This document shows positions 1 through 64,000 of a stretch of DNA of 64,000 nucleotides, piece by piece. The position numbers and the translations under genes are program-made. The stretch's first letter is position 1; every line of letters begins with the position of its first letter. Source of the DNA: Juglans regia (Eukaryota; Streptophyta; Magnoliopsida; Fagales; Juglandaceae); the NCBI RefSeq assembly GCF_001411555.2, contig NC_049909.1, positions 1,488,001 through 1,552,000 of the forward strand, read 5' to 3'. Under the pieces are notes generated by a model. That model was not told the origin of the DNA. It saw only the letters and a program-made list of their open reading frames with translations, and did not search any database.

Positions 1-1421
1 CCCTTCCACACACTCCAAATTAATTGCAAGTGACATAATTGGTTCCCGAGAAACGCAAGGTTGCATCATAAAAAAGTTTCAAAAATTTTACAAACAACCT
101 ACTCTTATCACAATCATCCATAATTTGGATGCCCCTTCCTTACTCAACTCACTAACACCATCATCATCCTTACTATCATCCTCCCCAACACTCTTAACAT
201 ATCCCGGATCTTCATCTTTTAGCCGTTGAAATGTTTTTTGAAACTTTTCAGCCCTATCCAACATCATATAAGTGGAGTTTCAACGGGTTACTACATCTAA
301 GCATACATCACTTTTACAAGTAATGTCTTCATTGTCAAAACATTGCTTAAATGTGTTCCACCTTTGTGGAGATGATTTTACATACTTCACAGCTCCTCTA
401 ATTCTTTCAATTGATTGATCATATTTTTTCAACCCATCCCGAACAAACAAGTTCAAGATATGAGCACAACATCTCATATGCAAGAACTCATGTTCCAAAA
501 TAGTATCTCTTCTATTCCTTGTCTTTCTTTTGAGATACGAAATTGCCCAAATATTTGAACTTGTATTATCAAGTGTAATTGTAAATATTTTGGGTCTTCC
601 TCATTCTAGCAAACATATTTCAATTTGTTTACCTAGTGTCTCACCCTTATAGTTTTCAACCTTGCAAAAATTTATAATTTTTTTGTGTATGTTCCAATCT
701 TCATCAATAAAATGTGCAGTGAGACACATGTAGTTAAAATTTTACACGGATGTCCATGTATTCGTGGTTAGACAAATGTACTGCCCCTTAAGAGCACTTT
801 TCAGCTTGTCTTTCTCTCTCAAATAAAGTTTATAAATATCTTTTGCAACCGTTACACATGATGAAATCGCATTCCATCTAGGTTGCACAACAAGTATGAA
901 TTTCTTAAACCCCTCCCCTTTCACATGTTTAAAAGGAAGCTTATCAACAACCAACATTTCTGCTAAAGCTTCTCTACACACCTTAACACTAAAAGCAATA
1001 GGTACAAGCCCCTCACTGCTTGATCCAGACTGGAAACTCAATATAGATTGGTTTCTATCACTTTCCTAAGTGGAGACTTCTTACATGTTTTTTCCAAGTG
1101 CCCCAACATTGATTTTGTGCCATATATATTAGGATTATAAGCATAAGTCATCCCACAAAGGTTACATGAAGCCCTAGATTTCGACTTATCCTCAGTATGA
1201 ATTTTTGTAAAATAATCTCAAACTATTGATCTTTTCCTACCAATAGATGGCATACTTACATTAGATTTGAGAGAAAGTGGATCATTAGTCGCCATTGATT
1301 CCACAGTCCTTTGACTCCTTTCCATTGTAGGTTGAATGTTGCAGTGTATTTTTGTTTCATTTGAAGGATCCATATGTGATTCTGTAGTAACAAAAATAAA
1401 CATTAATTGTTGAGCTTTCAC
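1..1421 (-). pseudogene. hAT (RICESLEEPER/Ac-like) transposase, degenerate, 3' end outside window
   Basis: This is a cut-and-paste DNA transposase of the plant hAT superfamily that has lost coding capacity. Read on the minus strand, an N-terminal BED zinc finger (about 1190-1075) shows CNLCG followed by GHLEKTC. Next come CLTTNTWTSV (about 770-742), the acidic motif ITLDNTSSN (about 590-560) and the hallmark MRCCAHILNL (about 475-445). The block starting WNSTY-like (about 285) continues to the window edge. The order and spacing match RICESLEEPER proteins. At least three nonsense changes break it: a Trp position just after residue 67 of the first open segment (near 1218), a Gln position near 742, and one near 605. 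The dimerisation domain should lie left of base 1. The family call is firm; the exact start at 1421 is only the first Met of the open segment. Confidence 0.88.
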
Positions 1422-2397
1422 AATTTAAATTCTGCCATAAAAAAACTGCTCCTATGTAAAAAATCTGCTATAAAAAAATATTCTTTAACAAAAAACTGCT
1501 ATAGAAAAATTTGCTATAAAAATATATTACATGCGCCATGTTGTTGGACTACATCATAAGCCATAAGTTCCACCAAATAAACATGATTTATTTACCCTTA
1601 AAATGATAGAAACAAACTAGTCTCCATGGGTCAAATTTGAGAAGTAGGCAGGCAAAAGGACTCAAAAAGGAGCATTAAGCTTATCTTCTTGTTCGAAGGG
1701 CCTCTGCTAATCCCATTAGTGCATGGTTTTTGGTAGTGTTAATGATGAGAATGCCTTTTACCGATCAACCTAATTAAGGTTTCAGTAGAATGGTTCATTT
1801 CATTACAGGAGATGATGCTTGTAATCATATGTTAGTCAAGAAAAGCTGACTCATGAGTATTGCAGCTTCAATATGCTAGTTTTCATGGAATTGCTGCAAT
1901 TCCATGAGAGCGAGTTCTAATCATTTTGCCATGATAATCTTTTCTTGGTCCTACTTTCTCTTATCATGCAACTCTTCTTTCCCCAGCATTAGACCAATTC
2001 AACGACAAAACCTAGGCCACAAAATGGGCACGGTTCGATCAACCAACAAGAACCTGATTGTAGCTTAAAATGGAAACTGGAATTTTCTTGGTATAATTAT
2101 AAAGCATTCTAAATTATATATGATCATGAATCATGATCTGTATGCATGGAATGAAAAAGGGCTTCTATTACTTTCAAATGATTGATGATGGATGTAATGC
2201 AAAATAGATGAAATTTAAATAGAGAATACACACAATGCAAGAAAACATTGTAATGATTCAAGAACACACAAGAAAACCAAACCAGTAGAATCACTGATTG
2301 ACAACCATGCGACCTAATCACAAAACCCTAATATTACAAACACAATAATAAACACAATCACAAAAAATCCTAAATTTCGGATTCAAAAACCCTACCC

Positions 2398-2512
2398 TAA
2401 TATCACAAAACCCAATCAACCCAATCGGCAATCACAGATTCACAAAAATCCCAATATCACAAAACCCAATCACAAAAATCCTAATATCACAAAACCCAAT
2501 TACAAAAATCAT
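2398..2512. repeat. Short tandem repeat in hAT leader
   Basis: Several imperfect copies of a unit like ATATCACAAAACCCAATC and CACAAAAATCCTA follow one another. A GA-rich purine tract follows at about 2570-2890. No coding signal is seen. It probably belongs to the untranslated leader of the minus-strand hAT element. Confidence 0.6.
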
Positions 2513-2959
2513 AGTAGGCTAGTATGTAATTTAAAAAAAAAAAAAAAAACTTACCGTGGAGGCAGATCGACAAAGAGACTGAGATAGGGGCTGAGAGAGT
2601 TGAGAGAAGAGAGATTGAGAGACGACGTCACAACAGACGAGAGAGTTGAGAGACGAGAGAGTGAGAGGTGGGAGAGTTGAGAGTGAGAGATGAGAGAGTG
2701 AGAGACGGGAGAGTTGAGACTGAGAGCAAAAGACGAGAGCAGAGTTAATCACAACTCACGGGCACGAGAGAGTGAGCCACTAAGCGCACGATGGCACGAG
2801 AGACGGAGGAGCGAGAGGCGAGAGCAGAGTGCTGTGTAGTCTCAAGTCTGAGAAGTGAGAAGTGAGAGACAAGAGGCAGAAAGACAATTCACGAAAGAGA
2901 CGATTTAGGGTTTAGTTGTAGCTGAAAATGGCGTCATTTGGCCTTTACTATTTAATTAA

Positions 2960-3974
2960 AGTTTAATTCTTTTCGATGTGTTTTTTTTAAATGATAATTA
3001 AAATTTATATATATTTGTAATGCATTTAATTGACTATAGTGATTATAGTGATTTAATATAACTATATATATATTTGTAATACATTTAATATACTATAGTC
3101 AAATATTTTATATATTAGACTATATAATATATATATATTTGTAATACATTTAATATACCATAGTCTAATAGTATTAATATTAGCCTATTAGTATAGTTAT
3201 ATATTAGTATTAGTTATAGTGATTGAGTATAACTATATTAGTATAACTATAACTATAGTCTATAGTTTATATTAAACTATTAGTATTAGTTATGGTGATT
3301 TAGTATAACTATATTAGTATAACTATAACTATAGTCTATATTAAACTATTAATATTAGTTAAATTAAATAGTTATAGACTTATATATTAGTATAGCTATA
3401 TAATATATTAGACTATATAATAGTATTAATATTAGCCTATTAGTATAGTTATATATTAGTATTAGTTATAGTGATTTAGTATAACTATATTAGTATAAGT
3501 ATAACTATAGTCTATAGTCTATATTAAACTATTAATATTAGACTATTAGTTAAATAGTTATAGACTTGTATATTAATATAGCTATATAATATATTAGACT
3601 ATATAATATCATCAATATTAGCCTATTAGTATAGTTATGTATTAGTATTAGTTATAAACTATATATTAGTATTAGTTATAAACTTTTAGTAATTTACTAT
3701 AGCTATATTAGTATAAGTATAATTATAGTCTATATTAGACTATTAATATAGTTATATATTGGTATTAGTTATAAAATATATATTTAATATTAGTATTAGT
3801 TATAAACTTTTAGTAAAAACTTTTAGTATTAATTATAAGTATAACTATAGTCTATAGTCTATATTAGACTATTAGTATTAGTTAAATAGTCTATAACTAT
3901 TAGTTATAGACTTATATATTAGTATAGCTAAATAATATATTAGACTATATAATAGTATTAATATTAGACTATTG
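2960..3974. repeat. TA-rich degenerate repeat block (hAT subterminal)
   Basis: About 1 kb is built from short variants of TATAGTCTATATTAAACTATTAGTA and TTAGTATAACTATA in both orientations. The same vocabulary occurs at 53213-53410 between two hAT termini. This supports it being the subterminal, probably transposase-binding and structure-prone, region of the hAT family and not random AT-rich DNA. Confidence 0.6.
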
Positions 3975-4253
3975 GATATCACAATCTATCCCCCTTAAAT
4001 TCCCGACGTCCTCGTCGGACCTGTTCGTTGTAGGTGGCACTGCTCAAGTCCCACATTTCTGGTTGGAATCTGGCTCTGATACGATTTGTAACACTCCAAT
4101 GAAAGACCCAAACCACATGACCTATACTTCAAAAGGACTAGTCAATGATACAATTGGAGCCCCATTGAAACCTTATAAAGTGCAAGAACCTTCCCAAGCA
4201 ATGTGGAATCTCATACACAACTTACCCTTATCCATATCATATGTGGTATCACA
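3975..4253 (-). mobile_element. TRIM element, inverted and truncated
   Basis: On the minus strand an LTR runs from 4253 (TGTGATACC) to 4087 (ends GTGTTACA). It is followed by a primer-binding site, TATCAGAGCC at about 4085-4072, which matches the initiator-Met-tRNA type. The internal segment ends in a purine-rich tract (complement of 3984-3999). The second LTR is present only as its first bases and is cut off at 3974/3975 against the hAT TA-rich block. There is no coding capacity, as expected for a terminal-repeat retrotransposon in miniature. Confidence 0.75.
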
Positions 4254-4317
4254 ATGAGCCGTGCCATTTACAACGAACAGGCACGATGAGGATGTCATAA
4301 ATTTAAGGGGGGTAGAT

Positions 4318-4489
4318 TGTGATACCCCATAAGATAAGGATAAGAGTAAGTGGTGTTTGAGATCCTACATTACTTGGAAAAGATAAGTTCTTGCATTTTA
4401 TAAGGTTCCAATAAGGTTTCAATTGTATCATTGACTAGTCATTTTAGAGTATAGGTCATATGGTTTGGGCATTTCATTGGGATGTTACA
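4318..4489 (+). repeat. TRIM LTR 1
   Basis: Starts TGTGATACC and ends GATGTTACA. It is followed directly by a degenerate initiator-Met-tRNA primer-binding site. It is 172 bp and similar throughout to 4592-4763. Confidence 0.8.
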
Positions 4490-4591
4490 AATAGTATTAG
4501 AGCCTATCTCAACCAGAAATGTGGGACTTGAGACATGCCACTTACAATGGATAGGCCCGACGAGGACGTCGGAAATTTAAGAGGAGTAGAT

Positions 4592-4763
4592 TGTGATACC
4601 CTATATGATATGGATAAGGGTGGGTGGTGTATGAAATCTCACATTGCTTGGGAATGAGAAGTTCTTGCTCTTTATAAGATTTCAATGGGGCTCCAATTGT
4701 ATCATTGACTAGTCATTTTGGAGTATAGACCATGTGGTTTGAGCCTTCTATTGGAGTGTTACA
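4592..4763 (+). repeat. TRIM LTR 2
   Basis: Starts TGTGATACC and ends GTGTTACA. It is preceded by a purine-rich tract, and its length equals that of LTR 1. Confidence 0.8.
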
Positions 4764-5330
4764 CTTCTAAAGTAGTTTCTTTTGTTTTGAGTGCTGCTCT
4801 AGGGAAAATATTGACCATGGACAACTTGAGAAAGAGGATGTGTATTGTTGGATAGGTGCTACATGTGCAAGAAGAATGGAGAATCTGTGGACCATCTCTT
4901 ATTACACTGTGAGGTAACAAGGGTGTTGTGAGATGAAATCTTTCTAAGGGTTGATGTTGCTTGGGTTATGCCTATGAGGGTGGTGGATTTGTTGGGTTGT
5001 TGGTCAAAGATGCAAGGCTGGATCAAGTGGCAGTAGTGTGAAAGATGATTCCGTTGTGTATTATGCGGTGCACTTGGACGGAAAGGAATGTGCATTGCTT
5101 CGAAGATAAGGAACGTACATTGTCCGAGCTGAAAAAGTTTTTTCTCCACACTCTAATGTGTTGGTTTTCCACTATTGTTTTACATGGGGATAGTGTTTAG
5201 GATTTCTTGTCTTTAATTTATCGTTCTTAGAATGTAATTAGGAGCTCTTATGTATACTTCATGTGTACAAAAGTTATGCCTATTTCATTCATATATATAA
5301 TATCTATCTTTTATTGATAAAAAAAAAAAA
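4764..5330 (+). mobile_element. 5'-truncated L1-type LINE, zf-RVT tail, 3' UTR and poly(A)
   Basis: One plus-strand frame (about 4800-5228) encodes the C-terminal reverse-transcriptase zinc-binding (zf-RVT) domain of plant L1 elements. It shows a NLRKRM-like segment, then [20 protein letters not shown] with the expected Cys and His residues, then TWTERNVHCFEDKERT. At least four in-frame stops break it (for example just before CYMCKK and after IKWQ). An AT-rich 3' UTR and a run of 12 A (5319-5330) follow. This is the normal structure of an insertion truncated during target-primed reverse transcription. No clear target-site duplication was found. Confidence 0.8.
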
Positions 5331-5870
5331 TAGAAGCTATAATAGGATTACTCATACTATATATTTTATGAGGCGGTAATCCTCATAAAAAAATTAACAA
5401 AAAGAAAAGAAAAGAGTTTATTGAACTCAAAATAAGAAAATTTCCACCTTAATCCTCCGTAATGCAATTTTAAATAACCATTATTTTGAAAGGCCATAAT
5501 TTTGTACTTCATGTCTACCAAGGTTGAGATTATTTGAGAATAATTATAGCAATACTACTTTTCATTTTAAATCTTGTCATTTCCAATCACACGTGATGAT
5601 GTGACATATTTCAAATCAGTTTTTGAGACAAAATAGAAAGAGTATGATGAAGAAAGTATTACTCACCATACAATATACAAGAACACCTAGTTGAACAGAG
5701 GACTCCTACCGACAAAATGAATAGATTGTTTTTTTTTTTTAATTTTTTGTATTTAATGATTAAATAAGTGATTATTAGTGAATTAATGTTTTTTTTTTTT
5801 AATTTTAAAAAATATTTAAAGATCTAAAAAAAATGGTTGAAATAAAAAAATAAAATAAAAACCAAAGGAA
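5331..5870. other. AT-rich intergenic DNA, no gene seen
   Basis: Poly(T)- and poly(A)-rich sequence without a supported open frame. The T-rich runs just left of 5871 (A-rich on the plus strand) would be the Pol III termination region of the minus-strand tRNA gene that ends at 5871. Confidence 0.6.
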
Positions 5871-5901
5871 GGTTTTACCGAGAGTCAAACCCAGGTTGTT
5901 G
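5871..5901 (-). pseudogene. tRNA-Gln(UUG), 3' part, split by transposon
   Basis: On the minus strand this is the 3' third of a tRNA-Gln: the variable region, a T arm with GGGTTTGACTCTCGG (B-box-like) and an acceptor strand ending AAAACC at 5871, followed by T-rich sequence. The matching 5' part is at 10515-10468. The two parts together are about 71-72 nt, the normal length. The T arm has a few substitutions against plant tRNA-Gln, so the gene was probably already decaying or has decayed since. A tRNA-derived SINE is the main alternative. Confidence 0.7.
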
Positions 5902-6639
5902 TAGGGTTGAGCACCGACCAAGTCGAAGTCGGTATGGCCTACCTCCAATTCTGACTCCGACTTTCTCGAAGGTTGAATCCGATCTCCGACTCAGAGACAT
6001 GCATCCTTCGCTCCTACTTCAATTTCGACAAGTCGGAGCCGGAGTCAGATTTTGGGCTTTGTTTTTTGCTCTTTTTAACTTCATATGTGGCCCACTTTTT
6101 TTTAAAAAAAAATTTGTGTAGGCTTTCAATTTACAATTTTCTAAAAAATTACAATCTAAAAATAAATAATTCAATAATTAGTAATTCATAATGTATACTA
6201 CATGCATGCTAGCTGTAAAAAATTACAATCTAAAAATAAATAATATCCATCATCCACACCCAAAATCATCCACATCCAAATCATCCATACTACTACAAAA
6301 CATTAGCACCCAAAATCATCCACACTCATCATCCATATCCACCAGCCACCATAATAATATTTCCTTCCAACTACTACAATAAACATTTTCTAAATTCTTA
6401 TTCCGACAACGAAAGAAGAAACTATGACAGGACTACCAACTAAAAACAATAATAACTTTCAAAACAAACATGAACAAATATGATTAAAATCATAGATATA
6501 TGAGCTAATACCAACTTCAAGAGAAAATTGAAAGATCATTTAAAAAAAATCTGCATATACCATAAAATTAGTTATAAGATTCCATACTTTAATATTACCC
6601 TTCACCTCAGTTTCAAACCTCTCCATATTTCCTATTCCT

Positions 6640-6649
6640 ATACACACAA

Positions 6650-6680
<31 letters not shown>

Positions 6681-6682
6681 CA
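6640..6682. repeat. (CA)n(TA)n microsatellite
   Basis: A run of CACACA followed by TATATA. A similar compound run lies at about 7127-7157. Both are within the hAT-like insertion. Confidence 0.85.
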
Positions 6683-7398
6683 GTACCCCAAAGAATTAAG
6701 CATAGGCAAAGTTCACATGAATCAAAGCCTAGCTATTATGGTCACAACATCATGTTTGCAGTCAACACGAGCATGTACATTAGTTTTTTCCACTTTCCAT
6801 ATTAATTTATGTTATATGAGGCTGCAATTGTTGAATGGGAAAATTAAAATGGACCATGATCATGAACAAATCATAATAGCTATCCACATTGAATATGAAC
6901 AAAAAACCAAACACAAGTTACTTTCTATTAGCAATTGGTACATCATGAGTACAGAAATTAGCTTGTGCTAAGAATACTATTGAACTCCCCCACATAAATG
7001 AATCATTGGAAAGTTTTCTAGATGGCAGGCTCATCACCAGTTAGTGACCAAAAATCAGTAAAAATGGGGAAACATTTGATACCAATATTAATTACTCTTC
7101 AAGTCGAGCAATATTGGTACACATTACTATATATATATATACACACACACACATATATTTCATATTTAGACTCATACATGATTATAGTTATAAATCAAGA
7201 AAAGTCTAAAACAACCCCACATTTTCACTGGAATCATACTTACTATGATTTTCACTAAAACAACCCTACATTTTCACTAGAGTCATACTAAAACAGCAAT
7301 GGGTGCCCACTGATAATCCATTGATTTTCTAGATTAGTTTGATTTTCCACAATTTTATCAGTTGTAAACTGACATAAACACAGTCAAATAAACACAGC

Positions 7399-8870
7399 TA
7401 GGGGTGTAACTGATTCGGTTTGGCTCGGTTTTGGACAAATTTTGGAACCAAACCGGTATACACCAGTTTTGAGTTTTGAATAATCGATACAGCACCGATT
7501 ACACCCCTACACCAGTACTTCCGGTTTTACCGGTTCCAATTCAGTTCGGTCTAGTTTTCCAATTTTAATCATCTACCATAAAAAAATATTCCATAAAAAA
7601 AACTGCTACTATAAAAAATGTGCTATAAAAATATAAAATCTGATATATATATATATATATATGTATAAAACTGCTACAAAAATATAAAATCTGCTATACA
7701 AAAAATTTGTAACAACAAAATAAACCCCAAATCAGAAGCTCATTAAAATTTTACAATATGCAGTTAAGCACATATTGATACTAATTCACAAAAATTACAT
7801 GCAAATAAAAAGAAGGAAGGATCAACCAAAACTATTTTTTTTTTTATAAGTGTTCAATAGACACCAAATAAATTGATGTAAATGAATCTCAAGTACAGGA
7901 ATTGCAACTACAAGCCCAAAGGGCAAAGTACCCTGCCTCTCGTTACATAGCACAAGAGAAAAAGTTTCTAGGTTCTTTATATCAATACACATAGAATAAA
8001 CACAGAATAACAATTAATAGAGAAAGAAAGATCATCAATGCAATAACAGAAAATTCAAATAGAGAATACACACAATGCAAGAAAACATTGTAATGATTCA
8101 AGAAAACACAGAACACACAAGAAAACCAAACCAATAGAATCACTGATTGACATCCATTCAACCCAAAAAAATTTATTAGGTTCAAATCTACTAGCAAATA
8201 TATATGAACAAACAAACAAAATTACCCACCAAAACGAAAAGGAAAGAAATCAAGCTATTTTCAGCTTGATGGGGAGCTATACACGTTCATCTTCAATGGG
8301 GAGCTGTACAACATATATAAACCCTAAATCCTAAAATATAAAATATAAAATTATACCTTCCACAAATATAAAATACACATTCAGCTTGATGGGGAGCTAT
8401 ATAAGAAAATTATAAAATATAAACCCTAATTAGATTTCGAAATCTGTAAGAAAACCCTAAATCTTAAATCTATAAATTCAATAAAAATCCTAAATGAAAT
8501 TAATCAATTAACAATGAATTGAAACATTGTAATGATTCATGAAGTAAATAGAAGATTTTGAAAATTAAAAAGCATATATATGCTCACATACCGATTAGCT
8601 CGCAGAGAGAGGGGAAAACAATATATGTGATTATGTAGCCTCGGGAACAACTGGAAGTGGAGGAGAACAGAACAGACCAACAGTGTCGACGGCGAGGGGT
8701 TATTGACGGCTTGAGAGGGGCGCTGTTCAACTAAAAATGATGCCGTTTTATTTAGTTGGGGGTTGATTTATATACTCCCCCATTAAACGACGTCGTTTCG
8801 AAAACTAGATAAAATCAACTGACCCCACTTATACGACATCCTTCGGCCTTAGGGACTAAAATTTAATCTC
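7399..8870 (-). mobile_element. hAT family A, copy 2: internal-deletion derivative
   Basis: It begins with a hAT terminus, TAGGGGTGTAAC, followed by subterminal CGGTTT/ACCGG motifs (7415-7560) like those at 52968-53145. The sequence then joins directly to the CTGCTATAAAAA block, which lies just upstream of the transposase in copy 1. All of the transposase is therefore missing. Positions 8045-8160 match 2200-2330, and the CCTAAATC-rich leader also has a counterpart. The right inverted repeat was not found, so the end near 8870 is approximate. Such derivatives are typical non-autonomous hAT passengers. Confidence 0.65.
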
Positions 8871-8959
8871 TGCGCATAATATATATAGTATAATATATTA
8901 TATATATATCTATATATGAACTATATATTATAGTGATACTAATATTTTATATATATATA

Positions 8960-9412
8960 TCTACTATATATATAAATGCGAATGCCAGAGGAATAGTAGT
9001 TTCATCTAATATTTTTGTTTCTAATTTTGCCCTTCCTTGTATTCTTAAATTACCACTTTTGTTTTTCGTTTTGCTTCATCTACTAAATATTATTTTCTTT
9101 TTACATTTACGATCTTATCACTTCCTCTGACAGATTGAAACTGACTCAAATGTGAAACTTAATATTTTCCTTCCATTCGTGCTCTCTCTATCTATTCTCG
9201 CTTTCTTAAAAAAAAAAAAACATTCTCCGTGTGTTTCGAATTGCTTCTTCTCCTTAATTTCGGTAGTGCTAGGTATGCTTCTTATTGTTTCTTATCTCAA
9301 TGCTGCATGAGTGAATTTTTTACACTATAATCACATCATACGCATATACATGACAGCAAAAAAACCCAAACAGAATAAAAACTATATTTGTATATTCACA
9401 TCTGATCAGGTG
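8960..9412 (+). mobile_element. Helitron 5'-end fragment, same family as the 19-40 kb array
   Basis: From TCTACTATATATATAAATG the plus strand matches the complement of an array unit for about 450 bp. It passes the GCCAGAGGAA, CTCGCTTTCTTAAAA and CACATCATACGCATATACATGACAGC landmarks and diverges after CACATCTGATCAGG. The base before the TC is A, as required for Helitron insertion between A and T. Only one partial unit is present, in opposite orientation to the large Helitron nearby. No matching 3' hairpin and CTAG was found, so its right limit is open. Confidence 0.7.
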
Positions 9413-9429
9413 TGTATATATATATATAT

Positions 9430-10040
9430 ATATATTATCGAAGTTAAACGTATGACTTCTCGCTCTCTCCCATTTCTCTCTAGAGCAGCCCCTCAAAAAA
9501 CCCAGACTAGAGAAGGGGGTTGGAGTTTTGGCTTCTCCCTCCCTACTCCCTCCCTCATCCCTCCTCCCTCTTCTCCCTAGTTTTTCTCTTTTATTTTTTC
9601 TAATTTTGTGTGTTTTTTTTCAAAGTACGGCAAAATGCTAATCTGTTGTTCTCCAGAGCCCGACGACCACCACGCTCCCCACCGCAAGATTCTCAAGGTG
9701 TCGATCCTTCAGATGAGTGAATAATCACGTTGAATGGAGCGGCATGTGAGCCACACGTGGGCCCAAAGTGCACATGTGACATCCATGCGCCACCGCAATG
9801 GGAAATCTACCGCCACCACGCTCGACATTTCTGAAATCAAGGCTATCGATTTCTTTAGACTCGACTGCTGACTGTACTTCCAGGGTGGCGTGTGTTCCTC
9901 ACGCGCCAACACATTCCCTGTGTTTGCTTTTTTTATTTCCTTTAAGGTTGAAAATGTGGATCTACAGCTTTCCAAGCTATATTTCATTATTTTCCCATGT
10001 ATCATTTAAGTTTTCTGTTATTTCCTTTGTTTTAGGTTAA
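9430..10040. other. GC-richer segment, unrecognised
   Basis: After a TA microsatellite the sequence becomes pyrimidine-rich (CTCCCTCC tracts). It is then locally GC-rich around 9650-9910, unlike its surroundings. Short open frames occur on both strands, but none resembles a family I recognise. It could be cargo carried by the Helitron fragment that starts at 8960 or the interior of the hAT-like element. Function is unknown. Confidence 0.35.
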
Positions 10041-10467
10041 TAATATAAAAGAAATAGTCTCTTAGACATTTTGTCCTTACAGCGAAAGTCCTTTCCTCCT
10101 CTGGAGGGTGGGGTTTGAAATCTCTACTTTAGATAGAGTGTGGTCTCTCAGACAATTTTTCTATAGAGAGTTATATAAGTTAAGACTATACCAGTCACAA
10201 AAGAATTTGGGTATTGGTTGCTCATATTAGTATATTATTGAATTTAACTAACTACATAAGTTATAGTTATATAAAATATATATGATTAATATATAAAAAA
10301 TACATATATTTTTATAAAATATGTATAATATCAGAGTCAGATGGAAAAGTCAGAGTTGGAGTCAGTACATTGCCACCTCCGACTCTAACTTTTACTTATT
10401 GGAGCTGGAGCGAAATAGATGTAGAGTCAAAATCGGAATCAGATTTTCAAATTTCTGCTCAGGCCTA

Positions 10468-10515
10468 AGTCGCTGGATTCAAAGTCCAAGGTGCTAAACA
10501 ATACACCATAGAACT
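10468..10515 (-). pseudogene. tRNA-Gln(UUG), 5' part, split by transposon
   Basis: On the minus strand from 10515 the sequence reads AGTTCTATGGTGTATTG, then TTTAGCACC, then the anticodon arm GGACTTTGAATCC with anticodon TTG. It agrees with plant tRNA-Gln except for a few changes, including the first base and D-loop positions. The gene stops at the anticodon-stem/variable-loop border, where the hAT-like element is inserted. It resumes at 5893 on the other side. A mature tRNA can no longer form. Confidence 0.75.
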
Positions 10516-10587
10516 GCGTTTTTCCAAGATCTCGATGTTAGCCACTTTAATTAATTACATACATATATATATACACACACACATATA

Positions 10588-10614
10588 CTAGTAAGGTCAA
10601 CGTGTGTTGCACGT
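10588..10614 (-). other. Helitron 3' terminus: hairpin plus CTAG
   Basis: On the minus strand ACGTG-CAACA-CACGT forms a perfect 5-bp stem (10614-10600). It is followed by TGACCTTA and then CTAG, with T as the next host base. This is the canonical termination structure of plant Helitrons. Confidence 0.85.
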
Positions 10615-10636
10615 ATGCCCAGATAATAGAACTAAA

Positions 10637-10797
10637 GAAAATAAACATGAACTTTACATACAAGTAATCACCCTATTTAAGTATATAATTACAATAGTGA
10701 GAAGTTTATATGAACTTAAAAGTGAAGAAATAAACATAAACTTTACATACAAGTCAGCGTCATATTTAAGAATATAATTACAATAGTGAGAAGTTTA
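10637..10797. repeat. Two-copy tandem duplication near Helitron 3' end
   Basis: A unit of about 73 bp starting AAATAAACATGAACTTTACA and ending AGTGAGAAGTTTA occurs at 10637-10709 and 10724-10797. The copies have several differences. It lies just inside the Helitron 3' end. Confidence 0.75.
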
Positions 10798-11040
10798 ACA
10801 AAAATTAATTTAGAGTGTTTATGATGTAGCTTAATTTATAGATTCGGCGGAAAGCACGTTGAGCTTATTTTGGCATAATTGTCAATGTTGATTCATTTAT
10901 GCGCGTAAGTGTATAATCCATTCATTTTCTAAAACTGTACTTGCAATGTTTGTTAAATATAGTAGGAGCTCCTATAATAATGAAAAAATATAAAATATAA
11001 TGCAATACGGTTTTGTGAATAAATTTATAAACATATATTT

Positions 11041-12890
11041 TACCTCGCCTGTGTGTTCGAAGAGATCAACAGCTATAGAATTCAGTATTTCTTCTGCCAT
11101 CAATCCAAAGACAACAACTGATATGCATCTAGTATCGTCCTCTATTTCTAGATAGACTTGGCAACTATAATTAATGAGAATATTATTATTGCATAATTTT
11201 GATAATTACTAAGTTATATTTATCATGTAAAAAATGATCATTTAAAATGATGAGATAAGATGCTTACTGTGGTTGTCCGATGCTCATATCTTTGCAATTA
11301 TAGTACAAGAATTTTTCATTATAATCATATTCAGTTGCTTTATTACAATTTGTACGGGACATGTAGCAGAACAACTTATGTAAGTTAAGTAATAAAAATT
11401 TTCCTTAAACTGTGAATATTGGTTTCTACATTAAAAATTGAGAAATAAATGTATAATATGAATGTAGCAGTAAAGTGAATTTAAATAGAAAGAAATAATT
11501 TAGTTTTAAAAAAGAAAGTTATGCCACCATTGGTTCTGTAGAATCAATAATTTCAGCAATCTCAGGAATTTTTGTTATCGTCTGCATGGCACTGGTTGAA
11601 GTTGATCCTCATGATGTATCTAAATTCTTGGCAATGATTTCTTCTAACAATGCATCATTTTGTGTTGTCCTAAAAAGTTAGATTAATAATTAAAGCGATG
11701 TAAATAGTAAAAAAAGGGTAATATATGCTAAAGGTATATGAAATTATGTTATAATGAATGAAACAATAAATAATCTAGATTTTATAAAATTAATTACTAA
11801 AATATAAACAAATGATTTACCATGTATGTAGTGAAACTGCAGGTGCTTGAAGAGGATCGATGATGAAAATACTTGTTAGTTTTGATAATAGAGAAAGACC
11901 AACATTACAAATATGTGTTAGCAAATATATAAATATATGATAAATAATCAAGAAGAATATTATTTTCAATGAGAAGTACCATTATAAGAACCAACTTTAA
12001 TTTGTGTTCCAAGAATTATTGGTTTTGCTGTAATAATGTTTGAAATTTGTTGACACTTGTCATGGAAAAATCGAGCCTAGATTGTTAAATGCAAAGGCTT
12101 CAGGCTATACAAGTTAGAAATAAAATAAAATTTGTAACAAGAAAAGTATTATAACGTATTAAATAAAAAATGCTATATATGTAATTGGGGATGTGTTTAA
12201 ACCTTTCATCAATAACTTGTATATCTTGAACTATTGTTTTTCCATGGATAGTGTTGACTTCTCTTGGTGGCATCATTTGGATTGCAACAGCTAAAATATC
12301 TATTTTATCAAAATGTTTGTTGTTAGTTCATAAGAAAACAAAAGTATATAAAAATATATATAATAGTTACCTATATAACAATTTTCTATTTCATAATCAG
12401 TATCCTTATAAGCGTCAAACTCATTGAAAGAGATGATATTGTATTCTGGAGGTTTTAGTGCTGGTTCATCATCTTTAAGATTTTCAATAATTTTCATCGA
12501 ATTGATTATCCATTGATATTGATGTACTTCTATCTTGTGTCTTGGATCTATTGCTTTCACATATGTATTGCTTATATAATAAGATTGAAAAACATGCAAT
12601 GTATCATCGCGTAGATCAATATCTCTATCAAATATTACTATATGCAACTGATTTACGTGCAAGAAAATAAACGAAAGAGCTAATCATTTAAATTTAAATA
12701 ATTAAACATTTATGTATCAATAGTAAATACAATAGAATAAATACAATAGAATATAATATTTATAGAAAAAAATTTATAAAATATAACAAATACAAAATGA
12801 TTGATACCTGAGGATCTATCAGTATGAGGTTCTGATATTTTGTTGGCGAGTTCTGTGTTATTCATTTCAGTGATTTTTCTGCAACCAGCA
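11041..12890 (-). pseudogene. RPA70-like single-stranded-DNA-binding protein, multi-exon, degenerate
   Basis: Plant Helitrons often carry a replication protein A large-subunit homologue that probably binds the displaced single strand. On the minus strand the recognisable exons are: about 12660-12390 (SYYISNTYVKAIDPRHKIE, then YQWIINSMKIIENL, a DNA-binding OB-fold segment); about 12070-11960 (ARFFHDKCQQISNII, then PIILGTQIKVGSYNG); about 11360-11275, a zinc-ribbon segment TNCNK...YYNCKDM in which the expected first Cys is Arg; and about 11167-11043 (TRCISVVVFGLMAEEILNSIAVDLF, the C-terminal RPA OB fold), which ends at a GTAAAA donor-like site. Intervening sequence is AT-rich, consistent with introns. 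The start is uncertain; an ATG near 12862 opens MNNTELANKISEP. The missing zinc Cys and an in-frame stop near 11610 argue against function. Confidence 0.6.
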
Positions 12891-14417
12891 TCTTTATTTT
12901 CCAGTTTTTGGTAACTGGAGTGATGTCTTTGATTGATGCGTAAACAGTCTGCATGTTTGCTGTATTTACAAATTAGAAGACAGAGAAATATTACTATATG
13001 TATTACAAACTCTATTATAATAAAAAAAAAGCAATAAAACACATAAATAATAACAACATTTTAAGAAAATTAATTAAGTAGAATAAAGAAAATATTCAAT
13101 TCGACTATTTATATAACATCATAATGAGTTTGTTAATTTTAAAAAATATATATACAAAATATTTTTTGTATAATTTATTTCATAATTATCAATTGTAGTT
13201 GGTCTTATAAAAATCTTTACTGAATTAGCAGTTTTGGCTCTAGATAATGCCACATATAATTGTCCATGAGAAAATATTGGTTCAGGTAAATATATTCCAA
13301 TAGAATGTAATGTTTGTTCTTGTGATTTATTTATTGTCATTGCAAAACTTAATCTGATGGGGAATTGCGTTCATTTAAATGGAAAATCATTATTCTCATT
13401 TGCATCTGGCTATATGGAATTCTAGATATAAAAACCATTTTTCCTTTGTGATGACCAACTGAAATTTTTGTATCAATGACATTAAAATTAAAATTGCAAC
13501 AAATCAATCGTGTGCTATTGCATAAACCTTATGAAGGATTTATATTTCTAAGTAACATGATGAGACAATTCTTTTTAAGCAATAATTCAAGTGGTGGCAA
13601 TCCATTTGGTGTTAAAGTATTTAAGAAATCTTTAATAACACCTTGTTGAGATGCATCAATTGTTTCATCAAAACTGTAATATCGCAGCACCATGTCACCA
13701 GTGAATTTTTTAATGACTATGACATTTATTTCGTCAACTGATTGATTTTTTGGTGTTAATATAGCTCGATTGTCATTTCAAGTAAATGATTTGAATAATT
13801 CGATATATCTCCCAAAATAGCTTATAATAAAGAATTCGAATATTCAATATCATTGTTATAAGGAATAAGCATTACTGTTGGAATTTTGATTATTTTATTA
13901 ACAATAATTGGTTCACTACCATTACCAACTTCAATCAAATAAAGGGAAAAATCAGGATCTAATCTAGCTTTCATATTTTCTATTAATTTAATTTTGATTA
14001 AAAAATACCATAAATAAGAACAAGCTAAGCTTGAATCAAATTGTTCTTCTCTTGTACTTTTACGAGTTACATGTAATACTTGATGAAAAGCTCCACAAAA
14101 AATAATAACTTTTCCACCAAAAGGGAGGTCTGTATCATTTATATCTCGCAACATTTTATCTACTGCCTCTATAGAATGTTTTCTAAACATAGGCGCTTCA
14201 TCCCAAATAATTAATTTTTCAAGACATAATAATTTATCAAGATTTCCTTATTTGCTAACATAGCATGTACTGCTTTTCTCTATATTTAATGGAATCTTAA
14301 AGTGTAAATGTGTTGTTCGGCCTTAGGTAAAATTAATGCAACAACACCAGATGATGCAGTTGCAAGTGCCATTATATGTTTCGATCTAATTTCAACAAGA
14401 AGTGCTTTATATAGAAA

Positions 14418-14441
14418 TGTTTTTCTAGTGCCAGCAGGACC
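14418..14441 (-). other. Helicase Walker A, altered (GPAGTRKT)
   Basis: Helitron Pif1 helicases normally have GPGGTGKT. Here the second and third glycines are Ala and Arg. An Arg in the nucleotide loop should impair ATP binding. The Walker B-like segment about 350 bases downstream on the minus strand also lacks its Asp (CGAFHQ where GGDFRQ is usual). Confidence 0.75.
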
Positions 14442-15160
14442 ATCAATGAAGAATGCAGTAGATTTGTCGAGAAGTAAAGTTTCAAGAATCAAATTATATG
14501 CGTGTTTTTGTTCAAAATTTAGATGGTATGATGCAAGGAGATCTTCTTCTGGAATTGTAATAGTTAATTCATTATCAATTTCTTGATGTGTAAATTAATC
14601 AGCATAAGAGAATATATCAATGAGAGCAAAATTATACATATTTGTATTTTTTTTCCATTGATTCGAGCATAAAAGAGATGTTTTGTAACACCATTTTTCT
14701 AATATTTGTTGTTGTTGTATTTGTTAAATAAAAATCTGCAGACATTTCTTTTTCAAATCGTTCCAAAGTTCTTTTGGATTTGTAGGATTACAATACACCA
14801 AAATTATTGCAAAAATACTCCTTAGGCTGTTTAGCATTTGGTATAAATAAGCTTCTTTTAAACATTCTTCTAAACTATTATATTTGTTCAATAGGCCATG
14901 TAAATTAGCTGCTTTACAAAATGTTGGTATAACAATGCCATTAATTGTTTTTAAATCTTCTAATGATTTTGATCCTTTAATGTGATTCAGTAATATTCGT
15001 AAGTAATATCTTTCACCTTCAATTGGATTTACAATGACAATTCGGCCTATAACAACAGTTTTATATAAATGTAAGTTTTTTGTTTTATCAGGTATTTCTG
15101 CTGAAACAATTTCATCGAAAGATTCAAGGGCATAAATTTGCCAATCTTTTTGTAGTATTA

Positions 15161-15185
15161 TTAAGAAATGAACATGTGATAAGCC
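15161..15185 (-). other. HUH metal-binding motif of Helitron Rep
   Basis: The minus strand encodes GLSHVHFL, matching the His-hydrophobic-His motif that binds the catalytic metal in rolling-circle endonucleases. It is preserved although the tyrosine-bearing part downstream is deleted. Confidence 0.85.
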
Positions 15186-16959
15186 TCTTTTCTGTTTCTC
15201 AATTGTGTAAACATATGCTGCAACTTTACTAAAAATTTCTTGCTTGAATAACTCGTTTTTTAAATCTTCTAATTTTGCTCTAAAGATCGCGCAATTAAAT
15301 CAGGACGATTTTGAACTTCTGCATGTCGCTTTTATTCATCTAAAATTTCTTTCCAACTTGGATTGCATGTCATAGTTAAGAAAATGTCAGGTTTGCCAAA
15401 ATTTTGAACTAATGCCATTGCTTCTATATATCTCTTGTGCATATTTCTTGGGCCTCAAATAAAATATAAAGGTAAGATAATACGTCTTCCAATTTTAGAG
15501 GCGTTAGTTTTTCCAATTGAAATACTATCGACAATATCTTGATATACATCTGATCTAATTTCTTGTTGTTTTGAATGGAAATAATTTAATTTTGATGTTT
15601 CAATTTTAATGTACATGTCAACAACAAATTGTTGTAATAAATGACCAGATTATAATAGAATTGATTTGTTGTGTTGTCTAATTTTTAATTTGAAACAATA
15701 ATATTCATGGCACGAAACTGTTGGTTGTTTCCTCTTCTTCTTCAAAACTACAAAAATTATGGGAAGAAAGTTAGAAATAAACATATGAAAATTTAAATAA
15801 AGAAGTTAGAAGAGTTAAAGTTATTTCTGCCTTTGTCTTCAGTTCGAAGTAGTTTTTCTGCATTATTTGATTGTTGGAGATTAGTTAGTGTTATGTTTGA
15901 TTGTTTAATAATATTGTTCATTTTTTTAATTTTTCAATTCCTTCATGCCAACCAGAATCACCAAGAAGAAATAACAATGAATATTGAAGTGAATCATAAC
16001 AATCAAAATAATATTGAACAATATGATTTCCACCTGTATGACTAAAAACAATAATGTTTCGACCTGTTTCTTCTGTATAATTGTTAGATTCAGTCCAAAT
16101 AGCTACAATTTGTGATACTGATGAGGCATTAAAAGCATGTTGATCCAACCCAACATCTGATGTTATGTGAATTATATGATTTTCGAGATTTGGAATGTTG
16201 CTCAAATTTCGGAAGAAACGAGTATATGGATTAACCCTAAGTATAGCCATCAGTTGACTAATAATAGAAGGATCTAATCTTTCTACATCATTAATACGAT
16301 TTTCTAATTCTTCAGTATCATAAAGTATAGCTGCAAATATGAAGGACATCCATCTTCGAGAATTAAATCATTAATATAATGATAGATCTGTCCTTGAACT
16401 CTAAATATGTAAATTCCTTTGTTTCTTCTACATAAATTTGAATCGAACTTAACTCCAAATGATGTAAAGGCGAATTTATTATTGTATGTATGCACATATG
16501 TACGGAAATTTTCAGATTCACTTGAATTAGAAGTAAATAATTGATAATTTAATCAGTAATTTGACTAAAAGCTAATGATATGGTTCCACAAGCGCAACAA
16601 AAACATTTGGTTCATGATAAAAAAATTTTGGCCCACAATGTTTACATGACGGTATTAATGGTAAATAATCTGGTTCAAGAATTGTAGAGTATAATATTTG
16701 TTTAAAATAAGGATATTTGCCTTGTCGTTTTCCTATATAACAAAAAGAAATAATAAATTAATTGAAGATAAAGTATTAAATGTTGATGTAAAAATTAATG
16801 AAAGAATGTGTTAATTTGTACTTTACCCGAATCAAAATTTGACGTGCTTTCAAAATTGAATTACTCTTCATTTAGATAATTAACCTATGGAAGAATTTTT
16901 TTTCTTAATATTTATTGAATAGAATGAGAAAAACAAATGAAGGAAATGTTTTTTAATAA

Positions 16960-17270
16960 GAAATGGTTATGAATAAACCTGATCGCTCAACATTGAAGTA
17001 GAGGTATCGTTATGGACGTTAGTTTTAAAAGAATTGATATTCGAAGACGATCCAATTTCTCTTATACAAATGGCTTCATTGTCGTTTGAACAAAAAGAGA
17101 GCATGCTGAGATTGTGTTTGCCTTCGCATTTTCTTATTTGAAAGTTTTTTCAACTTAGCATATCTCTCTCTCTCTCTCTTTTTTTTTTTTTTTTTTTATG
17201 GATCTCTTCTTTTTTCAACTTTGATTGAGCACTATACCAATTTCTTCTTGCCTGATATTTTTCACGCTCT
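16960..17270 (-). other. Possible N-terminal exon region of Helitron protein
   Basis: The minus strand contains a basic segment EREKYQARRNWYSAQSKLKKE (about 17265-17210), then a Lys/Arg-rich stretch encoded by a T/CT-rich microsatellite (17160-17198), then a polar Ser/Asn-rich segment ending near 16980. Position and polarity fit the poorly conserved N-terminus of the Helitron protein, but I cannot match it to a domain. Confidence 0.4.
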
Positions 17271-19197
17271 TCAAAGTTTATTAATAGAATAAGTTAGATA
17301 AAATTAAATAAAATTGGTGTTAATAACATTTAAATATATTTTTGCATTTAATAATGTTGTCTTACCAATTAGAATAAAGTTATGGAGGATTATAAATTAT
17401 TTGTCGATTTCAAAGTGTAATCTAAAAAATATTTGAAAACGTATCAAAGATGTGGGTAGATATGTATATATGGCGACATATATATATATATATATATCAA
17501 ATATTATAAGCATTTATTGTAAAAGAAAAAAAAGAAAATAATTAATTCGAAATAAATTCATACAGATCATAATAAGTGAACCAAATGAAATAGTAGATCT
17601 TAAAATAGAACAAATCTATTAAAAGAAATCAATATCATGAGGAAAGGAAATATTCATGCAACAAACATATAATGTCAACAATTTATCTTGACTACAGGTG
17701 CATTTATATAAATATGAAAAAATTGAATAATATTTTTTCAGATGAGATAAAAGAAAACATACTGGAAAGTAGATGACGAACAAAAGAACAGTGCAAATAG
17801 AATAAATTGATAACAACCCGATTGCCTAACAGTAAAGTAAGAGCAAATCTATAAAAAACAACATACAATACATTAGAAAAAATATTCTAACAATAATAAC
17901 AGATTAAATAAATAAATTCAGTATTTATAGGAAAAAAATTTGAAGGAAAAAAACAATACATTAAATGAAATTTATTATCAATACTATTTTTAATAAATCA
18001 TATAAGAAAAAGAAAATAAAAACAAATAAAAGGCTGTAAAAGAACCACAAAAATGAAAATCATTGGAAACGCTACTTTTTTTTTTATTTTTTTGGTTTTC
18101 GTTATAGTCTTTGTACAAATAAACTACTGTTTATCAAGCTTTTGGAAATTTGCCACCAAACTTTGGAAACAATGGTACTAAGTACTGAGTACCGGATCCG
18201 TGTACGCAAAGAATATGTTTTAAGTCTACGTTGACCTTCGGTTATTTATTACTAAAGTCACTAATTAAAGCAGCCTGTGATCATATAATATTGCATTTAG
18301 AACGGTAAACATGCATGCATGTACTCCCTCAGACCTCAATTGCTAGTTTGGACCAAAACCATAAATTTATATATCATTTTTCTTGGAAAAGTTAACGTGA
18401 AGATGCTTGATTGATCGGTTTTATACTCTGCACTTACAATTTATTAAACACAAGGTATTATTATATTTCAATTAATTATTTTTTTAAAAATATAACTTTC
18501 ATGTTACCATATATATATATATATACGTCTTATTATTAAATTTTTCTCATGGAATTTATTATCAATCAATCTTGATGATCATCAATATTAGACTGTTGAT
18601 AATATAAAAAAAAAAAAAAGTCATTTATTTTAAAGATGTAGAGGTTTTCCTTCCAAAAACCATAAATAAACATATTGTAAAAATAAAAAAATAAAAAAGG
18701 CAGGTGTGTTGGTTAGCACAATTTTCTTCTTAATTTGTCCTAAGGCAAATACAAAATACCAAGATAAAAGAGGCAACAACATCATACAATCAAATCATCC
18801 AGAAACAATTCAAGGCATTAATTTCTTTTACATCGAACTATTGCATGCAACCCAAAAATTGAATACACGATCAAAATTATTTAATTCAGGAGAAACAATA
18901 CGAAAACTTTTATACTAAGCCGCAGCTAGAATCTAGGATAAATATGCCAGAAGATATTGTTAACAATCATGTGAATAAGCAAAATAATTATTACAAAATA
19001 TAAATATGAACTGTTCTATATTAAAAGGGATCAGGACATGCCGAAAAGTAGGAGACCAATAAAAGGCAAGCAAAAACATATTAGGAATAATACAAAATAC
19101 AATAAATTGGAACATATTATTTACTTTGTAATAGATATATGAATCTATTTGAATTATCAATAAACAAAATTTCCACGTGTTATTAGGTTCCATGTAC
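17271..19197. other. AT-rich Helitron leader, no gene seen
   Basis: About 1.9 kb between the RepHel remnant and the first array unit. It contains a TA microsatellite (17478-17497), poly(T) and poly(A) runs, and only short open frames lacking family resemblance. It is probably the original Helitron 5' leader or intron region. Confidence 0.55.
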
Positions 19198-19410
19198 AAT
19201 TCATATACTAAGTGAAAATTTAATAAATCATGTGCTAGAAGCTATGTCCACAAATATGTAACAATGTGTTTTTTTTTTTTTTTTTCCTTTCAAACCAAAA
19301 AAGAAGTATGCTTTATTTTAAAATGGGATTTATTAAAACAAATCAAGGGCATAATTTTAAGACCTTACAATATTTTTTCTTAAACCCTCTAATTTTTAAT
19401 TATTCAAGAA

Positions 19411-19767
19411 ATGACCCAAGCTTCCTTCACCATTGGATTGGTAGATGGGAAAAATATCTTGAGCTGGGTAGATCCCCACCGTTCATCCTCTTTAGCTTAT
19501 AAAGCAAGACTGACGAAAAGTGACTTAAGTCCCTTTTCCCTTATGAACCCGTCAGTCTCCTCAAGCAAAGAAGAAAAAGTTTTCTTCTCCTCCAAGCCTC
19601 CACCTTCATCTCCTTCCTTCCTCGTCTCTTTTCATCCTCAAGAGATCAAATGTTCCTCTCCCCTTCTCCAAGCCGTGCGACTCACAAGCAAGAGAGGAAA
19701 TGGTTTCCTTCCTAGACGAATGATGCTCACTTCTCTTTATCCATTTTCAGTTTGTTTCCAAGTTTGA
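19411..19767 (+). other. Recurrent short open frame in array units
   Basis: A plus-strand frame of up to 118 codons, antisense to the Helitron. It has a core like DPHRSSSLAYKARLTKSDL, then SLMNPS, then EEKVFFSSKPPPSSPSF, then QAVRLTSKRGNGFLP. It recurs with variations at about 22177, 23534, 30413, 31736, 33155, 34520 and 37142. It is Ser/Pro/Lys-rich, matches no family I know, and is broken by indels in other units. It may be a captured 5' exon or leader sequence. A real protein is doubtful. Confidence 0.3.
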
Positions 19768-22700
19768 ATCCAAACTTTCTATTAGGGTCATACATTCCTT
19801 TCTTGAAGGTAAAACCCTTTTGATTCCCTTTCTATTATGGTTTTGAATTGGTTTCGATTTTCTCCAAGTAAGGTTACCTATGGATGTTCGGTTTGGGTTT
19901 TGCTTTTCACGCTACCTAGATTCTTTTTGTGTTGTCAGTACATCGGTTTGTTGCTTGTCTCCCTCTCTCCTAAACTACAAGCAAATATGAATAATTTATT
20001 CACTGTGATTGGGTTTTTTTTGTGTCATATATATCCGTATGGATTTGTTTGATTTTGTTGGGGTTATTTTCTATAAAGTACTGATCAACCTGATCATATG
20101 TGAGTATTCAAATATGGTTTTTATTCTGTTTGACTTTTTTTTTATTGTCATGTATATGCGTATGAAGTGATTATAGTGTAAGAAATTCACTCAAGCAGCA
20201 CTGAGAGGAGAAAGAATAAGAAGCATACCTAACACTGCTGAGATTCAGGAGGAGGAGCAATTTGAAACACACGGAGAATATTTTTTTTTTTTAAGAAAGC
20301 GAGAATAGAGAGAGCACAAACGAAGGGAAAATGTTAAGTTTCATTTTCGAGTCATTTTCAATCTGTCAGAAGAAGTGATAAGATCGTAAATGTGAAAAGA
20401 CAATAATATTTAGGCGGTGAAGCAAAACTAGAAACAAAAGTGATAATTTAATAATACAAGGCAGGGCAAAATTAGAAAAAGAAATATTAGACAAAAATAC
20501 TGTTCCTCTGGCATTCGCATTTATATATATAGTAGAAATACATATTACAAACGAAAAAATTTAATAAATCATGTGCTAGTAGCTTGGTCTACAAACATGT
20601 AACAATGTGTTTTTTTCTCATTTAAAATCAAAAATAAAGTGTGCTTTATTTTAAAATGAGAATTATTAAAATAAATCGATGGCATAATTTTTAGACCTTA
20701 CAATATTTTTCTGTTATGCCCTCTAATTTTTAATTATTCAGGAAATGACCTAACCTTCCTCCACTATTGGATTTGTAGGTGGGAAAAATATCTTGAGCTG
20801 CGTAGGTCCCCACCGTGCATCCTCCTTAGCTTATGAAGCAAGATTGACCAAAAGTGACTTAAGTCCCCTTTCCCTTATGAACCCGTCGGTATCCTCAAGC
20901 AAAGAAGAAAACGTTTTCTAATCCTCCAAGCCTCGACCTTCATCTCCTCCAGGCCTCCACCTTCATTTCCTTCATTCCTCATCTTTTTTCATCCTCAAGA
21001 GATCAAAGCTTCCTCTCCCAGTCTCCAAGCCGTGCGACCCACAACCAAGAGAGGGAATGATTTCCTTCCCACCTAGCCGAATTATGCTCACTTCTCTTTG
21101 CCCATTTTCTGTTTCTTTACAAGTTTGAATCCAAACTTTCTATTACGGTCTTACCTTCCTTCCTTGAATGTGAGACCCTTTTGACTCACGTTCTATTGTG
21201 GTTTTGAATTGGATTTTCTCCAAGAAAGGTTACCAATTGACATTCAAATAGGGATATGTTTTCCACGCTGTCTAGATTCTTTTTGTGTTGTCAGTACATC
21301 GGTTCTTTGCTTGTCTCCCACTCTCCTAAACTGCGAGCAAATCAGAGGATTTCCCTACTGAAGTTATGAAAATCGAAAGGTTTTATTCACTGTGATTGGG
21401 TTGTTTTTTTGTGTCATGTATATTCGTATGGATATGTTTGATTTTGTTGGTGTTATTTTCTATGAAGTACTGATCCACCTGATCAGATGTGAATATTCAA
21501 ATACGGTTTTTATTATGTTTGAATTTTTTTTGCAGTCATGTATATGCGTATGATGTGATTATAGTGTAAGAAATTCACTCACGCAGCACTGAGAGAAGAA
21601 AGAATCAGAAGTAGACCTAACACTGCCGAGATTCAGGAGGAGAAGCAATTCGAAACACACAAAGAATTTTTTTTTTAAAAAAGCGAGAATAGAGAGAGCA
21701 CAAACGGAAGGAAAATATTAAGTTTCATATTTGAGTTAGTTTCAGTCTGCTAGAGGAAGTGATAAGATCGTAAATGAGAAAAGACAATAATATTTAGGCG
21801 GTGAAGCAAAACTAGAAACAAAATTGGTAATTTAAGAATACATGGAAGGCCAAAATTGGAAAAAAAAATACTAGACGAAAATATTGTTCCTCTGGCATTC
21901 ACATTTATATATATAGTAGAAATTCATATACTAAATGAAAAAATTTAATAAATCATGTGCTAGTAGCTAGGTCCACAAACTTGTAACAATGTGTTTATTT
22001 CTCATTTCAAATCAAAAATAAAGTATGCTTTATTTTAAAATGAGAATAATTAAAATAAATCGATGGCATAATTTTAAGACCTTACAATATTTTTCTCTTA
22101 AGCCCTCTAACTTTTAATTATTCCGGAAATGACCTAACCTTCCTCCACCATTGGATTTGTAGGTGGGAAAAATATCTTGAGCTGCGTAGGTCCCCACCAT
22201 TCATCCTCCTTAGCTTATCAAGCAAGACTGACCAAAAGTGACTTAAGTCCCCTTTTCCTTATGAACCCGTATCCTCAAGCAAAGAAGAAAAAGTTTTCTT
22301 CTCCTCCAAGCCTCCACCTTCATCTCCTTCCATCCACCTCTTTTTTCATCCTCAAGATATCAAAACTTCCTCTCCCACTCTCCTAGCCGTGCGACCCATA
22401 ACCAAGAGAGGGAATGGTTTCCTTCCTTCCAAGTCGAATGATGCTCACTTCTCTTTACCCATTTTCAGTTTGTTTCCAAGTTTGAATCCAAACTTTCTAT
22501 TACGGTATTACCTTGCTTCGTTGAAAGTAAGACCCTTTGGGCTCACCTTCTATTGTGGTTTTGAATTGGTTTCGATTTTCTCCAAGTAAGATTACTAATT
22601 GATGTTCAGTTTTGGCTTTGTTTTTCACGTTGTCTAGATTCTTTTTGTGTTTTCAGTACAACAGTTCTTTGCTTGTCTCCCACTCTCCTAAACTGCGAGC

Positions 22701-24635
22701 CAATCAAAAGATTTCCCACCTGAAGGTATCAAAATCGAAGATATTATTCACTGTGATTGTGTTGTTTTTTGTGTCTTGTATATCTGTATGGATTTGTTTG
22801 ATTTTGTTGGGGTTATTTTCTATGAAGTACTGATCCACCAGATCATATGTGAATATTCAAATATGGTTTTTATTTTGTTTGAATTTTTTTTGATGGCATG
22901 TATATGCGTATGATGTGATTATAGTGTAAGAAAGTCTCTCAAGCAGCACTGGGAGGAGAAAGAATAAGAAGCAAACCAAACACTGTCGAGATTCAGGAGG
23001 AGAAGCAATTCGAAACACACGGAGAATTTTTTTTTAAGAAAGCGAGAATATGGAGAGCACAAACGGAAGGAAAATATTAAGTTTCATATTTGAGTCGGTT
23101 TCAGTCTGTCAGAGAAAGTGATAAGATCGTAAATGTAAAAAGACAATAATATTTAGGGGTGAAACAAAACTAGAAACAAAAGTGGCAATTTAAGAATACA
23201 AGGAAGGGCAAAATTGGAAAAAAAATATTAGACAAAAATACTGTTCCTCTAGCATTCGCATTTATATATATAGTAGGAATTCATATACTAAATGAAAAAA
23301 TTGAATAAATCATGTGCTAGTAGCTAGCACTAGAAACATATAACTATGTGTTGTTTTCTCATTTAAAATCCAAAATAAAGTATGCATTATTTTAAAATGA
23401 GAATTTTTAAAATAAATCAATGGCATAATTTTAAGACCTTACCATATTTTTCTCTTAAGCCCGCTAATTTTTAATTATTCAAGAAATGACCTAAGTTTCC
23501 TCCACCATTGGATTTGTTGGTGGGAAAAATATCTTGAGCTGCGTAGGTCTCCACCATTCATCCTCCTTAGCTTATCAAGCAAGACTGACCAAAAGTGACT
23601 TAAGTCCCATTTTCCTTATGAACCCGTATCCTCAAGCAAAGAAAAAAAAGTTTTCTTCTCCTCCAAGCCTCCACCTTCATCTCCTTCCATCCACCTCTTT
23701 TTTCATCCTCAAGATATCAAAACTTCCTCTCCCACTCTCCTAGCCGTGCGACCCATAACCAAGAGAGGGAATGGTTTCCTTCCTTCCAAGTCGAATGATG
23801 CTCACTAATCTTTACCCATTTTCAGTTTGTTTCCAAGTTTGAATCCAAACTTCCTATTACGGTCTTACCTTGCTTCCTTGAATGTAAGACCCTTTGGGCT
23901 CACTTTCTATTGTGGTTTTGAATTGATTTCAATTTTCTCCAAGTAAGGTTACCAATTGATGTTCAGTTTGGGATTTGTTTTCAAGCAGTCTAGATTCTAT
24001 TTGTGTTTTCAGTACAACGGTCCTTTGCTTTTCTCCCTCTCTCCTAAACTGCGAGCAAATCAAAAGATTTCCCTCCTGAAGTTATGAAAATCGAAGACTT
24101 TATTCATTGTGATTGTGTAGTTTTTTGGTGTCATGTATATCCGTATGCATTTGTTTGATTTTGTGGGGGTTCTTTTCTATGAAGTACTAATCCACCAGAT
24201 CAAATGTGAATATTCAAATATGGTTTTTATTCTGTTTGAATTTTTCTTGCTGTCTTGTATATGCGTATGATGTGATTATAGTGTAAGAAAGTCACTCACG
24301 CAGCACTGGGAGAAGAAAGAATAAGAAGCATGCCAAACACAGCCGAGATTCAGGAGGAGAAGCAATTCGAAACACATGGAGAATTTTTTTTAAGAGAGCG
24401 AGAATAGAGGGAGCACAAACGGAAGGAAAGTATTAAGTTTCATATTTGAGTCCGTTTCAGTCTGTCAGAGGAAGTGATAAGATCGTAAATGTAAAAAGAC
24501 AATAATATTTAGGGGGTGAAACAAAACTAGAAACAAAAGTGGTAATTTAAGAATACAAGGAAGGGCAAAATTGAAAAAAAAAATATTAGACGAAAATATT
24601 GTTGCTCTAGCATTCGCATTTATATATATAGTAGA

Positions 24636-26721
24636 AATTCATATACTAAATGAAAAAATTGAATAAATCATGTGCTAGTAGCTAGCACTACAAACATATA
24701 ACAATGTGTTTTTTTCTCATTTAAAATCCAAAATAAAGTCTGCTTTATTTTAAAATGAGAATTATTAAAAGAGATCAATGGCATAATTTTAAGACCTTAC
24801 AATATTTTTCTCTTAAGCCAACTAATTTTTAATTATTCCGGAAATGACCTAACCTTCCTCCACCATTGGATTTGTAGGTGGAAAAATATCTTGAGCTGCG
24901 TAGGTCCCCACCGTACATCCTCCTTAGCTTTTGAAGTAGGATTGACCAAAAGTGACTTAGGTCCCCTTTCCCTAATGAACCCGTCGGTATCCACAAGCAA
25001 AGAAGAAAAAGTTTTCTAATCCTCCAAGCCTCGACCTTCATCTCTCCCAGGCCTCCACCTTCATCTCCTTCCTTCCTCATCTTTTTTCATCCTAAAGAGA
25101 TCAAAGCTTCCTCTCCCATTCTGCAAGTCGTGCCACCCACAACCAATAGAGGGAATGGTTTCCTTCCTTCATTGACGTACAATGTTCACTTCTCTTTACC
25201 CATTTTCAGTTTGTTTCCAAGTTTGAATCCAAACTTTCTATTACGGTCTTACCTTCCCTCCTTAAATGTAAGACCCTTTTGACTCACGCTCTATTGTGGT
25301 TTTGAATTGGTTTCGATTTTCTCCAAGTAAGGTTACCAATTGATGTTCAACTTGGGATATGTTCTCCACGCTGTCTAGATTCTTTTTGTGTTGTCAGTAC
25401 ATCGTTTCTTTGCTTGTCTCCCTGTCTCCTAAACTGCGAGTAAATCAAAAGATTTCCCTACTGAGGGTTTGAAAATCGGAAGATTTTATTCACTGTGACT
25501 GTGTTGTTTTTTTGTGTCATGTATATTCGTATGGATTTGTTTGATTTTGTTGGGGTTATTTTCTATGAAGTACTGATCCACCAGATCTGATGTGAATATT
25601 CAAATATGGTTTTTATTCTGTTTGAATTTTTTTCTGTGTCATGTATATGCGTATGATGTGATTAAAGTGTAAGAAATTCACTCATGCAGCACTGAGAGAA
25701 GAAAGATTAGAAGCATACCTAACACTGCCCAGATTCAGGAGGAGAAGCAATTCGAAACACACGGAGAATTTTTTTTTTTTTTTAAGAAAGCGAGAATGGA
25801 GAGAGCACAAACGGAATGAAAATATTAAGTTTCATATTTGAGTCGGTTTCAATCTGTCAGAGGAAGTAATAAGAGTGTAAATGTAAAAAGACAATAATAT
25901 TTAGGGGGTTGAAACAAAACTAGAAACGAAAGTGGTAATTTAAGAATACAAGGAAGGGCAAAATTGGAAAAAAATTATTAGAAGAAAATACTGTTCCTCT
26001 AGCATTCGCATTTGTTGGTGGGAAAAAGTAAGGTTACCTATTGACGTTCAGTTTGGGATTTGTTTTTCACGCTGTCTGGATTCTTTTTGTGTTGTCTGCA
26101 CATCGGTTCTTTTCTTGTCTCCCTCAATCCTAAACTGCAAGCAAATCAAAAGATTTCCCTACTGATGGTATGAAAATCGAAAAATTTTATTCACTGTGAT
26201 TGTGTTGTTTTTTTGTGTCATGTATATCCGTATGGATTTGTTTGATGTTGTTGGGGTTATTTTCTATGAATTACTGATTCACCAAATCAGATGTGAATAT
26301 TCAAATATGGTTTTTATTCGGTTTGATTTTTTTTTTTGCTGTCAAGTATATACGTATGATGTGATTATAGTGTAAGAAATTCACTCATGTAGCACTGAGA
26401 GAAGAAAGATTAGAAGCATACCTAACACTGCCGACATTCAGGAGGAGAAGCAATTCGAAACACATGGAGATTCTTTTTTTAAGAAAGTGAGAATAGATAC
26501 ACCACAAACGGATGGAAAATATTTAGTTTCATATTTGAGTCGGTTTCAGTCTGTCAGAGGAAGTGATAAAATCGTAAATGTAAAAAGAATAATATTTGGG
26601 GGGTGAATGAAAACTTGAGACAAAAGTGGTAATTTACGAATACAAGGAAGGGTAAAATTTGAAAAAAAATATTAGACAAAAATACTGTTCCTCTAGCATT
26701 CGCATTTATATATATAGTAGA
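24636..26721 (-). repeat. Higher-order repeat copy 1 (2.09 kb)
   Basis: One full unit fused to a short unit. The short unit has lost the TATATATAGTAGA junction and about 650 bp through two deletions. The first joins CGCATTT to GTTGGTGGG, and the second joins GGGAAAAA to GTAAGG. It is nearly identical to 26722-28811. Confidence 0.88.
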
Positions 26722-28811
26722 AATTCATATACTAAATGAAAAAATTGAATAAATCATGTGCTAGTAGCTAGCACTACAAACATATAACAATGTGTTTTTT
26801 TCTCATTTAAAATCCAAAATAAAGTCTGCTTTATTTTAAAATGAGAATTATTAAAAGAGATCAATGGCATAATTTTAAGACCTTACAATATTTTTCTCTT
26901 AAGCCAACTAATTTTTAATTATTCCGGAAATGACCTAACCTTCCTCCACCATTGGATTTGTAGGTGGGAAAAATATCTTGAGCTGCGTAGGTCCCCACCG
27001 TACATCCTCCTTAGCTTTTGAAGTAGGATTGACCAAAAGTGACTTAGGTCCCCTTTCCCTAATGAACCCGTCGGTATCCACAAGCAAAGAAGAAAAAGTT
27101 TTCTAATCCTCCAAGCCTCGACCTTCATCTCCCCTAGGCCTCCACCTTCATCTCCTTCCTTCCTCATCTTTTTTCATCCTAAAGAGATCAAAGCTTCCTC
27201 TCCCATTCTGCAAGTCGTGCCACCCACAACCAAGAGAGGGAATGGTTTCCTTCCTTCATTGACGTACAATGTTCACTTCTCTTTACCCATTTTCAGTTTG
27301 TTTCCAAGTTTGAATCCAAACTTTCTATTACGGTCTTACCTTCCCTCCTTAAATGTAAGACCCTTTTGACTCACGCTCTATTGTGGTTTTGAATTGGTTT
27401 CGATTTTCTCCAAGTAAGGTTACCAATTGATGTTCAACTTGGGATATGTTCTCCACGCTGTCTAGATTCTTTTTGTGTTGTCAGTACATCGTTTCTTTGC
27501 TTGTCTCCCTGTCTCCTAAACTGCGAGCAAATCAAAAGATTTCCCTACTGAGGATTTGAAAATCGGAAGATTTTATTCACTGTGACTGTGTTGTTTTTTT
27601 GTGTCATGTATATTCGTATGGATTTGTTTGATTTTGTTGGGGTTATTTTCTATGAAGTGCTGATCCACCAGATCTGATGTGAATATTCAAATATGGTTTT
27701 TATTCTGTTTGAATTTTTTTCTGTGTCATGTATATGCGTATGATGTGATTAAAGTGTAAGAAATTCACTCATGCAGCACTGAGAGAAGAAAGATTAGAAG
27801 CATACCTAACACTGCCCAGATTCAGGAGGAGAAGCAATTCGAAACACACGGAGAATTTTTTTTTTTTTTTTTAAGAAAGCGAGAATGGAGAGAGCACAAA
27901 CGGAATGAAAATATTAAGTTTCATATTTGAGTCGGTTTCAGTCTGTCAGAGGAAGTGATAAGAGTGTAAATGTAAAAAGACAATAATATTTAGGGGGTTG
28001 AGACAAAACTAGAAACGAAAGTGGTAATTTAAGAATACAAGGAAGGGCAAAATTGGAAAAAAATTATTAGAAGAAAATACTGTTCCTCTAGCATTCGCAT
28101 TTGTTGGTGGGAAAAAGTAAGGTTACCTATTGACGTTCAGTTTGGGATTTGTTTTTCACGCTGTCTGGATTCTTTTTGTGTTGTCTGCACATCGGTTCTT
28201 TTCTTGTCTCCCTCAATCCTAAACTGGAAGCAAATCAAAAGATTTCCCTACTGATGGTATGAAAATCGGAAAATTTTATTCACTGTGATTGTGTTGTTTT
28301 TTTGTGTCATGTATATCCGTATGGATTTGTTTGATGTTGTTGGGGTTATTTTCTATGAATTACTGATTCACCAAATCAGATGTGAATATTCAAATATGGT
28401 TTTTATTCGGTTTGATTTTTTTTTTTTGCTGTCAAGTATATGCGTATGATGTGATTATAGTGTAAGAAATTCACTCATGTAGCACTGAGAGAAGAAAGAT
28501 TAGAAGCATACCTAACACTGCCGACATTCAGGAGGAGAAGCAATTCGAAACACATGGAGATTCTTTTTTTAAGAAAGTGAGAATAGATACACCACAAACG
28601 GATGGAAAATATTTAGTTTCATATTTGAGTCAGTTTCAGTCTGTCAGAGGAAGTGATAAAATCGTAAATGTAAAAAGAATAATATTTGGGGGGTGAATGA
28701 AAACTTGAGACAAAAGTGGTAATTTACGAATACAAGGAAGGGTAAAATTTGAAAAAAAATATTAGACAAAAATACTGTTCCTCTAGCATTCGCATTTATA
28801 TATATAGTAGA
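26722..28811 (-). repeat. Higher-order repeat copy 2 (2.09 kb)
   Basis: It has the same composite structure and the same two deletion joints as 24636-26721, with only scattered differences. Duplication as a block therefore followed both deletions and is the most recent large event visible in the array. Confidence 0.88.
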
Positions 28812-31800
28812 AATTCATATACTAAATGAAAAAATTGAATAAATCATGTGCTAGTAGCTAGCACTACAAACATATATCAATGTATTTTTTTCTCATTTAA
28901 AATCCAAAATATAGTATGCTTTACTTTAAAATGAGAATTATTAAAATAAATCAATGGCATAATTTTAAGACCTTACAATATTTTTCTCTTAAGCCCACTA
29001 ATTTTTAATTATTTAGGGAATGACCTAACCTTCCTCCACCATTGGATTTGTAGGTGGGAAAAATATCTTAAGCTGCGTAGGTCCCCACCGTTCATCCTCC
29101 TTAGCTTATCAAGCGAGATTGAGCAAAAGTGACTTAAGGTACCTTTTCCTTATGAACCCGTATCCTCAAGCAAAGAAGAAAAAGTTTACTTCACCTCCAA
29201 GCCTCCACCTTCATCTCCTTCCTTCCTCCTACTTTTTCATCATTTAGAGATCAAAGCTTCCTCTCCCATTCTCCAAGCCGTGCGACACACGAGCAAGAGA
29301 GAAAATGGTTTCCTTCCTTCCAATCCGAATGATGCTCACTTCTCTTTACCCATTTTCCGTTTGTTTCCGAGTTTGGTTCCAAACTTTCTATTAGGGTCTA
29401 ACCTTCCTTTCTTGAATGTAAGACCTTTTTGACTCCCTTTCTTTTGTGGTTTTGAATTGGTTTCGATTTTCACAAGGTTACCTACTGATGGTCAGTTTGG
29501 GTTTTATTTTTCACGTTATCTAGATTCTTTTTGTGTTGTCTATACAACGGTGCTTTGCTTGTATGCCTCTCTCCTAAACTGCGAGGAAATCAAAAGATTT
29601 CCCTTCTGAAGTTATGAAAATCGGAAGATTTTAGTCACTGTGATTGTGTTATTTTTTGTGTCATGTATATCCGTATGGATTTGTCGGGGTTATTTTCTAT
29701 GAAGTACTGATCCACCAGATCAGATGTTAATTTTCAAATATGGTTTTTGTTCTGTTTGAATTTTTTTTGGTGTCATGTAAATGCGTATGATGTGATTATA
29801 GTGTAAGAAAGTAACTAACGCAGCACTGAGAGAAGAAAGAATAAGAAGCATGCAGAACACTGCCGAGATACAGGAGGAGAAGCAATTCGAAACACATGGA
29901 GAATTTTTTTTTAAGAAAGCGAGAATAGAGACACCACAAACAGAAGGAAAATATTTAGTTTCATATTTGAGTCGATTTCAGTCTGTCAGAGGAAGTGATA
30001 AGATCATAAAAATAAAATGACAATAATATTTAGGGGGTGAAACAAAACTAGAAACAAAAGTGGTAATTTAAGAATACAAGGAAGGGCAAAATTGAAAAAA
30101 AAAATATTAGATGAACATATTGTTGCTCTAGCATTCGCATTTATATATACTGTAGAAATTCATATACTAAATGAAAAAATTGAATAAATCATGTGCTAGT
30201 AGCTAGCACTACAAACATTTAACAATGTGTTTTTTTCTCATTTAAAATCCAAAATAAAGTATGCTTTATTTTAAAATGAGAATTATTAAAATAAATCAAT
30301 GGCATAATTTTAAGACCTTACCAAATTTTTCTCTTAAACCCTCTAATTTTTAATTATTGAAGAAATGACCTAAGCTTCCTCCACCATTAGATTTATAGGT
30401 TGGAAAAATATCTTGAGCGAGGTAGATCCCCACCGTTCATCCTCCTTAGCTTATGAAGCAAGATTGACCAAAAGTGACTTAGGTCCCTTTTCCCTTATGA
30501 ACCTGTCGATATCCTCAAGCAGAGAAGAAAAAGTTTTCTTCTCCTCCAAGCCTCTACCTTCATCTCCTTCCTTCCTCCTCTTTTTTCATCCTCAAGAGAT
30601 CAAAGCTTCCTCTCCCACTCTCCAAGCCGTGTGACCCACAACCAAGAGAGGGAATGGTTTCCTTCCTTTCTACCCGAACGATGCTCACTTCTCTTGCTTG
30701 TCTTTTTTAGATTGTTTCCAAGTTTGAATCCAAACTGTCTATTACGGTCTTACCTTGCTTCCTTGAATGTAAGACCCTTTTGACTCACTTTCTATTGTGG
30801 TTTTGAATTGGTTTCGATTTTCTCCAAGTAAGGTTACCTATTGATGTTAAGTTTGGGATTTGTTTTTCACGCTGTCTAGATTATTTTTGCGTTGCCTATA
30901 CATCGGTTCTTTGCTTGTCTCCCTCAATCCTAAATTGTGAGCAAATCAAAAGATTTCCCTACTGAAGGTATGAAAATCGGAAGATTTTATTCACCGTGAC
31001 TGTGTTGTTTTTTTGTGTCATGTATATCCGTATGGATTTATCTAATTTTGTTGGGGTTATTTTCTATGAAGTACTGATTCACCAAATCAGATGTGAATAT
31101 TCAAATATGGTTTTTATTTTGTTTGAATTTTTTTTGCTGTAAAGTATATGCGTATGATGTGATTATAGTGTAAGAAATTCACTCATGCAGCACTGAGAGA
31201 TGAAAGATTAGAAACACATGGAGAATTGTTTTTTAAGAAAGCGAGAATAGGGACACCACAAACGGAAGGAAAATATTTAGTTTTATATTTGAGTCGGTTT
31301 CAGTCTATCAGATGAAGTGATAAGATCATAAATGTAAAAAGACAATAATATTTAGGCGGCGAAGCGAAACTAGAAACAAAAGTGGTCATTTAAGAATACA
31401 AGGTAGGGCAAAATTGGAAAAAAAATATTAGATGAAAATACTGTTGCTCAAGCATTCGCATTTATATATATATAGTAGAAATTCATACACTAAATGAAAA
31501 AAATTAATAAATCATGTGGTAGGAGATAGGTCCACAAACATGTAACAATGTGTTTGTTTGTCATTCCAAATCAAAAATAAAGTATGCTTTATTTTAAAAT
31601 GAGAATTATTAAAATAAATCAATGGCATAATTTTAAGACCTTACAATATTTTTCTCTTAAGCCCTCTAATTTTAAATTATTCAGGAAATGACCTAAGCTG
31701 CCTCCACCATTGGATTTGTAGGTGGGAAAAATATCTTGAGCTGCGTAGATCCCCACCGTTTGTCCCCCTTAGCTTATGAAGCAAGATTGACCAAAAGTGA

Positions 31801-34800
31801 CTTAAGTCCCTTTTCCCTTATGAACCCGTCGACATCCTCTAGCAAAGAAGAAAAAGTTTTCTTCTCCTCCAAGCCTCCACCCTCATCTCCTTCCTTCCCC
31901 TTCTTTTTTCATCCTTTAGAGATCAAAGTTTCCTCTCTCATTCTCCAAGCCGTGCGACCTACAAGCAAGAGAGGAAATAGTTTCCTTCCTTCCTAGTCAA
32001 ATGATGCACACTTCTCTTTTCCCATTTTCAGTTTGTTTCCAAATTTGAATCCAAACTTTCTGTTAGGGTCTTACCTTCCTTCTTTGAATGTAAGACCCTT
32101 TTGATTCACTTACTATTGTGGTTTTGAATTAGTTTCAATTTTCTCCAAGTAAGGTTACCTTTTGATGTTTAGTTTGGGTTTTGTTTTTCACGATAATTGG
32201 ATTCTTTTTGTGTTGACAGTACATCAATTTGTTGCTTGTCTCCCCCTCTGTTAAATTGTGAGCAAATCGGAAGATTTCCCTACTGAAGTTATGATAATCT
32301 GAAGATTTTATTCACTATGATTGGGCTGTTTTTTGGGGTCATCTATATCCGTATGGATTTGTTTGATTTTGTTGGGGTTATTTTCTATAAAGTACTTATC
32401 CACCTGATAAGATGAGAATATGCAAATATGGCTTTTATTATGTTTTCCCTTTTTTTTTTTTTCATGTATATGCTAATGATGTGATTATAGTGTAAGAAAT
32501 TCACTCATGCAGCACTAAGGGAAGAAAGAATAAGAAGCATACCTAACACTGCCGAGATTCAGGAGGAGAAGCAATTTGAAACACAAAGACAATTTTTTTT
32601 TTTTAAGAAAGCGAGAATAGAGATAGCACGAATGGAAGGAAAATATTAAGTTTCATATTTGAGTTGGTTTCAGACTGTCAGAGGAAGTGATAACATCGTA
32701 AATATAAAATGATAATAATATTTAGGCGGTGAAGCAAAACTAGGAACAAAAGTGGTAACTTAAGTAAACAAGGATGGGTAGAATTGGAAAGAAAATATTA
32801 GACGAAAATATTGTTCCTCTGGCATTCGCTTTTATATATACAGTAGAAATTCATATAATAAATGATAAAATTTAATATATCATGTGCTAGTAGCTAGGTC
32901 CACAAACATGTAACAATGTCTTTCTTTCTCATTTTAAATCAAAAATAAAGTATGCTTTATTTTAAAATGAGAATTTTTGAAATAAATCAATGGCATAGTT
33001 TTCAGACCTTACAATATTTTTCTCTTAAGCTCTCTAATTTTTAATTATTCAAGAAATGACCTAAGCTTCCTCCACCATTGGATTTGTTGGTGGGAAAAAT
33101 ATCTTCAATTGGGTAGATCCCCACCGTTCATCCTCCTTAGCTTGTGAAGCAAGATTGACCAAAAGTGACTTAAGTCCCTTATCCCTTATGAACCCCTCGA
33201 TATCCTCAAGCATAGAAGAAAAAGTTTTCTTCTCCTCCAAACCTCTACCTTCATCTCCTTCATTCCTCCTCTTTTTTCATCCTAAAGAGATCGAAACTTC
33301 CTCTCCCACTTTCCAAGCAGTGCGACCCACAACCAAGAGAGTGAATGGTTTCCTTCCTTCCTACCAGAACGATGCTCACTTCTCTTTACTCATTTTCAGA
33401 TTGTTTCCAAGTTTGAATCCAAACTTTCTATTACGGTCTTACTTTGCTTCCTTGAATGTAAGACCCTTTTGATTCACTTACTATTGTGGTTTTGAATTAG
33501 TTTCAATTTTTTCCAAGTAAGGTTACCTTTTGATGTTCAGTTTGGGTTTTGTTTTTCACGCTAATTGGATTCTTTTTGTGTTGTCAGTACATCAATTTGT
33601 TGCTTGTCTCCCCCTCTCTTAAATTGTGAGCAAATCGGAAGATTTCACTACTGAAGTTATGATAATCTGAAGATTTTATTCATTGTGATTGGGATTTTTT
33701 TGGGGTCATGTATATCCGTATGGATTTGTTTGATTTTGTTGGGGTTATTTTCTATGAAGTACTGATTCACCTGATCAGATGCGAATATGCAAATATGGCT
33801 TTTATTCTGTTTGCCTTTTTTTTTTGTCATGTATATGCATATGTTGTGATTATAGTGTAAGAAATTCACTCATGCAGCATTGAGAGAATAAAGAATAAGA
33901 AGCATACCTAACACTGCCGAGATTTAAGAGGAGAAGCAATTCGAAACACATGGACAATTTGTTTTTTTTAAGAAAACGAGAATAGACAGAGCACAGACAG
34001 AAGGAAAATATTAAGTTTCATATTTGAGTCGGTTTCAGTCTGTCAGAGGAAGTGATAAGAGTGTAAATGTAAAAAGACAATAATATTTAGGGGGTGAATC
34101 AAAACTAGAAACGAAAGTGGTAATTTAAGAATACAAGGAAGGGCAAAATTGAAAAAAAAATATTAGAAGAAAATACACTTCCTCTAGCATTCGCATTTAT
34201 ATATATAGTAGAAATTCATATACTAAATGAGAAAATTGAATAAATCATGTGCTAGTAGCTAGCACTACAAACATATAACAATGTGTTTTTTTCTCATTTA
34301 AAATCCAAAATAAAGTATGCATTATTTTAAAATGAGAATTTTTAAAATAAATCAATGGCATAATTTTAAGACCATACCATATTTTTCTCTTAAACCCTCT
34401 AATTTTTAATTGTTCAAGAAATGACCTAACCCTCCTCCCCCATTGGATTTGTTGGTGGGAAAAATATCTTCAGTTGGGTAGATCCCCACCGTTCATCCTC
34501 CTTAGCTTGTGAAGCAAGATTGACCAAAAGTGACTTAAGTCCCTTATCCCTTATGAACCCCTCGATATCCTCAAGCATAGAAGAAAAAGTTTTCTTCTCC
34601 TCCAAACCTCTACCTTCATCTCCTTCATTTCTCCTCTTTTTTCATCCTAAAGAGATCGAAGCTTCCTCTCCCACTCTCCAAGCAGTGCGACCCACAACCA
34701 AGAGAGGGAATGGTTTCCTTCCTTCCTACCAGAACGATCCTCACTTCTCTTTACCCATTTTCAGATTGTTTCCAAGTTTGAATCCAAACTTTCAATTACG

Positions 34801-37800
34801 GTCTTACCTTGCTTCCTTGAACGTAAGACCCTTTTGACTCACTTTCTATTGTGGTTTTGAATTCGTTTCGATTTTCTCCAAGTAAGGTTACCTATTGATG
34901 TTCAGTTTGGGATTTGTTTTTCACGCTGTCTAGATTCTTTTTGTGTTGTCAGTACATCGGTTCATTGCTTGTCTCCCTCAATCCTAAACTGCGAGCAAAT
35001 CAAAAGATTTCCCTACTGAAAGTATGAAAATCGAAAAATTTTATTCACTGTGATTGTGTTGTTTTTTTGTGTCATGTATATCCGTATGGATTTGTTTGAT
35101 TTTGATGGGGTTATTTTCTATGAAGTACTGATTCACCAAATCAAATGTGAATATTCAAATATGGTTTTTATTCTGTTTGAATTTTTTTTTTGTCAAGTAT
35201 ATGTGTATGATGTGATTATAGTGTATGAAATTAACTCATGCAGCACTGAGAGAAGAAAGATTAGAAACACATGGAGAATTATTTTTTAAGAAAGCGAGAA
35301 TAGAGACACCACAAATGGAAGGAAAATATTTAGTTTTATATTTGAGTCGGTTTCAGTCTATCAGAGGAAGTGATAAGATCGTAAATGTAAAAAGACAATA
35401 ATATTTAGGGGGTGAAACAAAACTAGAGACAAAAGTGGTAATTTACGAATACAAGGAAGGGCAAAATTGGAAAAAAAATATTAGACAAAAATATTGTTCC
35501 TCTAGCATTCGCATTTATATATATAGTAGAAATTCATATACTAAATGAAAAAATTGAATAAATCATGTGCTAGTAGCTAGCACTACAAACATATAACAAT
35601 GTGTTTTTTTCTCATTTAAAATCCAAACTAAAGTATGCTTTGCTTTAAAATGAGAATTATTAAAATAAATCAATGGCATAATTTTAAGACCTCACAATAT
35701 TTTTCTCTTAAGCCCACTAATTTTTAATTATTCAAGGAATGACCTAACCTTCCTCCACCATTGGATTTGTAGGTGGGAAAAATATCTTAAGCTGCGTAGG
35801 TCCCCACCGTTCATCCCCCTTAACTTATCAAGCAAGATTGACCAAAAGTAACTTAAGGTACCTTTTCCGTATGAACCCGTATCCTCAAGGAAAGAAGAAA
35901 AAGTTTTCTTCTCCTCCAAGACTCCACCTTCATCTCCTTCCTTCCTCCTACTTTTTCATCATTTAGAGATCAAAGCTTCCTCTCCCATTCTCCAAGTCGT
36001 GCGACACACAAGCAAGAGAGGAAATGGTTTCCTTCCTTCCAATCCGAATGATGCTCACTTCTCTTTACCCATTTTCCGTTTATTTCCAAGTTTGGATCCA
36101 AACTTTCTATTAGGGACTTACCTTCCTTTCTTGAATGTAAGACCTTTTTTACTCCATTTCTTTTGTGGTTTTGAATTGGTTTCGATTTTCACAAGGTTAC
36201 CTATTGATGTTCAGTTTGAGTTTTGTTTTTCACGTTATCTAGATTCTTTTTGTGTTGTGAGTACAACGGTGCTTTGCTTGTTTCCCTTTCTCCAAAACTG
36301 CGAGCAAATCAAAAGATTTCCCTACTGAAGTTATGAAAATCGGAAGATTTTATTCACTGTGATTGTGTTGTTTTTTGTGTCATGTATATCTGTATGGATT
36401 TGTTCGATTTTGTTGGGGTTATTTTCTGTGAAATACTGATCCACCTGATCAGATGTGAATATGCAAATATGGCTTTTATTATGTTTTCCCTTTTTTGTTT
36501 GTCATGTATATGCTAATGATGTGATTATAGTGTAAGAAATTCGCTCAGGCAGTACTGAGAGAAGAAGGAATAAGAAGCATACCTAACACTGCCGAGATAC
36601 AGTAGAAGAAGCAATTCGAAATACATGGAGAATTTTGTTTTAAGAAAGCAAGAATAGAGACACCACAAACGGAAGGAAAATATTTAGTTTCATATTTGAG
36701 TCGATTTCAATCTGTCAGAGGAAGTGATAAGATCCTAAATATAAAAAGACAATAATATTTAGGGGGTGAAACAAAACTAGAAACAAAAGTGGAAATTTAA
36801 GAATACAAGGAAGGGAAAAATTGGAAAAAAAAATATTAGACGAACATATTGTTCCTCTAGCATTCGCATTTATATATATTGTAGAAATTCATATACTAAA
36901 TGAAAAAATTGAATAAATCATGTGCTAGTAGCTTGCACTACAAACATATAACAATGTGTTTTTTTCTCATTTAAAATCCAAAATAAAGTATGCTTTATTT
37001 TAAAATGAGAATTATTAAAATAAATCAATGGCATAATTTTAAGACCTTACAATATTTTTCACTTAAGCTCTCTAATTTTAAATTATTCAGGAAATGACCT
37101 AAGCTGCCTCCACCATTGGATTTGTAGGTGGGAAAAATATCTTGAGTTGCGTAGATCCCCACCGTTTGTCCTCCTTAGCTTATGAAGCAAGATTGACCAA
37201 AAGTGACTTAAGTTCCTTTTCCCTTATGAACCCGTTGATATCCTCAAGCAAAGAAGAAACAGTTTTCTTCTCCTCCAAGCCTCCACCTTCATCTCCTTCC
37301 TTCCTTCTCTTTTTTCATCCTTTAGAGATCAAAGTTTCCTCTCCCATTCTCCAAGCCGTGCGACCTACAAGCAAGGGAGGAAATGGTTTCCTTCCTTACT
37401 AGTCAAATGATGTACACTTCTCTTTACCAATTTTCTGTATGTTTCCAAGTTTGAATCCAAACTTTCTATTAGGGTCTTACCTTCCTTCTCTGAATGTAAG
37501 ACCCTTTTGATTCGCTTACTATTGTGGTTTTGAATTAGTTTCAATTTTCTCCAAGTAAGGTTACCTTTTGATATTTAGTTTGGGTTTTGTTTTTCACGCT
37601 AATTGGATTCTTTTTGTGTTGTCAGTACATCAATTTGTTGCTTGTCTCCCCCTCTCTTAAATTGTGAGCAAATCGGAAGATTTCCCTACTGAATTTATGA
37701 TAATCTGAAGATTTTATTCACTGTGATTGGGTTGTTTTTTGGGGTCATGTATATCTATATGGATTTGTTTGATTTTGTTGGGGTTATTTTCTATGAAGTA

Positions 37801-39606
37801 CTGATCCACCTGATCAGATGAGAATATGCAAATATGGCTTTTATTATGTTTTCCTTTTTTTTTTTGGTCATGTATATGCTAATGATGTGATTATAGTGTA
37901 AGAAATTCGCTCAGGCAGCACTGAGAGAAGAAAGAATAAGAAGCATATCTAACACTGCCGAGATTAAAGAGGAGAAGCAATACGAAACACACAGACAATT
38001 TTTTTTTTTTTAAGAAAGCGAGAATAGAGAGAGCACGAACGGAAGGAAAATATTAGGTTTCATATTTGAGTCGGTTTCAGTCTATCAGAGGAAGTGATAA
38101 GATCGTAAATATAAAAAAACAATAATATTTAGGCGGTGAAGCAAAACTTGGAACAAAAGTGGTAACTTAAGTAAACAAGGATGGGTAAAATTGGAAAAAA
38201 AAATATTGGACGAAAATATTGTTCCTCTGGCATTCGCATTTATATATATAGTAGAAATTCATATACTAAATGATAAAATTTACTATATCATGTGCTAGTA
38301 GCTAGGTCCACAAACATGTAACAATGTGTTTTTTTCTCATTTTAAAACAAAAATAAAGTATGCTTTATTTTAAAATGAGAATTATTGAAATAAATCAATG
38401 GCATAATTTTAAGACCTTACAATATTTTTCTCTTAAGCTCTCTAATTTTTAATTATTCAAGAAATGACCTAAGCTTCCTCCACTATTGGATTTGTAGGTG
38501 GGAAAAATATCTTGTGCTGCGTAGATCCCGACCGTTCATCCTGCTTAGCTTATGAAGCAAGATTGACATAAAGTGACTTAAGTCCTTTTTCCCTTATGAA
38601 CCCGTCGATATCCTCAAGCAAAGAAGAAAACGTTTTCTTCTCCTCCAAGCCTCCACCTTCATCTCCTTCCTTCCTCCTCTTTTTTCATCCTTTAGAGATC
38701 AAAGCTTCCTCTCCCATTCTCCAAGCCGTGTGACCTACAAGCAAGGGAGGAAATGGTTTCCTTCCTTCCTAGTCAAATGATGCACACTTCTCTGTACCCA
38801 TTTTCAGTTTGTTTCCAAGTTTGAATCCAAACTTTCTATTAGGGTCTTACCTTCCTTCTTTGAATGTAAGACCCTTTTGATTCACTTACTATTGTGGTTT
38901 TGAATTAGTTTCAATTTTCTCCAAGTAAGGTTACCTTTTGATGTTCAGTTTGGGTTTTGTTTTTCACGCTAATTGGATTCTTTATGTGTTGACAGTACAT
39001 CAGTTTGTTGCTTGTCTCTCCCTCTCTTAAATTGTGAGCAAATCGGAAGATTTCCCTACTGAAGTTATGATAATCTGAAAATTTTATTCACTGTGATTGG
39101 GTTTTTTTTTTGGGTCATGTATATCCGTATGGATTTGTTTGATTTTGTTGGGGTTATTTTCTATGAAGTACTAATCCACCTGATCAGATGCGAATATGCA
39201 AATATGGCTTTTATTATGTTTGTCTTTTTTTTTTTTTTTTGTCATGTATATGCTCATGTTGTGATTATAGTGTAAGAAATTCACTCATGCAGCACTGAGA
39301 GAATAAAGAATAAGAAGCATACCTAAGACTGCCAAGATTCAAGAGGAGAAGCAATTCGAAACACATGGACAATTTGTTTTTTTTAAGAAAGCGAGAATAG
39401 AGAGAGCACAGACGGAAGGAAAATATTAAGTGTCATTTTAGTCGGTTTTTGTCTGTCAGAGGAAGTGATAAGATCGTAAATGTAAAAAGACAATAATATT
39501 TAGGCGGTGAAGCAAAACTAGAAACAAAAGTGGTAATCTAAGAGTACAAAGAATGGCAAAATTGGAAACAAAAATATTAAGCGAAAATACTATTCCTCTA
39601 GCATTC

Positions 39607-39626
39607 GCATTTATATATATAGTAGA
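39607..39626 (-). other. Outermost Helitron 5' terminus
   Basis: The minus strand reads TCTACTATATATATAAATGC with host A before the TC. This is the only array unit start with the A expected from A/T-targeted Helitron insertion; internal junctions I checked are preceded by T. Confidence 0.7.
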
Positions 39627-39709
39627 TATAATGGTTTTCTTTTGAGAATAATGAATTCTAAAAGGTGATTATATTGTAAAGGAGGTTGTAGAAATGTCAT
39701 GGTACGTTA

Positions 39710-40160
39710 GAGCATTGACAGTGGTTTATGTATCTTTATATGTAAAATTACATTTTTTGAAGATTGATTTTGCATATGAAAAAAAACTCTCACATTAGAT
39801 TATGCATTTTTGAACTAGATAATAATAAAATTTTCATTATTTTATCAATTTTTTTCCTATAAATCTGAATGGTCTATTTTATGCATCTAGAGGGTATATT
39901 GTTATTCTAGATGGTCCAATAAATTAAAAATAATGTTGGGGACCGAATTATAATCTAGACGGTATATTAGGGTTAGGATAGGGAGAGCAAAAATATTAAA
40001 AATAATGTTTGGGGAGTCAATGGTGCTCTTTAAACTTGAAGAAATACTGTTTATAGCTAAGTAAAAATTTAGAGATACATAAGCCAATGTAGATAAATTT
40101 ATAGACATATTATTCAAATTTGAAGATGAATATAAAGATGAATAAGTCATTGCTAGTGCT
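39710..40160. mobile_element. Possible MITE, GAGCATTG-type ends
   Basis: The left end GAGCATTGACAGTGG has a weak inverted partner near 40140-40160 (GTCATTGCTAGTGCT). The interior is AT-rich and partly self-complementary. Ends resemble the element at 60060-60690. No convincing target duplication was found. Confidence 0.4.
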
Positions 40161-40223
40161 GGAGTTACCTGTAATGTTTATGGGAATGGCTAGGAGCTAG
40201 ATGCCACTAATATTGGAGATTTA

Positions 40224-40543
40224 GGGGATGCTTAAGAATGAGATAAGATGAAAATTTTGTAAATAGTAGTAAGATAATTAGTTTGTGGATAATAATGAAA
40301 TATTTTGAATTAAGTATTTATTGGATTTCCGAAAATGAGAGAAAAAAGAAAAAAAAAATATTATAAAGTTTAAATATTGTTAGTATATAATTTTTTAATA
40401 TTATTTTTGTTTTGAGATTTGAAAAATGTGAATTATTTTTTGTTTGAAAATCTAGGAAAAGTTGTAATAATTAGGTTGAAAGTATTTGTATTTAAATAAT
40501 ATCTAAAAAAGAGATGAGATGAAAATTATTTCTAAACATCCCC
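40224..40543. mobile_element. Tourist/PIF-Harbinger-like MITE with TTA duplication
   Basis: The left end GGGGATGCTTAAGAATGAGA is the imperfect inverted complement of the right end (about 40515-40543, ending AAACATCCCC). TTA flanks both sides (40221-40223 and 40544-40546). The 3-bp TTA duplication, 320-bp size, AT-rich interior and lack of coding are typical of the Tourist group. Confidence 0.8.
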
Positions 40544-40629
40544 TTACACACTTCAATAGCATGTTGACATGTCTGTATTTCAAGAGGAGAAAAATATAAC
40601 TATCATCATGTAAGTAAAGCCCATACAAT

Positions 40630-43600
40630 TGTAACACGTCTTTGTGGTGGGACTTTTTATAAAATGATTTTAGGAAAGACGACTGAAATTACCGATCGAT
40701 TTAAAACTTTTTGCTTCCATACCCATGGTGCAAGACTCTACGTTATAAAATAAAATGTGAGAATAAAAGAAATTTATAGCGGAAAACATTAATTTTAAGA
40801 TAAAAATGCCTCTCATACAATTAAACTCTCATGTCTAGACTTTTGTACTCTTCCTTATGGGCCGTGTACATCCTGACCCGTACTGCTCATTCAGTTCCTA
40901 TTGGGGGAGGGGCATACATAAAAACTAAAATGAGTCGATGACTCGTAAACATTACTTCATACAGTTAAAATATAATAACATAGGTTTTCATTAATGCATT
41001 TATCATACCATACATACTGTACGTATATGCATGCGTGCATTCGTTTGAAAACATCACTGGACGAGATTTTTCTTTAAAAAAGGTTTTCTCTTCGTAAAAC
41101 GTATCTCCCGTCAGTGCCTTCATTTCTTCAAGAGTTCGATGCATTCATGCATTCATATATTCATACATTCTTTCTTATTACTTTCATTGGTCGGTACACA
41201 CTGTTACGCCTCATGTATTGGGGTTAGCGGTCTTCCTTTGGACCCAGACTCTGGCTGTGGCCATGGGTTGGGAATTCCTTTCATGGGAGGCAGGACTGGG
41301 TGCACTACCAGTACTACTTACCCGGTATTGTAATCTACCCATTCCTTCGGTAGCCTTTTCATTCATTCATATAGTCGTTACGTCTTTTCAAACATTAAAC
41401 ACTCAGTCCTTTCTTTTCAGTTCAGTCCTTTCCTTTTCAGTCCTTTTCATTTAGTAGTTCATTCATAGAAAAATGTCATTTAAGAGCATGGGCTTAAACA
41501 TCATCTTTCATGGCATCATTTAAAGCATCAGTTCATGGCATCCTTAAAACATCAGTTCATAGGGACCTTTTTTAAAACAACATACTTTCTTCGCGTTGTT
41601 CAAAGCATTAGGCATAAGCCTCAACAATTCTTTTCGTGGAAAATATATACAATCGATACATCGTATAGTCGTCCATTCACATGTGTACGATTAATACTTT
41701 TAGGTGCGTAAAAAGGGGCTACCAAGGAGGGCCGTACATACGTATATATTTGAAGAATACTTCTACTTAGCACGTTTTTCGTAAAACATCTTTAGTGTCG
41801 TTTCGTAAGGTGTCGTAAAGAGAAAAGTGTTTTGTTTTCATTTCGTGTATTTTTTAGAAAACTCTAGAAGAGTATGAATGCAATACTTACTTGGACTCCA
41901 TGCTACTTTCATATCATACAGTCCGTTTATATGTGTGTAAGATGGCAACCTATATGCATATACATAACCTTAGCGTCATTCTCTATCTAATGCATAAGCA
42001 ACTTAAACTAGAAATAGAGCTACACTTCACTTGAACACTTTTCTTCTATCCTGTGCCCTTTACTATGCTAAAACCTTCAGGATTTACTTATGGTTACTAT
42101 CTCTTCTAGACTCAAGGTCTTACCTTGAGTGCTCATCCACTAAGGTGAACCCATGATTCACCTTAGGATTAAGACACTAAGACCTTCCTCTTATTCTTCT
42201 TATTGGCCACATTCCGACGCATGATTCCGACCGACGGAATCACGCATCCCAATCCTAGACACTACACCCGTTACTGCCTTCATGCATCTTAGCCCATACT
42301 AAATCCTCATTCTCATCCATACACGCTACAAGGCTCTAAGCCAACTCTGACACTTAAGCACTGTATAACCATGCTTAAGACAGATTACCCATTACATATA
42401 GTGAATCCGTCCGACACATGTGTCTCACTAGATTACACATGTACCTTACCCCTTTATCACCTAAGACCAACATATAACACGTTGATCACATGCTCGTAGG
42501 GACAAGCGCCATACACTGATACCAACCTTCTCTTAACCCGGCTAGCATGACTCTTCATGCTATCTGTCCCTTTTGACAGTTCATCCCAACACTTAACACA
42601 ACAAGACTCCATTCATAACTACACCTTACGTCGTAGCTCGAAACTACTCCAAGCTACATCGTGACCTTGTCGCGTCACCTGACATCTAACTACGTTATTC
42701 TTATGCTAACTCCTCACCCAACCGAAGCACGACTGCTAGTAGCCATGTCACTTCGTAACATTCCCCAGTCATGCTTCTGCTGCGCACTCTTACACTTGTT
42801 TTGCCACTTCGCACATACTCTCGGTCATAAGTCAATTACGGTGACCCTTGTCACCTCAGACTACAGGCCACATCACAGCTACTTCGGGACACTGTTCCAC
42901 AGTTCCCGACACTACTCACTACGCTCTACACCCATCAACCACGCAACCATCCTTATCTCTGCGACGCGCCACACGGTGTGCCGCTTCACCTCGTGGAGTA
43001 CACCCCACGTGTACTTCCTTCACACACGCTACGCCACATCATCACTACGACATACAAGCCATATGGTGCATCACTCCACCACATGGAGTACACTCCACGT
43101 GTACTCCTTTCACACAAGCTATGCCACATCACCACTATGGCATACACACCATATGGTGCATTACTTCACTACATGGAGTACACTCCACGTGTACTCCCTT
43201 CACAATACTCTACGCCACACAGAGTACACTCTACGTGTACTCTTCCCAATCCACACAACACTACATCATCACTATAACACATACTTCACAACCACACTTC
43301 ACAGCACAGTCCACAACATGACACATCAGACTACACAGATACGCCCAACACTTCACTACACGGCACATGACAATTACTATCAGCATAGTCCACAACCTAA
43401 CCAACCAACATAAATAACAAGGGATAGAGTGTTATACCATCGTCGGGGTTAACCCGTGCGTTGCTCGCTGACCATCACGGTGACGTCAGAAGGGTCGTAC
43501 ATGGCAGCTAAGGTCGTGCACAGTGGCGGTTAGCCACACACAGTGGCTGTCCACCACATAAGGTGGTTGTTCTGGATGGGGCTGAGCATGGAGGGGCTTG

Positions 43601-44974
43601 GAAGGACCTTGGTGAGGTGATGGTGGCGTCGGGGTGGCGCCTCATGGCTCTATGGGGGTAGATCTAAGCCATGCGTGAGGGAGAGTTCATGAGAGAGAGG
43701 ACGTGCAAGAGGGGTGGATCGGGGCTATGGGTGTTTGAGGTAGGCCGATGGTGGCCAAAGGAAGCTCGAGACGGCGGTTGGACGCCGTGGGTGGTGGCGT
43801 ACAGCGGTGGACGGGGAGAAATCCGTGCATGTGAATGAGAGAACCCATGTGTGTGAGGGAGGCTATGGGCCTCTGGCCAAGGGGAGGAGCAAGGAGGAAG
43901 GCTTAGGGGGCTCGTAGTGGTGCTCGGTGGCCTGGGTAGCCACATACGGCGGCGCTAGGGCTGTCGGTGGCATTGAAGCCGTGCGAAACCCATTTATGGG
44001 TTGGGTGTGTGCATGCAACGGAGGGGGAGAGGGAGGTTTTCATGGCTTGGGTTCCATGGAAAGGGGTTCACTGATGAGAGGGGAGGTCGTTGGTGGCAGT
44101 AAGGTGGCCATGTACAGCAGCGCACGGAAGAGAAATGGGTTTTACCCATTTCGGTTACTTACCGTGAGAAGAGAGAGATGGCTGCGCGTGGGGGACGGCT
44201 TTGGTGGTGGAAGCTTGCCAGCGTGAGAGGACGCTGGTGAAGGAGGTGGTGAGGTTGGGCTGGGCTGGAGGATGAAGAACTGGGTGAGAGGGAGAGGGAG
44301 GCGTGCGACGTACAGGAGAGGGAGGAGAGAGAGAGAGGGGAGGGAAAAGTGAGGGAGAAATAGAGGGTCTTGGTTTTAATCCTGATCCCTTTATCTTGAG
44401 ATCTTCAAAACGATCTAGCGGTGGAGGATTAAAACACTGATTTGAAAATGCGTAAATATTAACTTAATTAAAAGCACTGAGAGAAATTAAGGTAGAATAT
44501 TATTTAAATTTAACTTTAGTTTATAAAATAATATTCCTTCATCATTAATAAAATGATGAAGTCTTATTTAATATCTTTAAAAGGATAAAACCGTTTAAAT
44601 AAATTAGAGTTTTCAACATAATTCAACTCCCATAATATTTTAAATAACTGAAATCAATAATATTAAAATGATTTCCGACAATTATAATATTTTTGGAGCT
44701 CTTCAAGAATATTATAATTGTCGTATTTAAAATCAAGCTTAGTTCTGTAATACTGGAAATACCTCATATAAATATTTCCAGTGCATTTAAAACAATGGGC
44801 GTACTTTAGAAATCATATAATATATTTAGAAACATGCCATTGAGGTTCAGCCCACATAACGAGGCTCGCAGTCGCTAGAGAGAAAGGGTAGACTGTTGCA
44901 TAATTTTTGTCTTCAGAATTTACTTACGTCAGAAAGAATGAGCATTACGCTAGAAGGAAGGAGCGGATGTTACA
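40630..44974. mobile_element. Giant solo LTR (4.3 kb) with ACAAT target duplication
   Basis: The interval starts TGTAACACG and ends GATGTTACA. It is flanked by a perfect 5-bp direct repeat ACAAT (40625-40629 and 44975-44979). The first and last few hundred bases are not similar to each other, and no gag, protease, RT or integrase was recognised. It therefore reads as one long LTR left by LTR-LTR recombination, or as a non-coding LARD whose LTRs I failed to see. It contains an AT-rich part with CATACATA motifs, a CAC-rich minisatellite part (42.6-43.4 kb), a GC-rich GGTGG part (43.4-44.3 kb) and an AT-rich end. LTRs this long occur in the Ogre/Tat branch of Ty3/gypsy; assignment to that branch is a guess. 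Confidence 0.7.
42994..43243. repeat. Palindrome-bearing minisatellite
   Basis: A palindrome GGAGTACAC-TCCAC-GTGTACTCC recurs at 42994, 43085, 43175 and, in variant form, 43221. It sits inside a unit of about 90 bp that also contains ACGCCACATCA and ATATGGTGCAT. The 9-bp stem is perfect in the two central copies. The long open frames over this region reflect the repeat and are not genes. Confidence 0.85.
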
Positions 44975-45045
44975 ACAATCCCCTTCACCGTCGTCCTATT
45001 TCATACTCCCCTCTCTCTCTCGTTAATGTCGAATGTCTGGTCTGG

Positions 45046-45082
<37 letters not shown>
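45046..45082. repeat. (TC)n microsatellite
   Basis: An almost pure TC dinucleotide run, in the short stretch between the solo LTR and the copia 5' LTR. Confidence 0.9.
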
Positions 45083-45085
<3 letters not shown>

Positions 45086-45162
45086 CTCTCCTCAAGTCAA
45101 CCGAAGAGCACTTTCTCTTGCCCCTCAATATCTCTCCCCGCAAGCCATCCCCCATATCATCC

Positions 45163-45380
45163 TATTAGAAATACATTAGTTTTTCTTTATATGTACAATT
45201 ACTTTTCTACCCTTGTAGTTTTAGTACATATAAATGTTTCTTTTTGATTGTAAAGAAAACACGAGAAATACATGTAATACGAAAGCATTTTTGCGAAAAT
45301 CTCTCTCTCTGTTCTAGAACCCTAACCCAGCATATTCATTAGCTTGATCATAAATCCATGGCAAAACTCCAGTTTTGTCA
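45163..45380 (+). repeat. copia 5' LTR
   Basis: It starts TATTAGAAAT (the usual TG is TA in both LTRs) and ends TTTTGTCA, directly followed by the primer-binding site. It contains ACCCTAAC and a CT-rich stretch near the end. Confidence 0.92.
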
Positions 45381-45391
45381 TGGTATCAGAG
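45381..45391 (+). other. Primer-binding site (initiator Met tRNA)
   Basis: TGGTATCAGAG directly after the LTR is complementary to the 3' end of initiator tRNA-Met, the usual copia primer. Confidence 0.92.
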
Positions 45392-46427
45392 ATTAAACCG
45401 CTGCTCTGCGAGATTTGTCACGGAGTCTGATTCATCTGATTCAGATTCTTCTTCTTCTCCCTTTTCTCCTTCTCTCGATAATCCCTTACATCCCTATTTC
45501 TTACACCATGGAGAAACTCCAGGTGTTATGCTTGTTGCCGATCGTTTAAATGGTGATAATTACCATTCTTGGTCACGGTCCATGTCCAAAGCCATCAGTG
45601 GGAAGAACAAGACCGGATTTATCACCGGAATTCACAAAAAGCCAAAGTCTGAAGCAGATCCACTTTATTTGCCATGGATTCGGTGCAATGACATGGTTAG
45701 TTTCGTGGATCCTCAATTCAGTGGCAAAGAACATTGGATCTAGCATTCTCTACATTGACGATGCCTCCGATATGTGGAAAGATTTACAGGACCGCTTCTC
45801 ACAAGGTAATGTCCACGAATTTTTCAACTACGTAAGGCAATTAGTTCCTTAAAGCAAGATCATAAATATGTGAGTGATTATTACACTGAATTGAAATCAT
45901 TTTGGGATGAGCTAGCAAATTATAGACGATTGTCACAATGTTCTGTTGAAACCCTAAGGTTTTTTGAAGAAATTCAACAAGAGGAGTATGTAATGCAGTT
46001 TTTGATGGGGCTAAGTGACTCTTTTAATAGTATTTGAAGTCAGATACTATTAATTGATCATTTTCCTTCTATGAATAAAGTCATATCCTTGGTTCTACAA
46101 GAAGAGAAACAGAGAGAGATTACTTTGGAGACTTCTGTCCCTAGTCTTGAATCGGTTGCTACTTTGACAGCAAAGCCTACGAAAATTGGTACTAATGCTG
46201 CTAAGCAAACCAATTTTTGAAAGGATAAACCTGTGTGTAGTCATTGCGGATACACAGGTCACACTTCTGAAAAGTGTTATAGGATTCATGGTTTTCCTCC
46301 TGGTTTTAAATAAAATAATAATAATAATAATAATGCTTCAGCCAATCAATCTTCTTCACCTATGGGTAAATCATATAATGATGCTCTGAAGTTTTCTTTG
46401 TCTTAAGATCAATATCAACAGCTACTT
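45392..46427 (+). pseudogene. copia gag (UBN2-type with CCHC knuckle), degenerate
   Basis: Gag packages the element RNA into particles. The N-terminal part carries VADRLNGDNYHSWSRSM and SGKNKTGFITG, typical of the copia gag N domain. It then shifts frame (WILNSVAKNI, MWKDLQDRFSQGN). A central segment with EYVMQFLMGL follows. The zinc knuckle CSHCGYTGHTSEKC (46235-46278) keeps all three Cys and the His. At least one frameshift near 45720 and several stops (for example near 45852, 46035 and 46218) prevent a full product. A short AAT run (46312-46333) sits just after the knuckle. Confidence 0.88.
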
Positions 46428-46430
46428 GTC

Positions 46431-47820
46431 ATGCTCAAACCACAATCTATTTCATCATCAGTGAATCAAGCCAGCTCTGGCATTTTACCAACTCCACAGC
46501 CACCTTCCACTGATCTTTTTGCAGGTAATCTCATGCCCTGGATAATCGACACTGGAGCAACAGACCATATGGTCAGCTCCATTGATCATTTTTCTTCCGT
46601 AACTTATAACCTTTCATCTGTTGTCAAATTACCAAATGGCCATTCAGGTCCCGTTACACATACTAGTACCATTCAATTACTAGACAACCAAACTTTGCGT
46701 AATGTTCTTTGTGTTCCTGATTTTTCTTTTAATTTGATATCTACCAATAAATTAACCCGTGATCACTCATGCTGCCTTATTTTTGTTTCTAATCTCTGTT
46801 TCATTCAGGACCTGCCTACATGGAAAACGATTGGAATGGCTGAGGAGAAGGCTGGCCTTTATTACTTAAAGCAAAGTTCTTTGGTTGGTTGTTCTATTTC
46901 TTATCCTTCAATAAATCAGAATGTTAGTCTATGATATTATAGGTTAGGCCATATTTCTTTTTCCAAATTAAAATTTCTTAGTAATAGTGTTTCAGATTTA
47001 CATATATCAAAATCAAATAATTCTTGTACTTGTACAGTCTGTCCTTTAGCTAAACAAAAAGGTCTACTTTTTCCTTCTAGTGAATCAAATTCAATTTCTC
47101 CATTTGAATTGATTCACTGTGATTTGTGGGGACCATTCTCTGTTTCTGCTTTAGATAGTTCAAAATATTTTCTTACAATTGTAGATGATTACTCTAAAAC
47201 TACTTGGGTATATCTTCTACAACATAAATCCCAAACCAAGCCTTACTTGCAATCTTTCTTCAAATTAGTTCAAACTCAATTTCATTCTCAAATAAAGAAA
47301 ATCAGAATTGATAATAAGACTGAATTTCACATGCCAGAATTTCTTTCCTCCCAAGGTGTTATACACCAGAAAAGTTGTGTTGAAAGACCACAACAAAATA
47401 GGGTCATTGAAAGGAAACATCAACATTTGCTAAATGTTGCTCATTCCCTTAGATTCCAAGCTTCTTTACCATTAAACTTTTGGGGTGATTGCATTCTTTC
47501 TGCTGTCTATTTAATAAATCTAACACCAACTCCATTACTCTCACATAAATCTCCTTGTGAGGTTTTGTATTCTTAACCACCTCCTTTTAATCACCTCAAA
47601 GTTTTTGGTTGTCTTTGTTTTGCTTCCACCTTGCATAGTGATCAATCTAAATTTGATCCAAGAGCAAGAAAATGTATCTTCCTTGGATATCCTTTTGCTG
47701 TAAAAGGATACAAATTATATGATCTTGCAACACACAAAACTTTCATATCTCGTGATGTTGTGTTTCATGAACATAAATTCCCTTTCTCTTCCACTTCTTT
47801 TCATCAAACCTTGTAGTTCT
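46431..47820 (+). pseudogene. copia protease and integrase, degenerate
   Basis: The aspartic protease motif WIIDTGATDHM (about 46540) would process the polyprotein. The GAG-pre-integrase region with YYRLGHISFSKL (about 46935) and CPLAKQKG (about 47040) follows. The integrase core has the catalytic residues in HCDLWGP (about 47115), RIDNKTEF and PQQNRVIERKHQHLL. Conserved glycines next to the second Asp and in the QQNG motif are changed to Lys and Arg. Stops occur near 46933 and 47575. After the second, frame continues through [13 protein letters not shown] and [18 protein letters not shown], the usual segment downstream of the core. Confidence 0.88.
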
Positions 47821-49726
47821 TTAATTTTTCCTAAACCAGTTTCTGATTTTCCAGATTCCATATTTTCTCCTTTACCTTATTCACAAATATCTTCACCCAA
47901 TACAGCAGAATTCTCTCCAATTTCTACATTTCCAGATTCATCATCTTCCATAGAACATTCTCTTTCAAATTCCAATAATTGCACTATTCCAATTCGGCAA
48001 TCTACAAGAATTAGAAAACCACCAAGATACTTGCAAGACTATCATTGTCAGCTGGCCTCTCAGCATTCATCACAATCTGTTTCTTTGCAGGACAAGTCTT
48101 CAGGTATCAAATTCCCTCTTTCTAATGTCCTTTCTTATGATAAACTCTCTAGCTCTCATAAACACTTTGCTTTTTCCATTTCTTCTATTTCTGAACCTCA
48201 AACTTTCTCACAAGCAAACCAAATTCCTGAGTGGCAGGAAGCTATGAATGCTGAAATCAAAGCCCTTGAGGCAAATAGAACTTGGACTCGCACTACTTTA
48301 CCTATGGGAAAGAAGCCGATAGGCTGTAAGTGGGTTTACCGAGTTAAATATAAACTGATGGTACCATTGAGAGGTACAAAGCTCATTTGGTTGCAAAGGG
48401 GTACAACCAAATTGAGGGACTTGATTTTCAGGAGACTTTTCTTCAGTTGCTAAAATGACTACAGTGAGATGTCTATTGGCCATAGCAGCTGCCAAAAATT
48501 GGCATTTACATCAGTTGGATGTAAATAATACATTCTTGCATGGAGATTTAGATGAAGAAGTATATATGTCCATTCCACTTGGATATGGCACACAGGGGGA
48601 CTCTAGAGTTTGTAAATTACAAAAGTCTCTTTATGGGTAAAGGCAAGCCTCTAGACAATGGTTCTCCAAGTTATCCACAACCATTATTGAGTACGTTTTT
48701 CAGCAAGCCAAATCTGATCATACTCTCTTTATTAAGTCAGAAAATAGTTCTTTCATTATTTTGTTAGTCTATGTTGATGATATTATTCTAACTAGCAATG
48801 ATTTGAATTTAATTTCTGATTTAAAGACATTTCTGGACAATAAATTCAGAATCAAGAATTTGGGCACCTTGAAATATTTTCTTGGAATAGAAGTTGCTAG
48901 GTCTTCCAGAGGCATAATATTGTGTCAAAGAAAATATGTGTTACATATTTTGCAAGATTCAGGTTTTCTGGTTGCCAAATCTATTACTTTTCCTATGGAA
49001 CAAAATACAAAATTCTCAAATTTAGATGGTGAACCTTTAGAGGATCCTTCTTTATATCGGAGGTTAATTGGGAGGCTTATTTATCTCACTATATCACGGC
49101 CAGACATCTCCTATTCTGTGAAAGTTCTAAGTCAATATATGGATAAACCAAGGCAGCCACATTTAAATGCTCTACACCGAGTGCTTAGATACTTGGAGGG
49201 AGCACCCAGTCAAGGCCTTTTCTTTCTAGCCAGCTCTGATTTTCATCTTAAAGTATTTTGTGACTCGGATTGGGCTGGTTGTATGGATACTAGAAGATCC
49301 ATTACATGTTTTTATGTGTTTCTTGGAAATTCTTTAATTTCCTGGAAGTCTAAGAAGCAACAAACCGTCTCAAAGTCCTCAGCCGAAACTGAATATAAGG
49401 TTATGGCCTCTACTACTTGTGAGATTTCTTGGTTAATTACATTGTTGGCAGATTTTCAGATTACTCATGCCAAACCAGCTTTATTATTCTGTGAGAGCAA
49501 AGCAGCCCTTCACATTGTTGCTAATCCATTTTTTCATGAAAGGACAAAGCATATCGAAATTGATTGCCATATTGTGAGAGAAAAGCTCCAAGCAAAGTTT
49601 ATAAAAACATTTCATGTTGCTTCCCATTCTCAGCTTAGTGACATTTTTACCAAGGCACTTGGGTCTCAACAATTCCATGCATTGCTTAGTAAAATGGGTG
49701 TCTTAGATATATATACTCCATCTTGA
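47821..49726 (+). pseudogene. copia reverse transcriptase and RNase H, partly open
   Basis: A spacer rich in Ser/Pro leads to RIRKPPRYLQDY and the start of the RT (WQEAMNAEIKALE, then GCKWVYRVKY; about 48230-48350). Frameshifts follow near 48350-48450 and a stop near 48640. From 48761 a 321-codon frame remains open. It has the RT catalytic YVDDI, KYFLGIEVARS, the RLIGRLIYLTISRPDI segment, and RNase H with CDSDWAGC, SKSSAETEY and the terminal TKHIEIDCH and LSDIFTKAL blocks. Copia family membership is certain; the lineage within copia was not resolved. Confidence 0.92.
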
Positions 49727-49733
49727 AGGGGAC
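49725..49733 (+). other. Polypurine tract
   Basis: GAAGGGGAC immediately before the 3' LTR, the plus-strand priming site. Confidence 0.75.
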
Positions 49734-49951
49734 TATTAGAAATACATTAGTTTTTCTTTATATATACAATTACTTTTCTGCCCTTGTAGTTTTAGTACAT
49801 ATAAATACTTCTTTTTGATTGTAAAGAAAACACGGGAAATACATGTAATACGAAAGCATTTTTGCCCAAATCTCTCTCTCTGTTCTTGAACCCTAACTCA
49901 GCAAATTCATTAGCTTGATCATAAATCCATGGCAGAACTCCAGTTTTGTCA
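49734..49951 (+). repeat. copia 3' LTR
   Basis: It has the same length and ends as 45163-45380 with about 11 substitutions, and is followed by CAACC. Confidence 0.92.
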
Positions 49952-50575
49952 CAACCCGATCGATTCACAAGGCTTGTACACAATCAGATTCAACACTAAA
50001 ATATCGACTCACCAATTTGCCAGGTGCTACAAGAAAAAGCATTATAGGGATGAGGATATGTATGGACATTCACTAATTCTATTAAGCAGAGACTCAACCA
50101 AATTCTGTTCTGGCACTCGGCTGCATAGCTAGAGTTTAGTCATGTGGCTTCAAATTATTTTAACAGCAAAAGCATGATCACAAAAGTAGATATCTCATAT
50201 ATAAGAGAAGTTCTAACAGGACACAAAAGATATTTAGCACGTTTCTAGAAAACGAGTTCTTAACATCAGCGTGTAGACCAAATGCAAGTTTTTTTTTTTT
50301 TTTTTCTGCAAACATGCATCAGCGTATAATAGATAAAGTGAGCTTCTGCAGATGACTGAGAGGTGAGAGAGGTTCGGGCTCGAGAGTTTCAGATGATGGC
50401 CTGCGGGGAGAGAGACTGAGGGGTGAGAGAAAAGTAAGCTTCGGCCCGTTTGAGGAGAGAGAGAGAGAGAGCTGGTATTCAGCGTCAGCGAGGGACAGAG
50501 AGGGGATCAGAAAGAGAGAAAGGGCGGTCGATCTATTTTTCTCTTCTTTGAAATACAGATGTGTCAACATGTTAT
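49952..50575. other. Intergenic, GA-rich tract, no gene supported
   Basis: AT-balanced sequence followed by a poly(T) run (50288-50305) and a GA-rich stretch (50360-50520). On the minus strand the GA-rich stretch gives an 83-codon Ser/Leu-rich frame of low complexity. It looks like a leader-type pyrimidine tract, not a protein. Confidence 0.45.
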
Positions 50576-51080
50576 TCGAGGGTTTAAATCCCCTCTATCC
50601 CCTCTATCCACCAGGGCCTATTTGTTATAATAGGAATTTTTGTATTAGTACACTTTATATTTATAATTTTTTTTTATAAAGTGTGGAGTATTTTTTATTG
50701 AATATGAAGATATATTTTATAAAATATAGAGTGTAAAGTAATAAATAGTGACTTATGAAATTTTTTTTTTTAGTATATATATTTATTATGCGAAAGAAAA
50801 CTGTTTAACTTGCTCGTAATATTATATGTATGTATGTATGTATGTACGGGTGTGTGCGCGCGCGGATGATATCTAGCTAGCTAGGTTTTTTAGATATATA
50901 GCTACTCATCATTTCACATCACACATTTTATATATTTTAATTTTTTTTTATTCTTAGTTAACTAATTAAATTGTTATACTAACTATCCATATACTACATA
51001 CTTGTTATAAAGAAAAGAAGAAAAATTTTAAAAAAAAAACGTGATTTGTAGTGTGTGATTTATAAAAATGATAAGTAGAT
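50576..51080. other. AT-rich intergenic with GTAT/GCGC microsatellites
   Basis: ATGTATGTATGT and TGTGCGCGCG runs at about 50827-50865. There is a partly self-complementary AT segment at 50640-50760. No gene is seen. Confidence 0.5.
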
Positions 51081-51163
51081 TTATTCTCCGGAGATTATAT
51101 ATCCACCAAAGGCAATCTTCTTCATATCCTGATCATGATCATATTGATCAACTCCATCCTGGC
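51081..51163 (-). other. Weak candidate terminal exon
   Basis: The minus strand shows an acceptor-like TGCATTTCAG followed by an open run ending FGGYIISGE and a stop at 51081. A second similar candidate lies at 51432-51379 (acceptor TTTTAG, ending HPKIMINN and stop). Neither matches a protein I recognise and no upstream exons were found. They may be relics of a host gene or chance. Confidence 0.2.
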
Positions 51164-51709
51164 CTGAAATGCATTAATAATCATCTGTTAGTCACCATTA
51201 AATATCTATATATTAATTAATTAATATATATACCTATATTTGTTATGGATCTGTAACAGATCCATGTGAATCATGCCTACCACAATCGGAATTCATAGAT
51301 GTAATTAATATTTAAGTACTAGTCGTGATACATATATGTCTCGATCGATATAGATCTAGCTAGATCATCAATTCTCTCTCAATTATTGATCATGATTTTG
51401 GGATGCATGGTGGTATCATATTCAGCCAAAAACTAAAATAAAAAATAAAAATATCAGCATGCAAATTAATAGGGACTACTACCATGTGATGATAATCCTA
51501 ATTAATTAAACCCATGATCAATTAGTTTAATTAGGAAGATGCATATAATATTGGCCCTAAGATCGAGGTTATAATTAGCCTCCACCCTTCATCTACAATA
51601 ATAATGATTCATTAGTTCCACCTTAATTCCCCGTTTTTCGAAGAGAAAGCTGTCATGACTGCGTTCTACCTACCGTCCTTGAACGTACAACCTCATTTCT
51701 TGAATCTTA

Positions 51710-51866
51710 ATTTAAGTTTGGTTTGAATTCGAAGATGAATTAAAATAGATTATAAATAGTAATAAGATAAGTTATAAATAGTAATAAAATTTATGAGTTA
51801 AAGTTATTGAATAATAATAAATAATAATAATATGAGTTGAGATGGACTATGAATACAAACGAGACC
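51710..51866. mobile_element. Short Harbinger-like MITE
   Basis: Imperfect inverted ends (left GTTTGGTTTGAATTC, right GAATACAAACGAGACC) flanked by TTA at 51707-51709 and 51867-51869. The interior consists of AAATAGTAATAAGAT-type repeats. Small size and TTA flanks fit the Tourist group. Confidence 0.55.
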
Positions 51867-51889
51867 TTATTGTCAAGACTAAAAATAAA

Positions 51890-52394
51890 GAGTGATGCTA
51901 CAACTCTGCTCACGCTGGGAGCTTCTGTTCGGGATGTAGTATTATTTTATATGTATTTTATTTAAATAATTTTTTATATAAATATTTTATTATTTTATAA
52001 TATTTAAAAAAAATAAAATAAATTTAAAATATTATTAAGAAAATATTTTCTTAATTAAAAAGTAAAAAAATATATATTAAAAAATACTTTCTTAATCATG
52101 AAGTAAAATAAAAAATTATAAAAAATATTTTTAAAAAAATAAAATAAATTTAGAACATCATTAAAAATAGTTCCTTAAATAGAAAGTAAAAAACAAATTA
52201 TTAAAAAATACTTTCTTACGAAGTAAAATAAAAAATAATATATTATTTTTTATTTTACTTCTTGATTAAGAAAATATTTTTTAATAATATTTAAAATTAT
52301 TAAAAAATTATATAAAAAATAATTTTAAAAAAATATATAAAAAATATACTACTAATCTCCGACGAGAGCACCAACGGAAGATATAGCATTTCTC
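51890..52394. mobile_element. MULE-like MITE with perfect 9-bp duplication
   Basis: The ends are GAGTGATGCTACA and the inverted ATAGCATTTCTC. They are flanked by an identical 9-bp AAAAATAAA at 51881-51889 and 52395-52403. The interior is very AT-rich, with long inverted segments such as CTTAATTAAGAAAATATT. A 9-bp duplication is characteristic of Mutator-like elements. Confidence 0.8.
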
Positions 52395-52464
52395 AAAAAT
52401 AAATGCAAGCGTGGAACTCACTAAACAACTCATATGAGTTCGTTAGGAAATACAAGTGTACGTT

Positions 52465-52791
52465 CTCTTTGGAGATATTTTATTTCTAAACTACATGCAT
52501 CATTTAAATATAACATATTTTTTAATTTTAAATCTTTAAATATTTTCATCTAATTGTTATAATTTTTTTAAACTTTTAAAAAAAATACAAAAATTTATAA
52601 AATTTTTCTAAATTTTTAAATAAAAATAATATTAAAATAAATTTTTAACTTTATAATATTTTTATTCAATTTTTTTTTCTTATTTTTTAAAATCTAATAA
52701 AATATTTTAAATCAAACTATTTTATTATTATTAATAAATTATTTTATTACTATTTACATCTCTTTTAAAATATTGTTAGCATCCAAACGAG
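52465..52791. mobile_element. AT-rich MITE with CTCNTTTGGA ends
   Basis: The left end CTCTTTGGAGAT and right end AGCATCCAAACGAG are imperfect inverted partners. The interior is A/T-rich with many short palindromes. Target duplication was not resolved. Confidence 0.5.
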
Positions 52792-52967
52792 TCATGAAAG
52801 CTTAATGCATACACAAAGGTATAAAAGAGAAAGGGAGAATGCAAGATTTACCAGCCAAGACATGACCAGACATAAAGCAAGGTCGAAGATGAGACGTAAA
52901 AATGAAGGATGAGTCTTAAAGTTGGATGGGAAGACATAAAATGATAAAATAAAGAGTGATGAGACAT

Positions 52968-53766
52968 AAGGGGTGTAATCGGTCCGGTTCGATCCGGTTT
53001 TGGATAAAATTTAGGACTGAACCGGTATCTACCGGTTTTGTATTTTCCAAAACCGATTATGCACCGGTTACCCTCCTAAACCGGTACTTCCGATTTTACC
53101 GGTTTCCAGTCCGGTCCGGTCAGGTTTTTCAGTTTTTTTAAAATGTAAATTTCACAATTTGTCATTAAAAATTTGTTTATTAAAAAAAAATTTGATTTAA
53201 AAAAATTGTTTTATAGTTTTATTAATATATTAGATTATATAATAGTATTAATATTAGACTATTGCTATAGTTATAAGTTATATATTAGTATTAGTTATAA
53301 ACTTTTAGTAAAAACTTGTAGTATTAATTATCAGTATAACTATAGTCATTAGTCTATATTAGACTATTAATATTAGTTATAAACTTTTAGTGATTTAGTA
53401 TTAGCATTTTATGTAATAATTTATAAATTATAATAAGAAATTATTTCATATATTAATTATATATATTATATATAAAAATTTAACATAAAAATTTATAATT
53501 ATACATAATATATAAAACTTATATATATTAATATATATATATAATTTTTTATAAAAGTTATATATACAATAATACAAAATATTATTTTATATATATATAT
53601 ATATTTTATCAACCGGTCCAGTCGGAAAAATCCTAAAACCGGAACCGGACCGGAACCGGCCGGTTTTCACATTCTAAGAATCGGTTCCAAACCGGACCGA
53701 TTCAAAACTGATAAAACCGGTCCAGTCCGGTCCGGACCAATTTTTCGGTTTGAATTTACACCTCTA
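52968..53766. mobile_element. Non-autonomous hAT element (family A, copy 3)
   Basis: Left end AGGGGTGTAATCGG and right end TTTACACCTCTA. Both subterminal regions are packed with CCGGTCC and ACCGG motifs (52975-53130 and 53610-53745). The centre is TA-rich and shares TTAGTATTAGTTATAAAC-type words with 2960-3974. There is no coding. Flanking 8-mers do not match clearly, so the insertion may be old or rearranged. Confidence 0.75.
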
Positions 53767-54148
53767 GAAAGCAGGATGGGACATAAAACAAGAAGATTGA
53801 CTATAAGAAAGTGAGGCGAATAGAGAGGAGGGAGGGTTCAGCTGAATTAGCTTGGTGAAGAGAATGAAGATCAAGGTGCTCCTGAGAATAACTTAAAGAC
53901 TAGAGACACTCATGGGAGCACTTGTAGAGAGTTTAATTTGTAAGGATGAGGAGCTTATATAAAACTTCACTTATAGTGGATTTACACCCTAGAAGCTACA
54001 CTAGTCAATGTAGACCTTCGTACCTAGTGCTAAACCACGTAAATACTAGCCTCCTTTACTTTATGTTATTATGATTAAGAGTATTCCATGCACATCACTA
54101 CTGTATCACCACCGCGAATCAGCGTATGAGAGAAGAGTTATCCAACCA
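53767..54148. other. Intergenic, no gene seen
   Basis: Moderately GA-rich sequence without a supported frame. GATGGGACATAAA-like words occur both here and left of the hAT element (52880-52965), so the hAT element sits in a short degenerate repeat region. Confidence 0.5.
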
Positions 54149-54683
54149 TGTTGTGGTGTATGTGGAAATTAGTTTTGGAGCCGAAAAATGTATTTGCTGA
54201 AAGTGCGCTCGAGCGAAACTTGAGTCTGAGAGTTTGCTCGAGTCCCGCTCGACAGTGAGCTCAAGGGAGACACAAATCCTAGTGTTCGCTCAACATCCCG
54301 CTCGAGCCAATGTTGATTTGGTCGTTCACTCAAGGTGCACTCGACAGACCACTCGAGCAAAGTATGCAGATTTTTCCAAATTAGGGTTTCTAGCATCGTT
54401 TTCTATAAATATATCATATTAGACTTGTTTTGTACGGACTTAAGCATATTTTGAGAAAGAATAATTGTCTAGTGAGTGCATATTGTGTGAGAGAGCAAAA
54501 AGTCATAGAGAGTGTGAGTTGAGATTGAGTGATTGTAATCTCCTCTAGTTAATAAGATTTATGTAACTCTGTGAACGTAGGCAATTTGCCAAACAACGTA
54601 TATTGTGCATCGTGTTCTTGATTGTGTTACTTTTACTTTATTTGTCATGTTGGTGTGTGTATTTTGCACAACATTTCTCAACA
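54149..54683 (+). repeat. copia-derivative 5' LTR
   Basis: It starts TGTTGTGG and ends CTCAACA, and is followed by a primer-site-like CGGTATCAAGAGCC. It has a TATA-like CTATAAATATATC near 54405. The first half is crowded with CTCGAG-related words. Confidence 0.9.
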
Positions 54684-54700
54684 ACCGGTATCAAGAGCCA
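54684..54700 (+). other. Primer-binding site, degenerate
   Basis: CGGTATCAAGAGCC resembles the initiator-Met-tRNA site TGGTATCAGAGC with one substitution and one inserted base. Confidence 0.6.
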
Positions 54701-54719
54701 ATATCAGATCTGAAGGAGA

Positions 54720-55663
54720 ATGATGACTAGAGATCAAATGAAAGCACACAGGATCGAGAAGTTCGACGGTGCTGATTTTGGGTACTGGAAGATGCAGATT
54801 GAGGACTATCTCTATGGGAAGAGACTCCACCTTCCACTGTTGGGAAAGAAGCCGGCAAATATGGATGATGCTGAGTGGACCCTATTAGATCGACAGGTTC
54901 TAGGGGTTGTTCGGCTGACCTTGTCCAGAACAGTGGCACACAATGTCAGTAAGGAGAGAACCATGATGGATCTCATGGCGACTTTGTCAGGTATGTATGA
55001 AAAGCCGTCTGCGAACAATAAGGTGCACTTCATGAAGAAATTGTTCAATCTAAAGATATCAAAAGGTATGTCTGTAGCCCAACACTTGAATGAATTCAAT
55101 ACGATCACAAATCAATTGTCTTTTGTAGAAATTGAGTTTGATGATGAGATCAGAATATTTTGATTCTGTTGGCATCGTTGCCAAATAGCTGGAAGGCCAT
55201 GAGGATGGTTGTGAATAGTTTAGAAGGCAAGAGGAAACTGAACTTGAACTACGATGACATACGTGACATGGTACTTGCTAAAGAGGTATGTAGGAGAGAC
55301 TCGGGTGAGTTCTCGGGTTCAGGATCTACCCTGATTGTTGACAATAAGGGCAGAGGATATGACATGTCAAACTCCAAAAGCAGAGGGAAGATTAAGACGA
55401 GATCTGGGCAACAGATCAATTGTTGGAGTTGTGGCAAGCAAGGCCATATCAAGAGAAATTGCAGGAATGAAGAAAGTGTTGAGGATGATGCTGTGAATGT
55501 AGTTGTAGAAGAAATTCATGATGCCTTACTTTTTGTAGTGCACAGTCTGATTAATGATTGGGTATTGGATTCAAGAGTTTCGTTCCATAGCACCTCATAC
55601 AAAATTATGTCGCTGGTGATTTTGGGAAGATGTATGTGGCTGATGGAGAGGCACTGGATGTAG
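54720..55663 (+). pseudogene. copia gag with CCHC knuckle, frameshifted
   Basis: The first segment (54720-55163) has RIEKFDGADFGYWKMQIEDY, LYGKRLHLPLLGKKPA, LSGMYEKPSANNKVHFMKKL and MSVAQHLNEFNTITNQL, the gag_2 domain of Tnt1-like copia elements. A frameshift near 55160 moves the frame. The second segment reads LLASLPNSW, DDIRDMVLAKE and the knuckle CWSCGKQGHIKRNC (55421-55462). It then runs into the protease start WVLDSRVSFHS (about 55560), where the expected DSGAS catalytic motif is DSRVS. Gag would build particles; protease activity should be lost. Confidence 0.88.
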
Positions 55664-55899
55664 TGGGAGTTGGTGATGTGCACATCACACTTCCAAACAG
55701 GAGCGTGTGGACTATACAGCAAGTCACACATATTCCAGATTTGAAGAAAAATTTGATCTATGTGGGACAGCTTGATGATAGCGGTTTTGCAGTAGCGTTC
55801 TCTGGAGGAGCTTGGAATATCACTGAGGGTGCGCTGGTCCTAGTGCATAGTAAGAGATCTAACTCTTTGTATTTAACATCAGGGTCCATTGATGTGTAG
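55630..55899 (+). pseudogene. copia protease C-part, frameshifted
   Basis: After another frameshift near 55620 the sequence reads VADGEALDVVGVGDVHITLPN, then VTHIPDLKKNLIYVGQLDDSGFAVAFSGG. This is the region after the protease active site in Tnt1-like elements. It ends at a stop at 55899, and the pol enzymes do not follow. Confidence 0.8.
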
Positions 55900-56228
55900 A
55901 AAAATACAAGAGTGCAAAAGGACAAGCTTGATCATGTGAAACATGTGAGGAAGCTAAAGGGAGTCAATTTTGCCATTCCTCATGAAAGCCTGGAAAAGTT
56001 GGCTAAGGTTGTCAAGATCGGTTCGAAACCGGATACTCCTAGTGTAGTGGGAGTTGTGAGTCGTCCAATAGATGTAATGACTAAGGGCGATGTATGTGGA
56101 AGACTGAAGTCAGGCTTGACTTCAGTATGTCTTCTAGCTTGAATACGAGAGCTGTGAGCTGCAGAGACGATATGGCTTGGCTGGAAACAGTAGTTGGCAT
56201 GTGGAGACCCAGTCTCCAAGTGGGAGAT
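55900..56228 (+). other. Non-coding 3' internal segment and purine tract
   Basis: A remnant linking the protease to the 3' LTR, with no RT or integrase motifs in any frame. The CTCCAAGTGGGAGATT tract at 56213-56228 is the likely plus-strand primer. Confidence 0.7.
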
Positions 56229-56764
56229 TGTTGGGGTATATGTGGAGACTGGTTTTGGAGTTTAAAAAGGTGTTTGCTGAAAGTGCGCCCGACACTGGGC
56301 TTGAGTGAAACTCAAGTCCGAGAGTTTACTCGAGTCCCGCTCGAGCGAGACACAAACCCTAGTATTCGCTCGATACTCCGCTCGAGCCAATGTTGATTTG
56401 GTCATTCGCTAAAGACGCGCTCGACAGGCCGCTTGAGCGAAGTACGCAGATTTTGCCAGATTAGGGTTTCTAGTGTCGTTTGCTATAAATATATCATATT
56501 AAACTTGTTTTGTACGGTCTTAGACATATTTTGAGAAAGAATAATTATCTAGTGAGTGTATATTGTATGAGAGAGCAAAAATTCCTAGAGAGTGTGAGTT
56601 GAAATTGAGTGATTGTAATCTCCTTTGGTTAATAAGATTTCTGCAGTTCTATGGACGTAGGTAATTTGCCGAATCATGTATATTGTGCGTAGTGTTCTTG
56701 ATTGTGTTACTTTTACTTTATTTGCTATTGTTGGTGTGTGTATTTTGCACAAAATTTCACAACA
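56229..56764 (+). repeat. copia-derivative 3' LTR
   Basis: It starts TGTTGGGG and ends TCACAACA. It is similar over its length to the 5' LTR but with many substitutions and small indels, so the insertion is old. Confidence 0.9.
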
Positions 56765-57008
56765 AACCATATGGTGGGCATTCAACCATGACCGGAAATT
56801 GCCTCAACACCATTGATCACTGAAACTCTCACACTAAACTATTTAGATTATGGATTATAAATACATAATTGCAAGGAGCTGTGATGATCACAAGTCTAAT
56901 TGTGCTCAAGGATCAAGCTCACGCAAGGAATTTCATCTAAAGGAGCACGCGGTACGTGCGTGGGGATATATATAATATACTTCTAAATATAAAAAACCAA
57001 CAGATCCA

Positions 57009-57040
<32 letters not shown>

Positions 57041-57739
57041 TTGACTTTGCTAACTCAGTTTGACAACTCGTATATTTAATTTTTTTATTTAATAATTAAG
57101 AAAATAATTTTTATTGTATTGATATACTTTTTTATTTTTTAAAAATATTAAAAAAATATAAAATAAAATAAAATAAAAAATTTGTGCTAAGCGCACGTCC
57201 AGTGACTATTGCTGAGAGGCAGCCTAACACTATATATATGGTTGTACTGCTATGAAACAATTACGTACGCTGCGCGGAAGTAATTTATGTCCTTCCGTCA
57301 ATGTTGTATTTTGATTTTGCACAATCATTAGGAGGTGGAAGCAGGGAGAGGGCAAGAGAAGGGAGATGAAAGGCAGAGACGGATTTTTGGAGAATGGAGA
57401 GAACATTATAACCAAGGGTACGTATGCCAATATTCAGGTTCCTCTACAACAGCATATATGCATGTTTTGTACAGTATTTTTTTTTTCCAGAATTAACTTG
57501 TGTTACAACTCAGTTTATAAAACAATATTTAACTACAATTAATTATAAAATTTATACCAGATGTTTGTTAATGAATAAAAGCTGTTAATTAAGCTTATTA
57601 ATTACTTAAAGAGCGCGCAGAGTTTAAAGCTAATTAATCCCATATCGTTTATAATATTGTTTTGAGTGTAAATTAGGTGAGAAGAAACAAAACCACATAA
57701 TTTGTATATATATATCATGATTTGTTTGAGTGATATGAT
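56765..57739. other. AT-rich intergenic, no gene seen
   Basis: Includes a TA microsatellite (about 57014-57042), AAATA runs (57140-57180) and poly(T) at 57478-57486. Short frames only. Confidence 0.55.
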
Positions 57740-59873
57740 TAGGGGTGTTCATTTGGGTTTCGACCCAGGAATCCGGGTATACCCGGACCGGAACCCGGAT
57801 TCCAAACCCGGGACGGAACCCGGACCAAATCTGGTCCGGGTCAAATAATCCGGGTGAATCTAGGTTTTTAAAACCTGGAAATCTGGGTTTCGGATTGTAT
57901 CTGTTTGTTTGTTTGTTTTGTTTTTTTTTTTCATGTTAAGCGTTTAGAAGCATTTTTATTTTATTTTATAAAAGCCTATAATTAAAATGTTGAAAACCAT
58001 AATTCTTCTTATACTTATTAAAAATAAATAAATTTAAAAGTGTTGAAAATCATAATTTTTTTAAAAGCATGATATTTTATGAAAACAATTTCTAAGTCAT
58101 CATTAAAAAGCATAATACTAACATTTTTTAGAATAATAAAAATATATAAAAATGAAAAACTAAAATACATGCAATCTACTACATATTACACTATTTTGTT
58201 ATTTACACATTACATTACATTGCAAAATACAAAACTACAAGATACGAATTACAAAATAATTCCAGCAAGTAGAACTTCAAGTGATCTGACAGAGAGATCC
58301 TGCACATTCTGTAAGCAAAAACGAAGAAATTAATGTTAGCTGAAAAACAGTGACAAATCATGGAAGGGAAAATGTCACAATTCAGTCCCATGACACCAAC
58401 AACCCCATCCAAGTACTGTTTTTAAACTTAATTCAGCGAATCATGAAAAAATTCAAAATTTTATAAATAATACATTACATTAACTTATATAAGTCAAATA
58501 CTATATTTCAATGCATTAGAGTAAGGATTGAGTTGACATTTGAGAAAATCAAGTAATTTCTGCTGCAAGCGTGTCAGCGTTTCCTCTTCAATATTCACAT
58601 ATGCCAAAAGCTTAGGCAACTTAACCGCAAACACCAAAACAATATCACCATTAGCAGAAGCCTAAAAGACAGAAAAATTAAAAACAAAACTTTGCTTCCA
58701 AACAACATTAGGACAATTAAACTCTTATAAATGACGATATGGGCAAGTGTATGGAGATTATGAGATTCTTTGGTGCATAAATGCAAAGAAAAAATTGTGA
58801 TTCCATTTTAGAAACAACTTGCTTGTAGGCTTAATAGGAATTTGTGTATGCCATGTAGTCCAAGAATTACCAGCACCAGAAAATATAGAAATTGACTCGA
58901 GAGATCAAAAGAATAGAAGCCCAAGGAGAGAGTAATACTCTAAGCATGCCACATCAGTTTCATCAAACTAAAGGCATTCTAACATATTGCATGAAAAAAC
59001 ATTCTTACAGATGATCCAATGCCTATTCAAAAATATCAGTACTTATTATAGACAAACATACCAAAGAGCCCTAAAAGATGCTCAGCACCATATATAGTTG
59101 ATGGAGAGACATTATCCACAATTTCTTCATGATAATGTTTACTAGCAAAATAACAAAAAATATCAAACTTACAGCATATACTTTATACCCATGTTTAACA
59201 AAAAAAAAACCCCCAAATCTTACCTGAACAAAAGCTACATAAGCCGTAGCATTTCATCGTCATCATTCCAAGGTAATAAAATAGACCCAAATCGGAATAA
59301 AACGGACCCAAATTGTAGAGAACAAACCTTGGGTCTCGAGGATGAGGCAAGTCGAGTCTACAACGACGATGATGGGGTCACGAGGATGACGGGGTTTCTT
59401 CGATCAGCAATGAGGGGGAAGGCTAGGGTTTCTTCGTCGGCACTGAGGGAGGTAGGCTAGGGTTTCTTCGTAGGCACAGAGGGAGGGAGGCTATGGTTTC
59501 TTCATTGGCACTGAGGGAGGGAGGCTAGGGTTTCTTCGGATTGAGTGAGAGAGACAGAGAGCGAGAGAGTACCAGAACAACGAGTGATGGCGGTGGCTAG
59601 GTACCTAGGGTTTCTACTTTTGCCAACGAGAGAGACAACCAAAGACTAGAGAGAGAGGGAGAGAGGGAGAGGGGAGTGGGGGGGGGGGGAATCACACGGG
59701 ATTCTATTTAAAAAGACCCGGGTACTGGGTTTAAACCCTGTACCTGGGTCCCCAACCCATACCCGGACCGTGTTGGTCCAGGTTTTGCAATCTGGGTCCC
59801 GGACCCATTTTGATTCGGGCCGGAATCCGGTGGACCGAACCGAGAAAAAATCCAGCCCGGATGAACAGCGCTA
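57740..59873. mobile_element. Non-autonomous hAT element (family C) with 8-bp duplication
   Basis: The left end TAGGGGTGTTCATTTGGG pairs with the right end CCCGGATGAACAGCGCTA. The flanks are GATATGAT (57732-57739) and AATATGAT (59874-59881), an 8-bp duplication with one mismatch, as hAT elements make. CCGGGT and CCCGGA words crowd both ends (57765-57865 and 59700-59860). The 2.1 kb interior has no transposase. It contains AT-rich sequence, a possible transcribed leader region (59200-59660) and a minisatellite. Confidence 0.85.
59420..59560. repeat. Minisatellite with CTAGGGTTTCTTCG core
   Basis: Four imperfect copies of about 36 bp, each with CTAGGGTTTCTTCG and GCACTGAGGGAGGGAGG. The GGGTTT word recalls plant leader elements and telomere motifs, but the period is wrong for telomeric repeats. 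Confidence 0.75.
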
Positions 59874-60059
59874 AATATGATACACTTAATTACAACTCTT
59901 TACAATTCAATACTGTATAATCAACAACTTCAATTTATATAACTAACCCTTTAAAATAGAGTTGTAGTAAAATATAGTTGCACAACAGTACTACTAATAA
60001 AAAGAGTTATAACCATATCATTTCCTATTATATATTAAATCACTTGACCATATCACACC

Positions 60060-60690
60060 GAGCAGTGGTATTGGCTTAGCTAAATGTCTTTTCATCTTCA
60101 AATTTAGCTAATATCATTTACATTTGGCCCATATTGAATTAATTAAATTGATTTCAACTAAAATATGAGTTACAGTAATTCTATTATTCTTTTCAAATAT
60201 GAAATATACTGTAGTAAGTCTAAATTTATTTTTTAATTATATATCAACACCCTTCTCGCGACTCTTCTTCTTCCCTCTTTCGCTCCCGCGTTCTCCTTCT
60301 TCCTCTTTCTCTCATTCTTCCCTCTTTCTCATATGTTATTATGTTATATTTTGAGATTATTATATTATAAATATGAAATTTTTATGGATTGTACATATGA
60401 GATTTTTATTTATATATGAGATTTTACCATCTATGTACATATGAGATTATTATATTATAGATTGTTGGAGGTTATTGAAGATTATGAAAATAAAATAAAA
60501 AAGTAATTAAAAATATAAATTAATTAAAGAAATATAAATAATAAAAAATAATAATATTTTTTATTATAGAGAATGTCATGATGGCTAATCCAATGTAAAT
60601 TTTTAAGTATTAAGTGATTAGTTAAAAGTTAAAAAGTTACATATTCTTCAAATTTTGAAGATTGGGATAACTAATCTAATGCCAATGCTC
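60060..60690. mobile_element. MITE with GAGCANTGGNATT ends
   Basis: The left end GAGCAGTGGTATTGGCTTAG and the right end, inverted, reading GAGCATTGGCATTAGATTAG on the minus strand, match well over 20 bases. The interior contains CTTCAAATTTAG / CTTCAAAATTTG near each end and is otherwise AT-rich. No clear target duplication was found. Confidence 0.7.
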
Positions 60691-60939
60691 AGCCAGCCAT
60701 TATGCAGACTTCAACTTCTGTGAATGATCAGGACCAGGAAATTATGTAGAACAATGTTCCCTAAGGAAAGCTAATTATTAGGTACTCTGAAATACAGATG
60801 ACATGGTACTAATTATATTCTATTATAATGTCATATTGTAATTAAAATTATTTATGTTAAAACTTTAATTATTATTGAAATTGACATGCATCCTATGATA
60901 GGATGATGTATATATTCATATTGCTTAAATATCTAGTAA

Positions 60940-61042
60940 GAGTAATGCTATTTTAATGCATCTACATTACATATACCATCCACACATGACATAATTTGAT
61001 ATGTATAGTATATGATGTAGAGGCCTTAGAATAGCACTACTC
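60940..61042. mobile_element. Very small MULE-like MITE
   Basis: It is only 103 bp, with ends GAGTAATGCTATT and inverted GAATAGCACTACTC. The flanks are ATCTAGTAA (60931-60939) and ATCTAATAA (61043-61051), a 9-bp duplication with one mismatch. The ends resemble those of 51890-52394, so both may be moved by the same transposase. Confidence 0.75.
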
Positions 61043-61086
61043 ATCTAATAATTACTCATTTCCCAAATATGCACGGCCTGATCTTC

Positions 61087-61126
<40 letters not shown>

Positions 61127-61660
61127 GCAGATACTCATTAATATTGGATATAATCAGTATCATATGTGACTTTAATTTATTTCTATCTCTATCATTTATT
61201 TGTATCTCTATCAAATCCCATGGTTGGGTTACTTTTGCATACACAAGTACTATATAAAGACACTCAAATTCTGACTTTCACGTTACGGTGAAGTAGTACT
61301 ACTGATTCACAAAATCTATGTTATATCGTCATCTTCTTCTTTGTACACGCATGTTATAATTATATTGAATGCATGCATGAATGATAGGAAATAACAAGGT
61401 TCGAAACTTTTTGTTCTGAAAAAATGGGCCAACTGTTATCCTTAAATTGAAATCGAAAGTCTTAATTTGTGCTACTTATATGTTATTTTCCTGTAAAATA
61501 CTATTGTTTAATATTCATCTTTCAATTTATTAGTGGAAATAATATATTTAAGAAGTTTTATATTTAAATGATTATCATTTGTTCGAAAGATAAATTCAAG
61601 ATGAAGATATATAACATGATTTCTAATTTATTTTTTTTAGACATCGTTCTTGCAAGGATA
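61043..61660. other. AT-rich intergenic, no gene seen
   Basis: A TA microsatellite at 61090-61127 and short frames only. Confidence 0.55.
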
Positions 61661-61665
61661 CATGA

Positions 61666-62226
61666 TGTTGATATCTCGATCAGTAGCCCCTAAAGACACT
61701 GGTACATTATGTTGATGTAGTTTTCAACGATGCTTGTAACACGTTTAATTGACCTGTAACTAGAGAGAGCCCCTAAAACATCTCAAGCTACCCATTATAA
61801 CGACCGATTCTACCATGTATAGCGCCAATCTAGTATGGGTATCTTGTTCGGATTTTGTAACCCACCAAGACGAAAATGATTCACACACATAGGGAAAAAC
61901 TCACTTCGAGGGAAGCGCCTTAAGAGAAGGGTGAGGAAATAGAGAAGAAGCAGAATGAACTAGGTTTTCATTAGTTTCCAGATGGCTCTTTTTTGTAACT
62001 ACTATGAGCATATATGCTAGAGTCTTCCAAACATAGGAAAAAAGGCCTCAGCCTTGTACAGATGTGACCCAAGACTATAACTAAAGCAACTTAACAAAAG
62101 TAAAGAAAATAAAGATAATAGCCCAAATACCCTGCGGCCCACTTCTTGTTGTCCCTTAACATTAAATAAAGCAACTAAGTAAAAAAGCCCTATTAGACTT
62201 GGCCCAAGCCCAGCCCATTGCCAACA
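61666..62226 (-). repeat. Ty3/gypsy 3' LTR, outer boundary uncertain
   Basis: On the minus strand a purine tract CCAAAGGGGGA (62237-62227) precedes TGTTGGCAATGGGCTGG (from 62226), an LTR start just downstream of the pol stop. The outer end should be ...CA. TGTTGATATC at 61666 on the plus strand would give a symmetrical CAACA end, but other choices such as 61710 are possible. Confidence 0.5.
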
Positions 62227-62466
62227 TCCCCCTTTGGAATCCAGAAGCCTCCCAAGTACACGAAAGTCTTCACTTCATCACTTCAGACTAGTTCCTTCGA
62301 CAAGCACACTACACGTGGGTTAGAGTTTCATCCCTAACCCCTTCCACAGCTTCACACTCCCTTCTGCCCCTTTTCTCCAATGCATGAAGGAGCTCCCTTC
62401 GAGACCTGTTACATATCCATCTCCTTAGAACACCTTGCCCGTAGGGTATGGGAAGCCATCCTTAAG

Positions 62467-64000
62467 TCATGAGTAATTTTCCCAAGTGGCGTCCACGACC
62501 TCCTGACCGTGCCAACGGGTAAGTAGTTCCACCACCGCTTTGTTCCCCACTTTTCCCATTCTTCGATTAATTATTTCTTCTGGCTCAGGGTAGAGGACGC
62601 TATGATCATCGACTGGTGGTAAGGTTTGAAGTGTAGCAATCTTCGAACCTAGTTTCATTTTAAGTTGAGAAACATGCACTGTTGGATGGATCCGTGAAGA
62701 TGGTGGAAGATCCAGCTTATAGGCGACACTGCTGATACGTTGTAAAATTTTGACGGGTCCATAGAACCTGTGTGCTAGTTTGAGGCTTCGACATTGAGCT
62801 ACACTGGTTTGGCGATAAGGCTGTAGCCTGAGGTATACTGATTCTCCAACTTCAAAGCTCTGTTCTTTCCTTTACATATCCGAATATTTTTTCATTGGGT
62901 TTTGTGCTTGTTGGATGTTGTGTTTGAGGAGCCTTGTAATTTGATCCTTGTTGTGTAGTGTCTGGTCAACTGAGTCGATTCGGGCTGTCCTAGGAATATA
63001 GTCTAGAATTTGAGGTGGGGGATAGCCATAAAGTGCCTCAAAGGGTGTCAATTTTGTGGATAGATGTTGAGTGTAGTTATACCACCACTCAGCAAGAGAA
63101 ATCCATAGTACTCAATCCTTTGATATGTCACGAGTGAAACACCGTAGATAATTCTCCACTGTCTTGTTGATAGCCTCGGACTGCCCATCCGTTTGCGGGT
63201 GATAGGCCGTGCTCAAGTCCATTTGAATTCCTTGTAGAGAAAAGAGTTCCTGCCAAAATTGGCTTGTAAAGATGTTGTCCCTATCCGACAAGATTGATGT
63301 TGGTAGTCTGTGTAGTTTAAAGATGTGCTCGAGAAATAATTCAGCCATTGTCTAGGCAGTGTAGGTGTACTTCAATGGGACAAAATGACTGTATTTCGTT
63401 AAGCGATCTACTACAATCTAAAGGCTATTGTAGCCTTGAGAGTTTGGGAGGCCATCTATAAAATCCATTGTTATATGTGTCCACGGTTGGGAGGAATGGT
63501 AAGGGCTGTAGTAATCCACTGGGCAATGAATTATCTGATTTCACTCTTTGACAAAGATCACAGACCCTAATGAACCTTTGAGATCATTTTTCATCCTGGG
63601 CCAGTAAAAATCCCTTCGCATTCTGTGGACTGATTTGTCATACCCTGAGTGGCCCCCCCATGGGCTGCTGTGTGAGAGTTCCATTAGCTTGTTCTTGAAG
63701 TCTTCATTGTTGGGAATGTATAATTTGTTTTTGTAAAGAAACAGCCCCTCTCTTATGGTGTAGCGTGGATTGAAGCTGCCTTTGTTATCGCTCTCTAGGA
63801 GTGTTTGAAAGTGTGCATCCGAACCATAAGCTTGTTTCAACTCCCCGACCCACTCCACACTAGGAAAAGTAATCAACACAAGTGTCTCTTCTTCTGTTTT
63901 TTCCATTTTGGATAGAGCATCAATAAATCTGTTTTCAGATCCCTGCTTATATTCCATCACAAAATCATAGTCGAGAAGCTTTGTAATCCACCTTTGCTGC
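62467..64000 (-). pseudogene. Ty3/gypsy chromovirus pol 3' part (RNase H end, integrase, chromodomain)
   Basis: On the minus strand from the window edge: the end of RNase H (QRWITKLLDYDFVMEYKQG, then DALSKME); the integrase zinc region HSS...GGHSGYDKSVHRMRRDFYWPRMK, with the paired Cys (CDLC) in a neighbouring frame near 63560; and the catalytic core with Asp in HITMDFIDGLPNS (about 63455), Asp in LSDRDNIFTSQFW (about 63280) and Glu in TDGQSEAINKTVENY (about 63180). The GPY-type segment then leads to HVSQLKMKLG, and a chromodomain EPEEIINRRM...RWHG...ATWENYS ends at 62467. Chromodomains steer integration of this lineage to certain chromatin. At least one frameshift and several stops (for example near 63115, 63352 and 63418) break it. 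It continues beyond 64000. Confidence 0.92.

Follow-up and report, generated by a model that had tools for sequence, protein, structure and literature searches.

The window analysed here, a 64-kb stretch of Juglans regia DNA (C9:1488001-1552000, in a genome of 571 Mb distributed over 21,811 contigs), holds on its minus strand one Helitron of 29,039 bp, which begins with A|TC at 39626, ends with CTAG|T at 10588 and has a single 3' end. Helitrons, transposons for which rolling-circle copying is proposed, insert between A and T, and the outer borders agree with this rule, as A precedes 39626 and T follows CTAG, without target duplication. Both termini, 5' TC and 3' CTAG, are of the plant type and recur among relatives in the same genome. 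The 3' terminus (10588..10614), already placed here by the initial annotation, was read directly as a short hairpin, ACGTG-CAACA-CACGT, followed by 8 nt, CTAG and the host T; homologous 3' ends were found in relatives. The element is composed of a single-copy body (10588..19197) preceded by 16 tandem units of about 1.35 kb (39626 to 19198), in number and length as first annotated, and minus its 15 added units it would measure 9,949 bp.

Further repeats were observed in the window. A 70-bp tandem duplication (90%) lies at 10639-10797, just inside the 3' end of the element. At 1.2 kb from that end, and in the opposite orientation, the plus strand carries a further copy of this Helitron 5' end, truncated on its 3' side and beginning with A|TC (8960..9412); it is 85-89% identical to the array units, and a tree over 450 bp gave it no resolved position. 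The stretch 3970-4605 matches its own reverse complement at 79%, forming a large imperfect palindrome. Direct repeats of 219 bp, 95% identical (45162-45380 and 49733-49951), surround Pol_BBD and RVT_2 fragments, and the region 45162-49951 looks like a Copia-type LTR retrotransposon, while direct repeats of about 540 bp, 83% identical (54149-54684 and 56229-56765), surround a gag-like ORF (Retrotran_gag_2) in what looks like a truncated LTR element (54149-56765).

Coding remnants of the body

By using Pfam searches with X at stops, a frameshifted Rep (about 15159-15703), a PIF1 helicase (about 13924-14522) and a 2B domain (about 13493-13630) were located on the minus strand of the body, with coordinates derived from frame offsets. 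Helitron_like_N was matched in two frames (7e-33 and 7e-11), PIF1 likewise in two (1e-33 and 1e-15), and Pif1_2B gave a match at 1e-11. The pairing of Rep (HUH) and PIF1 helicase by which a Helitron is recognised is thus present, in domains that are spread over three frames and interrupted by stops, and the Rep/helicase remnants of the initial annotation are borne out. Its RPA remnants found no confirmation in Pfam or PDB searches: the 120-aa ORF at 12300-12662, which we take to resemble plant RPA-like proteins, had no Pfam match even at E 10 and no PDB match. An RPA-like gene is common in plant Helitrons, where it is accessory and not required.

Since the reading of Rep and PIF1 is broken, the element is dead. 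C-to-T changes, counted on both strands, were found in 9% of CG and 12% of CHG cells versus 3% of CHH cells, and this CG/CHG excess fits, as expected, a long-methylated element.

Units and junctions of the array

Read inwards from the host border on the minus strand, the array opens with units 1-4 (34213..39626; starts at 39626, 38255, 36885 and 35530), unit 1 carrying the host-flanked 5' end. Units 5-8 follow (28812..34212; starts at 34212, 32847, 31479 and 30156) and are nearest by overall identity to units 1, 2, 4 and 3, respectively. Self-comparison then delimited a block formed by unit 9, truncated to 709 bp, and unit 10 (26722..28811), and this block is 99% identical to the next one, which joins unit 11, truncated to 708 bp, to unit 12 (24636..26721); the first 14 nt are missing from units 10 (28102) and 12 (26013), the rejoining point of units 9/10 being nt 15. 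Units 13 (23278..24635), 14 (21921..23277) and 15 (20537..21920) were delimited by the same comparison. Unit 16, the innermost (19198..20536), is identified from the array and from relatives as the native 5' region continuing into the body.

Twelve units keep both the terminus and a near full length (1318-1384 bp). The statement that every intact unit starts alike holds only loosely: the 5' terminus is kept with at most three changes in 14 of the 16, unit 14 having CC in place of TC and units 10 and 12 being the exceptions, and the exact 19-mer TCTACTATATATATAAATG stands at the start of nine. As had been noted, the host A is found only before the outermost start (39626); the base is T before the other 13 starts with a terminus. 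Identity between units is about 84-99% across as much as 1.38 kb, and a reversed control pattern gave no match genome-wide, so the array is not a product of chance. Many 5' ends, one 3' end and a uniform orientation, the features of a Helitron 5'-end tandem array, are all found.

At the internal junctions the sequence reads GAATT|TC, to be compared with GAATT|GTAC at the native site and TATA|TC at the host border, and no base is shared on either side. Unit 16 (20536-19198) passes into GTACATGG, as the initial annotation had proposed in describing an innermost unit that runs into single-copy sequence. In the single-copy relatives L013, L016 and L018 the end of the unit enters the body in the same way, ATT|GTACATG, as at 19198|19197, and their native continuation, GAATT|GTACATGG, begins exactly at the point that is joined to TC in the other units. 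Because the order in these three relatives matches that of the window, unit 16 and the body are native and the other units were added; the annotated 29-kb Helitron, with only its 5' end amplified and still joined to its coding body, is in this way upheld by its relatives. Continuity across the breakpoint was also seen by alignment on C12 (L041) and on C7 (L042, with only about 12 bp on the unit side).

The array yielded no 3' terminator, in agreement with the earlier observation that no unit has the Helitron 3' hairpin: the best candidate matched 17 of 25 positions, inside the range of 200 shuffles (mean maximum 15.7, highest 19). One generic hairpin-plus-CTRR match lies outside the array, at 12888. 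A hairpin near the unit end (CTAGCTACTAG) was considered as a pseudo-terminator and set aside, because it differs from unit to unit and is about 35-40 nt short of the join. A search of unit 2 in six frames for coding or captured genes gave no Pfam match, and no RNA family was matched within the window.

Most unit pairs are 85-94% identical, and the 99% identity of units 9+10 to 11+12 marks a recent two-unit duplication. In the unit trees the inner branches are short and those at the ends long; the supported pairs are 2-6, 3-8, 9-11, 10-12 and 13-14, and also 4-7 when units 9 and 11 are left out; units 1 and 5 group with 2 and 6. The array units (14 of 16 used) stand apart from four other copies with support of 98/95, three of these copies having one flank in common, so that they may count as one insertion. 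Units 1-15 are separated from unit 16 with weak support (75/76). In a PHI-like test on 14 of the 16 units, nearby informative sites conflicted less than shuffled ones (none of 2000 shuffles as low), and this low conflict reveals exchange among units. The farther apart two units lie in the array, the less similar they are, though the trend is weak (r -0.275, p 0.005). Judged from the unit sequences, these patterns fit a history in which many units may have formed within a fairly short time and then undergone exchange and block duplication; stepwise growth would also be compatible, as exchange blurs the tree and keeps the two from being firmly separated.

Relatives and other 5' duplications in the genome

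A genome search with the 3' end, proposed in the initial annotation, returned 45 matches, and twelve besides the window are 87-90% identical over more than half of the query. The whole query aligned to its last base at four other loci: C13, C7:17817715, C16 and C7:50974615 (78%). Read directly, 3' ends are CTAG|T in L016, TTAG|T in L013 and CCGG|T in L017, with GCTAG|T on C13 and on C7 (L022), and the hairpins of relatives are GTGC-AGC-GCAC in L016 and GTGC-AGT-GCAC in L040. A complete relative of 11,453 bp lies at C7:17806263-17817715, with A|TC, body and 3' end; 262 bp upstream of its start were covered. On C12 a relative begins with TC at C12:1316703 and retains most of the body but not the 3' terminus: the match ends about 25 nt before the 3' end, with unrelated sequence after it (L041, about 150-225), and this copy was rejected as a complete relative. 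The 5' module of the window is not common to the C7 and C12 relatives beyond about nt 73. These relatives share the body and not the 5' module (C7, L042 263-2075; C12, L045/L041), and the comparison suggests that 5' modules may be exchanged within this Helitron family.

The 23-nt 5' terminus, with at most one mismatch, occurs at least 49 times in the genome and never as a reversed control. The pattern searches score the best candidates and skip very common words, so that these counts are lower bounds. Twelve of the termini belong to the window array, three to an array on C13 and 34 lie elsewhere, the plus-strand copy at 8960 included; going by the pattern searches, these 34 are probably single. 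Among these 34 listed starts, A precedes 30, the others being on C6 (G), C2 (T), C3 (T) and at C9:15243984 (C). No other pair among the 49 listed is closer than about 33 kb, except for the 8960 copy, 11.5 kb from the array. When two mismatches are allowed, a pair 741 bp apart appears on C1 (C1:15852763/15853503), which was rejected as a further terminus array since its duplication takes in about 335 bp of upstream flank.

The C13 array has three TC starts (C13:23271618, 23271040 and 23270464), with units of 576-578 bp that are 97.6-97.9% identical and joined as CATG|TC. The last unit enters native CATG|ATAGC, after which come one body and one 3' end at C13:23260370. Its breakpoint differs from that of the window and it is therefore counted as an independent event; it is the younger of the two arrays. 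The C13 junction has ATG in common with the outer flank, and the base before the outermost start is G instead of A.

Self-comparison of twelve 5' regions brought out further duplications. C12 has an internal 5' duplication of 250-260 bp whose rejoining point is close to nt 16-17. An 83-bp duplication in L017 (nt 141-294 of the alignable 5' region) and a 132-bp one in L043 (nt 452-815) lie away from the terminus, L013 and C13 have a weak second copy of 32-35 bp that starts only at nt 38, and weaker self-matches of 29-47 bp occur in L011, L013, L019 and C7. No 5' self-duplication was detected by this comparison in L009, L016, L018 or unit 16.

The 40-nt window junction, with at most three mismatches, was matched at least 11 times, and all 11 matches fall in the window array, which has 13 such junctions. 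No mobilised daughter of the array is thus among the matches listed at this threshold, in a search that saw 11 of the 13 window junctions, and nothing suggests that internal starts launched daughters. With the junction confined to the window among these matches and the coding genes broken, the proposal that internal starts serve as alternative initiation points gains no backing. The unit as an independent satellite, a finding that would tell against the annotation, did not appear among the matches listed in the genome searches.

Origin of the array

The account that we prefer, with a probability of about 0.68, is that of an old, inactivated Helitron in which Rep-initiated rolling-circle replication was aborted, a break inside the element was joined to the 5' end cut by Rep, and the resulting terminator-less unit multiplied. 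Replication would have been aborted about 1.35 kb in, and the free internal 3' end (...TATATGAATT) would have been joined to the Rep-cut 5' TC, giving a unit without a 3' terminator; copying of this unit would then have lined up 5' ends head to tail ahead of the native body, and homologous exchange and local block duplications would later have reshaped the array. The sequences themselves establish the borders, the junctions, the native continuity, the exchange among units and the further 5' duplications of the family; that Rep carried out the joining, and that the process started either from a truncated circle or from strand switching in place, is what we infer. The native continuity in L013, L016 and L018, the internal junctions set on TC with no shared base, the second array on C13, the 5' duplication on C12, the grouping of the array units apart from other copies and the exchange among units speak for this account, as does the preceding base: T before 13 of 13 internal starts versus A before 30 of 34 outside argues against nested A|T insertion and for the joining of a break to a Rep-cut end.

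The array may also have arisen in place, without a circle, from a stalled nascent strand (1.35 kb in) that Rep joined to the 5' end of the displaced strand, a version that we advance tentatively and at well under even odds. If it were true, one abortive transposition attempt would duplicate the element's own front end on the chromosome, and aborted starts of this kind would have left their traces in the 5' duplications of C9, C13 and perhaps C12.

Aborted Rep-initiated replication is weakened, and ordinary tandem duplication strengthened, by the duplications away from the terminus in L017, L043 and others, which indicate that not all duplications in the family are terminus-directed and that they arise in more than one way. 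Ordinary duplication, through end joining, slippage or template switching, would have set the left end at the 5' terminus by chance before unequal crossing-over. The C1 pair, with its host flank, is such a case, and the C13 join, where three nucleotides of possible microhomology overlap the outer flank and G precedes the outermost start, is open to the same reading; exchange and block duplications did occur later in the window array. However, the window join lacks microhomology, and in four cases (window, C13, C12 and units 9/10) the rejoining point lies within the first 17 nt. Only two of them, window and C13, are exactly at TC, the others lying 14-16 nt inside, which counts against the preferred account, as do the weak second copies of L013 and C13, which begin no nearer to the terminus than nt 38. 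Chance placement of the left end is, on this evidence, unlikely.

Still less likely is self-insertion, in which a Helitron that enters its own kind leaves a 3'-truncated 5' piece before a full element and unequal crossing-over expands it. Such an event yields many 5' termini with one 3' terminus, and according to the account in PMC5148889 it was proposed for FoHeli of Fusarium, whose authors consider that the multiple 5' termini may come from it. In the present family the native site is T|G in the window (GAATT|GTAC) and G|A on C13 (CATG|ATAG), not A|T, and A stands before no internal start of either array, although just two independent junctions bear on the point and four of the 34 listed starts outside the arrays also lack A. 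The window junction, which meets the 5' TC exactly with neither host base nor microhomology, likewise argues against nested A|T insertion. An assembly artefact, to which a tandem array lends itself, is highly improbable, even though the 99% identical units 9+10 and 11+12 are the weakest point, since the window contains no N and units mostly 85-94% identical, with unit-specific indels, offer enough differences for placing reads.

Plant tandem arrays of truncated Helitrons have been described (Xiong, Dooner, Du 2016, Plant J 88:1038, as summarised in PMC12628747, PMC8268682 and PMC5148889). In the model of these authors, a circular template that has lost its 3' terminator gives rise to tandem arrays, and in many of these several 5' ends are combined with one 3' end (PMC12628747; PMC8268682). 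As summarised there, those arrays resemble that of the window in having many 5' ends and one 3' end, with several to several hundred terminator-less units produced by rolling-circle replication; they have been reported from centromeres of plants, whereas the window array, placed by contig position alone, lies 1.5 Mb into a contig of 24.3 Mb, and it keeps a native junction into a coding body that could be matched to single-copy relatives. FoHeli of Fusarium oxysporum also repeats its 5' termini before one 3' terminus, with a duplication length that differs among copies, but it is fungal and its duplicated pieces are described as typically below 200 bp, versus 1.35 kb in 16 copies here (PMC5148889). 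Helitron/Helentron elements with satellite-like arrays likewise bear tandem repeats, in the accounts available in the element centre, whereas the window unit begins at the transposon terminus (PMC12628747). Work on Helraiser supports a circular intermediate and repeated use of the donor site (PMC5876387), and a Populus study ties Helitrons to tandem gene arrays (PMC13253262).

The window element is therefore a real, well delimited Helitron 5' array of an already known kind: it is a well-preserved further case of the plant arrays in which many 5' ends accompany one 3' end, a recognised by-product of Helitron copying. The initial description of it as unusual stands as far as rarity in this genome is concerned (two arrays versus at least 34 matches elsewhere) and falls as regards the arrangement, already described in plants. 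Helitron replication in plants has been inferred largely from its products. The value of this element lies in a native join that can be read, a body that survives and a family with more than one 5' duplication; through its single-copy relatives the position of the internal break can be examined, as can the question whether rejoining takes place at the Rep cut site, and both matter for understanding how satellites arise from Helitrons and how these elements outlive abortive replication.
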